DNA of 64,000 nucleotides from Siphonodentalium dalli (lineage: Eukaryota; Mollusca; Scaphopoda; Gadilida; Siphonodentaliidae), in NCBI GenBank assembly GCA_032622095.1, contig CP136063.1, positions 77,103,980 through 77,167,979 on the forward strand, written 5' to 3'. Shown one piece after another: positions 1 through 64,000 of this stretch (the first letter of the stretch is position 1; every line of letters starts with the position of its first letter). The notes beneath the pieces were generated by a model. It was not told the origin of the DNA. It did not search any database and was given only the letters and a program-made list of their open reading frames with translations. Made by a program: the position numbers and the translations under genes.

Positions 1-59
1 TATACCAAATGGATTCTCCGATTTGGTTTTCACAGTATACATTGACATGGTCTATATAT

Positions 60-205
60 TGTGTATCTGGAGGGGTGTCCATGTAATAAAAGCAGATGAC
101 ACACAGAAAAACAAATAATACAAGAGCAGAATTATTCATGTTCGTTGGTGGGATATGTTCAGATAATAAGTTTTTAAAATGATAGTATTTAGTATAGACA
201 GATTG
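60..205. mobile_element. Family P remnant
   Basis: Segments such as GATATGTTCAGATAATAAGT and TATTTAGTATAGACAG resemble the interior and right end of the 48379 copy. The left boundary is not clear. Confidence 0.4.
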
Positions 206-545
206 GAGATAACACGACCAATTTTAAGAAAGAACGCTCACGATTTGTAGTGGTAGTTTGGAGCCTCGAGTTGCATGTAAAACCGGCTAAATAAGCTCAT
301 ATTAATAAAAAAAAATCGGTATTATTTAACCTCAATACACACTCTATATATATGGACCTAAAATACGGGTTTAAAACCAGTCCTGAATACATTGTTATGG
401 TTTGTACTCATCTTAAACGTAAAACTATTTTTACGCGATTGTGGATTTTCGCGATTTCTGTGCTAAAGGAATGATGGTGCATGTGATTGCAAGTGTTTTT
501 CTGACTAACTGAACTTTACCTTTGGAAAGTTTATTATTTGGTGCC

Positions 546-1010
546 AAATCGCACCACGAATCTTTACTACTAAGCGAAAAATAATAATACGATTAACGTA
601 GAAGTATCACTTGGTCGTGTTGCACTGTACGGAGTTGAAAACTACGGCCCAGCTTTGCGGCAAATATAATAGTCATGCCGCAGTTACTAGCTTTGAATCT
701 TTATACTATACTGAAAAATAAAATCGCACCACGAATCTTTACTACTAAGGGAGAAATAAAACTACGATTAACGTAGAAGAATCACTTGGCCGTGTTGCAC
801 TGTATGAAATTGAAAACTACGGCCCAACTTTGCGGCAAAGATAATAGTCATGTCGCATTTGCCATCTTTGAATATTTACCATACTAAGCGAAAAATAAAA
901 CTACGATTAACGTAGAAAAATCACTTGGTCGTGTTGCACTGTATGAAATTGAAAACTACGGCTCAACTTTGCGGCAAAGATAGCAGCCATGCCGCATTTG
1001 CCATCTGCGA
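546..1010. repeat. Three-unit tandem repeat, 140-175 bp
   Basis: ACGATTAACGTAGAA begins the shared core at 589, 764 and 903, followed in each by CACTTGG-CGTGTTGCACTGTA, GAAAACTACGGC and CTTTGCGGCAAA. The first two units add ATCGCACCACGAATCTTTAC, lost in the third. Confidence 0.8.
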
Positions 1011-1015
1011 AGCTT

Positions 1016-1969
1016 TAACTTTTTAAGACCAGTGGGATAGCAGAGTCCTGCTGATTTGATTCAAAAAAAAGACAGAACAATATCCGAACTAATTGGAATC
1101 GCATCTTCAATTTATATATGCAGCGATACGCTGTTTCATCGGGTGTTGCTTTTGAAACAAGATAATTTGTTAGAATCAGCAGGGAAAAATGACCAAAATT
1201 AGCGAAAATAACTAAGAAATGTCTCACTACCAACACGGCTTATATGTTTAGTTCTTCATTAATTCATAGCTTCCCGGAGTTGCATGGCGTGTAACGCGAA
1301 TTCGGAGATGAAAGGTGTTGTTATGAAGTGTACACAGGAAAATTGGCAATTAAAATGTGACAGCTTCATTACAGCATGAGATCGAGGCACACACTACGCT
1401 AAAGCGACCCGGGATTTAGAGGTGGTTCAAGATCGCGCACTGCACGCGATGTGTACTCCCCTAAAATGCACGTTTATTTTATTTCGACGAAGTGAACTCC
1501 CTTGGCAATACCTCGCGTAGATGAGGCCGACATCGGCTTTGAGAAATAGCCTTCTCGATTTCAAATAGTTTGGAGATGAACTGAAGGTTGGGATACAAAC
1601 TAATTTCTATGTTAATAGGGATTATTGCTAAAATGCCAAGGGACAAATCCCGCGAGAATACGTGATTTATAAGGGAGAACACTCGTTCCTTCCCATTTCT
1701 CATGCAGAGCACAGAATCAGCATGCAACCTATCACGGAACAATTCCTTCAGCTTACAGAAAATTAATTGTGACCAAATGTGCGCACGCGGCTACTTTTGT
1801 ATTTCGAATGAGGACGGCACATTGTGAACTACACTGCATGACCACAATGCGTTTATGTTGGGTGCTTTGAATCATATATCCACGAACTTTGATAATCGGG
1901 AATTCTTGAAAATGTCCCCATGTACAGAAGGACACCATTTAACTTTTCGTATTGGCAAACAAGACCTTA
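1016..1969. other. No feature recognised
   Basis: AT-rich sequence with short random open frames only. It lies downstream of otp exon 2 and probably belongs to the next intron. Confidence 0.5.
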
Positions 1970-2380
1970 AGGGTACGTGCATACACTGGCAAGTTTGAAC
2001 GGCATTCTTTTCATGCATTTTCTCATAGAAAACCCTATGGTGCCAGAATATGAACGGAAAGATGAATATAACATGCATCAGTACCACAGCCATGCAACTA
2101 ACTACATGATATGTAAAAACTATGTAGCTCTACTAGCGGCGATACTGTTAATATTTGCCTGTAAATTGCATGCAATTATCTCGCAGGAATAAATCATACG
2201 GGTATTTTAAGGTAATGTGTTGGTAGCACCGTTATATGTGGAACTACCGAAAATGTTACTCCTCGTGTCGTTAGCTTTGGTCAATAAGCATTTGATATTC
2301 ATGTTTATATACATGTTTCCGTTCATATTATGTCACCATATGGTTTTCTATGAGAAAATGCCTGCAAACTTGCCAGTGTA
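1970..2380. mobile_element. TIR element family J, copy 1, right end truncated
   Basis: AGGGTACGTGCATACACTGG begins the left end; CATAGAAAACCCTATGGTGCCA and its inverted partner follow. The right terminal repeat stops at AACTTGCCAGTGTA, where shell A copy 1 begins at its TTAA. The missing terminal bases are not found on the other side, so a deletion accompanied or followed that event. Confidence 0.65.
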
Positions 2381-2778
2381 TTAACCCTTTACCCAACAGA
2401 ACGGCCCTGTGCCAATGCATTCTCTTATATATGCGAGTCGACCATAGGTCGCCTCGCATATATAAGAGAATGCATTGGCTTAACACATTAAAAATTATAA
2501 AATTGTTAAAGAATGTAAGAAAAAATGGTAAAAGTGTTTTAAAAAGATTTTTTTAGGCCAATGCATTCTCTTATATATGCGAGGCGACCTATGGTCGACT
2601 CGCATATATAAGAGAATGCATTGGCACGGGGCTAACTGTAACTATCACAATGTGGTCAAGGAGGCCGGTTCCAATGATATCCATATTTGTATGGTTCTAT
2701 TGAGACAGACCGAAGATATTTTAGGCTGTTGCAGCTTTATTTGGCCGTTTTTGGCCGGTTTGTTTGGTAAAGGGTTAA
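2381..2778. mobile_element. TTAA-flanked miniature element, shell A copy 1
   Basis: The ends read TTAACCCTTTACCCAACAGA and, at the right, GGTAAAGGGTTAA. TTAA duplication with a CCCTTTACCC terminal inverted repeat is the style of piggyBac-type non-autonomous elements. Inside are two 69-bp palindromes (2411-2479 and 2557-2625) in opposite orientation around an A-rich linker, then about 150 bases of unique right-hand sequence. It abuts the TIR of the element starting at 1970. No transposase is encoded. Confidence 0.8.
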
Positions 2779-4250
2779 CTAAGCTATAGTAGATTTTATT
2801 CAACAAATTGCAACCTAACTGTTTCACCATGTATACGGTTTTCTGCTTTTAGTTTTAGCCAAAAATGGTAAAATGGTTAGTATCCGACGTGTTGTGTGTG
2901 CGAACCAAGGGCATAACTCAGTGACTAATGATACGAACAGACGGAAGTATATATAGACATTTATTTACGCCAACCATTGCTCTCTGAAATAAAAAGATTA
3001 TTAGTGGGGCCTATACCAAAGAAACTGACTCAGCTTATAGACTTGATGTATAGTACACCATACCACGTTGACAAACATTGCCGGATATTGTGTGTTGCTA
3101 CCTTACGGCGGAGTCAAGTTGGGAACCACATGTCTTTTATTAGTTTAACCAATAATTATGCCGTATTTTCAATTTATGATGTGAAGTGAACAGGGGGTGA
3201 ATGCTTCGGCGAAACTGACCAAAGGATGCGTATGTCAGCAAAACAATGTCTCTCTATAAGCAGGTTCGTGGTGATAGGGAGGAGTTAGCCAAAAGTTTCA
3301 ATGGTTGAAAATCCCATGCATGCATATCATTTAATGAACATGTATATGGTTTCTGTTCTCAGGAAGAGTTTCACACATACTTAAAGGTTTCGTGACATAA
3401 GTAATGGGTGGACCTGACTTCAATGTATACATGTATATTAATGTTACAAAAACTATATATTATATAATTATGAACATGTTAAATGTGCTTTTGTCATGTA
3501 TTTGGTTTTAAATTTGTATATCTCACATACCATATTTATTGGTTTATTGAGATTAAAGAAATTGAATTAAGTCGGACCAAAATTAGGTTGAAAGTGGTCT
3601 AATAGTTCTCTTCTCGAACAAATATCTAATGAGAACATTGTTTTTATACAAGTTTGGGCTGAAATGGCTATCAGTCGGACATTTTCCAACCATATATAGT
3701 TATATACCGGGGTTCAGGTTTGAAATTTCTAAGAGGTGGAAAGCTTGAGATACCAGTTTGAAATTTCAACCCAAGGATAGGTGTATAGGGAATTATTTCC
3801 GGGCTTGAAAAGTTCGATCTGGTTCTAAAGTATTCCATATTGGACAATCTCTACAGGAGACCATGTAGCCATGTCCCTTTTCTGAGTTTGTGTTTGTTTG
3901 TTAAATTATTTCCATACTGAGACGGTGAGATGTCAATTACTATTAATTAGATATCATATTTTTTGCCTTCAATTGCCTATTATCGACCTCGGCTGATATT
4001 CCACCAATCTCGGCTGATACCCCCCCCCCCCTCAACTCCGCTGATAACCCACCAAAATCGGCCGTTTTCAGCTTTGACGCCACAAATAATAGCGCAGTGT
4101 TTACATCGAACGTATAACTGTCATTCGGACATAATCACAGTGAACACATTTCGCACAATGAGAAAATGAGAAAACTGGAGTCATAAATTCATTTTCATTA
4201 TATTTACCATATCGTTTGCATTGGTCATAGGGCACACGAGTGTATTTTGC
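2779..4250. other. No gene; short repeats only
   Basis: Plain AT-rich sequence. At 3980-4070 a CTCGGCTGATA-N-CCACCAA unit occurs about three times around a C-run (4020-4031). Confidence 0.5.
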
Positions 4251-4361
4251 ACCAATCCATGGCTCAAATTCATTCAGTTATTGCATATATTTTGTTGAGT
4301 ATAAAAGGAGATCGTCCCATAAATGGTACGGATTTAGTGTACAGTACTCCTTTAAACGAGT

Positions 4362-4415
4362 CCACTAAATTCCATTCGAGTCGAGCTTTAGCAAGGCTCG
4401 AATCTAATTTAGTGG
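4362..4415. repeat. Imperfect hairpin
   Basis: CCACTAAATT-CC-ATTCGAG pairs with CTCGAAT-CT-AATTTAGTGG across a 16-base loop. Confidence 0.6.
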
Positions 4416-4769
4416 TCGTAGTTAATAAATTTCGTATGAAATTGTGACCAATTTGAGATCCATTTTATCACATAATCACATTTTAGCAAGGAAATCTATC
4501 TTGAAACGTCTGGGGTTAAACAAAATTGATATTGATTTCCTTGTCACAACCAAAGAGGAAGTAAAGACACATTCAAGACAAACAAAGCTCCATTTTAAAT
4601 GTGTCTTTTCATGTTGACAAAATTGTTCAACCACCATTATCGCCCATGTTAAGTGCGCGTGTCGATACTATATATACAACGAGAGGGCGAGAGAGACAGA
4701 GGGTGCGAGATATAGAAAGAAAGCGGGTGAGTGTGTGAGAGAGTGTCTGCGTGTGTGTTTGTGTGTGTG

Positions 4770-4892
<123 letters not shown>

Positions 4893-5547
4893 GAGAGAGA
4901 TCGTGCAGCTGCAGTTCACTCGTTCCATTACATATATATACTATGCCAAGAGGTGGGATGGCGTACATTATAGAGAGACCCAGACAACATCGTCACCTCA
5001 AAGCTATTCATAGAATTATCACCGAGGACTGCCAATCATAGCTGGTTTAAACAATTGTGTTACACCCTCAATACATGTATATACACTAATTAGTATATAA
5101 AGGTGTTAGCATTTAATTCATGTCATCTTATAACTTGACCAAGACTCATACGGCTATACATGTACACCATATACATTTATACATTAAACATAACATTGAC
5201 CGTTCTGATTTATAGACCAAAACATATTCGAAATGTAGTAAATATTTATCAATAGAAGCGTTTCCGGACAGGGGTATTCGATTCATATCTAATATTTTAT
5301 ACCCCAGTAATTATATAACACATGTTTACAAAAAGATAGGCCATCTTTAAATATAATCCGTTGTTATATCCCTGACACACATAAAAGCTTACTTGGAAGG
5401 TTGGCGAGTTTGTTGGATCACTAATTCAAGTCAATTGAGGAACTTAGGAAAACCTTGCATGGCATTTACGTCAATTAGCTTTGACTGTGGGCGTATCACC
5501 TACGTTCTATGTGATATTGGTGATTGTTACAATTGTGTAAAATTCCG

Positions 5548-5554
5548 AGAGAGA

Positions 5555-5600
<46 letters not shown>

Positions 5601-5675
5601 GCGAGAGAGAGAGCGAACGAGAGAGAGAGAGAGATGGGGGTGAGAGAGATAGCGAGAGAGCGGGAGACTGTGTGA
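5548..5675. repeat. Interrupted (GA)n microsatellite
   Basis: GA repeats broken by GC, GAT, GAAC and GGGGGT interruptions, in the second duplicated block. Confidence 0.9.
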
Positions 5676-6015
5676 GATAACGTGTGCAGTGTGTGTGAGA
5701 GAGCTACAGTTCACTCGTTCCATTAAATATATAGACTATAACAAGAGGCTGGATGTCGTACATTACAGAGAGATCCAGACAACATCGTCACCTCAAAGCT
5801 ATTCATAGAATGATCACCGAGGACTGTCCATCATAGCTGGTTTAAGCAATAGTGTTATACCCTCAATACAGTATACATGTATGCACTATATCGAGTCTAT
5901 AGAGGTGTTATCATTCAATTCATGGCATCTTATAACTTGATCAAGACTCATACGGCTAGACATATACATCACATACATTCATACATTAAACATAACATTG
6001 AGAACTTTGATTTAG

Positions 6016-7323
6016 ATAATTTTATGATAACAATATTTAGGTTATATAGAAGAGAGTGAAATGATCTAACAGCAAGCGGGTCACCGATTATCTTATAAGT
6101 TAGCACCTCAGAGAAGAAAAGTATACATGGTATGATGCAGAATGAGTGAATGGCAAGAGGCCTAGTTGAAGAGAACAGGTTGAGGGGAATTAAAATTGCA
6201 AGAAAACAAAACATTACAGAAAAGTATGAATCAGCTGAGAGGGGAGGGTAGAGTGAGCCAGAGAGTGAATTACCGCTGCTGTGTGTTTATAGACAATATC
6301 AAACATATCTTTCTTTTTTAGTATTTTTTCATGATAATGGAACGATTGATATTTAATGGAAATCTATAATAGAAACCCAATGAATCTTTTTTTCGCACTC
6401 TTATTTGTTTATAGTAACCACCAGCGCCCTGTAGGAGCTCGTGATTGTTTATACCTTAGGCGCAGGTTAATGGCGTCATATATTTTTTTTTCTATATCCA
6501 TCAGTGATTTTTCAAAGATCGCGGGTATGAATTGTGGGGAAATTGTCACGTGACTTCCGGTTAGTAACTGTGTGGAGATTGCCAAAGCGCGGAATCGGGA
6601 ATGGACCATCGCGATTAAAATGAAATTAGCTACTTCCCAACTTACGAAGAATTCCTATTAGTTTCTGTTAGACCATTTTCGTTGGATAGCTTAATGAAAA
6701 CCAGCGATGAAATTTAGCGAAAAACCTGTGACAATGCATTCTCTTATATATGCGAGTCGCCCATATGGCGCCTCGCATATATCAGAGAATACATTGGCCT
6801 AATAATATTTACCTTTATCTTGTAAGCCAGTGAATTCTCTTGTATATGCGAGGCCCCCTGTGGGAAAAGGCACTGGTTATTAAGGATCTTTAATGCTGTA
6901 CCAGCACAGATTCGTCATGAAATGGTTAAATACCGAAGACTGAGTCGAGCGATGGCCATCCCTGAGCTAGGACTATAAGGACAGTTTTAAATCGGCACAT
7001 GCGGCGATGATTAGCAACGATTATCACCGACCGCCATTTGTCAGCCGATAAATTGTGCTGGGTAGCCTCGCACGTGTCAGGCCTGTTCCTTATTCAATAT
7101 CGAATGCCGCGTGTTCTAGCTGTCTCCCGCGGGGATGAGATGTTATTTTTCACGCCCTGAGAATACCGAAAAGGGCCGATGTAAACGGTGTGAAACGCGC
7201 GGAAGTTATTAAATATTCAGCAGCGATCGTAGAATAGAAGAGAATCATCGGAAGCATGCCGAGTCGGCGACGAAGTCTTCAATGATTCGGAGAAGTAACG
7301 ATATAACTAGGCCACGTAACACT
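6016..7323. other. No gene recognised
   Basis: Apart from the palindrome remnant at 6715-6875, the sequence is unremarkable; 6990-7290 is slightly richer in CpG but shows no splice-bounded frame. Confidence 0.45.
6715..6875. mobile_element. Palindrome-module remnant, shell D
   Basis: A diverged 69-bp palindrome (6730-6798) is preceded by GAAATTTAGCGAAAAACCTG and followed by a degenerate half palindrome (6825-6875). The same preceding sequence is seen before the half palindrome at 52537, which indicates a further host shell whose outer ends I could not define. Confidence 0.55.
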
Positions 7324-7820
7324 AGATCATGCCATGAATCTCTACTCTGGCTAACGAGCGTATATATATAGAGATCATTCCACCAGTACAAAACATGGGA
7401 ACTTTTTGAAGTTTCGACAGGGAACCTTATAAAGACGACAAAATAACGCGGGGAATATATTTCTTATTTATTATATGTTCCTTAATCATGTACTTCGCTG
7501 TAAGTGAAGGTCCCAACTCGAAATTACATGCTTTTCCGTGATTTTTCTGCGCCGATATCGCAATAAACATTGAATTAGGAGAAATTTTATAATTGTAAGC
7601 GACGAGAAGCAAAATCGCTCATAAAGTCACTGAAATCGTGAAATTGCGAGTTGGGAACTTCACCTACAGTGAATTACATTATTAAGAAACAGATAATAAC
7701 AAAGAAATATATTCCATGTGTTATTTTTTCGACTTTATAAGGTTCCCTGACAAAACTTCTGAAAGTTCCAAGGTTTTGTACTGGTGGAATATGATATCTA
7801 CGTGCGTTGGCAAGATCTAA
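7324..7820. mobile_element. Foldback element family I, copy 1
   Basis: AGATCATGCCATGAATCT starts a long inverted repeat including CATTCCACCAGTACAAAAC and GGGAACCTTATAAAG. The right arm carries the complements (CTTTATAAGGTTCCCT, GTTTTGTACTGGTGGAAT). The right terminus is eroded compared with the copy at 36262. Each arm is about 200 bases. Confidence 0.72.
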
Positions 7821-8029
7821 CGTGACACGGGAGATAGAACTAAACAGAGATACCATGTTTAAACATTTCTATAATAAATGAATTCTCCCATCAGTAATAA
7901 AATTATATCTCCGATACCTCTAAATGTGGATACGAAGTCATTATTTAAATTTGAGTTATAATTTTTTTTTTTGAATGCCTCCTGTATGTAACCGAAAGAT
8001 GCGAACTTTTCGACAAAGAAACTAGGATG

Positions 8030-8247
8030 TTATCACTTTCTATACTAAATACTCATTGACGAATAGTTCCTTTATAGTTTCCGAACAAATCCCATAAATG
8101 AATATGAATCATTCTGCACGTGTATCATCTTTTTGTCTGTCTGTCGTCTAAACATTTTTATGAGTACCCTCCAAATAAATGATAGAACATTCCAATGTAT
8201 GCTTTAATAACTGAGTGGGAGAACCCATTCTGTATATAAGGGGTTAA
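8030..8247. mobile_element. Family P miniature element, copy 3
   Basis: The left end is TTATCACTTTCTATACTAAA (TTAA decayed) and the right end GGGGTTAA. Interior sequence such as the CCAAATAAATGATAGAACAT segment matches the complement of the 48379 copy. Confidence 0.62.
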
Positions 8248-8385
8248 AGTGTCGTTGCCTATAACATATTAAGGCAGAAAGGGTCAGGTTAATACGTTTG
8301 CCACTTTTCGGCGAACAAAGACAAGGACCAGTCTATCGCGGGAACAACTGTCTAAATTTCTAGTTCATGGAAGTATAAGTACATT

Positions 8386-8618
8386 TTAACCCTTTGAGTG
8401 CCAGGTCGATTTTTGTATCAACCCATATACCCTGTGCCAATGCATTCTCTTATATATGCGAGTCGACCATAGGTCGCCTCGCATATATAAGAGAATGCAT
8501 TGGCCTAACAATATATATTTTTTTTTTTAATTTTAATAATTTATTCTTATATTCTTTAACAGACTTATTTTGTAGGTTTAGGGCCGATGAGATCGGCCCC
8601 TGGCACTCAAAGGGTTAA
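8386..8618. mobile_element. TTAA-flanked miniature element, shell B
   Basis: The termini TTAACCCTTTGAGTGCCAGG and CCTGGCACTCAAAGGGTTAA are perfect 20-base inverted repeats, again piggyBac-like but a different sequence from shell A. It carries a single 69-bp palindrome at 8436-8504 and a linker resembling the one in shells A and C, but no second palindrome. A short hairpin (GGGCCGATGAGATCGGCCC) lies just inside the right end. Confidence 0.82.
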
Positions 8619-8817
8619 TGAATGATCTTCGTCTCAAAGTTGATATAACTCCTAAGTGAATGAAAGGTGCAATCTATAGATGTCGTATGTCCTTGTTTTT
8701 GCGACTCTCTCGTGTTTGTTTATTTGCGCACACTAAATGTCTCTGGTTGAATAGACTGGTTCCTGGTCCAAAACTGCAAAAATATGAAAACGTAGTAACC
8801 TGATCCCTGGAGCCATA

Positions 8818-9217
8818 CTAACCCTTTACCCAACAGAACGGCCCTGTGCCAATGCATTCTCTTATATATGCGAGTCGACCATATGTCGCCTCGCATATAT
8901 AAGAGAATGCATTGGCTTAACACATTAACAATTATAAAATTGTTAAAGAATGTAAGAAAAAATGGTAAAAAGTGTTAAAAAAAGATTTTGTTTAGGCCAA
9001 TGCATTCTCTTATATATGCGAGGCGACCTATGGTCGACTCGCATATATAAGAGAATGCATTGGCACAAGGCATAACTGTAACTATCACAATGTGGTCAAG
9101 GAGCCGGTTCCAATGATATCCATATTTGTATGGTTCTATTGAGACAGACCGAAGATATTTTAGGCTGTTGAAGCTTTATTTGGCCGGTTTTGGCCGGTTT
9201 GTTGGGTAAAGGGTTAA
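8818..9217. mobile_element. TTAA-flanked miniature element, shell A copy 2, beside otp exon 2
   Basis: The termini and right-hand sequence are the same as in the 2381 copy; the left target site has decayed to CTAA and the right is TTAA at 9214-9217. Palindromes lie at 8848-8916 and 8996-9064. The right end is 19 bp from the base after the otp exon 2 boundary, inside the intron. The otp reading frame, if unspliced, runs through the donor into this element and stops within it at about 9096. Confidence 0.8.
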
Positions 9218-9236
9218 GTACAGAATTAACACTAAC

Positions 9237-9479
9237 CTGTACCCTTGACTCGGTGAGTCCAATCCTCATTGCCAACTCCTCTCTCATAAAGATGTCTGGG
9301 TAATGTGTCTTCGCGAAGCTTCTTTCCAGTTCATTGAGTTGAGCCGGTGTGAACCTCGTCCTGTGTCTCTTCTGTTTGGTCGGCTTATCGGAATCGCCTT
9401 GTGAACCTGGAGATCCGATGTCCTTCACGTCCGAGAAGCCATCGTCTTTGATGGTCCCCTGTTCGAAGTCTTGTTTCAT
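9237..9479 (-). CDS. otp: Orthopedia homeobox, exon 2 coding part (partial gene)
   Basis: This exon encodes 81 residues from ATG at 9479. Residues 36-81 are homeodomain positions 1-46, beginning [20 protein letters not shown] and ending TESRVQ, which I recognise as orthopedia, a paired-like neural transcription factor that binds DNA in the nucleus. The exon ends exactly at codon 81 (CAG) followed by donor GTTAGT, phase 0, between homeodomain residues 46 and 47, the usual intron site of paired-like genes. The first 35 residues are acidic and polar. The start is supported by an A at -3 and by an in-frame TGA eight codons upstream inside the same exon. The recognition helix (WFQN region) and OAR tail are absent: no matching segment was found between 1 and 9236, so those exons probably lie past the left edge. 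Residue 71 is Met where many Otp proteins have Leu. Confidence 0.87.
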
Positions 9480-9510
9480 GTTTGGGTGTTGACCAAGTGT
9501 TCAACCGGAT
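9480..9510 (-). other. otp: otp exon 2, 5' UTR portion and splice acceptor
   Basis: Reading the minus strand, a pyrimidine-rich run and TCTGTTTCAG end at 9511, giving an acceptor immediately before 9510. The 31 bases between acceptor and ATG contain an in-frame TGA, so this part is untranslated and the protein starts in this exon. Confidence 0.7.
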
Positions 9511-9661
9511 CTGAAACAGAAACATTTATATACAAAATACAATTGAAAATAACATGAATGAAATAATGTATCAACTGAAACTGAAGTGAGTGCCAGAGAG
9601 AGTATCATTCATTTCGTGACAAAAATAGTGTCTTTCACTCAGTATCATTTTTTTATAGTAT

Positions 9662-9808
9662 ATGTGTTCTGCTTGTAATTCAAAACAAATTGAGTCGGAA
9701 TATCATTTCATCTTAGAATGTCAGGCCTACGACAGTATTCGTGAAACTTATGTTAAGGACATAAGAGATGACAAAATTATGAGAAGTTCAGATTATTATG
9801 CAGAATAA
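9662..9808 (+). pseudogene. LINE ORF2 C-terminal fragment
   Basis: A 48-codon open stretch encodes MCSACNSKQIESEYHFILEC followed by a tyrosine-rich tail and TAA. The CX2CX9HX4C pattern with E-H-F and E-C is the C-terminal zinc motif found after the reverse transcriptase domain of many non-LTR retrotransposons. Upstream the frame is closed (TAG just before the ATG), so this is a 5'-truncated or decayed copy. It lies in candidate intron 1 of otp on the opposite strand and is too short to be a host gene. The clade cannot be assigned from this piece. Confidence 0.7.
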
Positions 9809-9939
9809 ACAAATTGCAACCGTTAACGTTATATGCGACATGATCCGGTCTTTCTTCACCAACCGAGACTTAATTGTTACGCGTTTATAGGGGTGCACTG
9901 GTGTCTTCTCGTTTGTACAGTATGAGTTTTTCAGCTGTG

Positions 9940-10408
9940 TATATGTGACCCGCCATATCAAATCCAGTCGGAAGTCGGGATTTTTTTGACCCTGTGCCAA
10001 TACATTCTCTTATATATGCGAGTCGACCATATGTCGCCTCGCATATATAAGAGAATGCATTGGCCTAACAATTTTTTTACAATTTTAATAATTTGTTCTT
10101 GTATTCTTTAACAATTTTATAATTTAACCCATATAGAGCCCCAGACAAACATGAATAGACGACACTCTTCTATATGCTTCTATATATGTGTCGGGCTCCC
10201 TGCAGGGTAATGGATGTTTTTTATTTTATGTCCTAAAAATTGTAAGAAACATTTATTTAAAAAACATGATAAAAAATTGTTAGGCCAATGCATTCTCTTA
10301 TATATGCGAGGCGACCTATGGTCGACTCGCATATATAAGAGAATGCATTGGCACAGTGTAAAAAAAATCCCGACTTCCGTCTGGATTTGATATGGCGGGT
10401 CACATATA
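9940..10408. mobile_element. Miniature element, shell C copy 1
   Basis: The ends are TATATGTGACCCGCCATATC and its inverted counterpart, with internal inverted repeats extending through AATCCAGTCGG and GTCGGGATTT. TA is present at both boundaries. Palindromes lie at 9996-10064 and 10284-10352. Between them is a second partial inverted repeat (GAGCCCCAGACAAACAT against a TGTGTCGGGCTC arm). The superfamily is not recognised. Confidence 0.78.
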
Positions 10409-10547
10409 GAAGAGTTTTAATAAAACTTTAAGTTTTCTGTTGATACGCATGCAGGTCGTTATTATTGCCAACATCTCGTGTAAAGTTGCAAACCATCGTT
10501 TGAGGCCTGTAATCCGAAACTTCAGAAAATAAAATTTATTGCATTAT

Positions 10548-10642
10548 TTGTGCGTGGTGTAAGATATATTAATTTAGCTCTATATAGGATACGTTTGTGC
10601 GTGGTGTAAGATATATTAATTTAGCTCTATATAGGGTACGTT
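10548..10642. repeat. 47-bp tandem duplication
   Basis: TTTGTGCGTGGTGTAAGATA … GCTCTATATAGG is repeated twice head to tail, with one substitution, directly left of the family J element; the second unit runs into its terminal repeat. Confidence 0.75.
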
Positions 10643-11054
10643 CATACGCTGGCAAGTTTGCACGTTATGTTTTGCGGGCATATTTCGTCATAGAAAACCG
10701 CATGGTGCCAGAATATGAACGGAACGTGCACATAACATGCATCTTTACCAAAGCGAAAGACATGAGAAGTAACATTTATCTAGTTCCACTTGTAACAGTG
10801 CTACTGGAAATTGCCTTCAAATACCTGTATGATTTATTTTTGCGAGATAATTGCATGATATTTACAGGCAAATTCCGGTAGAATCGTTACTATAGTGGAA
10901 CTACAGAGATTTTACTTCGGACGTAGTTATAGCTGTGGCACATATGCACTTTATGTGCTTGTTTCCGTTCATATGATGGCACCATATCGTTTTCTATACG
11001 ACAAAATGCCTGCAAAACATATGGTACAAACTTGCCAGCGTATGAACGTACCCT
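10633..11054. mobile_element. TIR element family J, copy 2 (intact ends)
   Basis: AGGGTACGTTCATACGCTGG and its exact complement at the right (CCAGCGTATGAACGTACCCT) form a perfect terminal repeat of at least 28 bases. Subterminal repeats around CATAGAAAACCGCATGGTGCC are also inverted. No clear target duplication is visible. It lies in candidate otp intron 1. Confidence 0.78.
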
Positions 11055-13027
11055 CACTAGCGGAAAATCGTAATTCGTGTTTCTTCCATTTTAATTTTCT
11101 TCAGAATGACGCTTTGATTACAATTTTGTTATCCACCTCAATATTTTGTCTTAATTCGCGATGAGCTGAGCGTTTATATAAGTGCAATTTCACCAATTCC
11201 TGCTGGTCATACATTTTTGTTTGATAATCAAATTTGTTTACCTAACATGATCTCATCGCGTTCGTGACAATCTGTTTAAATATAATAAAAACAATCGACC
11301 GAATGCTGCCAGGACATTACTCTTGCTTATTTCGCGTGTGCACATATAAGTATATATACTATAACCCCAAATACCATGCATTCAATTAGAGAAAACAATT
11401 GCAGAACTTAATGGTTTCACGACAAGTTATATTATTTTAATGTTTTGAAATTCATGACAACAGCAAAAAAAAACAACAACGGGATATTGCATTGTTTTCA
11501 ACTAAACGTAAACAATTTTAAGTACATATATGTGGCAACTACAAGACAACATAGGCTTCATGCCAGCTATATTATATATATGAACTCTTTTTAACACGCG
11601 CGTGGGTCGTTTGGCAAATTATATTTCATATAGGAAATGTTTACTACGACTCGTCTCAATTTACAATTTTTGTATACTTATGATATATTGTATATATTAT
11701 ACAAGTAGGTGTGACACAATCGAAATCGCGATTCAACATGTATCCACGGAATTACAATGATCTCGCGAAGATGTTGTCGCAATTTATTTTATATTCACTT
11801 GTTTTTGAGTGGTTGCAATATCAAATTTGACTGCGGTAATCAAAGAATCAATCTAAATTAGCATAAATAACTGCAATTATTTCAGCCGTCCAAACTAATT
11901 CCAACGCTTTTATATTAAAATCTATATATATATATATATATGCATAGTGTCATTTCGCAATATCAAATGTATATGTGCGAATCATGCTTTAGAACTAAAT
12001 ACTTATTGACTAAACTCGTATTAATTAAACGGGGAAATATAAACTAGAAAATCGCAATTGGCTTCTAATTTTAGCTGCGACTATATAAATATATGGAGTT
12101 GTGGGAATAAAACAATTGTACAAAATTTAGGAAACTCTTCTTTTTTTCGAACTGAAGAGAAGGCCAAAATAAAAAAGGGGATAATTCTAATTCAGCTTAC
12201 TACATGCAGTGATATCTACATACTATATTGTCTGTGTAGTTGTAATATATACACATGCAGCTACTGGTGTGTTTTGTTTTTGTTTTTTTTTCTTGGTAGG
12301 ATTTTTATTTTCTATCTACTTAAAATGTACGCGTACATCATCATGCAATAATCAAAATTTCTAAAGCTCAATGGACCCAAAATTTTAAAATACTACTTAC
12401 ATTTTCTGGGTGATTCTCTCTTACATATATGAATAAATTCCGTAAAATTCAGCCACTTTAAATCACATAACCGACGAGAGAATAAGGCGCTGTCATTTAA
12501 ATGTATTCCGAGGGAGCCATACAAGGAACAGTCATTGAATGTCACAAAAAGTTTGCGAATGCCTATCCCCACCATCGCTCGTATTATTTATGTAATTTAC
12601 CATCGAATGCCAGATAATCAATTTTCAGAATCACCTGCATGCTAACTCAATCATATAAACACCTTTGGTACAAATTACATTCAACAATAAGGCAATAGTA
12701 AGCATATCAGTATCGTTGTGAATTACATAATTACACACGACAGGCTTCACATGTCAATAAAAAATGTCCACTTATTACACGCCAGCCATTCACTACCTCG
12801 CGCAATGAAGAGCGCGGTCCCTTTGTGCCCCGTGGCCACTGAAGTAAATATTGACTAACGATTATTTAGCTTAAAGGGTTCCTTGTTTCGTTTATTGGGC
12901 TCATGTGCCATGGTATTTCGCGTTTATGTTGAGTAACACTCAGTCAACTAACAAGTATTCCATTCGCAAATTAAGATTTGTTTTCGTGATTATTTTTTTT
13001 AAGTTGACTTAATTGTGTCATCATATA
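11055..13027. other. Intronic AT-rich stretch, nothing recognised
   Basis: A short (TA)n run lies at 11925-11941. No repeat partner or coding signal was found. Confidence 0.45.
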
Positions 13028-13130
13028 CAGTAATGCCCTAAATAATCGACTCCTTAACCGCAGCAGAATTATGGGTAATGTTTAAGGATTTAGTCGGAAA
13101 TATGGCTTGTTGCCATTCATCGGAAAGCTC
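13028..13130. mobile_element. Family G MITE, left half only
   Basis: CAGTAATGCCCTAAATAATC through CATTCATCGGAAAGCTCTC matches one full arm; the other arm is absent. It lies in candidate otp intron 1. Confidence 0.7.
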
Positions 13131-13724
13131 TCAGTGAGTGCCCTTTCATATATTTGGCGAAGTAACTTAACATGTATTTGGGTTCAACAGGTTTTGAAGA
13201 ACTGCGGTCCGATTTTACTCCCAATTATATATCTTTATTTCCTCCATTCGCGGAGAGTTATGAATAATATAAATTGACAAAATTAATTTATATAATATAT
13301 GTACAAGCACTAAGATAACTTTCAGCTTCCCAGTGAAAAGAAAATAGTAAATGCTTGCCATGTCATCACCATGCATCATCTACAGGACATAGGCATTGCA
13401 AAAATCCCTAAAAGCACGAAACGATACTAAGGTAACTTTCAGCTTGACAGTGAAAAGAAAATATGTAAATGCCTGCCATCACCAACATTTGCAGGACACG
13501 TGTATGCTTTGTGGAAATACTTAAAAGTATACTTAAATACTTAATCAGCTTTACGTGTACAAAAGATCATCAAATTGTGAAACGCTCTTTATTGCCAACT
13601 GCTATATGGGAAACGAAAGCGTGGACGCTCTTTATGAGAAAGATCATAGAAATTTGTTCTGCCATGGCAAACATTCAAAATGTGTTAAATGCCGATATAT
13701 GTTCAATGTAAATTGATGAACCAT

Positions 13725-13850
13725 TGCTGTATAAACAATTCCCAATATATTCTTGTTATGTATGGCACTGAGGTTTTGTGTCTGTTTTTGTTTTATCAGG
13801 ACAGAAGACGTCAATACCAGAAGGAAGCCCCACGAATAAACCTATGGTCC
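13725..13850. repeat. Direct repeat, member 1
   Basis: About 120 bases (GTTATGTATGGCACTGAGGT … GACAGAAGACGTCAATACC) recur at 14829-14952 with few changes, 1.1 kb away in the same orientation. Confidence 0.7.
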
Positions 13851-14828
13851 ATGCATAGAAAGAGAATATGTAATTACGGGCCCGTACATGCATGTATATG
13901 CAATACCGGGGTCAAAACATGAAAATGGTTTGCAATCAACGTCATCAGTAACTCATTATGTTAGGATAATTCAACAAGATCATCCACAATAATATGAGAA
14001 TAAGCAAAAACATATTTTACTTACAAACTCTCTTTAACATTAGACAGTATTGTTAACAGAACCATAAACGTTATTTATCGTAGTTTAGTTTTCGGAATTT
14101 TCATTATTTTCGGGTATGGAAAATTGTGGTTTATGCATTACGTTGACTCACATGTCATCTATAATGAATGCTTACGTTCGATCCAGCTCATATTGTTGTT
14201 AATGGGTGGAAAAGACATGCATTGCGGTACAAACATAACGTTTATTAATATATTAAAAAATGAAACTCATGAGAATGTATAGTTTTCGAAGATATTTGGC
14301 ATTGTGTATGTTTTGTTTTTCTCGTTTATGAGCGCAGACGACGGATTTGTATAAAGAATTGAAACAAAAATACGGAACGATAATGACAAAATATTCGACG
14401 GCATGTACTATATATGAATAAAGATCGCTGTATGGTTTTTGAAAGGGTGTCAGTATATATATAATTTATTTATATATGTATGTATATATGCTTTCACTCT
14501 CTTATTGTGCATATATGTTTTGTTATGATTAAGTAAAACATATTATTTAAATATACACGTATCTATAAATACGACACACTGTTTTATGTGTACTAGATAC
14601 GAGAATGATGCATAACCGAGCAACATATTCTGAACAAAAATCCGGGAATATTTTTTTAATCTCAGAAATTCTTAAGATTTTTTTTGTGCGACAATAGTTT
14701 AAAGTCAATTGTACCATCTTAATTCGAGGAACATGTATCTGTGTGTTCTATAAAGTATCCATTACATTTACTCAGGCACCTATCTGGTCGAGATCTATAA
14801 CATGTGGCATGTAAGTTCCGAAACGGAA

Positions 14829-14952
14829 AACTGTGTAAACAATTCCCATTATAGTTTTGTTATGTATGGTGATGAGGTTTTGTGTCTTTTTTTTGTCAGG
14901 ACAGAAGACGCCAATACCAGAGTGAAGCCCCATGAATAAATATATGGTCCTT
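14829..14952. repeat. Direct repeat, member 2
   Basis: Partner of 13725-13850, same orientation, with a shorter T-run. Confidence 0.7.
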
Positions 14953-15175
14953 ACATTTAATAATTTAATCGTTAAAGTTCTACCATTTCGTACACACTAT
15001 CTATTGCCCAACTGAATGACCCCCCATCCGATTTGACACCACCTTATTCCAAATTTCCTGAGTTAATTTTCAGCTTACCAAGCAAAAGAAAAATGAAACA
15101 AAAAATGCTTGCAATCGCCATCATTTTCGTTACACATGCATGCGTCGCTAAAATCCACAAAAGTATCCGTCAGCG

Positions 15176-15677
15176 TTAAAGGTACGGTTGGCCTTGGCGG
15201 TGGGTATCCTGTGAAAATATTTCCACCCGTCAAAAACCGCCACAAACAGGAGGAACAACAAAATATAGACAGACTTTGTCCGTATACAAATAAGAAATAT
15301 CGCATAAACAGTATGTTATTGTCATATATTTGACCATTGTTATGTAAACAAAAGCATAAAAAGTAACTTTTCTGGTGTTTGTTTATATTATGATGGTAAA
15401 CATAAAGAGCGTTCTTTGTTGGTGAATTCCTGATATGGAACGAATAAAGAGCGTTTATGTCATTTGTGTGTGATTAGCCAGCAGAATCGTGCTGTCTTCT
15501 GTAAGACAATCAGGCTCTTGCTTAGGTGAAATATAGTAAATCTTTATGATAACATGCTGTTTACGCGATGGTCATGGTATATATGAACGAAACTGTATGC
15601 GTTTTAATGTTTTTCTGTTTACGGTGATTGGAACAAATATGAATATTTTCGACAACTAAGGCCGCACGTGCCTTTAA
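15176..15677. mobile_element. TTAA-flanked ~0.5-kb miniature element (family Q), copy 1
   Basis: TTAA at 15176-15179 and 15674-15677 bounds a 494-base body whose ends, AGGTACGGTTGGCCTT and the complement of AAGGCCGCACGTGCCT, are imperfect inverted repeats. It is nearly identical to 25278-25807. It carries a pair of AAAGAGCGTT motifs exactly 42 bases apart (15404 and 15446). It lies in candidate otp intron 1. Confidence 0.8.
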
Positions 15678-15709
15678 GTCGAAAACGAATAGATATGTCC
15701 ATAATTGAG

Positions 15710-15764
15710 AACGCTCTTTATTATCCATCACTTTTGGGCGACGGAAACAGACACGCTCTTTATA
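15710..15764. repeat. Paired AACGCTCTTTAT motif outside family Q
   Basis: AACGCTCTTTATTATCCATC starts at 15710 and the second motif, CACGCTCTTTAT, at 15752: 42 bases start to start. It lies just right of the family Q element at 15677, which carries its own pair. Confidence 0.6.
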
Positions 15765-15799
15765 AGAGATGATCGTTGGATTTTTTGCAAGGCTGACAG

Positions 15800-17756
15800 A
15801 TATTCAAATGTTTTTTTTTACTTCCTTAATTGAAAGTCGATATCTGGCCACCAAAGGCTCCTTTTTGTGGAACCACGGATCCGATCTAATTGTGTTCGTG
15901 TATATAGAGAAATGAACAGGTGATGGTTTTATCGTGTTAAATCGGACAGGGCATTTTAGCTCCGCATACGACTGAAATTTGGACATTTTCTTCACATTTT
16001 GAGCCAAAAATAAATTAAATTCGTGGAATTTTTTTTTTTTAAGTAACGAGATGCTATATATGCTTTATATTGTAGGCCTCCGTGCGACATCCATATCCTG
16101 TTTACGTTATGTTTGCTCATAGATAGTACAAATTGATAAGTATATGGTGTAAAACGATTACGGTTTGTTTATCACTCGCTGTGATTCTAGGTAAAGCGCA
16201 TTATCGTTTCATTATAAATTAACAACATGCTAAAGATCCATATCATTTTCTATAGAAATAGAAAGCTAGTGCTTTGTCACATGGTGATATTCCGCGGTGA
16301 CCAAAAACAGGTGAGAAAAAAAGTTAGTACTGATAAACTGACTTTATATAACACGGAAAGACTTACCTAACTGAAAGTGAGATAAATTTATCAGCTATGT
16401 TAAGATTTCCGCACAAAATTGAAATAAATATTGTTTATTGTTACCATATCAGTACACAACTAATATGGAACGCGTTTATTGTTCCATCGCAATGTATCCA
16501 GTGTGTGCTATGTGATATTCTAAAGTCTGAACGTCGATATTCGCTCCCCATGGTTAGTACATTTAGCTTCAAGAAATTAATGCAAAGTGAAATTATATAC
16601 TTCGGAAACTGAGCCAATTTATTCGGAATATTGTTGGATTCATCGCATATAAAATACGAAATATATAAATAGTAGTTTGGGACACGATGTAATGGCACGA
16701 GTAGTTGCTTTATTGTTATATGATGCTTTAATTGTTATTGAATTATCGCATGTTAGCAGTAATGAGATTTCATATGGAACTTAAAATTGTTATGTATATA
16801 ATATGTGTGTTAAATTGTCAATCTGTGCTTTGCATATACGTTGTGATTGTTCCATCATAATTGATGGTTTAGCAATAAAGCATTTAGTAAATATTGATAA
16901 ACGTACATGTCTATGTTTTGGTTTAAACACATTTCATTTCTGATCCTAAACATACAAAACTTAGATCAAGCAATACAATATACATAAATGAAATGATTGA
17001 AAACTGAAAATAAACAAACCCGAGCGTTTATATTACAATTGCTCCTCGTGTCTATTTTTGAAATAAAATATACGACAAAATATATATTTCGAGAACGGTA
17101 GACTATATGTCGGAAATGGCAGAGTCGACAGAAAGATAAATACATGTACCATGAAGGAAATATAATCCATGGTAAATTTACGTATTCCAAACTCTGAGTC
17201 AACGACAATCCAAAGAATCCAGAAAGTCACGAAGCACTGAATAAAGACAATCACAACCGTGTGATGAAATAACATATTAAGTACGGAACATAAATACTGA
17301 AAGAGTCGGCGAGTCTCATTACGTATATACTATAATACTGATTAGGCCGCTCCCTAAAGAAAATACTTATCTCCGGCGAGTCATCAGTCAAAATTAGGAA
17401 CCTGGCGAAATTCTTACCAACCGTCAAAACAAACAGTCAGCTCAAATCAAGAAATAATTTCTACAACTAACGACTTGTCCGAGCCGTAATTATATAGATA
17501 ACCTTTCCAATAATTTGTATTTACCACCGCGCGGAACCATAGCAGTTGAGTAATCGGTATACGTATCGACGACCGGGGTGATTTTATTAACCCGGTCTGG
17601 TATTATACGGCAAAATTGACTAAATTAATTAAATTCACTTCTAATAAATTTGATATAAGGCAACCTATCATCCGCGGATAGTTAATATATCAATGATGAC
17701 AATATATTCATCGCACGCTAATAGAAATAGACACGTGGATTGAACCTTAAAGAATT
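15800..17756. other. Intronic stretch next to candidate otp exon 1, nothing recognised
   Basis: Low repeat content compared with the rest of the window. Conserved intronic enhancers would be plausible here but nothing in the sequence alone identifies one. Confidence 0.4.
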
Positions 17757-17762
17757 ACTTAC

Positions 17763-17855
17763 CGAAGTCGTAGCTGTGAAGTTTTCTTAAATTGTCTTCT
17801 TCCAAACTTGAACACCAAAATTAGTCTGTCGCGAAAAAATGTTTTTTGATATTTA
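17763..17855 (-). other. otp: Candidate otp exon 1 (non-coding 5' UTR)
   Basis: On the minus strand a TATA box at 17885-17877 predicts initiation near 17855. The following ~90 bases contain no ATG and end in CGACTTCG followed by a consensus donor GTAAGT (17762-17757). This fits a non-coding first exon splicing to the acceptor at 9511, with an intron of about 8.25 kb. What is seen: TATA, CCAAT, no ATG, strong donor, same strand as otp. What is inferred: the exact start site and the join to exon 2. It could instead begin a separate minus-strand transcript. Confidence 0.5.
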
Positions 17856-17876
17856 GGTGTAATTCTTTGGAATTGG

Positions 17877-17885
17877 TTATTTATA
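17877..17885 (-). promoter_or_regulatory. TATA box of candidate otp promoter
   Basis: The minus strand reads TATAAATAA, about 30 bases before the predicted start and about 120 bases before the GTAAGT donor. The upstream flank (17886-18000) is visibly richer in CpG than its surroundings. Confidence 0.5.
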
Positions 17886-17928
17886 CTAGCGGGAGGCGGC
17901 GACAGCGATGCAGAGGCGGTGTGTCCTG

Positions 17929-17933
17929 ATTGG
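17929..17933 (-). promoter_or_regulatory. CCAAT box of candidate otp promoter
   Basis: The minus strand reads CGGCCAATCAGG, about 45 bases upstream of the TATA box, a classical CCAAT position for an NF-Y-type site. Five bases alone are weak; the support is the spacing to the TATA box and donor. Confidence 0.45.
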
Positions 17934-18145
17934 CCGATGTCTCCTCGAGGCGCAGCCTGCATTGCCATTGTATTCTCCGCTGTCGCATGACAGGCATAGA
18001 ATACGGTGACAGTTCGCAGTTATCGTTGTCCCAACAAAAGGCTGATTTATCGAAGAACATCAGCAGCGCTATCCAGCAAAACTCCGCATACACATCACCC
18101 ATGAGTTATAATAAGGTTTAATTTGTTCTATTCATGTTTCATATG

Positions 18146-18320
18146 CTGGTGTGATGATTAGTGGGGTATTGTTCCCAGTGCCAGCATGCAGTACCCACGA
18201 CCAGAGCGTGGGATCATCACCCAACATTATGATGTGCTTGCATTACTAATTATCGCCCAATCGCGTTTGGCAGAGAGAAATATATATAATCAAAACTTTG
18301 ATGACATCAAAGAAACTTAA
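18146..18320. repeat. Dispersed repeat, member 1
   Basis: TGTGATGATTAGTGGGGTAT … ATCACCCAACATTATGATGT … GAGAGAAATATATATAA matches 20095-20275 in the same orientation. It lies about 200 bases upstream of the candidate otp promoter. Confidence 0.65.
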
Positions 18321-18582
18321 TAATCCATGGTAATTTTTTTTTTATAAATGTTTTGTATAACATCACTATAGACACCTCCAACTGTTTTGATTGGAGATTG
18401 ATCAAGTATAGACCATTGCATTTATTTATTTATTTATTTAAAGCCACTGGGAGGTTTTAAACATCAAATTAGATTTAGTAATACTCGATTCTGTCACATC
18501 ACGGTCATTTTTTTTAATAAAAAACAGATCGATAAATATTAGTGAAGTATATTTATACGGAATTGATCAGGCAATTCTTTAA

Positions 18583-18672
18583 GGATTGGCCATTTATAAA
18601 TGGACAATCCGTACCTAAATTTTCATTAATTAATGGTCAATCCGACCACGCGTGGTCGATTGTCCATTTAGA
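18583..18672. repeat. Cluster of short hairpins
   Basis: GGATTGGCCATTTATAAATG-GACAATCC is one foldback; CCGACCACGCGTGGTCGATTG is a second. Elements of GGTCAATCC and its complement occur four times in 90 bases. Confidence 0.6.
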
Positions 18673-18714
18673 AAGAACCATTAACGCTAATCATTTAATT
18701 TAATTTGTTTTAAC

Positions 18715-18818
18715 TAAATAACGGAGATATTTGAAGAAGTGTTTTTGACGAAATAACGGAGATATTTGAAGAATTGTTTTTGACGAAATAACGGAAATAT
18801 TTGAAGAAGTGTTTTAAT
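18715..18818. repeat. 35-bp tandem repeat, three units
   Basis: AAATAACGGAGATATTTGAA-GAAGTGTTTTTGACG is repeated three times with one or two changes per unit. Confidence 0.85.
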
Positions 18819-19019
18819 GAAAATGTAGGTATACGGCGCATTAGGTGGAATTGATATACACCGGAAAGACCAATTCAAGCCCTGTAATCTGGAAATGTTC
18901 TTTGTCATGAATATATACAAACTGGAAGACAAATTTCAGTCCCATCGCTAACATGGTCTGATCACTGCCATCGCATATGCCTTATACAAAATGTAAGAAA
19001 CTCTTACTTGTTTTCATTC

Positions 19020-19240
19020 AAGACTTTTGTCAGTTACAATTAATTTTGATTTGATACGACCAAATTTCAAAGCATGTGGACAGTTCAGTTTCTCAGATAT
19101 TGCAGCCGACAAAACTCAAATAAAATTATAAGATTTCGCAACAGTGTTGAGACCAGCGTATATAGAGGGGACTCTGCTTTGCAGTATGGAATATATATGG
19201 GCAATGCATTCCTGATATGGTTAACACAAAGAGCACGTGT
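19020..19240. repeat. Dispersed repeat with GTCAGTTACAATTAATT
   Basis: ACTTTTGTCAGTTACAATTA, CAGTTTCTCAGATA and GCAGCCGACAAAACTC recur at 51777-51870. Related GTTACAATTCATT segments occur at 54380 and 61265. Confidence 0.5.
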
Positions 19241-19560
19241 CGCATTTATGATGTAAAATTGAAAACGACTGACAATTCTCGATGATTTCGGTGAATAGTT
19301 TTCAGATTATATATATATATGTAAGTCTGAATCCTGTATAACAGCATTTCGTGTTTTTATCGTCCTATATAATGGACACATTTCACACCATGAACTCCCA
19401 CTGATAAGAATTACGAATACGGAACTACGTCACTAGAATTTGTGTTATTTCTGTCATTTATCGTATTGCCATGTCCGTATATTTTCGATTATACGGCTTC
19501 GAAGAGACTTGGGTACGCGAGCTGTTTATGCAATCTTCGAGCCAACCAATGCCGCCTGTT

Positions 19561-19650
19561 TTCGAGAAAATCCGCACATTATCTGCTTATAATATAACTT
19601 GTTTTAGGTAGATATCTGCTTAGAATCGCCTTATTTGGAGTCAATAAAAC
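19561..19650. repeat. Family N fragment
   Basis: ATCCGCACATTATCTGCTTA and TTAGGTAGATATCTGCTTAG match the complement of the inner family N arm. Confidence 0.5.
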
Positions 19651-20094
19651 TAAGTACAAAATAATCAAGACAAACAGAACCATATCACAAACAACAAGGA
19701 CAAATAAGAAGGCAAAGAAAAAGAAACCAACAAAATAAGTATGTCTAGATAATTTTCATCAACTTCCATCTGTCATGTCAAATATATCACCCTTCCATCA
19801 CCCCTCCTAAATAGCAATCGTGGATTGAAGGAAAGGGCCTCCCCAAAAGCATAATAAACAACAACAAGAACCATATCATCTTAATGTGAGTAGCAAGCAC
19901 TTTGAACGGCAATATTTTCAAAGCGGACTCGTATAATCGTCAATTCTGTGAACAGTTTTTGGACCGTCCGAAAAAATTACGACTATACTATTAGCTTTTC
20001 GTAATTGTTATCATTAGTAGTTCATTATGCGAAATGTGTCTCATGTCTCTTCTACCAAATTAAGTATACCTAAATATTGAGGTTCGAAATCCGT

Positions 20095-20275
20095 GGTGTG
20101 ATGAATAGCGGGATATTGTTCCCAATGAGAATGCACTAATCACTCACACAGCTTGGGGTAATCACCCAACATAGTCATGTGCTTGCATCACTGATTAGTA
20201 TCTATTACCGTTCGACCGTGTTTGATGGGAGAAATATGTATATAACTCACAACCTTGTGACACCACAGACATTCT
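20095..20275. repeat. Dispersed repeat, member 2
   Basis: Partner of 18146-18320; it directly abuts the left TTAA of the family E element at 20280. Confidence 0.65.
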
Positions 20276-20279
20276 AAAA

Positions 20280-21510
20280 TTAAAGCCACATGGTGGTTTG
20301 CGCTCCAAAATACACATAATATTATTCGCTTTTGAATTTTTTTCTCAGCATCGAAATAGGTCGATACATATCTAAACTACCTTTGTACGAGCATTGTGTG
20401 ACCCAAAAAGACGCATTGAAGTAATACAAAATACAACTGTGAACACGTTGTTTGGGTCCCAAACACAAAACAGCCATTTGCGTGACATGGAACAGAAAAG
20501 AGCGTTCCATGGTAGTTTATTCCAGATATGATAGCAATAAAGAGCGTTTGTCTGACTTCTGGCTAAATTTTGAAAACGGTTGAAAAATGGCTGTGACCTT
20601 GGCAAGACTATATATATACAGTGTTTTTCAGAATATATGAAGCCGCTATATCACTAGTTCGTTTATTTTCGACCTATCGTATACATCGCTCCAAATTACA
20701 TAGAAAACCAACTGGAGGTTCGAATGAACCATGTCCGTTTAAATTATGTTGTCTGAAATCAGATGATAATCTTTATATAAATTGCATAGCCAATGACAGA
20801 ACACGATGCCAGTAACCCCGAACACAATAACAAAAACCTCTATATCTGTCAGATATCAATTAAGGTACTATTGCTATATACATGTACAACTATATTATAT
20901 ACACTGGCACATGTGCATCCATGCTACAAACAAATGTGCGCAAACGATAATTGAGAACGCTCTTTATTATTTACCGTTTTTGGTAAATTCATGCTCTTTA
21001 TCAGGGACGATCATTTGCATATTTGCCGGCCTTACGAATATTCAGATGTTTTAAACGGACATGGCTCATTCGAGGTTCCAAATTTTGTCTACGAACTTTG
21101 GAATGAGGTATAAGATAGGTTGACAGTGACAAATACACAACATGCGCTCTGAAAAATACTTGCCGTGACCACATCCACTTTCTAGCAGCTTTCAATGTCG
21201 CACATACGGGAACGCTCTTTATTTATACCATATTAGGAACAGGCTGGCTTGAAACGCTCTTTATTTATACCATATCAGGAACACCTCATTTATGTTCCAT
21301 GCAAAATTAATGGTTACTTTTGTTTGGGACCAAACATTGTGTTTAAAGGTGTAATTGTTATGACTTCAATGCGTCTTTCTGGGACATATATTGCACGTAG
21401 AAAGGTAGTTCAAGTATTTATCGACCTATTTCGATACTGGGAAAACCATCAATATAAAATATTATATATATCAGGTGTATTTTGGAGCGCAAACCAGCAA
21501 GTGGCTTTAA
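20280..21510. mobile_element. TTAA-flanked 1.2-kb long inverted-repeat element (family E)
   Basis: TTAAAGCCACATGGTGG at the left and the complement of CAAGTGGCTTTAA at the right begin imperfect inverted repeats over roughly 250 bases, sharing GGTTTGCGCTCCAAAATACA, a GATAGGTCGATA segment and AAGACGCATTGAAGT. TTAA occurs at both ends (20280-20283 and 21507-21510). Each arm carries a pair of AACGCTCTTTAT-type motifs 42 bases apart (20497/20539 and 21211/21253); a third, looser pair lies in the middle. No transposase is present. Confidence 0.75.
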
Positions 21511-22410
21511 AGCTTACTCATTTGAAAGTTGACATATCAATGTAATATCAAATCGGATGGGGCATCTTTTGAGCTTAGTGACGGATTGAAGTCTGAAATT
21601 GTGTTCGAGTTTGTCACATACCGCTTCATGTAGATAAAAATAGGTCGCTAAGTACGTTGCATCTCTTTATAATATGCGGAATTCATTCGCCAAAGAAGGT
21701 TTTATTGAAGTTATAAAATGTAGAAAAAAATAGCACGGTACCACAACGAGCGTTCCTAATTAGACTGTTCCTGATATGGTTAAAAAATATATATATTTGT
21801 CACAGTTCTGTGCGAAAATTTTAAATATTTTAATTGTGCTATGACTGGCTATATAAAGTTCGAATTTCACATTGAAAATCTGTATTTCGTGTGTTTATCG
21901 AGATATAGTATCGACCCTTAAGCATTACATAGACATACATTGTAATTTGGCGACTCGAGCGAGCAATGACATTTAATATAGAAAATAATTCGGCGCTCGT
22001 TCGATGACGTTTCCTCTTTACTAACAATGCTAAAGCGTGCCCCAGAGCACCTGCTGCGTTGTCGGGTTTATGGATTAGGCGACGTCACAGGAAGTCGGTT
22101 CTTTATAATTGCCTAGATTAGTTATATCCGTCGTCTACGTGGGGGGGGGGGGGGGGTCATATGTATCGTCATATATTGTTCAACTGACCCGATTATGTTG
22201 AGGTATCATGTATCAGTATAGTGTTGATGTCGGATATTCAGAACAACCAGTGAAATCTTAAAGCGAAACGAACCGATTTACCAAATGTGTTCCATTCTAA
22301 ATTCCAATTGCTTGTTCTAAAGGTACCCCAAGGCACTCGCAGTTGATAAATGTGCAAATATATGAAAGTCTGTTAAGACATTGGCTGCGAACACACATAC
22401 CACATAGTAG
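21511..22410. other. No gene; homopolymer G run
   Basis: G run at 22141-22156. Sequence otherwise unremarkable. Confidence 0.45.
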
Positions 22411-22414
22411 CGAT

Positions 22415-22992
22415 GCCAAAGTAGGTGTGACAATTATTATGGTGGAGTTTGGTGACAATTGTGTTACAATAAGTCTGTGCCATAGCAAGTCATGTTGCCC
22501 GCTGAGTTTCCGCACAGTGAGTTGACTGGACCAATTAACCCATTGCGTTTCACCAAGGTTGATCTCTGCTCATTACGTTTTGCTACATTATATTCTCTAC
22601 GATATATATAATTGCACGATCGATCGTCCAGAATTGTGTTTGAGTGGCAACCCCTCATTCCCTCATGTATAGTATTTTATTGATATGCTCTCACTATACA
22701 CTACTTATATTAATTTCATGCGTTCCCCAATTGCGTTTTTAATTTTGCGACATTTAGTTCTACGCATAATTCCGATAACATTATCATGTGGGCCGATGAA
22801 TCTGTGTCGGAACTGTTGGGGAAATGCAGTTGAAAGAAAGTATCTGGAGTAACCAAAGCGAACAATATACACAAGGGCCAAAACAAGAAAAAGGCTGACC
22901 ATAACGAACTTTGGAAGACTCATTGTGGAAATATGCAGCGGGCGACATGGCTAGCTATGGCATATAAATTGTCACACCTACTATGCCATAGC
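22415..22992. repeat. Inverted repeat pair and perfect 13-bp hairpin
   Basis: GTAGGTGTGACAATTATTAT … GCAAGTCATGTTGCCCGCTG (22415-22503) is inverted at 22935-22980. Within the right part, TAGCTATGGCATA and TATGCCATAGCTA (22951-22992) form a perfect hairpin with a 16-base loop. Confidence 0.6.
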
Positions 22993-24300
22993 TACAGTGA
23001 TACGTGGGCCAACTCGGTCATGCTCGCCCAGCGTCGATCTCTACTCTTGGCGCGCCGGACCGGCCCAGCAAAGTGTTCTGTTATATAAATACGCGCCTAA
23101 TAATAAACACATATATGATATATATAAATCAAGTTAATTAAATGACTATAGATTAATACATCTTAGAAAAATCTTAAATGAACACGGAAATTAATTCAAT
23201 GTATTATGATTATATTATGCGTGATGATGCACACGTGACTGTATATATTATTTGTATATATTTATTTGTAATTTGTCTAGAATGTCTTATATATAGATGT
23301 TAGACAATAAATGATGATGATGTCCGCAGCCATTGTATTTAGTTGCTCACATTGTCGGAGTGATTGTCATTTTGTTTATCGCGATTAATTATTCCCAACA
23401 AATAAAGAAGTATTTATTTATTTACAACTGCGTGTTAGAATTGACTTTTATTAGTATTTTTATTTGGATCAAAACATGAACACCATGAACACATTATTTC
23501 GCAAAATAAAAGAAACCAATTGGGTTTTGCATAATAGAGATGTATACATCAACCAGCTAACTGGCAGAAATAGGCCACCCCTGTATATATTTCGCAAATT
23601 AGTTGAAGTATATATGTCCTTGTATTAGAGTCGATTTGGTAATGAAACTGCACAAATACTGGTTATAAGGGACACTCCTAGGTCAAGGTCACATTTGAGG
23701 TCATCATGCCAAATTTATCTTGGAACCAGCTAATTAAATCACACCTGCAGTGATTCCTCACATCGGTTGAAGTATAGGGCGGTAATAGAGTGGATTTGCG
23801 AATAATACTTTCCATAAATAGGTAGCATAAAAATAAGGTCAAATGTGAGGTAAATGGGGCAAATTCAGCTTGGAATCATGCACCTAACTGGTAGAAGTAT
23901 AACCTATTGTTTCTGAAAGTTTGGTGCTTTAATCAATAAAAATGAAATAAATTCACGAAAAATCTGCGTACCGTATATAAAGTTGCGGAAAACGCGTGGG
24001 CACGGGATCCAGAAGAGGTTATAGCAGAAAAAGGATGTATATATGTGTTATTCGCAGAACCTTCAGAATAACTAATCTGACGCTCGCTTTGAGGATAATT
24101 CATGATAAAAGATGGCATCCACCATGGCATCTGGAATGTTTGGAACAGCACATTCTGGCAACATCTAAAGATGGCTACCAAAAATAGCTATACTATAGTA
24201 TGTTGCCTGCATTATTTCTTATACGTGGATGTGCTTACATTGTGCGAGCTGTTGTGTAATTCCGAAGGGGACTGTTGCTCGAGGTATATCACTAACAATG
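22993..24300. other. No gene; old repeat at 23540-23930
   Basis: AAGGTCA and GGTCACATTTGAGGTCA-type segments with CCAGCTAA-CTGG repeats occur at 23540-23930, like other invertebrate dispersed repeats. Nothing else is recognised. Confidence 0.4.
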
Positions 24301-24409
24301 TCAATATAGTAAAGCCAAATTACAATATTTAAGTAAGGATTCGATTGTCGGGCGGTGGGGCACGCGGGGGATGGCTTCTGAATAACAAATAATTCAATGA
24401 TAGTCTGAT

Positions 24410-24457
24410 AAAGAGCGTCCGTTCGCTTTCCAAAAGTGTTAGATGATAAAGAGCGTT
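24410..24457. repeat. Paired AAAGAGCG motif, 38-base spacing
   Basis: AAAGAGCGTCCGTTCG (24410) and AAAGAGCGTTCTC (24448). The inter-motif sequence is not conserved with the other sites. Confidence 0.5.
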
Positions 24458-24494
24458 CTCAGGTGACCCTTTCATGGCGGGAGTTGTTTTTGCG

Positions 24495-24830
24495 TAAACT
24501 CTGTGCCAATGCATTATCTTATATGCGCGAGCGAGTCAGATAGGTCGCCACGCATATATAAGAGAATACATTGGCCTAACAAATTTAAATTATTTTTTAT
24601 AATTGTTAAAGAATGTCAGAAAAAAATTGAAAAAAAAAATGATAAATTGTTAAAGGATGTAAGAGATGGTGAAAAAACAAATATTAAAATTGTTAAAGAA
24701 TGTAAGAAAAAATAATAAAAATTGGTAAAGAATGTAAGAAAAAATTATAAAAAATGATACAAAAAATTGTTAACGAATGTAAGAAAAAATGATAGTCGAC
24801 TCGCTTATATCAGAGATGCATTGGCATAGG
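24495..24830. mobile_element. Palindrome-module remnant with expanded linker
   Basis: A diverged palindrome (24505-24575) and a partial opposite palindrome (24794-24825) enclose about six imperfect copies of a unit like AATTGTTAAAGAATGTAAGA. No clear outer terminal repeat was found. Direct repeats of about 70 bases (24308-24376 and 24846-24918) flank the region. Confidence 0.6.
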
Positions 24831-25277
24831 GTCTTACAATGCCGATTTAGTAAAGCCAAATGAAAGTATTTAAGTGATGATACGACTGTCGGGGTGGGAC
24901 ACGTGGGGGTTGGCTCCCTTCGATTTCAGATTGTACACACGCTTTCTTTACATTGTGAACAGTGCCCTTCAGAAGGTTTTGCCCCTTGCCCTTCAGTCCT
25001 ACCGCCACTACTAATATGCCCATAGCAATTAGTCCGTCAGTACCAATCGAGCAGGCAAATTGGATGGGTCAATTCCCTTCGAAGTCATGTTCGTGTGGTC
25101 AGAACTTCAACTTTCTGCGAATCCCATTCAGAACCACCATGCAGGCCACATATAAATTGATTAATTCGAATTACGCAGTATGGTACCATTGTTTGTCCAT
25201 CATTTGGGCACCGATAAATAGTTTCCATTTCTTAACTATATATAGCGGAAATTGAGCAACGGCAATGAGCATTACGC

Positions 25278-25807
25278 TTAAAGGTACGGTTGGCCTTGGC
25301 GGTGGGTATCCTGTGAAAATATTTCCACCCGTCAAAAACCGCCACAAACAGAAAGAACAACAAAATGTAGACCCACTTTGTCCGTATATAAATAAGAAAT
25401 ATCGCATAAACAGTATGTTATTGTCATATCTTTGACCATTGTTATGTAAACAAAAGAATAAAAAGTTACTTTCTGGTGTTTGTTTATATTATGATGGTAA
25501 ACATAAAGATATATTATGATGGTAAACATAAAGAGCGTTCTTTGTTGGTGAATTCCTGATATGGAACGAATAAAGAGCGTTTATGCCATTTGTGTGTGAT
25601 TAGCCAGCAGCTAGCATTGTGCTGTCTCATGTAACACAATCAGGCTCTTGCTTGGGTAAAATATAGTAAATCTTTATGATAACATGCTGTTTACGCGATG
25701 GTCATGGTATATATGAACGAAACTGTATGCGTTTTAATGTATTTCTGTTTACGGTGATTGGAACAAATATGAATATTTTCGACAACTAAGGCCTCACATG
25801 CCTTTAA
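25278..25807. mobile_element. TTAA-flanked miniature element (family Q), copy 2, in tandem repeat F
   Basis: It is the same element as the 15176 copy, 522 bases between TTAA duplications, the difference being mostly a 27-base tandem duplication near 25490-25530. The flanking tandem-repeat units at 28440-28443 and 29243-29246 show the same surrounding sequence with one TTAA and no element, which documents the insertion. Confidence 0.88.
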
Positions 25808-25876
25808 ATAAAAGTGTTTTGTATGGATGATTTAGAGAATACGTTACAATGTTATTCTGGTCGGATATTGCATACA

Positions 25877-26966
25877 TTAACTCTTTCACTGCCGATCGCG
25901 ACTACAGTCGAATTACCCATACACTGTCGATAGCGACTTAGTCGAAATCGTGTACATGATGCAAGCAGGACGGGTACATGTGGTGTAAATATGGCCGTCC
26001 AGTAAATATGATGCATATGAGTTCCAGTGATGGGCACTTACATAACATTTTTATAAGTTCCAGACTATATAACACCACAAACGTGTGAGATAGTGCATAT
26101 AAGTGGCAGTCTCTGTATATAGGACTATATAACGAGGACCGTTATATTAGGGGACTTGGTGATGTCATGGTCACGTGGTCTTTCATAGGTCATGTGTGTA
26201 TCTCTAGCTATCACATGTTTACCAATGATATAAAATGGATACTCCAATACAGCAATCTACCCAATATGATATGTTCATCAAATGCTTATAACACTATGAA
26301 GTCAGAAAATACTCAAAGCATACGTCCATACTGGTATTATATGTAGCTCCAAGATGGCCACCAAGGTCACGTGACCAATTTGAGGTGGCCAATGTGGCTC
26401 CAACATATCAATATGTCTGGAAAGATTGTCCAACTACATAAGTCAGATATGTATGATTATATTGAAATGTTAATGCATTACCCGCACCTATACATGTATG
26501 TACATGGTATATATGACCACTCATGCATAAGTTCATGGTAATCACCACGACCACGTGACCTATTCAAATATGGGTGTATATATAGCACATTTTGTACGGG
26601 CTTGGGTCCCGCCCTGAAAGATGACAACTAACGTGAGAAATAAATGTTGAGAATGACCAATTTCTTGCAATTTTCTGCATCAATAGCACCAATATATGGC
26701 ATACGCATGAATAGGCATCAAACACACCCATTAGTGTGTAAACCAAGATGGCCGCCAAGGTCACGTGATTTATATGGTGGTGGCATGAGTGGCTATGAAC
26801 TTGCGATGCCTATGTCTAGTCACATGTGGAGTTTCAACATATTATTCCAAGCGATATTTGAGATACACTGTGTTACTTATATACACCCATAATGCTTGTA
26901 TACATGTATTGTATGCTTGGCAGTGGGGAATCCGTCTGTGGTGCTGAGTGGCTGTGAACGAGTTAA
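25877..26966. mobile_element. TTAA-flanked 1.1-kb element (family S) in tandem repeat F
   Basis: TTAACTCTTTCACTGCC at the left and, on the complement of the right end, TTAACTCGTTCACAGCC form imperfect inverted repeats. Unoccupied sites in the neighbouring units (28510-28513 and 29314-29317) confirm a TTAA target. Near the left end are two GCGACT-N-AGTCGAA hairpins. The body has four CACGTG sites (near 26172, 26368, 26551 and 26761), three in CAAGGTCACGTG-like context. No transposase frame is present. Confidence 0.82.
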
Positions 26967-27028
26967 GCTTGATCATCTGTGGATAGTTAACGCTCTATCC
27001 TTTGGTTTTGTTCAGAATTGTGAACATA

Positions 27029-27540
27029 TTACTTTTTATCACACTTTCCCATAAGTTGGGCTGACACTAGTGACCCAACTGTTAGGATTAATGGAGATCA
27101 TTTGTGACATAATTATGGGCACAACGATCAATGCAAATATAGCAGTTAATCCAATTGTTTACTTGCAAGCACCAACAGACATTCCCATTACATTGCCAAT
27201 GGACATCACTTAGGTAATGTTCCTGCCTCCAGTTTTCAATGTACACTATTAAGGCTCATTTAGGGACGAGTTTATTAATTAGTAAATACATGCAGGTATA
27301 ATTTAGGTGCTTTTTTATTATAGCCATGTACGTGCTTATCTATTGTTATTTATATCTTATTTGGTACTTTATTGAATACAGTTTAATTAATCAACAATGA
27401 TTGGTTGTACTTCGAAAACTCGTAGTAACGGCGTCAATACATTCCGATCGTAGTGCGATTTTCTATAAACCGAACACCTCTCTAAACCGAACAGAACGGC
27501 CGGTCCGAAGGTTGTTCGATTTGTAGATGTTTTACTGTAT
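27029..27540. mobile_element. Insertion in tandem repeat F with pogo/Tigger-like right end
   Basis: Relative to the other units, about 510 extra bases occur between GTGAACA and ATGTGAACG. The right end complement reads TACAGTAAAACATCTACAAA, followed by CGAAC-rich sequence, resembling termini of pogo/Tigger-type elements with a TA target. The left end does not match, so the copy is truncated or composite. Confidence 0.55.
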
Positions 27541-27762
27541 AATGTGAACGGCAAAGGCTAGCAACAGCACAGCCGGAATTAACTAACATAATGAAAAATC
27601 AACAATGTGGTCTCCGTTATTTCTTGCGAATTCTTGTGCAAACAGTTTTTGGGGCACCCATACAGAGTGTTTGTGTATACTTCTGAATTGGGCTTTTATG
27701 GGAGTCCCTAAAGTCCTACCACATACACCACGGAAACAGTAAATCCAGAACACAATAATAAA

Positions 27763-28009
27763 TTAACACTTTCTACACTAAATCATCATTGACGAGTAGT
27801 TATCCCATAGGAAATGCTCAGATAATAAAATCAACAAACGACCATTGAAATTATTATATAAACATTTCCCTCAATAAACAGAACTCCTTCTGTTCTTTTA
27901 GTTATCTGTCGTCCGCTTATTATCAGTACATCCCTCCAATTCAATAATAGAGCATTCTTATGCAATTTTTAGCTGACCGGGAGTATCCATTTAGTATAGA
28001 ACATATTAA
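27763..28009. mobile_element. TTAA-flanked ~0.24-kb miniature element (family P), copy 1
   Basis: The ends are TTAACACTTTCTACACTAAA and TTTAGTATAGAACATATTAA. It occupies a TTAA that is empty at the equivalent junction of the next unit (28797-28800). Relatives lie at 48379-48615 and 8030-8247, and a remnant near 60-205. Confidence 0.8.
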
Positions 28010-29430
28010 GACTACGGCAGTACGGGTGGTGGAGCAGGGGAGGTATGGGTTACATCATCGATTGTACATATGGTTACTTCACATTGTGAAAAATTCCCTT
28101 CTGAAGTTGTAGTCCCATGCCCGTCAGTGTTTCTGCCACAAAATAACGTCTCAATAGCAATTAGTCCGTCAGTACCCATCGGGCAGGCAGATTGGATGTG
28201 TCAATTTCCTCGGAGGGCATATGGTTTCCGGGGTCGAATCTTCGACCCCCATTATATGCAGCACTAGTATCTCCGACGGCTACTTTCTTCGAATCTCCCT
28301 CGCAACCACCAGGCCACACATAACTTGATTAATTCGAATTACGCATTGAGTTCCATTGGGTATCCATCATTAAATCACTGATGGAAAGTTTCCATTTCTA
28401 AACTAGCGGAAATTGAGCAACTGTAATGAGCATTACACTTTAATAAAAGGGTTGTGTATGTCGGATTTAGAGAATACGTCAAACTGTTACTGGTCGGATA
28501 TTGCATAAATTAAGCTTGATCAACGATGGGTAATTCAAGTTATATCCTTTGGTTTTGTTCAGGATTGTGAAAAGAATCTAATGTGAACAACAATAGCAGC
28601 AGCACAGTCGAAATTAACTAACCTAATGGACATCCAAGTATGTGGTCTGCGTATTTATTGTGCATTCATGTGCATTAATTTTTTGGGACACCAATGCAGA
28701 GTGGTTTTGTATACTTCTGAATTGGGCTTTTATCGGAGTCCCTAAAGTCCTTTCACGCACAACTCCGATATTGTAAAGTCTAAACCCAATCTACAATTAA
28801 GAATACGACATTAGGGGCAGTTGAGCAGGTGTGAGAGGGGCAAGACATTCGACTGTTACTGATGACTACTTTTTAAGGATACTTCACATTGTACAAAGTG
28901 GCCTTCTCACGGTTGTGGTCCCGGGCCCTTCGGTAATACGACCACAAAATAACGTGTCAATAGCAATTAGTCCGTCAGTACCCATCGGGCAGGCAAATTG
29001 GATGTGTCAATTTCCTCAGAGGGCATGTGGTTTTCGGGGTCCGAACTTCGACCCATTATATGCAGCACTAGTATCATCATTGGCTACTGTCTTCGAATCC
29101 CCCCTTACAACCACCAGGACACATATAACTTGATTAATTCGAATTACGCAGTAGTACCATTGATTATCCATCATTAGAACACTGATGAAAAGTTTCCATT
29201 TCTAAACTAGCGGAAATTGAGCAACGGCAATGAGCATTATGCTTAAATAAAAGCGTTTTATATGGCTGATTTAGAGAATACGTCAAACTGTTACTGGTCG
29301 GATATTGCATAAATTAAGCTTGATCAACGATGGGTAATTCACGTTATATCCTTTGGTTTTGTTCAGGATTGTGAACAGAATCTAATGTGAACGTCAAAGG
29401 CTAACAGCGCCGCCGAAATTAACTGACTCC

Positions 29431-29900
29431 AGCGCAGATGAATAGAATCAAAATGTCGTCTGCGTCAATGTCTCGTGCGGCGCACGCGCACTACCTGCTG
29501 TGGCGAACACAAACGAGTGGCTATCACCGGATATTAACGGGATTCCACGTCAATCGCCGACTCCATCGACCTTTGTCGGCGCTCATGACGCGAAGAGAAA
29601 TGCGATAATCGGGTAATATTTTGCTCAACGTAACTGTTACGTGCAGTGAAGGAAGTTAATATTAGCAAGCGAGAGATCGTGTGATATTTCACACTTTTGC
29701 CCGTGCCTCACCTATACAGCTGCCATATTTCACAAGTCAAACAAACACATTTTCACACATCTTTCCAACTGGGCACAACGCGGGTGGCCGATTTTGGGCA
29801 GTGAGTAGAAGTTCCGATCTTTCAGACCCAGGAACGACGTGGGTATACGGCCCTTCTTATTCGAATGCGGCGCCCTTAACTCCCCAAGAACAGATTTCTA
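29431..29900. other. CpG-rich patch with the longest non-repeat open frame
   Basis: CpG is conspicuously frequent here. A frame on the plus strand is open from 29681 to 30172 (163 codons) but its second half runs into the foldback element at 30025, and I recognise no domain. A donor-like CAGTGAGTAG at 29799 could end a short exon. It might be a promoter or first exon, but that is unproven. Confidence 0.3.
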
Positions 29901-30024
29901 TCATCGTCGGAATCGAAAGTTTGCCACTTACACACAGTATCAATCGAACACCCCTTCTGATATTGTTTTACATAAACTTTGTGAATATATACATAATATA
30001 CAGCGAGGAACATGTGAGCTACAG

Positions 30025-30505
30025 TACCAGTCATAATAAGTGGTATACTGAGGCACGCCTTTATTGCGATATTGAGCACGCTTTATTTCGAAAAAGGCGC
30101 GATTATATCCCAATACTAAAAATCTGTCGCGCTTATTATTGCGATACTGAGCGCAGAATATTGCGATATTAAGCGCGCAATATTGAGTGCGACAAAATTT
30201 CATACGTGAGACTCGATAGTGATATGTTTATATTAGATTAATACTGTGCACATAGTGTACATATAACATTTACAATTATAATTATATACAAATCTATAAC
30301 ATTGTCTCTATCTATGCCAAACTGGTAGTTTCAGATTTCATTTTAATTCGCAATATTAAGCGCAAAATATTGCGATATTTAAACGCAAGATATTGCAATA
30401 ATAGCGCAAACGGTGCGTTTATAAGCGTTTCCATGTGCAATAGTATTGCGATATTGCATGGGCGTGAAAAGATAGCGCTTAATATACCACTTCTTTTGAC
30501 TGGTA
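30025..30505. mobile_element. Foldback element with GCGC/ATATTGCG motifs
   Basis: TACCAGTCATAATAAGTGGT at the left pairs with ACCACTTCTTTTGACTGGTA at the right. Inside, ATATTGCGATATT-type motifs alternate with GCGC many times on both sides (30060-30180 and 30350-30480), leaving an ordinary AT-rich centre. Confidence 0.6.
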
Positions 30506-31128
30506 ATGTAACACAGCGCCCCCTCTCTGACAAACTCCCGTGCTCGACATGAATAGTGTACATGATATCTGCGGCTAATATAACAAATTAAAGTGACATA
30601 TGTTATGGTAAATCCCAGTCGAATATAATTACATACATAATTGTTTATAAGCAAGAGATAGACAGTATATAGGAAGTACAATGACAAGTTACTGCAACTT
30701 AGAGAAGCTCTTCTCCCCTAATTCTTATAATATTAATTGTTGATTATCATGTTACATGTGTGATTGTGAATAAAGCATAGTGATTAATTGAATGATTGAT
30801 GGTAACAATTCCTGCATGTGTACATTGATGTTGGATTTGTCTAAATTCAATAACACATAGGAAATGATACATACATTTTATAGACAATGGGATTGGAGGA
30901 CAAGTGCATACTCACTTATGAATACCTCCTCTCCCGTTTGAATTACACTGAAAAATAAATCAAGAATAATGGCATTGCAACATGACTGCCAAAAGCAAGT
31001 TGAACATATATACATGTACATATCACCGGTCGTTCCCCTCCCCCGAGTCAGTCTTGTGGTTATATATGAATTACTTGGAAGTCGTTTTTGAGTCATTTGC
31101 TGTCTTGTATATGTGTTTGCTGGACTTA
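30506..31128. other. No feature recognised
   Basis: AT-rich spacer between the foldback element and family H copy 1. Confidence 0.45.
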
Positions 31129-33311
31129 TAGTGTGGTCGTTGAAGCAGATTTTGGGGGTCAACCCGGAATAAATTGGATACAAGCTGATTTTGGAACAAC
31201 ATATCCAAAATCCGCAAAAATCCGCTGTGGGGAAACTTTGTTATCCAAGATGGCGTCCAACATGGTTGTCTATACTACATCAGTTCTCGAAACAAGTCAT
31301 TGTGTGACGATATATTGTGGCATCGGAATTACGCCGCTAAACCAGTTTATGTTAAATTATAGTACGGGAGCGAATAGAGTGACACACACAGAAAATCATA
31401 CAATCGTGGCCATGAAATGGCTGTCAAAATGGCCACAACTGCAAGCAATACAACAAAGAAAGCAACATATTGGATAACCACATAGGAGTGAAAATATGTA
31501 TTGATAATATACAAGTCGGTTGTTGAATATCTTTAAAGGTACACACATCATTAAACAGATCCATCTGAAGGACTTATCGGCCATGCACTGCATGGTCTGC
31601 ACCGCAAGTCAAACCCGAATGATTTGCGTCTTTAAAGTTTGGGTGTTCTGCTTATCCAATTGTCGGGCCAAAAATAATAATATCGGACATGCAACACACG
31701 AACTAATGTTTCGCCTCACAGTTCATGGTAATTTCATTCGGCATGATGATTAATTATTGAATGTAACGCCGAAATTTAAGTGCACACTCTAGCGGTCTAA
31801 ATGTTATTTATATTTCCGGAATTGTCAACACTCCCGGTGATATTAATTAATACATATTTGTAGCAATGCTTATTATACTGTTAAGAAACACTCATATCTT
31901 CAATAGATTAGCACCGCGTCTCACCATATCAAAGAGACGATACAACACACATTGTATGTAAGATTAATTTTCATGCTTCTAACAAACCGTGTTTTTAGTA
32001 GACAATTTTGTTCAAATTACTTCAATCACAACTTTACAACTGGAATATGCAGCTACGCAATGCACACTATTAGTTTTCATTATATTTTTGTTTGAAAATA
32101 TCTTACCATTACCACCCACATAATCATGCTAATTATGGAGTGATCACCGTTTAAGATGTTATTTCAACGTTGAACATTCACGCAATAGTATTAATTGTGG
32201 TTCTGTGTGCAGCAGCTATGTGTAACATTAGGGAGAAGGAGTAAACGTGCTGATGCGGTTGAAGAAAACGTAGTAAGTTTCGCGTATGTGACCTTGATGA
32301 ATTCAACCAAATATTATTTCCAGGTATAAACACAGTCTTTGTCACAGAGTATGTAGGCAATTTTGGTCAAGTTTATAGAATTTATTGACGATAGTCTATA
32401 TATGGTACTCCTTCGTGTTTTAATAAATTTAGTTCATGGTATATATACCACCATGCATTCTTGTGATAAAAGCGAAATATTCGTGTTTTATCACTTGATC
32501 TGAGGCAACTATATATGACTAATATTTTGAGACACGGGCAATAGACTATACGCATTTTACCCAGTACTATATGAATATCTTTCATACCGTTTTATATCAG
32601 ATAATTTTTAAAGGTTTCATGCTGTAGATAACAAATTAAATTATGATTTGTCACATTCGTGAGAATGCTCGGAGTACACACTGTTCTGCTTCTAGAAAAA
32701 GGTCTCATAGTTAATACATCTCTACTAAATCCCATTTAGCTGTTTAATTACACATATATCACACGATTCAAGATAAGCAGTACAGAAAAAACTGCGTTAT
32801 GTTTCCGTTTTTGGGCGTACAAAAGTCCAGATTTAACCGTTTCATAAGACCCTGGTTTCGCTTGCTCTCTCGTGAGATACATTAGAGATAATTCGTACAT
32901 CTCTAATCAAAGGTTTCTCTTATACTCTGCAACCATTCTTCCTCGCATAATTCGAGAGTTTGTTCACTCGTATAGGACTATATCTTCAATTTTGCACAAC
33001 ATGTAAATTTCATTCGATTTTGTCCATTTTGGCGGCCATTTTGGGAATTACATTCTACAGATATGGTTTACGACAAAGCATTGTTTGTATATATTTCAAT
33101 TTATTACGAATTTGGCATTAATTGGAGCACCTACCGCAGAAATTCAGTATTTTGCGATAACAAAGGACATTATGGACGCCATCTTGGATCCTGAATTTTC
33201 CCATGAGCGGATTTTTGGATATGTTGTTCCTGGTGTTTTTCCGCGTCGAATAACATAAAAATCAGCTTGTATCCAATATATTCCGGGTTCAACTCTCCAA
33301 CGACCACACTA
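31129..33311. mobile_element. TIR element family H, copy 1 (2.2 kb)
   Basis: TATAGTGTGGTCGTTGAAG at the left and CCAACGACCACACTATA at the right open inverted repeats of about 130 bases that share ACCCGGAAT, TTGGATACAAGCTGATTTT, CAACATATCCAAAA-TCCGC and CCAAGATGGCGTCCA. TA flanks both ends. The 1.9-kb interior is AT-rich with no recognisable protein; a 2-kb stretch here is otherwise featureless. Confidence 0.72.
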
Positions 33312-33317
33312 TAGCTA

Positions 33318-33660
33318 TTAGTCAATATAATCTAGTTTTGTCTCATGGATGAATGATTGTACAGCTAAGAAAGAAAAAAATCATTGTCGCAGTCGGGTAG
33401 AGCAGGATCTCCAAATAGCAGAATTTTTAGCGAGTAAATATTATAAGGAAGTAATTTATTTAATAGGCGAATTCTTGGGATCGAATGTAGGTAACAATCA
33501 AAGAAAAAATGGAAGGCATTTTCTTCTCCGTTTCCACATGAGCAGTCTTTGCAACTTGCAATGTAATTTTGAACCTTATCAGATGTTGGATGACCCGGCA
33601 TATGCTCTCTTTTGCTTTCTTTGTCTGTTTCGATCGCGTGATCCTGAATGTGACCAAATT
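33318..33660 (-). pseudogene. LINE ORF2 C-terminal fragment, frameshifted
   Basis: The minus strand from about 33601 encodes CSCGNGEENAFHFFFDC (CX1CX8HX4C), then a leucine-rich stretch and a GDPALPDCDN segment. A shift in a run of T then leads to a second frame reading AVQSFIHETK and ending at TAA, 33320-33318. That layout matches the extreme C-terminus of a non-LTR reverse transcriptase. Upstream sequence (to about 33660) looks related but is in another frame. The stop codon lies 7 bases from the right terminus of the TIR element ending at 33311. Confidence 0.72.
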
Positions 33661-33829
33661 CTATGTAAATACATTACGTTACTAGTATTCAGTATATATG
33701 TACATGTACATGTTGCAAATGACTGAATAAAAAGTTGAAAGTGCGGAAGTCTCATCAAAATTTACACGAAGCAGCGCCAGGGATCACCAATCGGTTACCT
33801 TTTCAATTAAATGCCTACAAATGATAAAA

Positions 33830-34430
33830 GTATAAGGGGGAAATGTTGACATAGATTATGTTGACCTGACCTTGATCAATCTCATCCCATCCGGGTAACC
33901 ACCTCCAACAATGTTTAGCTTGAGGTCACTCGACCAATATGCCAAGTTTCATGCTTTAGTTACTATAGTCACGATTCATGCTGTTCTTAAGGGACCCCGC
34001 TATCAGTAAGGATTAGGAAATACATTCCTTAAGGGTCCCCGCTGTAATTCCTTTCTGTGATATTGACTCTGCATGGTCGTGTTTTAAAATATATCCTTAT
34101 TTGGCTCCAGAAACCATTCCCCCGTTAGTAACCTTGACATCTGTGGACTATCCTGATTGACTGAAAACATTAGGGTACTAATATGCAGATTGGTTGAAAA
34201 GTATTGTGGTGCATATAGTATCATTTACATTATTTAGCCACAACAAAACAGCAGTTATTTTACCATTATGGCATTGTTCTAGTATTTGACCTTTGTGCTC
34301 TGTTTGACCTTGAAATACGACTCCCCCATCGGACACCACATCCCAAAAGTTGCTTCTATAACTAATCATCCTATATGTGAAGTTTCATGCTTTAGTATAA
34401 ACAAACGTAGTAATACAATCGTGTTTATTT
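33830..34430. repeat. Diverged flank of the 580-bp array
   Basis: TTTCATGCTTTAGT segments at 33948 and 34383 and a repeated CTTAAGGG-CCCCGCT (33988 and 34030) relate this region to the array that follows, but full units are not discernible. Confidence 0.45.
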
Positions 34431-35840
34431 GGGTCTGATGATCCTTAATTCGGAGTTGGATCGTGACTTGTATATGAATAACTACAAGGCTCATCTGGTT
34501 TCCACAGTGGGCTTTTTCAACGTTTCTGCAAATATTTTATGCCGTTGCCATGGAAACCATATTTTATCCTGATACATGCAGCCATCCCATCCAAAATGTT
34601 TCCTCCATAACTAAGCAATATATTTGTGAAGTATAATGCTTTAGAAAACTAAGGTCACAAACTTTGAAATCGTGTTTATTTTTGGTCTGATGGTCTCTAA
34701 AGGGTAATGTATCGTGATGTTAGTACTCCCTCAAATACTATAAAACTTAGTTCTTAAAATGTGATTAAATATAAACTATAAATGTTGTGACATGTTGACC
34801 GTGATCGTCTTGTATCAAGTATATCATATCAAATTGACAGTGGTTATGGAGTTCAAATGTGTGTGTATTATGAAGGTGATTGCTTTTATGACTGATACGT
34901 ACGTACATGTGCTAGGGGTAGCAGAATATGAGACAATTTATAATATATATATATAATATAATGACCTTTTTTCCAATGACCTTGACCTTAGCAATTTTCC
35001 TTGACCATATATGTACTATGGCATAGCCCGTTTGATGGACCATTAATGGCACTATGAGTTCACATAATTTCTACAAACACAAGGCTCATCCGGTTACAAC
35101 GGTGGGCTTTTTCAACTTTTCTCCATATATTCGATGCCGTTGCCATGGAAACCAGATTTGATCCTGATGCACGACCCTTCACCTGGGCACCCCCTTCCAA
35201 AACATTTCCACTATAACTAAGCAACACATATGGTGAAGTGTCATGCTTTAGTTGCTAAAGTCACAAAATCATATTTATTTGGTCTGATGGTCTATTAAGC
35301 ATCGTGACTGATGTACTGCCACAAATTCTATAAAAACTAATACTTAAAATGTGATTATGCATGACCTAAATACTGCCACATGTTAACAGTTACTGAAGTA
35401 TACCAAGTGCCTCATATATCAAATTGAATACTGTGTTTACGCCCTACTTTTTGTGTATTATGGTGGGCATTGCTTTTATGACTAAGGCACTAGGGGTAGC
35501 GGAATATGAGACAATTATAAACAACCGACCAAAATATCGCATTTTTTCAATGACCTTAACTGTAGTAATTGACCTTGACCCTATATGTCATAGTGGCTCA
35601 GTCCGTTTGATGGACCATTATTGGCACTATGAGTTAACATCATTTCTTCAAACACAAGGCTCGTTGGTTCACAACAGTAGCCTTTTTTTTTATTTTTCTC
35701 CAAATATTTGATGCCGTTGCCATGGAAACCTGATTTTATCCCGACACAGAACCACCCACCCCCTCCAAAAAGTTTTCACTTTGAATAAGCAATATATCTT
35801 TAAAGTTTCATGCTTTAGTCACTAAAGTCACGATTAAACC
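34430..35840. repeat. Tandem array with ~580-bp units and an X-box-like motif
   Basis: Three units share AAGGCTC…GGT, GGGCTTTTTCAAC, GATGCCGTTGCCATGGAAAC and TTTCATGCTTTAGT. The GTTGCCATGGAAAC core is at 34544, 35139 and 35716 (spacing 595 and 577) and is unchanged in all three, while flanking bases vary. It matches the RFX-type X-box pattern. Confidence 0.7.
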
Positions 35841-36135
35841 CCTAAGGGACTCCACTAATATGTGTGTGTCCGTTATAGACTCGAAAACGGCTAGACCGAC
35901 TGAGCCCAAACTTGCTACCTTGTGGTACTTTTGTCCGGGAAGTTTCATGGACGGGTCAAATTGTGCCCCGACCTGACCTTGACCTTCGAAATTATCAATT
36001 CAAGGTCAAATCGGCGGATTTCGACGAAATTTGATACCTAGGTGCAACACGCGTGTCTCGGAAGCTGTTGCAATTGCGTTTTCGAACAAAGCCATGGGAC
36101 GAACCACGCCAGTGGCGGACTAATCTGCTAGTGTT
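35841..36135 (+). mobile_element. Helitron-like 3' end
   Basis: Sequence with GTGTGTGTCCGTTATAGACTCGAAAACGGCTAGACCGA-type content (key parts GTCCGTTATAGACTCGAAAA and GGCTAGACCGAC) leads to a GC-rich CGCCAGTGGCG hairpin near 36110 and then CTAG followed by T at about 36132. A short hairpin 10-12 bases before a CTAG end is the standard Helitron 3' signature. The 5' end was not found, and no Rep/helicase frame is present. Confidence 0.5.
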
Positions 36136-36261
36136 ATATATACAGTATTGAACGTTCTTCGGGTTCTCGGCAATAATATGCTTATTTTCTGAGTTACTGT
36201 TTGTTCACGGGAAATAGCTAAGATAATTTTAACTGTTGACATGTAAAGCACGTCTCACTCC

Positions 36262-36778
36262 AGATCATGCCATGAATCTGTACTACATGTATGGCTAACG
36301 TCCGTAGGGATCATATTCCACCAGTACAAAATCTGGGAACTTTTTTGATGTTTTGACAGGGAACCTTATAAAATCGAAAAAACAACACAAGGAATATATT
36401 TCCTAGTTATTATTTATTTCTTAATAATGTACTTTACTGTATGTGAAGGTCCCAACTCGAAATTTCACGATTTAAGTGACTTTGTGAGCGATTTTACTTT
36501 GCATTTCTGACAATTATGGATTTTTTCCTGGGCAACTAATTGAATGTTTATTTCGATATCGGCGCTCAAAAGTCACAGAAAAGCATGAATTTGCGAGCTG
36601 GGACCTTCACATATAGTGAAGTAAACTATTAAGGAACAGATAATCATTAAGAAATATATTCCCCGTGTTATTTTTTCGACTTTAAAGCTTCCCTGTAAAA
36701 AGTTCCAAGGTTTTGTACTGGTGGAATATGATCCCTACGGGCGTTAGCATTAGTAGAGATTCATTCATGGCATGGTCT
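36262..36778. mobile_element. Foldback element family I, copy 2
   Basis: AGATCATGCCATGAATCT at the left and TTCATGGCATGGTCT at the right are the terminal inverted repeats. Inner arms share GATCATATTCCACCAGTAC and GACAGGGAACCTTATAAA with copy 1. It has no coding capacity. Confidence 0.75.
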
Positions 36779-37560
36779 AGCCTCCCTCGGGAAACTCTCA
36801 GGAATGTAACACTGCTCCCTCATATAATTGTCAAAAAGTGTGTCCAGTTTTTTTACTATTCATATTTGAGTAATTTCCAGGCACATACATGTACGTGCTA
36901 CCTGTTTTTTTCCCAGTCACAACATTGAGTAATACATTCTATTATATTCTATTCGATCCAACAGGCCAAATTAAATGCTACATAACGCTTAACTAACACC
37001 AATCCAACTTTGCATCAATTTACTCAAAATAACGATTTTGGAATGCTAATAGAACTCTACTTTTATATATAATCATATGTTTGACCCCTTGTCATGACCT
37101 CACACACCGAATATTATCGTCTGCCCATCGTAACCCGATCGAGCCATCCCATATGTAGTTGTCCTCTGAACGTGGCAACATACCTAATTTCTATTTAATA
37201 AACCTCATATAGTCCAAATATTGACTAAATATTCCCTAGTATGTATAAACACCCTGTTATGTTCTTTGGTTACTTTACCAAATCATATTTAACTAAGTTG
37301 GAATTATTATACATATTTGACACCTCACGCCCGTCGTATCAAAACATGTTATATTACGTTGTACATTTGTGTTTCAATTTATATTTGTTGTAGGGACCGG
37401 AGGTCCACCTATAAGTTTTTTTCAGAACTTGTCCTCAAATCCTTTATATATATTTGTATTAATACATACGATATACATGACAATAAATATGTTTAAATCA
37501 AATCAACCATATGGAGCTTTGTGATTATAATATAAGTAGATTCATATGCGTTATTTCATT
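36779..37560. other. No feature recognised
   Basis: AT-rich spacer without repeat partners in this window. Confidence 0.45.
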
Positions 37561-37561
37561 T

Positions 37562-37805
37562 TATGGCGCGGGCCACAGTGAAAACACATGTTAAAAAGAT
37601 ACACCAGAAAAGTCGTGAATTGGCTTATTTGTGTCATTGCACGCACATAATGCTTAAAATCGCCTAATATTGAGTCCTTAAAGTGACTCAAACGCTCTCA
37701 TTTTCAGCACATTATCGACTCGAAATGATGCTATTCTAAGCAGATAATCTACCTAAAATAAGCAAGTTCTATTATAAGCAGGTAATGTGCGGATTTTCGG
37801 GAGGC
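37562..37805. repeat. Family N fragment
   Basis: GGCGCGGGCCACAGTGAAAA through CAGCACATTATCGACTCGAA and GCAGGTAATGTGCGGATTTT match the left arm of the 46130 element in the same order. Confidence 0.65.
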
Positions 37806-38162
37806 TGTTGGGTGATCGACATAAATCCACAAGCTATTGTAAGTATAAAGTAGGTATTGCAAAAACAAAATCACCACTATATATCTTTGTACCTATATAT
37901 GCAGTCTTTATGTGATTGGAATAATCATTTAAATGTATTGCTGAAGATCGCTAATCAACATACTCAGTTGCTCCATCGAATCTTATAGGATAGTTTTACT
38001 CCAACGAAATGTGATACAGGAGTGGACGCACCCAGAACAAGATCTAAAGAAGAGCGTAAACTAATTTCAAAACGTGTCGCATAAATGGCTTGGTCACGAA
38101 CAAACGTATATAGCGCAAACGTATACAGTATATACATATATAGCAATATGACACAAAGTCAT

Positions 38163-38630
38163 ATATGTGACCCGCCATATCAAACCCAGTCGTAAGTCGG
38201 GATTTTTTTTACCCTGTGCCAATGCATTCTCTTATATATGCGAGTCGACCATAGGTCGCCTCGCATATATAAGAGAATGCATTGGCCTAACAATTTTTTA
38301 CAATTTTAATAATTTGTTCTTGTATTCTTTAACAATTTTATAATTTCACCCATACAGAGCCCCAGACAAACATGAGCAGACGACACTCTTCTATATGCTT
38401 CTATATATATGTGGGGCTCCCTGCAGGGTAATGGATGTTTTTTTTATTTTATGTCCTCAAAATTGTAAGAAACATTTATTTTTAAAAAATGATAAAAAAT
38501 TGTTAGGCCAATGCATTCTCTTATATATGCGAGGCGACCTATGGTCGCCTCGCATATATAAGAGAATGCATTGGCACAGGGTAAACAAAATCCCGAGTTA
38601 CGATTGGATTTGATATGGCGGGTCACATAT
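38163..38630. mobile_element. Miniature element, shell C copy 2
   Basis: It has the same GTGACCCGCCATATCAAA terminal repeats as the 9940 copy, with palindromes at 38218-38286 and 38507-38575. The right palindrome is perfectly symmetric here, whereas all other well-preserved copies keep one arm mismatch. Confidence 0.8.
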
Positions 38631-39396
38631 TCGGGCTCGGGTATTTTCTAAATTCCCATATTATGCTTCACGATATATATATATATATATATATATGAAT
38701 TATTCCACTCTAGCAGAAATTATAGGATTAATTTACTGTCCTATTAGCTCAAGCATCTAATACCAGGTATCATGCAATAAAAAGATTCCATTGTGTTCGT
38801 CAGCTTTCAAAACACTTTATTAAATCTTGATCGCGAGGAATTGAATCCTGTTAATGCTACATTCGCCGGCCCAATGATATTAACTAAGTCAGATAAAGTG
38901 TCAAATGGCTGAAATGAAGACACGCTAAATCAGGCAGAAAATTGAGATGAAATGGACGGATCATTCTCCGTGTGGATCGTAAGCGTGGTGCGGAAACAGA
39001 CACATTGACTCGGGAGATCGGGACGTGTAATGTCGCTATATGTCGAAATAATCCGCACTAAAACCCACCATTAATTAAGTTGGTTTCTGTGTAACAAGGC
39101 AGTTTGATTAACTAAATCGCATTCATTCTCGTAGCAATCTTGATTCCACCAAGTCGAAGCAATTAGATATCTAATTTCTGTTTGACTCGTCGATTAGGAA
39201 CAGTTCTTTTTAGAAGTATATAGTGGTTCGATTTAAGACGGATATCATTCAGGGTACGGTCCCACTCTGCCACTTATATATATATATGTCTGATAAGTCT
39301 ACAGAAAAGTCGTCGTACCTGCCTGGCATTTGGACATATGTGTGAACGTTGCCTCATAGAATGTGGAGATGGCCATGCAGGCGAATCTAATTTGTC
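38631..39396. other. No gene; short (AT)n
   Basis: (AT)n at 38673-38696. The rest is unremarkable. Confidence 0.45.
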
Positions 39397-39757
39397 TTAA
39401 CCCTTTACCCAACAGAACGGCCCTGTGCCAATGCATTCTCTTATATATGCGAGTCGACCATAGGTCGCCTCGCATATATAAGAGAATGCATTGGCTTAAC
39501 ACATTAAAAATTATAAAATTGTTAAAGAATGTTAGGCCAATGCATTCTCTTATATATGCGAGGCGACCTATGGTCGACTCGCATATATAAGAGAATGCAT
39601 TGGCACAGGGCATAACTGTAACTATCACAATGTGTTCAAGGAGCCGGTTCCAATGATATCCATATTTGTATGGTTCTATTGAGACAGACCGAAGATATTT
39701 TAGGCTGTTGAAGCTTTATTTGGCCGGTTTTGGCCGGTTTGTTGGGTAAAGGGTTAA
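39397..39757. mobile_element. TTAA-flanked miniature element, shell A copy 3
   Basis: Intact TTAA lies at both ends (39397-39400 and 39754-39757) with CCCTTTACCC inverted repeats. Palindromes are at 39427-39495 and 39536-39604. It is about 40 bases shorter than the other two copies because the A-rich linker holds only one repeat unit. Confidence 0.82.
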
Positions 39758-42199
39758 ATCCGACTGGGTGTGGAACCGGGTTTGAATATGTCCCACGCCC
39801 CACTACGCGGAATACGAGTCCCCTAATATGGCACCCTGTTTTTCCGTCGGGTACATCCCACGAGGGGTAGTGTGCGGGTGTCATTTGTACTTGGGTTGCC
39901 GTATTGCACCATAGTGTGTTCGTAGTATTCATTCATTACATCGACCAAGTATAGGTGCATATATATTTACACATTTGAACCATCTTTCGTACCATCGCCC
40001 TGGCAATGCATATTGAACAATTCAGTCTGCACACGATTAATGTACCCCCCCCCCCCCCCCAATAAACCAATTAATTCGGCCGTCTATTTCTTATAATGTC
40101 ACCAGATGCATGCGGTGATAGGAAGATAGTCAGTCATGATATATCACCCTTTACAATATACATGTATATTATATTATATCTATTTGTATTTGTACTTTCC
40201 ACGAGTGTATATTGTCAGCCTGTTATCGTGAGAGAAAAAAACGCACAACGAGCTTATTTTAATGAGCGAAATAAGCTCATATTGGCATTATTTAACCTCA
40301 ATATACGCTCTATATATGGACCTAAACCTGTTTTTTTAAACAGTCCAATATGGAACCATTTCCTTATATAATCTATCTGTTTATCGACACGACTTATCGG
40401 ACACAAGCTCTTTATAATGTCTTTCAATGCTGCCCGCGCCATTCAACGTAACAACGGATTCACTATATATGGGTTTATTTCAGAAGTCTAATATGAACCT
40501 ATTTGCACGAGGATATGTTAATAATATAGTAAATACAAATTATCCTATCCTATCCTTGCACAAAATCGCTTTCAGACGGGGGTTGAGTTTCTATACTGAT
40601 CGATCAATCGGCTAGTCGCACCCCTTTAATGTGTTTCAAACCCCATTATTTATTTTTTTTATCGGTCGTATTGTCTCTTTAGCTGTCGTTTGTAATTTTT
40701 GTGCAGTGGATAGTAAAACATGCAGGAAGGTATATGCCTGGGTGTATGGTTTTTATAAACTTTATAAACCCAGATATAAAGCCGTAATATAGTTTTTTTT
40801 TAAATGTCTTAACTATTCGACCCTCAGTGAAATTATTATTTACCCTTGTCGGCTAGTCCTGTTGCATATGGGACCGAAAGGTGAGAATATCATTTTCCGA
40901 GGTATGTCGAATGTGCATAATATCCTGACTGAATTGAGAATATGAGATGCTAACATATAACTAACTGTTTCTTACTCTTAAAACTCAAATCAAATTGAAA
41001 TGTTTGGGTTTGTTTCAAAATCACAAGTCACTATAATGTCTGACAATAATAGTATATATGCATACAATACAGACTAGATATATGCTATCAATCTGAAAGC
41101 CTACGAGCCTTATTACGCGCGCTCCGTGTGATACTGGTGTAGAGATTCTTGTTTCGCATGGACTCATGGGTGTTTTATCTATAGAATGGGAATTTTTGGG
41201 AGGATTAAAAGTCGAACTATGACCGGAGGCCGAGTCCGGTAAAAGGTGTAGTTGGGAATTTCAATTTCGGTTATTGTCCTTTACATTATTATGTTAATAA
41301 TGTTTATTTTTGGTTTGTGACAAGCTATATCAATTACAAATAAAAGAAATGAAAAAGATAATTTGTAAGTCTTATATTTCAACTTTTATAGACATTTTTC
41401 GTTCTGCAGCCCACTGAGGGATGTGGTCGGAGACGGCCCAGTCGGCCGCCGGTTCGTTATTTAGGTGCTGGTTGTTATTGTTATTTTAACGGAATTCTGA
41501 GTTGGTCATTCGCAAAATCAATATATTTTATATTCTATAATTACAAACATGAGTATATAATATATGATCTTGTGCGCGTTACCATTTCTGTAATTGGTTT
41601 TCTTGTATCCTATATCATGTGTGCACTTGCAGAACAGGTGAACAACTGGGTCAAATACTAGTGTGATTATTGGTGACTACAATCTGTGGACAAACTTAAG
41701 GTTATTAAAAACTGATTTTCTTATATACTATGGCACACATATGCAATCAGATTATAGTAATGAACTAAGATGAGTGAATTCAGCAATCCTACCATGTGCT
41801 AATGTATGCATTGTTATTGCTTTTTTAACAGTTATTTACTGATCATCAATTAAAGATTAAAATGTGTATGAGTTGATGCTGATGATAAACTGATTGACAG
41901 ACTAATATGCAAGTATGGTGTACATGTAGGAACATGGGGCTATTTAATTCCGGCACAATGATCTATAATGTAAACATGATAATATTTTTGTAGAAGTACT
42001 TCATTACATATCCATGTTTTGCAGTTAAGATGGCCACAACTACTGAGAAAAATCTGTATCAAAGTGTATGAGCTCCATAACTAGGTGGCGATCACCGATT
42101 AACGCAAAGATAGCGAACTTTGGGGGTGAATGTGAAATAAATATTTTCCACGTTTAGGGGTGGTTGATCGGTATATACCTTCCAGACCGCCCACTTGTT
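39758..42199. other. No gene; one dispersed block and a C run
   Basis: C run at 40046-40060. The block 40264-40345 (AAATAAGCTCATATTGGCAT … CTCTATATATGGACCTAAAC) matches 286-370, and 40425-40480 resembles family N. From 40500 to 42199 nothing is recognised. Confidence 0.5.
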
Positions 42200-43179
42200 T
42201 AGTCTGGTCGTTGAAGCATTGGACCTAGAACAAATTGTTTACAAGCTGTTATTTTGTGTCATTTTGTCGGGCAGAACCTGGGGAACAACATATCCAAAAT
42301 CCGCTGAAATCCGCTTTGGGGAAATTTTTCTAGAGCATTTAAAAAAAAAAGGGCATATTTGTGTTTTTTTATGTATGATTTTCCGTTTCTTATGAAATAT
42401 ACACATGAATGTCATTTAAATTAAAGTTATACAGATGGCAGGAATATGCAACATAAACAAATTATTATTGTTGCCATGACAGACGTATGTTATTTCGTGT
42501 ACAATTTGATTGTAAAAATTCAAAATGGCGGACAAAATGGCGACCGAATTTGGTAAAATTTGACAATTTTCACTAAATTTCACCAGATCGTTTCCATTTA
42601 TTAGAAATTTGGTTTAAATGGCCATTCGTGCCAACATACACCATTTTAAATCAATGTCTGATAATTGTGAGCCATTTCACGAGGATTGGGATTGTACTAA
42701 ATTTCGAAGAAAAATCAAATATTATTTTAATGCCCAGAATAACCGCAAATCGAACACACCAGTGTACTTAATACTCATTAGACGTCAGATATGAACCACT
42801 AGTGTCCATTTTAGCAGAAACTATGCAATCACTTCCAAAAATAGGGACACTATGGCTACTGAAAGTAGTATAATTGGGAATTTTCGTTAAAGTTCACCAG
42901 ATTGTTTCCATTTAGACGAAAAACACGTAATGGCTAGCACAATAGTAAAGTATGTCGGACCCTAATCCGATAATGAGCTATATGTCGAGAATTTGTCCCT
43001 ACAGTGTTCCATAATGGCGGCGAATATTGCAATCGAAAGTCAAAAATATCTATTTCGTCATTGATTTTTAACTAAATCTTCTCATATCCGGTATCGAATA
43101 TAATTTGATGCGTGTCCACAGCAACCAAACTAGTATCGAAATACAACAAACGAGTGTTGGAAACAACATGTCCCAAACC

Positions 43180-43690
43180 ATCCAAGGAGTGTAAACCCAC
43201 ACAACAGGTGCCTCAATCGCCTTCTTAATAATATATCAAATTAATCGGTGAGTGTCCCAGTCCATCGAAGGGGCATTCCAAATCAGCCAACGAGTGTCCC
43301 AAACCACATATGTAACACAGTCCACCCAAATAGTGTCAAAAACCATCAAATTAGTGCCCAAACCAGTCCAATGTGTGTTCCATACCATCCAGCGATTGCC
43401 ATATGTCACCCATCGAGTGTCCCAATTCATGTATGTGGTGTCCCAAATCACGCAAATGTGTGTCTCAAATCATCGAGTGTGTACCACAAACCATCCAATG
43501 GGTGTCCCAAACCAACAGATGAGTGTCCATAATCACACAATGAGTGTCCCAAGCCACACGATGATTGTCAAAACCAGCAGGAGTGTCTAAAATGCCCAAC
43601 TAGTGTATCAAATCACCCACTGAATATCCCAGTCATTTAATAGGTGTCCCAAACTAGTGTACAAAACCATCCTTCAAATATATCAGACTA
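43180..43690. repeat. 21-bp minisatellite, forward half
   Basis: About 24 imperfect units of consensus GTCCCAAACCATCCAATGAGT run head to tail. Unit length is 20-23 with a mode of 21 or 22. Translation of the open frames shows a seven-residue periodicity (V-S-Q-x-x-x-x), which is only the 21-base period read as codons. Confidence 0.8.
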
Positions 43691-44530
43691 TGTTTTGGTA
43701 AACTCATTGGATGGTTTGACGAACTCACTTGATCGTGTGAAATACTCGATGGAGGGTTTTGTACACTATTGTAGATGTATTGATATGACAGTTGGTAGTT
43801 CGCAAAACCAGCCCTGTGCAGTTGGTGGATAGGGAAATTGTTGGATGGTTTATGATGCTAGAGTTATGATTTGGGTCACCCGCTGGGTGATTTGTGACTT
43901 CAGTTGGATGCTTTTGGGACACCAATTGGGTGGAGTGTTCACATTGGGGCACTGATTGAGTGGTTTGACACACTCAATTGGTGCTCAGTGTATGTTTTAC
44001 TCATATGATGGTTATGGACACTCAATGGATATTTCTGGAACCTACTGGATGGCTTGGGAAACACCTATTATGTTGTTTCGAACATAGGTTGCAACGTATG
44101 GAGCACTACTGGTGTGGTTTGGGAACATTCGTTGAATGGTTTGGGTCCTTAATCAGGTCGATTGAGACACTCATTTAGTGGCTTGTGACACTCATTTTGG
44201 GTGAGTTGGAATACCAAATACATGGTTTGGGGACTATATGTGTGAGTAATGACACCAGTTGAGTATCGTTTGGGGAGCTACCTACCTCAGTCTACATCAG
44301 TCTGGTGGTTTGTGAAACTCGTTTGTTGGATTGGGACACCCCGTCGATGGTTTGTAACAATGTTTGGATTTGGGGCGCCCGTCGTATGGATTTGGATACT
44401 CACATGTTGGTTTGTTTTGGATACCAGATGGGTTTTGTAACTCTGTATATGGTTTGGCGGACTAGTTGTGTGGTTTGAGACAATCATTTGATGTATTAGG
44501 AAACAGTTGGTGGCTTTGCAAACTCGTATG
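43691..44530. repeat. 21-bp minisatellite, inverted half
   Basis: From about 43,690 the same unit appears on the other strand (ACTCATTGGATGGTTTGGGAC consensus), about 35 units to 44,530. The array therefore changes orientation once, so the halves can pair with each other. Confidence 0.78.
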
Positions 44531-44999
44531 GTGGCATATATGACTACATATTGGCTATACGTTTATTCGATATCGTAAGATTTAGTAAAACAAATCAACA
44601 ACAAAAAAAACACTTCAATTGTTCACTTCCGACTGCCATGTTCGCTGTCATTTTGAAGACTGCTTAGACACCGAATTGCCCAATCATCGGGATATGACTT
44701 ACTATAACGGATTAGGATTCGCCATTTTATAGTATTAGGGTCAAATTATGCACGAAATGACAGGCATAATTATGCTATGGCAACAGGAATAATGCGTTTT
44801 TTTGTTGCAGGTTTTTGTCACATTAATACATTTAGAGAACACTGTATTGAATGGTAGTACACTCCAGGAAATTGCCGCCATATTGCCCCGTAATATTCAC
44901 GGCCACATGCTAGCGGCAGACATCATTACGAAAAAATGGATCAAGTTTAATATTGGGGCCCCAGTCTGGAGAAGCATTTTGGCCGACCTGGTTCCCTGA

Positions 45000-45895
45000 C
45001 AAAAATTCCAATTTTCACCATTTTCTTACATATTTTCTTCATTTGTATCTAAATTAACGACTTTCCCTTCATTAAACGCATGGATATTTTGGATATATTA
45101 TTATATGGTCACATTTGGCAGTCAGGGAACTCGACTGAGCGTTTATGGTTGGCAGATTTGTTTATTAAAAAATTTCCAATTTTCACCATTTTTGTTTACA
45201 TATTCCAATATTTTGACTCAAAAATTACGACTTCTGGTTCATGGGGATTTTGGGTATGTTATTATATGAGTATAGTCACACTCAAAAAGACCAAAAGCAA
45301 AACAAATTCACGTTTCCGTTTGACTGGACTAATAAGGAACTGCAAACTTGACACAAAAAAGACACAAATAGGACCCTATTTCAAAGATATGTGGAAAATT
45401 TCCCCCAAAGCGAATTTTGGATATACTGTTCCCAATATTCTGCCCAACAAAATAATACAAACAGCTTGTTACCAATTTAATATAGGTTCACCTTAAAATC
45501 TGAGTCTCAACCAGAAACAGTTTTCACCAATGTTGTTTACATATTCCTGACTTTTCACCCAAAAATGACGATTTTCCCACTCTGGGATTCACGGGTATTT
45601 TGGTTATGTCATCATATGGATATAGTCACATTCAAACACACCAAACGACATTGTATAGTAATTTGTTCACGGTTGGGTTTTTCTTTCCATCAGATTGACT
45701 AGACTAATAAGGAACAGCAAAATTTACACAAAAAGCCATAAATAGGACCCCATTTCAACGAGCTGTGGAAAATTTTCTCCAAAGCGGATTTTGGATATAT
45801 TGTTCCCCAGATTCTGCCCGACAAAATGACACCAAAAACAGCTTGTAAACAATTTGTTCTAGGTTCACCTCAAAATCGAGTCTCAACGACCAGAC
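45000..45895. repeat. ~390-bp tandem units at right end of family H copy 2
   Basis: Segments CCAATTTTCACCATTTT, GGTTATGTCATCATATGGATATAGTCACA-like, GACTAATAAGGAAC, CAAAGCGAATTTTGGATATA and AACAGCTTGTTACCAATTTA-like recur at 45170-45500 and 45500-45895, with a partial third unit at 45000-45170. The terminal part of each unit is the element's own right arm, so the arm has been duplicated inward. Confidence 0.7.
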
Positions 45896-47089
45896 TAGTT
45901 ATGTGTATAATATGTCACTGCTTGTGCCCTGTTGGTGTGATGACTTGAATTGCGTATTGTCTCATTGTAATGAGGTCCGCGAGGCTGATATGTGTACTGG
46001 CTAATCTGGTCACCGCTTCGGTTGTGTACTTGTCTTTGGTCCGACAATAATTCGAAGGGAAGTAAAATGCGGCTGTTATGCTATCTGTCGTCTATTCGTT
46101 TGTCACGTGGCAACTCAGTAGAAAACGAACATATCCTCGCGTAAATACGCACATAATCGACATATAAAGTGAAACAGGTACATAATGTGATTATTTGATT
46201 TTGAAATAAGCAGATAATGGAGTCATGTCCGTTAATTCGTTTCATGGCGCGGGCTACAACGAAAACAAATGTTTAAGAGCGTACACCTGAAAGGTCATGA
46301 GTTGGCTTATATGTGTCTTTGTTCGCACATACTACATGCTTTCAATCGCCTCATCATGAGTCGATAATGTGACTAAAACATTCTCATTTTCAGCACATTA
46401 TCGACTCAAAATAAGGCGATTCTCGGCAGATTATCAACCTAAAACAAGTTCGATTGTATGCAGATCATGTGCGGATATTCGGGAGAACAGGCTGAGAAAA
46501 CAACGTACTGCATATGGATGTAAATATTCGCTAAGACACAGTGATGCTGAGGTATATCCTAAGTATGTGTTAATATAGCTTATGTATAGTTGTCATTGAT
46601 TGGCTGCTTTTAGTGATTGCTGGACAACTGAACTATGTCAAACCAATCAGATATGCGTTAGTATATGGCTCTCTCATTATCGGATGTTCAATATGGCGCA
46701 CTTCTTTGGTTAACATCTCTTCCAAGTACAACACCAGTGACTTGACTTGAAACTTGAAACGTATATTTTATTAGCATATACATGTGATACAAAAGTGATC
46801 GGGGCAAAAGTTTTTCAACTTATGAAGCCCCTCTCCCAATACAAACAATTAAGCATACAACTGTTTACAAGATTACAGCTGAACATATTTACATGCAAGC
46901 TTTTATGATTTGGTGGTTCTTGTTGCAGTGCCCCCAGAGCATATTGATACATGGGTTATGGTTGATTTGGTCGCTATAACATTTGGTGTAGTTTGTGTGA
47001 TTCTGTGGTCGTATTAACTAATGTCGGAGTAGGGTTTTGCGCAAATGGTTATATTCATCATATATATGTTAGTCAAGTGATCGTCAGCT

Positions 47090-47520
47090 ACAACACCAGT
47101 GTCGGTTGCTTCTCACAAGACCTTGAATAATAGCATGGTTGTGTTGAAACCCCAATATCCTGAGGTTCCTCAGATCTCAACTCCCACCGAAGTCGAATGT
47201 GAAATATGTGAAGCTAACCAAGGATGTTTACCATCCCATTTGCGGTGCTATAAGTGCCGAAAATATGGCCACGGCAACAGGAATTGTAAAAGTAAAGAAA
47301 TGATATGGCCATGGTGTTGTTCTGCCACAGGCCAGGAACAGATGAACACAAACATTGTACAGAACTCGAAACGCAAAAACTCGATCAAGACATTGTCAGC
47401 TGGACCTGTGATAACGCAGGTAGTAGCAAGTGTGGGCTCTTTCGTTGTTCTCTTATTCCAACCATGTCACTCTATTGTCGATCAGAAGTTAACAGCGTGT
47501 TGTGTTCGATAATGGCCCTG
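47090..47520 (+). pseudogene. Retrotransposon gag-like zinc-knuckle remnant
   Basis: One frame reads VSVASHKTLNNSMVV and, after a divergent stretch, CYKCRKYGHGNRNC, a perfect CX2CX4HX4C zinc knuckle. Shortly after it the likely continuation moves to another frame (…DEHKHCTELET… near 47330-47390), suggesting a frameshift and loss of a second knuckle. The arrangement resembles ORF1/gag proteins of non-LTR (jockey-like) elements with an RNA-binding domain followed by knuckles. No reverse transcriptase follows. It sits inside the long-TIR element 46130-49474, so it is either nested debris or captured sequence. Confidence 0.6.
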
Positions 47521-48195
47521 CATTTATGCGCGTCCATCTTCTCGATCGAACGCGCGATTTGATGGTATCCGCAATTGTCAATTTAAACGTCCCCTGCAAA
47601 TTGGTGATCCGTGCCCAACAATAAAAAAAACTGAGATTAGCTGTATTAAAGATGTAGTGACAATATAAAGTTACGCGCCGCGCTGTTTCCCGCCCCATTA
47701 GGCCAGACCAATTAGTTATTGAGAATCGTCTACATCCCTGCTCTCCCGACGAATACTAGAAACAAATGTATATAGTCAGGTAAGTAGTAGTAAGTAGTAT
47801 CACATCCATCGTTGACATGGTGTGATAATCAATAAACATTGATCTATACATTTGTAATGCTAAATTTCCAAGATTCTGCTATGTGAGAAAAAACAATTAT
47901 ATGTAAACATTACTGCCACAGTGGAATTAACTATAAAAGTCAAATTTGTCAAATAAGATACCGAAGTTTAATGAAAACTGGACGGCGAACTTCGCAAAAA
48001 AAAGGTCAAAGTATTGAACAAATATTCTGAAAATCATATTCAGACTAAATTATTTGAACTTAGTACACGATTCTCTATGTTCTTTGACAAATCACTGTAA
48101 CAGTTTTGATTACATAAATATGGTTTCAACGCGCGAAGTTTCGTTATTGGATAACTATCAATAATGAATATAAGAACAAAGTGTATCTATTACTA

Positions 48196-48325
48196 CAGTA
48201 ATGCCCTAAATAATAGACTCCTTAACCACAGCAGAATTATGGGTAATATTTTCGAAAATATGGCTTGTTGCCATTAATCGAAAAGCTCTCTGTGGTTTAG
48301 GAGTCGATTATTTAGGGAATTACTG
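48196..48325. mobile_element. Family G MITE, internally shortened copy
   Basis: CAGTAATGCCCTAAATAATA and the complement at 48325 bound 130 bases with TA duplications. One arm is complete through GGCTTGTTGCCATTAATCG; the other keeps only the outer ~30 bases. Confidence 0.78.
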
Positions 48326-48378
48326 TACATGTTTTATAATGTTAGCACATTTTTTCCATTCGAGTTTCTTAGGTCCCT

Positions 48379-48615
48379 TTAACTCTTTCTACACTTAATG
48401 GATTATCCCACTCAGTTATACATTGGAATGATCTAGAATTGATTTGGAGGGGTTTTCAAGAAAAAAAATATGCAGAAGACAGTACAGAAGGAGTCCTACT
48501 TATTCGAGTGAAATGTTCAGAAAATAAGTTCAGCAAACGTTTGTTGAATTTTGTATCTGTGCATTTCCTGTGGTATGACTAATCAGCGATGAGTATTTAG
48601 TATAGATATGGTTAA
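48379..48615. mobile_element. TTAA-flanked miniature element (family P), copy 2
   Basis: TTAACTCTTTCTACACTTAA at the left and TTTAGTATAGATATGGTTAA at the right form imperfect inverted repeats with TTAA on both sides. It is inverted relative to the 8030 copy. It lies just inside the right arm of the long-TIR element 46130-49474. Confidence 0.72.
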
Positions 48616-48975
48616 AGAGCCACCATCTTCTACTTACTCTCGTCGTATTAGTTTAGATATGCATTGTCCAGCGCTTCATAAAATAACCCGCACATTATCT
48701 GCTTATGATAAAAGTTCTTTTAGGTATAGATAATTTGCTTAGAATCAACCCATTTTGAGTCGATGATGTGCTGAAAATGAGACAGTTTTAGTCATATTAC
48801 CGACTCGCAATGAGGCGATTGTAAGCAGGTTATTTGCAGACAATGACACAAATAAGCAAAATCACGATTGTTCAGGGTTTCGCTCTTTAAAATGTGTTTT
48901 CACTGTGGCCCGCGCCATAAAAATAAATAACGGCAATGAATCCATTATCTGTTTATTTCAGAATCAAACTAGGGA

Positions 48976-49440
48976 TGGGCCTGTCCCAGATGGGACTGAT
49001 GTATACCCCCGTATTCAACATGTTATTTGAATGTAGTAGCCATTACTGTATATTGGGCACTGAAATTATGTGAACAGGTAACCCTAAATCCCCTAAGCCC
49101 TAACACTAATCTTGAATCTCTTAACCCTTATCCTAACCCTAAATCCTATTGACTGAAAAATGTAGGAATAAAAGCTCGGACAAAATTATGCATTTTGAGA
49201 ACATTTTCTAAATTCGGACAGACCTCATAATCGCAGGTGCACAGGTTCCAATGGTACTAATTATCTGTGCCAAGTTTCAAAAATATTGACCAGGAATAAA
49301 AGCTCGGACAAAATTGTGTCCACGGACGGATGGACGGCCAGACGGACGAACAGATGGACAAGCTGATTCAAGTATACCCCCCCCCCCCATAGCTCGTTGC
49401 GGCGGGTACAATAATCACATTGTGTACATATTTCACATTA
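48976..49440. repeat. Repeat interrupting the family N right arm
   Basis: This holds a degenerate CCCTAA-rich patch (49081-49146), a duplicated AATAAAAGCTCGGACAAAAT segment (49168 and 49295), GGACG-rich simple sequence and a run of about 13 C at 49379. The flanks resemble GGGCCTG…ACCCCC microsatellite-rich repeats common in invertebrates. Confidence 0.5.
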
Positions 49441-49673
49441 TAGGTCGATTATGTGCGTATTTGCGAGAGGATATGTAACCCAAGTGTCTTTAAAATTTCG
49501 TTGAATGTACTAATTTTTATTTTTATTTTACTTTACTCGATCAGAAAATCGGTTCTAGCCGAACATTTTGTGTAATTTGGTACACATCGAACAGGCCATT
49601 GATTTTGCCACAATGTGTGGCAATCATGAACGCTTCAATGTTTAGTAATTGGTAAATATTCCAATAGGTGAAG

Positions 49674-49962
49674 GGGCCTCGGTGGCTCAATCGGTTAGGG
49701 GTAGGACTCCAAGCTATTTCGCCCTCCAGCGCTGGTGCATGTTAAGGGTTCAATCCACGATTCCATGGTGGACTTTGTAACTCGAAATCGCTGACCGGTG
49801 GTTTGCCGCACATGGTTGACGATATTTTCAGCCATTTCAATCACTGTTAGATTAGCCGTAAATGGGCGGATTTCCCCCACCACTAAAACTGGCAATGTCG
49901 TGATATGGCCTTAGTTGCTGAAAGCGAAATTGAAACCCCAATCAACCAATCAAATAGGTGAA
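49674..49962 (+). mobile_element. tRNA-derived SINE
   Basis: The head reads GGCCTCGGTGGCTCAATCGG, like a tRNA 5' end with an A box, and GGTTCAATCC at 49747-49756 is a B box. The internal polymerase III promoter spacing is tRNA-like, but the anticodon region does not fold as a functional tRNA. A body of about 200 bases and a tail of CCCCAATCAACCAATCAA follow. This is the usual form of a tRNA-headed SINE whose tail is shared with a partner LINE. Confidence 0.75.
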
Positions 49963-51285
49963 TGTTGTGACGATCCTATAGATGGTAAGTGTCCAGATTT
50001 TTACAGTTATGTGTCTATTAATCGATGCAAAACCAGAACCCATATTGAAATTGGTTTTGCCTAATCAAACAGATTCAACAGCGTAATTCATTTGATGGCG
50101 AATATTTCTCACCCGATGACAACTCTCATTGTTTAGAAATCATCTCGCGAGAAAATGGGTAATTATCCGGCAGAGGGCGCATGCTTAATGGCCGACTTGT
50201 TTGCCTCGCACGTGCGTAGTCGGCACGAGACAAAGCGATACTTTATACCTTTATGGTGGTCCTCTTATAATAGGGATGGGCGTGCGGCTGTCATGCGATA
50301 TACCGAATCCCTTCCGATCCTCGACAAATGATACCGGGAGATGAAAGACCTCCAGAATATAAGATGATTAAATTAGAAGATTCATCCCATTCTTGCTATG
50401 AAAGATGGAATTGTCTGTCACACCCGCTGCTTGAAACTGCATGTGTCCATATTATGCCATCAAATAATTTCCATTAATATTGGGTAGATATATATGACTT
50501 GTGCACGTCGGTCACGGTTAGTGGAGACCGGGTAACACGCCAAACTCCATACAGTGCCCTCTACGTTAACACTGCGATATAGCACTGCGGACCAATACAT
50601 CGATTTTTACATATATATCGTCGGAACTATATTTAGTCACCTATTATTTTATTTTGACCACCAACAGTTTGCAATGACGGTAATTCTTTCGGTATAGATA
50701 AGAACAATATAGACTGAGCCAGACATAGACAATTTTAATCCTAAAACATAAGAACTAAGAACCAAGGGGCGCGGAAGCATCCAAGGGCAGGGGGGGGGCA
50801 GAGCCTATACAAAAAGGGCACTGTTCCGCAAAAAAGGCATTTTCTCCGCAAACTCGGGAAAATAACCATAAATTAATTGTGGCAAAAATCCCTATTTTAA
50901 AGGTATTTGTCGGTTTTTATGGCCGTTTAGTGATAAAATTGACAACAAATTAATATTCCTTGTGAAATTGGTGGTATTTGGACCAAAAAAGTCACATTTT
51001 GCTATAAAAACACGAGATTAAACACACAAAAAGCATTTTCTGTCTCCAGAAAAAGGGCAAGTCCTGCCCCCGCTCGCCCCCCCCCCCTGGTCAAGGGCGG
51101 GGGGGGTCAGCTGCCCCATCTGCCCCCTCTTCCGGCACCCCTGCTAAGAACACGTAATAACTCCTTACCAAATGTCCTTATGGCAGTGGTAGCGGAGCAA
51201 TGGGAGATAACTCTGCCTGGAGTTTGATAACACGCATCAGTCAGAACGCCATGGCACCAAACAGCAAGACAGAGTTCAGTTCCCT
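49963..51285. other. No gene; G/C homopolymer-rich repeat at 50770-51120
   Basis: G runs (50788, 51100), a C run (51079) and AAAGGGCA-type segments suggest a dispersed element bounded near 50770 and 51135. The rest is featureless. Confidence 0.4.
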
Positions 51286-51289
51286 CCCT

Positions 51290-51772
51290 ACGCTTTGCAA
51301 TCATGTATATTTTCTTAATTAAACGGACATGGCTCATTCGAACCTCCAAATTTTGTCTACGTAATTTGGAGGGACGGATACGATGGTCGAAAAAGACAAG
51401 AAATATTGATATGACGGCTTCATCTGCTTTAAAAACACTTGCGAAAGTCACAGCCATTTTCCAGCAGCTTTCAATTTTTCGCCCGAAGTCAGACAAACGC
51501 TCTTTATTGCCACCACATCAGGAATAGAATAACAGGAACGCACTTTTCTATTCCATGTGGTGCAAATGTCTGTTTTGGGGGGGGGGGCAAAACCCAAACA
51601 CCTTGTTCATAGTTGCATTTTTCATTATTTCAATGCGTCTTTTTGTGTTACATAATTCTCGTAGAAAGGTAGTTAAGATATTTATCGACCTATTTCGATA
51701 CCGTGTAAAATTCAAAAGCTAATTATATTATTTGTATTTTGGAGCGCAAACCGCCATGTGGCTTTAAATCTA
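51290..51772. mobile_element. Family E right-half copy
   Basis: AAACGGACATGGCTCATTCG (from 51322), the CAGCAGCTTTCAAT segment, a paired AACGCTCTTTAT site (51496/51537), AATGCGTCTTTTT, TTATCGACCTATTTCGATAC and GGAGCGCAAACC-GTGGCTTTAA follow in the same order as 21055-21510. The left arm is missing. A run of ten G lies near 51580. Confidence 0.65.
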
Positions 51773-52510
51773 ACATTTTTGTCAGTTACAATTAATTCCT
51801 GCTTGATATTCCTGCTTCGGTTTCTCAGAATAATGCAGAATAAATTGTAGCCGACAAAAGTCTTAAATGAAAAATAGTGGTTTCCTCTCATTCTGCGTAC
51901 GTGGTGGTGGTGTTCAGTCCAGCGCATCAGGGGACTGAACTCTATTCTGTGTACATGGTGGCAGTGTTCAGTCCAGCGTAGCAGAGGACTGAATTCTGCC
52001 TTGCAGTTCGGGTCAGAACGCCATAAGTTTTAAAAACGAAATGCTACTTTATTTGGTTGCAATGCGACCTAAATTTCGTCAAAATATCACACTATTCGAC
52101 CTCACGCAGGTTCGTGGCGTTTTATATGTAGGTGCAAAAACAAAACATTCAGCGGTGTCCTATCTATAAGATATTTGTCACCTTGATGTCGTATAAATTG
52201 AATGAACACAGCTGGAAATTTCTGACTTTGGCCAGATTATATACATGAATATATAAAACCCAGTACCAGTAACCTACGTGACCAATAAAGTATCAAACCC
52301 AAAGAGGTTTATATTTAATTTGTTTAAAACATACACAAACATTTGTCTGACGGGATGAACTAATACATGTGCTGTGGAATCTCACAATGTACGTTAAATA
52401 ATCAGTAATAGATAAAAAGTCATATTTATAACTTAAATTTACAATGAAAATAGATATGGATTGAGAACATCACGTATGCCTCAACCATTTAACATTTTCA
52501 TGATGGGAGC
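51773..52510. other. Dispersed repeat fragments, no gene
   Basis: 51777-51870 matches 19020-19120. A short tandem pair (GTG-TTCAGTCCAGCG at 51911 and 51968, each followed by GGACTGAA) is present. 52030-52510 is featureless. Confidence 0.4.
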
Positions 52511-54366
52511 TTCCTGAAATTTTGCGAAAAACCTGTGCCATTGCATTCTCTTATATATGCGAAAAAAAATTTTATATAAAATGCAAGAAAAAATGATAAA
52601 AAAAATTTAAAGAATGCAAGAAAACATGATAAAATTGGATAAAGAATGTAAGAAAAAAATGGTAAAAAAAATTATAACAATTTTAAAGAATGTAAACAAA
52701 AATAAAAAGTGATAAAATTGTTAAAGAATATCAGAAAACATGATAAAAATTGTTATAGAATGTAAGACAAAATTATTTTTAAAAAACAATTGACAAATTG
52801 TTAAAGAATGTAAGAAAAAATGATAAATAATGTATGAAAAAATGTTCAAGAATGATAAAACATTGTTAACGAATGGAATGTAAGAACGAATGATCAAAAA
52901 TGATAAAAAAAAAATGCTAAATAATGTAAGAACAATTTATAAATGTTTTTTATAAAAACTGTTATAGAAAGTAAGAAATGATCAATATTGTTAAAGAATT
53001 TAAGAAAAAAATATAAAACAAGAGCATAATACGCCCGTTTCTGGAGTAGAGTGGGCCAAGAGTATATCAAATTTGGTTCAGTTCACTCGATTCGATCAAA
53101 AGTTATCATCTGGAAACCGCATATCAGGTAAAATGTAAGTCGAAAAAGGGGCATAACTCAGTCAAAATCATGTGGACGAAACTCATATTCGAACTTGATC
53201 TGTATTTTGGGGTGGTAAACTAATATACCAGATTTGGATCAGTTCACTTGATTCAATCTAAAGTTATCATCCGGAAACCGCAAATCAGGTAAAATCTAAA
53301 TCGAATAAAAGATCGGTAGACCTCATGTCCGCCTCTAAGTGTCGGCTTGATACGACCGTTGTTTGCGCACAACAACCTGTCTTTAGTGCTAGTAAACCTA
53401 CATACCAAATTTAATTTCATTCAGTACACATTTACTAAAGTTATCATCCGGAAACCTCAGATTGGCAAGAATTCTAAATAAAAAAGGGACATAACTCTGG
53501 TGAAAAGTGGCGGGCGGAACCCGAATTCGAACTTGACCTGTGTTTTGCTGGGAGAAAGACACATACCAACTTTGGTTCAGATTAAATAATCCAAACTGGA
53601 GTTATCGGTCGGAAACCAAAAATGTTAACAGACGGTCAAATTCTAAGTCGAAAAAGGGCCGTAACTCATGTAATAATAATTGGACGGAACCCATATTCGA
53701 ACTTAGCCTGTATCTTTAGCTGGGAAATACACATACCAACTTTGGTTCAGATCAAATAATCCAAACTGGAGTTATCGGTCGGAAACCAAAAGTGTTAACA
53801 GACGGTCAAATTCTTAGTCGAAAAAGGGGCATAACTCTGGTGAAAATTGGCGGACGGAACCAGAATTCGAACTTGACCTGTCTTTTCTGCTAGTAAACCC
53901 ACATACCAAATTTATTTTAATTTGGTTCACTCTAACTAAAGTTATCCGGAAACCTCGGACGCACGGACGCACGGACGCACGGACGGACGGACGTGCTGAT
54001 TATAATAGTCCTCCGAACCCGTTGGGTCGGCGGACAAAAAGGGGCATAACTCAGTCAAAATCATGCGGACAACACACATATTCGAACTTGATCTGTATTT
54101 TGGTGTGGTAAACTAACATACCAAATTTGGTTCAGTTCACTCGCTTCAATCTAAAGTTATCATTCGGAAACCAAAATCGGACGGACGGACGACGGACGGA
54201 CAACCCATTTACATAATACGACCGTTTTTTTTTCTCAAACGGGCGTATACAAAATTATAGTAAATGATAAAACAAATTATAAATATTGTTAAAAACAATT
54301 TAAAAACAAAAAATATATATATAAAATGTTAGGCCAATGCATTCTCTTATATATGCGAGGCGACAT
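52511..54366. mobile_element. Large palindrome-module element, linker expanded and invaded
   Basis: Half palindromes lie at 52537-52562 and 54333-54364, in opposite orientation. Between them the linker unit (GTTAAAGAATGTAAGAAAAA-like) is repeated a dozen or more times (52563-53015), then interrupted by a separate repeat element (53020-54251), after which linker units resume. The outer flank CCTGAAATTTTGCGAAAAAC matches the remnant at 6715. Confidence 0.6.
53020..54251. mobile_element. Interspersed repeat with ~170-bp internal tandem units (family M)
   Basis: The ends read AAGAGCATAATACGCCCG and AAACGGGCGTATAC. The body is built from about six or seven imperfect units of roughly 170 bases, each with AAAAAGGGGCATAACTC, TTCGAACTTGACCTGT, ACATACCAACTTTGGTTCAG and GTTATC-GGAAACC segments. 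A GGAC-rich simple repeat lies at 53956-53990. A short opposite-strand relative lies at 57128-57405. No protein is encoded. Confidence 0.6.
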
Positions 54367-54375
54367 GAGACTTGT

Positions 54376-54455
54376 GTAGGTTACAATTCATTCTGCATTA
54401 TTCTAAGAAACTGAACTGTCCATATTCATTTGAAGATTGAGAATTGTAACTGACA
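54376..54455. repeat. Small inverted-end repeat, copy 1
   Basis: GTTACAATTCATTCTGCATT at the left and GAATTGTAACTGA at the right bracket GAACTGTCCATATTCATTTG. It recurs at 61263-61355. Confidence 0.6.
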
Positions 54456-54590
54456 GAACACTTCAATAAAAACTGTTAGATTTAATTAAGTAAATACACA
54501 TTCCGGCAGCGGGCAGACATAGCGTAACAAGGGGACAGAACTCTGTTAGCTTGGCTTTCGCGGACAAGTGTTGATTCCAGTCAGAACAAT

Positions 54591-54642
54591 AAAGAGCGTC
54601 ATTAGTAGTTTTTATCCCAATATGGAATAAATAAATAGCGTC
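54591..54642. repeat. Paired AAAGAGCG motif, isolated
   Basis: AAAGAGCGTC (54591) and AAATAGCGTC (54633) are 42 bases apart with CCCAATATGGAATAAAT between. Nearby sequence (54376-54560) resembles other repeat fragments, but not family E arms. Confidence 0.55.
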
Positions 54643-55023
54643 ACCCACAAAGGTGTGTATCTTTTCACAATGGAGTTTGGTAATATAAACGTCGAAATAT
54701 ATGGGGGGAATTGGGAAATGTGAGAGATCATACAAAATGCCTCTACCTATATTCTTAGATATTAGATAATATGTCTCTAAATATATATTTATATATATTT
54801 TTAAAGGAGATTCTTGGCATGATTTACGTCATTTCCTGATACTATGCTATATGTGCTGTAGGTGTGATATCACCACATGGCCATGCGCGAACTAGTCTTA
54901 ATGTCTGGTATTATAGACTTACTCTTATAGCGTCATAAGACCCCACAGAGTGACAAAGTTCCAATCGATAATTACACCTTACTCTTCAGCTTACTTAGGA
55001 ACAATACATCCGACCGTAAGTAA
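54643..55023. other. No feature recognised
   Basis: AT-rich spacer with a TATATATTTATATATATTTT stretch near 54780. Confidence 0.4.
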
Positions 55024-55492
55024 CATATGTGACCCGCCATATCAAATCCAGTCGTAAGTCGGGATTTTTTTTACCCTGTGCCAATGCATTCTCTTATATA
55101 TGCGAGTCGACCATAGGTCGCCTCGCATATATAAGAGAATGCATTGGCCTAACAATTTTTTAAAATTTTAATAATTTTTTTCTTGTATTCTTTAACAATT
55201 TTATAATTTCACCCATACAGAGCCCCAGACAAACATAAGCAGACGACACTCTTCTATATGCTTCTATGTATGTGTGGGGCTCCCTGCAGGGTAATGGATG
55301 TTTTTTATTTTATGTTCTAAAAATTGTAAGAAACATTTATTTTAAAAAAATGATAAAAAATTGTTAGGCCAATGCATTCTCTTATATATGCGAGGCGACC
55401 TATGGTCGACTCGCATATATAAGAGAATGCATTGGCACAGGGTAAAACAAATCCCGACTTAAGACTGGGTTTGATATGGCGGGTCACATATG
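55024..55492. mobile_element. Miniature element, shell C copy 3
   Basis: The ends CATATGTGACCCGCC and GGCGGGTCACATATG are perfect inverted repeats. Palindromes lie at 55080-55148 and 55368-55436. Its high similarity to the 38163 copy throughout suggests recent activity. Confidence 0.8.
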
Positions 55493-55880
55493 TATCACGT
55501 CGATGGCATATTTCAGCATTCATGTAAAACAAGGATGGATGTAATGGTCTACTTCTCCTCTTCCTACTCTCTCCATCTCTCTTCTATCCTCTTCTCTTTC
55601 GCCTTCCATGTATCACCTTCTCTCGCACACTCTATCGAGCTGCTCCACTTTTGGTCATTTTATTTCTGTTGCTTTGTAAATTCATTCAACCAGTTATTTC
55701 GTATGCTCATGTTATATCGTTTGTCATCATTGTTACGTTACATTTGAGTTTGGAGAAGAGGGAAGATTAAGTGGCTCGGGTACGTGTCACCAAATCCTAT
55801 TGCTATATATGTTTAAAGAGCAATAAAATATGTTAAACTAAGTAATATAAAATATGTTAAACTAAGTAATATTATTTTGA
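55493..55880. other. Pyrimidine-rich tract and short tandem duplication
   Basis: CT-rich sequence at 55549-55625, followed by the 24-base duplication at 55827-55873. No gene. Confidence 0.45.
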
Positions 55881-56011
55881 TAATGAATGGCTTGTCGTTG
55901 ACTATGCCAAAATAGCGGTCCTCGAGGAGGAATAGTCCACAGCCGCAGGCGAGTGGACTATTCCTCATCGAGGACCACTATTTTGGCATAGTCAACGACA
56001 AGACATTCATT
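55881..56011. repeat. Long perfect-arm hairpin
   Basis: Arms of about 59 bases, AATGAATGGCTTGTCGTTGA … GGAATAGTCCAC and complement, differ at three or four positions and flank a 13-base loop (AGCCGCAGGCGAG). A 24-base tandem duplication (AAAATATGTTAAACTAAGTA-type, 55827-55873) lies to the left. No target duplication is evident. Confidence 0.75.
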
Positions 56012-57127
56012 ATATATTATATTATATTATATTATATAGAACATTGGTGCCAATTCTCACACAATTTATGTGTGGTTTTGTCACATTTTTATTTACCGTG
56101 AATTTTGGAAATCGGTCTCAGTTTTTACAATTTACGGCAATCTGTTGACGATGGCAGGGGAGCATAACTATATTATTAGTTACATCTAACAGCATCTCTT
56201 CATGATTCATAAATACGTCACGAGCAAGGACAATTTGGTGAATTTTTTTAAGTTAACTTGTTTAACTTATATATATATATAGATTAAAACGGAAAAGGAT
56301 GTTATAAATAACGTCCACTGGTATTACAAATCTTGGACTGGCCGCTTGCCAACTAAACGGACAAACTATTAAATACATTGGCTAGCTATGATCGGACATT
56401 TGTAAGATCATTACAATTCACCAATAAATCGAATGATATACCGATATTGCAACAGGTATCGGACAAGGTTTAGTTTACGATTGGCCGTATCTTCAAGCGG
56501 CAACCAGATTTCAGAAATGAGTTTGTTACTATGAACAGAAAAAGAATAGTAGGCATGTAGGAATCGTACTGAGGTACTATCGTAAAATAGTATAGCTGTG
56601 TGCAGCCAATCAGAATGCGAGAAAGTCACGTGAGATATAATATATAGTAATATTTAATAGAACGGCTTGAAGTTGACTACGCGGGTATAGTGCCCAGTCG
56701 GATGCAATATAAGACTTGTAACATGCATACTACATAGCCGTATGCTACCAACATGCAACAACTTCTGGACTGTTCAAATTCCCTTCCTAAGACGTTAAAA
56801 TAAATCATGTACAGCTCGTACTGTATGTTTATTAATTTACAGATAAACACTTCAAGAGAAACATAATCGTCGCAAGAATGTGTTGAAATAAAGTTCAATA
56901 AACCGAAACGCGCCGCAATTATGTTTTATTTTGAATGCACGAAAATCCGAAACTGTATTAAAAGGTGAATTCAACCGAATGTTGTCGCTTCGCAAGTTGA
57001 CATCATCCCTGTGAAAAACAAAATCACAGTAAAGTTTTAATTTCATTTGGACACGCCTTAGTAAATTAGTACATATATGTATACGCGTATCTGTTTTCGA
57101 GATTGTTGCCTCTGTTCATGTCTTTTT
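56012..57127. other. No gene recognised
   Basis: A TATTA-rich simple stretch (56010-56037) is followed by unremarkable sequence. Confidence 0.4.
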
Positions 57128-57405
57128 ATACGCCCGTTTGAAAAACTTTAGATTGAATCGAGTGAACTGAACCAAATTTGGTATATTAGTTTACCACCCC
57201 AAAATACAGATCAAGTTCGAATATGGGTTTCGTCCGCATGATTTTGACTGAGTTACGCCCATTTTTCGACTTAGATTTTCCAGATTATTGTGTTTTTTTT
57301 GTATTTCGTCTTTAGTCAAAGGTTTCAAACAAATGAATTAAACCTTGCCCCACTCTACTCTATAAACGGGGGTATTATGCCACGCCCCGACGGGGTGCTC
57401 TTGTT
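57128..57405. mobile_element. Short family M element
   Basis: TATACGCCCGTTTG at the left matches the right end of the 53020 element in reverse complement, and GCTCTTGTT at the right matches its left end. Only one internal unit remains. A GC-rich hairpin CGCCCCGACGGGGTG near 57393 precedes the right terminus. Confidence 0.55.
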
Positions 57406-57424
57406 GCATGCTAGTTTGGTATAG

Positions 57425-57497
57425 CAGTGTACTATATTTAGCACGACACTATACAAGTACATGTATCTATTGGTGTGCTAAATATAGCACAACACTA
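57425..57497. repeat. Imperfect hairpin
   Basis: GTGTACTATATTTAGCAC and GTGCTAAATATAGCAC are complementary arms around about 28 bases. Confidence 0.65.
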
Positions 57498-58154
57498 CCT
57501 AATACAGAACACAGTTCTCGACCAATTAGAAGGCGCCCCTATGTGAGGTGAAATATAATATATACATGTATATATGGCCACAAAAAATATATAAAACACC
57601 ACCTTGGTCACTACATTTGGTGTTAGTGTGCATGTTTCATTCCGCTTAAGAATGTAAAGTAGTTCGGTGTGTGTGTTTTATTGAAGGGTTTGGCGCTACA
57701 GTCGCTTGCCACAGGGAGGGGTTCACAATGAATGTGCATCAAACGGGCACAGCGCTGTATCCCTCAATAAAACTCAGCCAGACTACACTGATTACCTATA
57801 TGTACAATATATATATATATATAGATAGTAATCACTTGGTTCCGAGAATTACGTTATATAATTAACGCACGAGTTTCTTACCTAAACGTCTCTCGCCTCG
57901 GGTGAACTATTTAACGAATTCTCGGAACTAATTGATTACTCTATTTATTACACTTCTGCATCAATTTGGTTCGCCAAATATATGTTAAAAACACACAGAA
58001 TTAGTGCATGAAGGTCCCGATGCGGAGAAAGATCAACCATCGAAAATTCAGTCTATAGATCAGTAAGCGACGTATCGTCAATGATATCACAAGAAATGAC
58101 ATAATTCACTAGTGATGTTACCATTTTTAATTAATGGCGTTTTCAATGGAAATC
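57498..58154. other. No gene recognised
   Basis: Two ATTCTCGGAAC-type / GTTCCGAGAATTACG inverted segments (57838 and 57918) are the only structure noted. Confidence 0.4.
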
Positions 58155-58322
58155 GCGCACAGGCAAGCCTTGAAATAGTGTGTCTGTCATTTGCAGAATG
58201 AGGTTCCCAGATGGTGAATTTAGTGATGCTACCCCGCACAGCGAACTAGCATCACCAAATTCGCCCTCTGTGGACCTCATTCTGCAAATGACAGACACAC
58301 TATTTCAAGGCTTGCGCACAGG
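58155..58322. mobile_element. Foldback element with perfect 9-bp target duplication
   Basis: GCGCACAGG is present at 58155-58163 and 58314-58322. Between them 150 bases form inverted arms: CAAGCCTTGAAATAGTGTGT onward is perfectly complementary for about 41 bases and then imperfectly toward the centre. A 9-bp duplication with foldback arms is the pattern of Mutator-like (MULE) miniature elements. Confidence 0.75.
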
Positions 58323-58397
58323 AGTGTCATAAAGCTATTTTCCTTATTTGTTTCCATAAAACCAGCTCAAATAAGAGTTATTTGTTTTTGAATTTAG

Positions 58398-58935
58398 TCT
58401 CCGGCACAGGGGGGGTCGGAAAAAAAATTCAGGCACGTATGGCATTTTTTCCCTTTCGATCATTTTTTGTACCCACCCACCCCCACCGCCAATTTTTTTT
58501 CCATTTTCGGCAGTTTTTTTCCGACCATTTTTTGACACCCACCCCCCCTTTAATACTAAAACAGAGATTTGCGGGGGGGAATTCATTGTAAACAGCTGTA
58601 TATGAATTTCTGTGCATACTATTTATCATGGATGTTAACATGGACATGTAAATAGGAATGAGTCATTTTGAGGTCATTCGGCCAAAAAAACATGGCTGCC
58701 AGCGGCCATCTTGGATTTCAAAATTTGCAACAAAATACAACACGATATAACTGCCTGCAGTCAGTTTACCAGTTAGAATTACATTATTTCTCTCATTCAA
58801 AGTGGTTTTGAAGCCCAACTCATTGCCAAAACACTAAAAAAACAAGCATGAAATTGTTTTTTTAGTTGCGGAAAAAATTGCTTGTTGGTGGCATACGTGC
58901 CGGAAAAAAAATTCCCCCCCCCCCTGTCCGGCATG
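58398..58935. mobile_element. G/C-run-ended inverted element
   Basis: CTCCGGCACAGGGGGGGTC at the left and CCCCCCCTGTCCGGCATGG at the right are inverted, each beside a GGAAAAAAAATTC-type block. GGCACGTATG and CATACGTGCC are also inverted. The superfamily is not recognised. Confidence 0.55.
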
Positions 58936-59790
58936 GATAAATATATATCAGCAGCACTGTAAGCTAGCCCAATATCACACCTGCGGATTAATGGTCAATT
59001 ATTAAAATGATTGCACTTAACACACGCGCCCAGTTCTTCCACAAACTGCGTTTTTTTTGTAATTTATATAGGTCACCAAGATGTGACGTCCGTTCGTGTT
59101 ATGGCGTGGTGTATTGGTATAAAAGTCATAACTAAACAGGCAGTTGACCAATCAACCGACATGATTTAGTGTCATATGTAGATATTATATAAACTTAGTA
59201 GAACTGACGCATTTAAAGCCCGGGTAAACGTTCCGGGTTACTATGTGTTGTGTGTATGACATTAGATTGGGCTCATGGGGACAATAGAGCTCAAAGCAGT
59301 TGTGAGGTACAGGAAAGGATTATTATAAAAGCCATAGGCGTATGGCTTCTTATCCCACCCGAATTTGAACAGTTTGTTTGTCCATGTATGAATTGTCAAT
59401 GTGATGTTCAGTTTTCTCTTGTTCTAGACTCTAGTAAAATATGTTTACGCTAAATCAGTCTTAAAGCTCACTCCCGAATAGTTTTTTAAGTCTTTCTTTT
59501 GCTAGGCTCAAAATTCGAGGTGGGGGAATATAAATAGATAAAAAAAATCGAAATATAATATAACTCTGAGCTTTGAAGGGTGAGTTCCTCGACTCAAATA
59601 AAATATTGTTCACCGCCGAAGCTGAAGAAATAGTCATTTAAAGGCGTTAAATCCAACAGGGTATCTTTAATCGATTGAATCAAGTAATTTACTCATCGAC
59701 GAATATCCAAATGTATTGAACGCATTGTTAAACGCGGTAAGGTATACGACTCAAGTTATATCATCTTATACTGAGTTGGTGTTTACCGCT
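58936..59790. other. No gene recognised
   Basis: Unremarkable sequence. AAAGCTCACTCCCGAATAG and its inverted relative GAAGGGTGAGTTC (59464 and 59575) form a loose inverted pair. Confidence 0.4.
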
Positions 59791-59799
59791 AACCGCGTG

Positions 59800-60200
59800 C
59801 ACCTGTCTTCCTGTCTTGACGTCGTCGAGCATGCGCGAACACGGATGACACCGGAAGTGAGTTATTTGCTCGCTTTTCAAAGGATCTGGCGGATCGAAAG
59901 AAATATCACCTGACCTGGAAGGATAATGCTCGGGGTTACCTGACCCTGGAGGGTTATGTTTTCGACTCAGACGATGGAGTCCCGATATAACGACATGGCG
60001 GAGACATTTTACGACACCTAATACCACCATAATAGAAAACAATCGGAAGCGGTTTATGGCTCATGCAAAGGTCGATCAATCACGACTGAAGTCTGCCGCG
60101 GTGTACTCCCTTGGACGCTGCAATATAAGTCCGGTTTGTGATACTAATCTCCGAATCTAACTGTCCGTTTCATCCGGCCGGTTCCGTTATTTATACACAG
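59800..60200. promoter_or_regulatory. CpG-rich promoter-like patch
   Basis: This interval combines GCATGCGCG (NRF-1-like, 59829), ACCGGAAGTG (ETS-like, 59847) and ACATGGCGGAG (YY1-like, 59992) with frequent CpG. On the minus strand TATAAATAACGG lies at 60196-60185. A 28-base imperfect tandem duplication (GACCTGGAAGGATAATG / GACCCTGGAGGGTTATG) lies at 59912-59960. No convincing exon follows in either direction, so this is a candidate only. Confidence 0.35.
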
Positions 60201-61262
60201 CTCTGCTATCAATTATCCGGCTATTGATTTTTAATATATCACCGAACCGTTTCTGCTTCCCGTTCCTTAATTTGTCAAAACATCGGAAGGATTTAGTGAT
60301 GTACCCAGTGTTCGGCATAGCCTCCCCGCAAGGAACTGTCCCTATGCAAAATGTCACATCTGTTTTCTGAATGCAGCTGATAATGTTGATAGATAGCAAG
60401 CCGGAAGAGACCTGATCAGGAATTCCCTGTTTTGCACACAACCTAACCTGGATATGAGCTTCTGACTCTGAACATCACTATCCTAAGAACGCACAGAAAA
60501 AATGCGGGCAATTGTACCATAATCAAGTAGATCATATATGTTCTTGACAAAAACCACTTCTGGTATCGAATAATCAATATATTCGATTTATCGACGTTCC
60601 TAAGTCTTGATCGCCTATCGCCACAAGATTTCTTGATGTATTCATTTGGCTGCCAGTCGATGAGTGGGTTGGATTCCTCAAACATAAACGAGGGTGAACT
60701 TTTTGTAGAATGTTTTAGTTCTTATGCATTTTGTGCACCATTTAGTCCGTGAGAAACAGCATTGTTGTTATTGATAGGTCACACATGTATATAATGTTAT
60801 CCCGAATAGCAACCCATCTTATTGTCTCTATATTATGTAATTGTATCTAATGTTGTATATAACGTCTCCCTTGAATGGAGGAATAAACAATCTCTATCTT
60901 CCTCTCTTCTCTCTCTCCCTCTCTTCTCTCTCTCTCTACAATGTACGAGCCAAACTGCAAGACATAGTTCAGTTATTTTAACGCTGGTTTAATCACTGCC
61001 ATCACGTACATAATGAATTGAATTGTGTATTAGCAAAGTCAACATCGAAGTTGCAACAAGCTACAACGAATATATACATATATATAAACAATACATAACA
61101 TATGCATGTACATCAATAAATTATTCCATCATATTTTTGGTATTAATAATAAAGACAACTAACGCTAATATAATCAGGAATATGTTTTCTTAAATGGTAT
61201 AACTCATATAATATTTATATTATATATAAGGAAATTTGATATTTGTTGTTTATAATCTGGGT
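60201..61262. other. No gene; CT-rich microsatellite
   Basis: CT-rich simple sequence at 60897-60938, a polyadenylation-like AATAAACAATC just before it at 60881, and AT-rich sequence elsewhere. Confidence 0.4.
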
Positions 61263-61355
61263 AGGTTACAATTCATTTTGCATTCAGAGAAGCCGAACTG
61301 TCCATATTCATTTGGCAATTTTACGTATCAAATCAGAAAGAATTGTAACTGATAA
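61263..61355. repeat. Small inverted-end repeat, copy 2
   Basis: GTTACAATTCATTTTGCATT … CGAACTGTCCATATTCATTT … GAATTGTAACTGA, the same order as copy 1 with a longer interior. Confidence 0.6.
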
Positions 61356-61852
61356 CAATTGAAATTTGCTTCCGGGTTTATGAAACTGATTTTTTCAATA
61401 AATACGAGAGATACGAGGCCGCCATGTAGCGTGCATGATTGGTCTGGGTGGGTCGCTAAACAATTTCGCTTCTAATGATGTAATCTCTTAATGGGAGCTA
61501 CCAATTGTTTTCTTCCGAATTTCGTTAAAACATGGCTACATAAACTGTTGTCATCTTGGATTTAATTTTAACGTTCCTTATTCTTAATACTCACATCAAC
61601 TGCAATGCATAATATTTTATTAATTATTCCCTTGCATCGTCACCAATTGGAGAGTTTTCATGCGTAAAATGTGTAATTATACCATTACATTGTGTAATTA
61701 TGCTTTAGACATTTATTTTCCACGGCAATAGTCAGTGACTTGGACTGCACGTATGTCAGTGGAATCAGACAGACGGAGCTTTCAACTGGACACTGGGCGT
61801 GAACAATGTCGCACCACTTGCTTTGTGAAGTCTGTTGTTTTGGACTTACCTT

Positions 61853-61950
61853 ATACTCGTATTTCAATTCGCGCAGTACTCTTTTTCGCTCAGTTTTGAC
61901 TTCGCACACTTAAATTCGCGTATCTATCTGCGCGAATTCAAAACTGACAA
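61853..61950. repeat. Foldback repeat family R, copy 1
   Basis: AATTCGCGCAGTACTCTTTT and TCGCTCAGTTTTGACTTCGC, followed by the inverted CTGCGCGAATTCAAAACTGA. Confidence 0.6.
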
Positions 61951-63070
61951 AATTGTTTTCGTAAAAGTTTTGGATCTAATCACAGTTTCAGTTCTCAGTC
62001 GTTTCTGAAAATACATATGTACAATAAACATGATCACAATGGATTTACATCGTGTAAAACATAACTGCCTCATCATTCTGTTGCGGTGCTCCAAATAATG
62101 ACTGATATTGATGTATAGTTATGGACTGGACATCATTGCAATGAACTCTAAAACAAAACAAAACACAACCGCGAAGTCAAAGGACTTCAGAACAAGGCAC
62201 ACTTGGTTGCGGGTTGTGATGACATAGATATATCAGACTGTATATATGGTCACGCTGTCACTACATGGTGGTGAATGGGGGTGTGTGTGCTTTCATGCAC
62301 ATGCAATCTAGAATATGTGCATTTCTTACAAGCATTTCAACCATTATCGACGTTACCATGATTGTACGTCGCTTGACATTGGGTAATGGTTTTGAATTTT
62401 TTATATAGGTTGACCGAATATAACATAGGCCTACATGTATAGGCGTATGTATTGTATATGCAGTGTCCAACGTTTCGTAATGTATGTAACTCATCGACAT
62501 AACTTTCTTGTTTCCCCTGTGATATATTTTTTATTCAGAGTCGTACTATTTTTCGCTCAGTTTTAAATTCGCACAGACTGGTGCGTGAAAAATAGTACTG
62601 CGCGAATTTAAATACGGTATATCAAAAAATCATTCTGTTGTCAAGGATCATAGGTGCGGTCAGGCTATACCCAAAGTCCAGGGTTAATGCACTCGTTATA
62701 ATTATACGTGTATAGATGCGCATATTCTTCGAATTACATGTGCGTTAAAGACTACAGAGGATGAACAATGGTGCCAAAATTCAAGGATGACGCTGAGATC
62801 ACACAGGAGATGTTACATGTACATGTATATAAGAAGCAAAAAGACTATACGCCATTTAGCAATTCCTAACTAGTATGTTCGATGTTCATTTTAGGTCACA
62901 ATTGTTCCAGGTTGGATTTATAGCAAATATAATTCTTGCATCCATATCAGAACAGAATACACGTATACAAGAAGAACTAGCACGATATTGAACAAGGACG
63001 CTAAACGGCACTTCGTATTAATGGTCTGCGCAGTTAGATGCCAACTGTCAAAAGTAATTAATATCGACAT
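61951..63070. other. No gene recognised around family R copies
   Basis: AT-rich spacer to the family G element; nothing further recognised. Confidence 0.4.
62518..62632. repeat. Foldback repeat family R, copy 2
   Basis: TGATATA and TATATCA terminate inverted arms containing GTACTATTTTTCGCTCAGTT / GAAAAATAGTACTGCGCGAA. It shares the CGCTCAGTTTT and TTCGC core with copy 1. Confidence 0.65.
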
Positions 63071-63073
63071 CTA

Positions 63074-63285
63074 CAGTAATGCCCTAAGTAATCGACTCCA
63101 TAATCACAGCAGAATTAGGGTAACTTTTCAGGATTTAGTCGGAAATATGGCTTGTTGCCATTCATCGGAAAGCCATCCCCGAGAGATTTCCGATGAATGG
63201 CAACAAGCCATATTTCCGACTAAATCCTGAAAAGTTACCCATAATTCTGCTGTGGTTATGGAGTCGATTAATTAGGGCATTACTG
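63074..63285. mobile_element. Near-perfect palindromic MITE (family G), full copy
   Basis: CAGTAATGCCCTAAGTAATC at the left and GATTAATTAGGGCATTACTG at the right, with TA on both sides. The two arms of about 95 bases are complementary almost throughout, meeting at CCATCCCCGAGAGA. The CAGTAAT terminus and TA target resemble pogo/Tigger-type miniature elements. Confidence 0.82.
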
Positions 63286-63469
63286 TATATATATACACGC
63301 ACTCGAATGTTATGTATTGAGATTTATACTGTGAGCACACGTAACTCTGTTTAATTCCTTTCTTTGATGGCAGTTTTGTTATAAATAAAATTAAAATATA
63401 TAAATGTTATATTCACTTAGTATTGTCATTTGGTTGAAGTAACTTTGATGCGAATATACTGGAAAGAAC

Positions 63470-63665
63470 AAAGCACAATCTTGAACTCTTTGTCACAGTT
63501 TTGAGCTCTTCGTCACAAATATGTAACAAATGTGGTTCTGATCAAAACCTATTTAACGAAACCACATTTGTTTTGATCAAAACCTATTTCTCAGAACCAC
63601 ATTGGCTATGAAATCTGGTTTTGATCAAAACCAATTGTGGTTCTTTTATCGGAATCAAAATAGGT
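63470..63665. repeat. Cluster of TTTTGATCAAAACC palindromes
   Basis: GATCAAAACC occurs three times (63539, 63572, 63621), twice as the full palindrome GTTTTGATCAAAAC-type, interleaved with AACCACATTTG / AATGTGGTTC in both orientations. A 21-base tandem pair, TTGA-CTCTTTGTCACA-like, lies just left. Confidence 0.65.
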
Positions 63666-64000
63666 TCTATGTATGTGACAAGGTTCAAAACCCATGTTTT
63701 GCCGTATAAGGATAGATCATACTTCAATCAACGCCTTACGCAAATCATCCAAGTCCCATACCTTGTTTCCATGTCGCAGGTTCGAACGGTAAGTGTGATT
63801 TTGATAAGACATGATACACTGTAATTTGTTAACGCGCATATATGAAGCAATAAACACGTCATGCCCGAGCCAGCGCCCCCATGGCCTCATTCTGATATAC
63901 ATGCATTTCGTATATAGACCGAGCGTATATGAAAAAGTTGAAGGCGACCACTTCCATTTGCTCAGGTTCAGTCTGTGAAGTTGAACGCGGTTGCGTCCGC
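63666..64000. other. Right edge, nothing recognised with confidence
   Basis: A donor-like ACGGTAAGTG at 63787 is present on the plus strand, but no matching exon could be supported. Confidence 0.3.

Follow-up and report, generated by a model that had tools for sequence, protein, structure and literature searches.

An oriented 12-base word in many unlike repeats of the scaphopod Siphonodentalium dalli as a candidate protein-binding site

Introduction

The gypsy element of Drosophila carries the Su(Hw) array, direct repeats of a ~12-bp site that are bound by a host zinc-finger protein, and in En/Spm the TnpA protein binds repeated 12-bp subterminal motifs that stand in both orientations. Where mobile elements share a site, the sharing is usually ascribed to a common transposase or a common ancestor. 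The autonomous partner of Kolobok elements encodes a DDE transposase with a THAP domain. CENP-B boxes and CENP-B-box-like motifs, in the accounts used here, are short motifs kept in otherwise unlike tandem repeats, possibly with a transposase-derived binder (PMC3694981, PMC5139131).

Here we describe a 12-base word, AACGCTCTTTAT, in a window of 64,000 nucleotides from Siphonodentalium dalli (the whole stretch of DNA that was analysed) and in the rest of the genome. Like the En/Spm motifs it is 12 bp long, transposon-borne and present in several copies, but what is a binding motif there is a candidate here, and the En/Spm motifs are subterminal and in both orientations, whereas those of the element that we call A are central and point in the same direction. 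The gypsy array belongs to one element family, whereas AACGCTCTTTAT occurs in many unlike families. From the CENP-B box, as far as the accounts used here describe it, the word differs in being dispersed genome-wide, oriented and often paired ~42 bp apart; its sequence is also another.

We propose, at a probability of roughly 0.4, that AACGCTCTTTAT is an oriented candidate binding site for a sequence-specific DNA-binding protein and that many repeats exploit it. The putative binder would be a host factor or a domesticated transposase of S. dalli, and its binding to the word, which in elements A and C would be oriented and paired ~42 bp apart, might aid amplification via transcription, via open chromatin or by recruiting replication or transposition. 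Copies keeping the site would have been amplified and copies losing it amplified less, and many unrelated repeat families would carry it, singly or in same-direction pairs. A bolder form of this proposal is conceivable but doubtful: a single putative protein would read the oriented 12-bp word in at least 20 unlike contexts and ~125,000 places (MITEs, satellites and a U2 unit) as a shared address, in the manner of a dispersed CENP-B box or of a pairing-centre motif, and in the most successful family it would bind cooperatively to two sites some four turns of the helix apart. An oriented word found in many unlike repeats, hundreds-fold above control, would point to a common host or trans-acting factor, for which the 53-bp two-site module could serve as simple bait; should it be a host protein, repeats with their ~125,000 sites would account for a large share of its binding landscape.

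Results and discussion

Motif pairs and elements in the window

The window holds 27 matches to AACGCTCTTTAT at up to two mismatches (shuffles: mean 6.49, largest 12). At the same cut and spacings of 20-60 bp, they form 10 direct pairs, where 200 Markov-simulated windows had 0.015 on average and never more than 1; inverted pairs are absent from the window at up to two mismatches, and two appear at up to three. An earlier note on this DNA had listed ten direct pairs, nine of which are among ours; the other, 51496/51537, is present at spacing 41, but its second copy has three mismatches (AACGCACTTTTC) and lies outside the cut. The pairs that the note gave on the minus strand exist, at positions off by 2, since the first two bases of ATAAAGAGCGTT are missing from AAAGAGCGTT. 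As the note had expected, independent contexts are fewer than pairs: its ten pairs reduce to four contexts, namely element A (two copies), element C (three), type B (four) and one lone pair. The features are as follows.

15180..15673, minus strand: element A copy 1, 494 bp, TTAA at 15176-15179 and 15674-15677, ends AGG...CCT
15402..15455, minus strand: motif pair of A copy 1, both motifs exact, spacing 42, CCATATCAGGAA in between
25282..25803, minus strand: element A copy 2, 522 bp including a 25-bp tandem duplication, TTAA on both sides
25528..25581, minus strand: motif pair of A copy 2, both motifs exact, spacing 42
20284..20738, minus strand: element C copy 1, 455 bp, TTAA at 20280 and 20739
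20495..20548, minus strand: motif pair of C copy 1, spacing 42, one motif with 2 mismatches
21055..21506, plus strand: element C copy 2, 452 bp, TTAA at 21051 and 21507
21211..21264, plus strand: motif pair of C copy 2, both motifs exact, spacing 42, CCATATTAGGAA in between
51323..51763, plus strand: element C copy 3, 441 bp, TTAA at 51319 and 51764
51496..51548, plus strand: motif pair of C copy 3, spacing 41, second motif with 3 mismatches
13581..13635, plus strand: B-type motif pair, spacing 43
15710..15763, plus strand: B-type motif pair, spacing 42, beginning 33 bp past the TTAA of A copy 1
20956..21001, plus strand: B-type motif pair, spacing 34, adjoining C copy 2
24408..24457, minus strand: B-type motif pair, spacing 38
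54589..54642, minus strand: lone A-type motif pair, spacing 42, TTCCATATTGGGA in between, no A or C profile match
14026..14078, plus strand: possible decayed pair (starts 14026/14067), absent from the earlier list, spacing 41, both motifs with 2 mismatches
16328..16487, plus strand: decayed C relative, CCATATCAG retained, both motifs broken
19200..19369, minus strand: decayed C relative, CCATATCAGGAA retained, first motif broken, second not seen
21732..21957, minus strand: decayed C relative, CCATATCAGGAA retained, first motif lost, second with 2 mismatches

The pairs at 15404 and 25530 do belong to copies of one element, A, as the note had said, but those at 20497 and 21211, which it took for two arms of one element, lie in two separate C elements of opposite orientation, each with its own TTAA sites, and a B-type pair stands between these elements. 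The note had also raised the possibility that all pairs are one ancestral element, which they do not prove to be: the flanks of type B are unlike those of the A and C elements, the pair at 54589 matches neither profile, and A and C have TTAA sites and spacer type in common and little else. The CCATATCAGGAA-like half that it had placed between many of the motifs is found in the A/C-type pairs and the pair at 54589 and is missing from the four B-type pairs (13581, 15710, 20956 and 24408). In the three decayed C relatives, CCATATCAGG was kept better than the motif, which counts against the binding-site proposal, though the search profile included CCATATCAGG.

Abundance, orientation and spacing across the genome

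The over-representation seen in the window extends to the genome of 2.23 Gb, in which AACGCTCTTTAT occurs exactly 124,735 times and its reversed pattern, used as a control, 467 times; with up to one mismatch the counts are 236,152 and 16,817. Copies with a single mismatch, above control, number ~95,000, fewer than the exact copies. The one 12-mer of element A outside the motif pair that we compared has 10,701 genome copies, which AACGCTCTTTAT exceeds more than 11-fold. Viral contigs searched with two patterns gave 0 matches to the word, and among the papers listed by a literature text search with AACGCTCTTTAT, its 11-base form (both orientations) and the CCATATCAGGAA half, none deals with repeats, judged by title.

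Pairing is strictly oriented: at spacings of 24-54 bp, the last 11 bases of AACGCTCTTTAT form 33,316 direct pairs genome-wide, against 36 facing and 26 back-to-back pairs. This same-direction rule, which the earlier note did not stress, is a stronger clue than the 42-bp spacing on which that note had centred. The preference for 42 bp is real genome-wide (23,579 of the 33,316 exact direct pairs; among the first 100 pairs listed, 64 at 42 bp, 10 at 41 and 8 at 31) but weakens once collapsed into spacer types. The 27 types, chosen by eye from 100 pair rows and one of them entered with an extra base, fell into two lineages (single linkage, shuffle P <=0.005, 351 comparisons), an A-type lineage (ACCATATCAGG-like) with 9 of 17 types at 42 bp and a B-type lineage with 2 of 10, the latter ranging over 28-46 bp. 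We conclude that the preference for 42 bp stems mostly from one module or spacer lineage, the A-type. Since the other lineage spans 28-46 bp, the suggestion that 42 bp places both sites on one face of the helix is not supported; phasing at 10.5 bp over the 27 types, which are not independent, was weak (resultant 0.36, p ~0.03), and spacings of 36-39 and 44-47 bp are also found. Clustering of the spacers at 60% identity joined all types into one.

Unlike contexts and the steadiness of the word

To C1:3.12 Mb, a stretch over which the first 100 genome matches listed are assumed to be contiguous, chance would give ~0.65 matches (scaled from the reversed-pattern control). Two of these 100, at C1:661436 and 662932, are copies of a 1,575-bp tandem repeat listed without flanks; the other 98 formed 29 flank-similarity clusters, or 23 after seven B-type clusters were merged by eye, a merger that alignments back for six and that includes one unaligned cluster (cluster 26, L080). 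A second motif copy stood within 100 bp in 9 of the 23 groups, against a shuffle mean of 0.56. The motif also occurs in tandem repeats with units of ~620-670 bp and 1,575 bp, and ~500 bp after an ORF read by eye as a putative reverse transcriptase (L005/L047). Many contexts carry the motif and show no other similarity evident to the clustering. The CCATATCAGG half downstream of the word was weakly enriched over the 23 contexts (Wilcoxon p 0.07 and 0.03), and we rejected it as a universal partner of the motif; the weak enrichment indicates that it belongs to the A-type lineage.

Hitch-hiking could produce a similar picture: a few old, very large repeat lineages would have carried the word, and their flanks would have diverged past recognition while an exact search still finds it. 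Copies were indeed ascertained via the exact word, and the 27 pair types do collapse into two spacer lineages. The excess of exact over single-mismatch copies, however, fits ~6% decay per site and not unrecognisable flanks, and the many contexts without other likeness visible to the clustering also count against hitch-hiking, which we judge unlikely.

How steady the word is relative to its neighbours bears on the same choice. For element A, copies were found via flanking anchors only, and 100 rows yielded 55 distinct haplotypes without indels; five indel rows, three of them with a changed motif, were left out, and the repeat counts (94 copies) are approximate and hand-tallied. Among these 55 haplotypes, no shared variant fell on the 24 motif sites, whereas the 30 spacer sites had 8 (Fisher p 0.006). 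By rare changes the second motif (11/660) was hit at a rate similar to that of the spacer (35/1650; p 0.62), which is the pattern of dead copies, and the first motif was seldom hit (2/660; p 0.0007); by eye over all 100 rows, the first motif was changed in 4 and the second in 13. Because the bases between the anchor and the first motif are equally quiet (edge, 1/385), the low rate of the first motif may be partly local. A tandem family unrelated to A (L044/L045/L067), with loci picked for holding the motif and units located by a downstream anchor, had 2/204 motif changes against 93/1096 in the flanks (Fisher p 1.4e-5; units not independent), and in this one tandem family the motif was kept while the flanks changed, as with CENP-B-box-like motifs. 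An independent gain of the motif in its two half-units was considered and rejected, the difference being explained by a 21-bp gap. The 1,575-bp tandem family is too uniform to compare motif with flanks.

The greater steadiness of the word in the A sample and this one tandem family thus speaks against hitch-hiking, whereas decay in types B and C speaks for it. Flank-anchored type B copies numbered four, with the motif intact in one and no constraint seen. For element C, 80 of 100 rows were used, 59 of them without indels, and the motif was intact in 28 of the 80 copies shown. At a cut of at least 15%, set after the data were seen, none of the 12 motif sites had a variant, whereas 4 of the 8 flank sites did. 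The motif changed at 6.8% per site, more than the 7/236 (3.0%) of the four flank columns that lack subfamily variants, so the decay of C is that of neutral DNA; CpG was worst affected, with a C-to-T change there in 8/59. The evidence of C on motif constraint is equivocal.

Elements A and C compared with Kolobok

A and C are short and TTAA-flanked and, judged by their ends, probably Kolobok-like. TTAA was found at the left end of 16/16 aligned A copies (in one shifted by one base) and at the right end of 15/16, and all three C copies in the window lie between TTAA sites. The ends of A are AG...CT, matching imperfectly over ~18 bp before degenerate arms, and C has AC at one end and CT at the other. 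The Kolobok signature is given as TTAA target duplication with 5'-RR...YY-3' ends (PMC6004289, PMC9587614); the ends of A fit it. Kolobok or T2-type MITEs, as described, resemble A and C in target duplication and non-autonomy, and A in its AG-type ends, and differ in that a paired internal 12-bp motif is not mentioned in the part of the description used here (PMC6004289).

Given the TTAA sites and ends of A and C, it is conceivable that the word is the cis-acting site of one transposition machinery, with a Kolobok-like transposase or accessory protein acting on paired internal sites of many non-autonomous elements, and the motif was kept in the source lineages of A. We nevertheless hold this reading to be somewhat unlikely: the motif pair of A is central (positions 219 and 261 of 494), away from the ends, by eye the ends of A bear only a weak likeness to those of C, no autonomous element turned up, and the word also occurs in the tandem repeats of ~620-670 and 1,575 bp, near the putative reverse transcriptase ORF and in a U2 unit.

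In the KolobokP lineage, reported as especially rich in bivalves, long terminal direct repeats, two identical copies near 450 or 660 bp with terminal inverted repeats of 11-18 bp, flank a region coding for a transposase and a His-Me nuclease, and the source leaves open the possibility of a homing site inside the repeat (PMC9587614). C (441-455 bp) and A (~494 bp) may resemble solo repeats of this kind, as far as these are described, in falling near the 450-bp class and in their short imperfect terminal inverted repeats. For the two A-A direct pairs that we fetched (L106 and L107), a KolobokP composite was rejected: they proved to be tandem duplications running past the ends of A, not repeat-internal-repeat structures, and their ORF lists, read by eye, held no long transposase ORF.

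The pair module in the U2 snRNA unit

An A-type pair module stands in the 920-bp U2 snRNA tandem unit, in 18/18 units read, and matches no A, B or C profile. It comprises one motif with 1 mismatch and one exact, 32 bp apart with ATTACCATATAAG in between, on the strand opposite U2, and its exact motif lies 149 bp beyond the U2 3' end. An exact 26-mer of the module occurs at 26 places in the U2 array and also ~204 bp from one diverged U2 match (C5:203897868). These positions, together with same-direction pairing, are consistent with the word being a promoter-like or 3'-end-like control element of small non-coding RNA genes that repeats carry for transcription, which would explain its strict orientation. 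We consider this quite improbable, given that no exact 26-mer copy was found near any of six U2 matches on C6, C8 and C9, that the U2 unit holds no other RNA gene (E up to 1), and that an Rfam search of the window gave no match. An snRNA promoter (proximal sequence) element was likewise rejected for U2, the word being absent from the 500 bp upstream of 4 U2 genes in a single array and the module lying instead past the 3' end on the other strand. An old insertion trapped in the U2 unit accounts for the module equally well; the units, being near-identical copies in tandem, amount to a single event.

Oriented pairs in the window and the genome

Scanning the window for the 12-mer motif AACGCTCTTTAT at up to two mismatches revealed 27 matches, compared to a shuffle mean of 6.49, and 10 direct pairs (start-to-start spacing 20-60 bp), compared to an average of 0.015 across 200 simulated windows; no inverted pair was found within the same limits. 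The pairs listed in an earlier note are correct save for a 2-base minus-strand offset; its pair at 51496/51537 is present, but the second copy carries three mismatches, and an extra, poorer pair lies at 14026/14067. As that note had anticipated, independent contexts are fewer than pairs, the window holding four rather than ten:

15180-15673 and 25282-25803: element A, between TTAA sites
20284-20738, 21055-21506 and 51323-51763: element C, between TTAA sites
13581, 15710, 20956 and 24408: pairs of type B
54589: pair with an A-type spacer, lacking A and C profile matches

The window (G000:C3:77103980-77167979) looks eukaryotic because it is rich in repeats, has a single bacterial-code ORF of at least 150 amino acids and yielded no tRNA genes; its repeats may be of molluscan type. 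One palindromic repeat (GCCAATGCATTCTCTTATATATGCGAG...) is listed 15 times within the window (for example, 9941-10408, 38162-38630 and 55023-55493), often as inverted pairs ~290 bp apart; neither it nor the degenerate ~161-177-bp tandem repeats at 53064-54205 contain a motif match at up to two mismatches.

Across the genome (2.23 Gb, nine contigs), exact AACGCTCTTTAT occurs 62,306 plus 62,429 times, compared to 467 for a control word with its letters reversed, and 236,152 versus 16,817 times at up to one mismatch; a comparison 12-mer from A, outside the pair, occurs 10,701 times versus 611 for its control. Same-direction pairs of the motif's last 11 bases number 23,579 at 42 bp (control, 0) and 33,316 at 24-54 bp (control, 1), against only 36 facing places, spread over all nine contigs, and 26 back-to-back places at 24-54 bp, so exact pairs almost never depart from the same-direction arrangement. 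A rare palindromic form, with motifs facing each other around TTTGCCAACTACTAAGGTAGTTGGCAAA, occurs on several contigs (for example, G000:C1:231932628-231932675). Since the pairs run in the same direction, a simple palindromic site is disfavoured. We favour a putative oriented site for one protein, exploited by many repeats: a single protein would recognise the motif as its binding site, and many repeats would use that site.

Carrier elements and spacing

Alignment of 16 A copies from contig 1 revealed a common body of ~494 bp flanked on each side by TTAA, except at one right end. The inverted arms of element A are degenerate but align with a score of 87, against at most 53 after shuffling, and the two motifs sit at positions 219 and 261 of its consensus. 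Within the window, C copies measure 441-455 bp. A and C appear Kolobok-like in target site, A also in its ends, and the closest systems by element type are Kolobok and KolobokP (PMC6004289; PMC9587614). Type B is looser than A and C and its ends are not defined; 13 copies gave local matches spanning ~30-257 bp, with identities of about 62-94%, and one closer pair reached 92% over 450 bp. Among the matches listed, A copies seem strongly clustered at G000:C1 ~36.0-37.0 Mb relative to the contig's first 30 Mb. At one fetched locus (L055 ~516-1060, the same locus as L014), A and C elements adjoin at a common TTAA, and a short array of 31-bp period at G000:C1:16653074-16653394 holds the B-type motif.

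Among the first 100 listed pairs at 24-54 bp, spacing was 42 in 64, 41 in 10 and 31 in 8. There are two spacer lineages, A-type (mostly 42, overall 34-49) and B-type (28-46), and motifs also lie 24, 28, 32, 33 and 37 bp apart; the preferred 42-bp spacing proposed earlier thus stands as a peak of the A-type module, across several differing flanks, and not as a general rule. The proposal that 42 bp places both sites on one helix face fared poorly, phasing being weak after each spacer type was counted once.

Support for motif constraint differs among families

Anchors outside the pair located 9,806 A copies in the genome, 100 of which were listed; these provided 55 indel-free haplotypes, leaving out five indel rows, three with a changed motif. 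Rare changes numbered 2/660 in motif 1, 11/660 in motif 2 and 35/1650 in the spacer, motif 1 changing least, with a few adjoining bases equally low. Variants common to at least three haplotypes were absent from the 24 motif sites and occurred eight times over 30 spacer sites, as would be expected if dead copies decay freely while source copies retain the motif. In 17 half-units of a 620-670-bp tandem family, located by a downstream anchor, changes affected 2/204 motif and 93/1096 flank positions. The motif is intact in 28 of 80 C copies, most commonly lost at its CpG; variants at 15% or more are absent from the C motif and present at 4/8 flank sites, yet per-site change is higher in the motif (6.8%) than in quiet flank columns (3.0%). 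Only one of four flank-anchored B copies has an intact motif. From these counts, constraint is supported in A and the 620-670-bp tandem family, equivocal in C and unsupported in B. The word's abundance may have a purely passive origin, as types B and C would allow.

A motif module in the U2 snRNA unit

An A-type module lies inside a 920-bp U2 snRNA tandem unit (C5:203.27-203.30 Mb), on the strand opposite U2:

G000:C5:203269408-203304049 (loci L094-L105): A-type module, spacing 32, past the U2 3' end

The module reads AACGCGCTTTAT, ATTACCATATAAG and an exact motif, which follows the first by 32 bp and lies 149 bp past the 3' end of U2; the module is present in 18/18 U2 units of the fetched loci. 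Its exact 26-mer occurs at 31 places genome-wide: 26 in the U2 array, one ~204 bp from a diverged U2 match and four elsewhere. Profiles of A, B and C gave no match to the unit, in which no RNA gene other than U2 was found; the module may represent either a retained site or an ancient insertion. The word's presence in this unit would suit a motif acting at small-RNA genes, as it may, but the word is absent from the U2 upstream region read. The motif may be a site required by one transposase alone, both best-defined carriers being TTAA elements; against this, tandem repeats and the U2 unit carry it too, and, by eye, it lies near an RT-like ORF.

Among known systems, we take Su(Hw) arrays and TnpA sites to be among the closest to the favoured oriented protein site by the work they do. 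The same holds for CENP-B-like motifs conserved among otherwise dissimilar satellites (PMC3694981; PMC5139131). Within the open-access papers searched, AACGCTCTTTAT was not found in papers judged repeat-related by title.

Independent contexts

The first 100 motif places listed reach C1:3.12 Mb, a stretch in which ~0.65 matches would be expected by chance (scaled from the reversed-word control). Motif-masked flanks, fetched for 98, formed 29 similarity clusters, or 23 once B-type clusters were merged: A and its variants (24 places), the ~620-670-bp tandem family (16), a 1,575-bp tandem family (8) and element C (6) were among them, and 14 contexts were single before the merge. A second copy within 100 bp (up to two mismatches, either strand) accompanied the motif in 9/23 contexts, compared to 0.56 in shuffles, the nearest lying at 24, 28, 29 (inverted), 33, 37, 41, 41, 42 and 42 bp. 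Certain small clusters look more like segmental duplications than mobile families. Three motif contexts are common to G000:C1 ~2.208-2.239 Mb and ~2.819-2.845 Mb with order and orientation reversed, which suggests an inverted segmental duplication.
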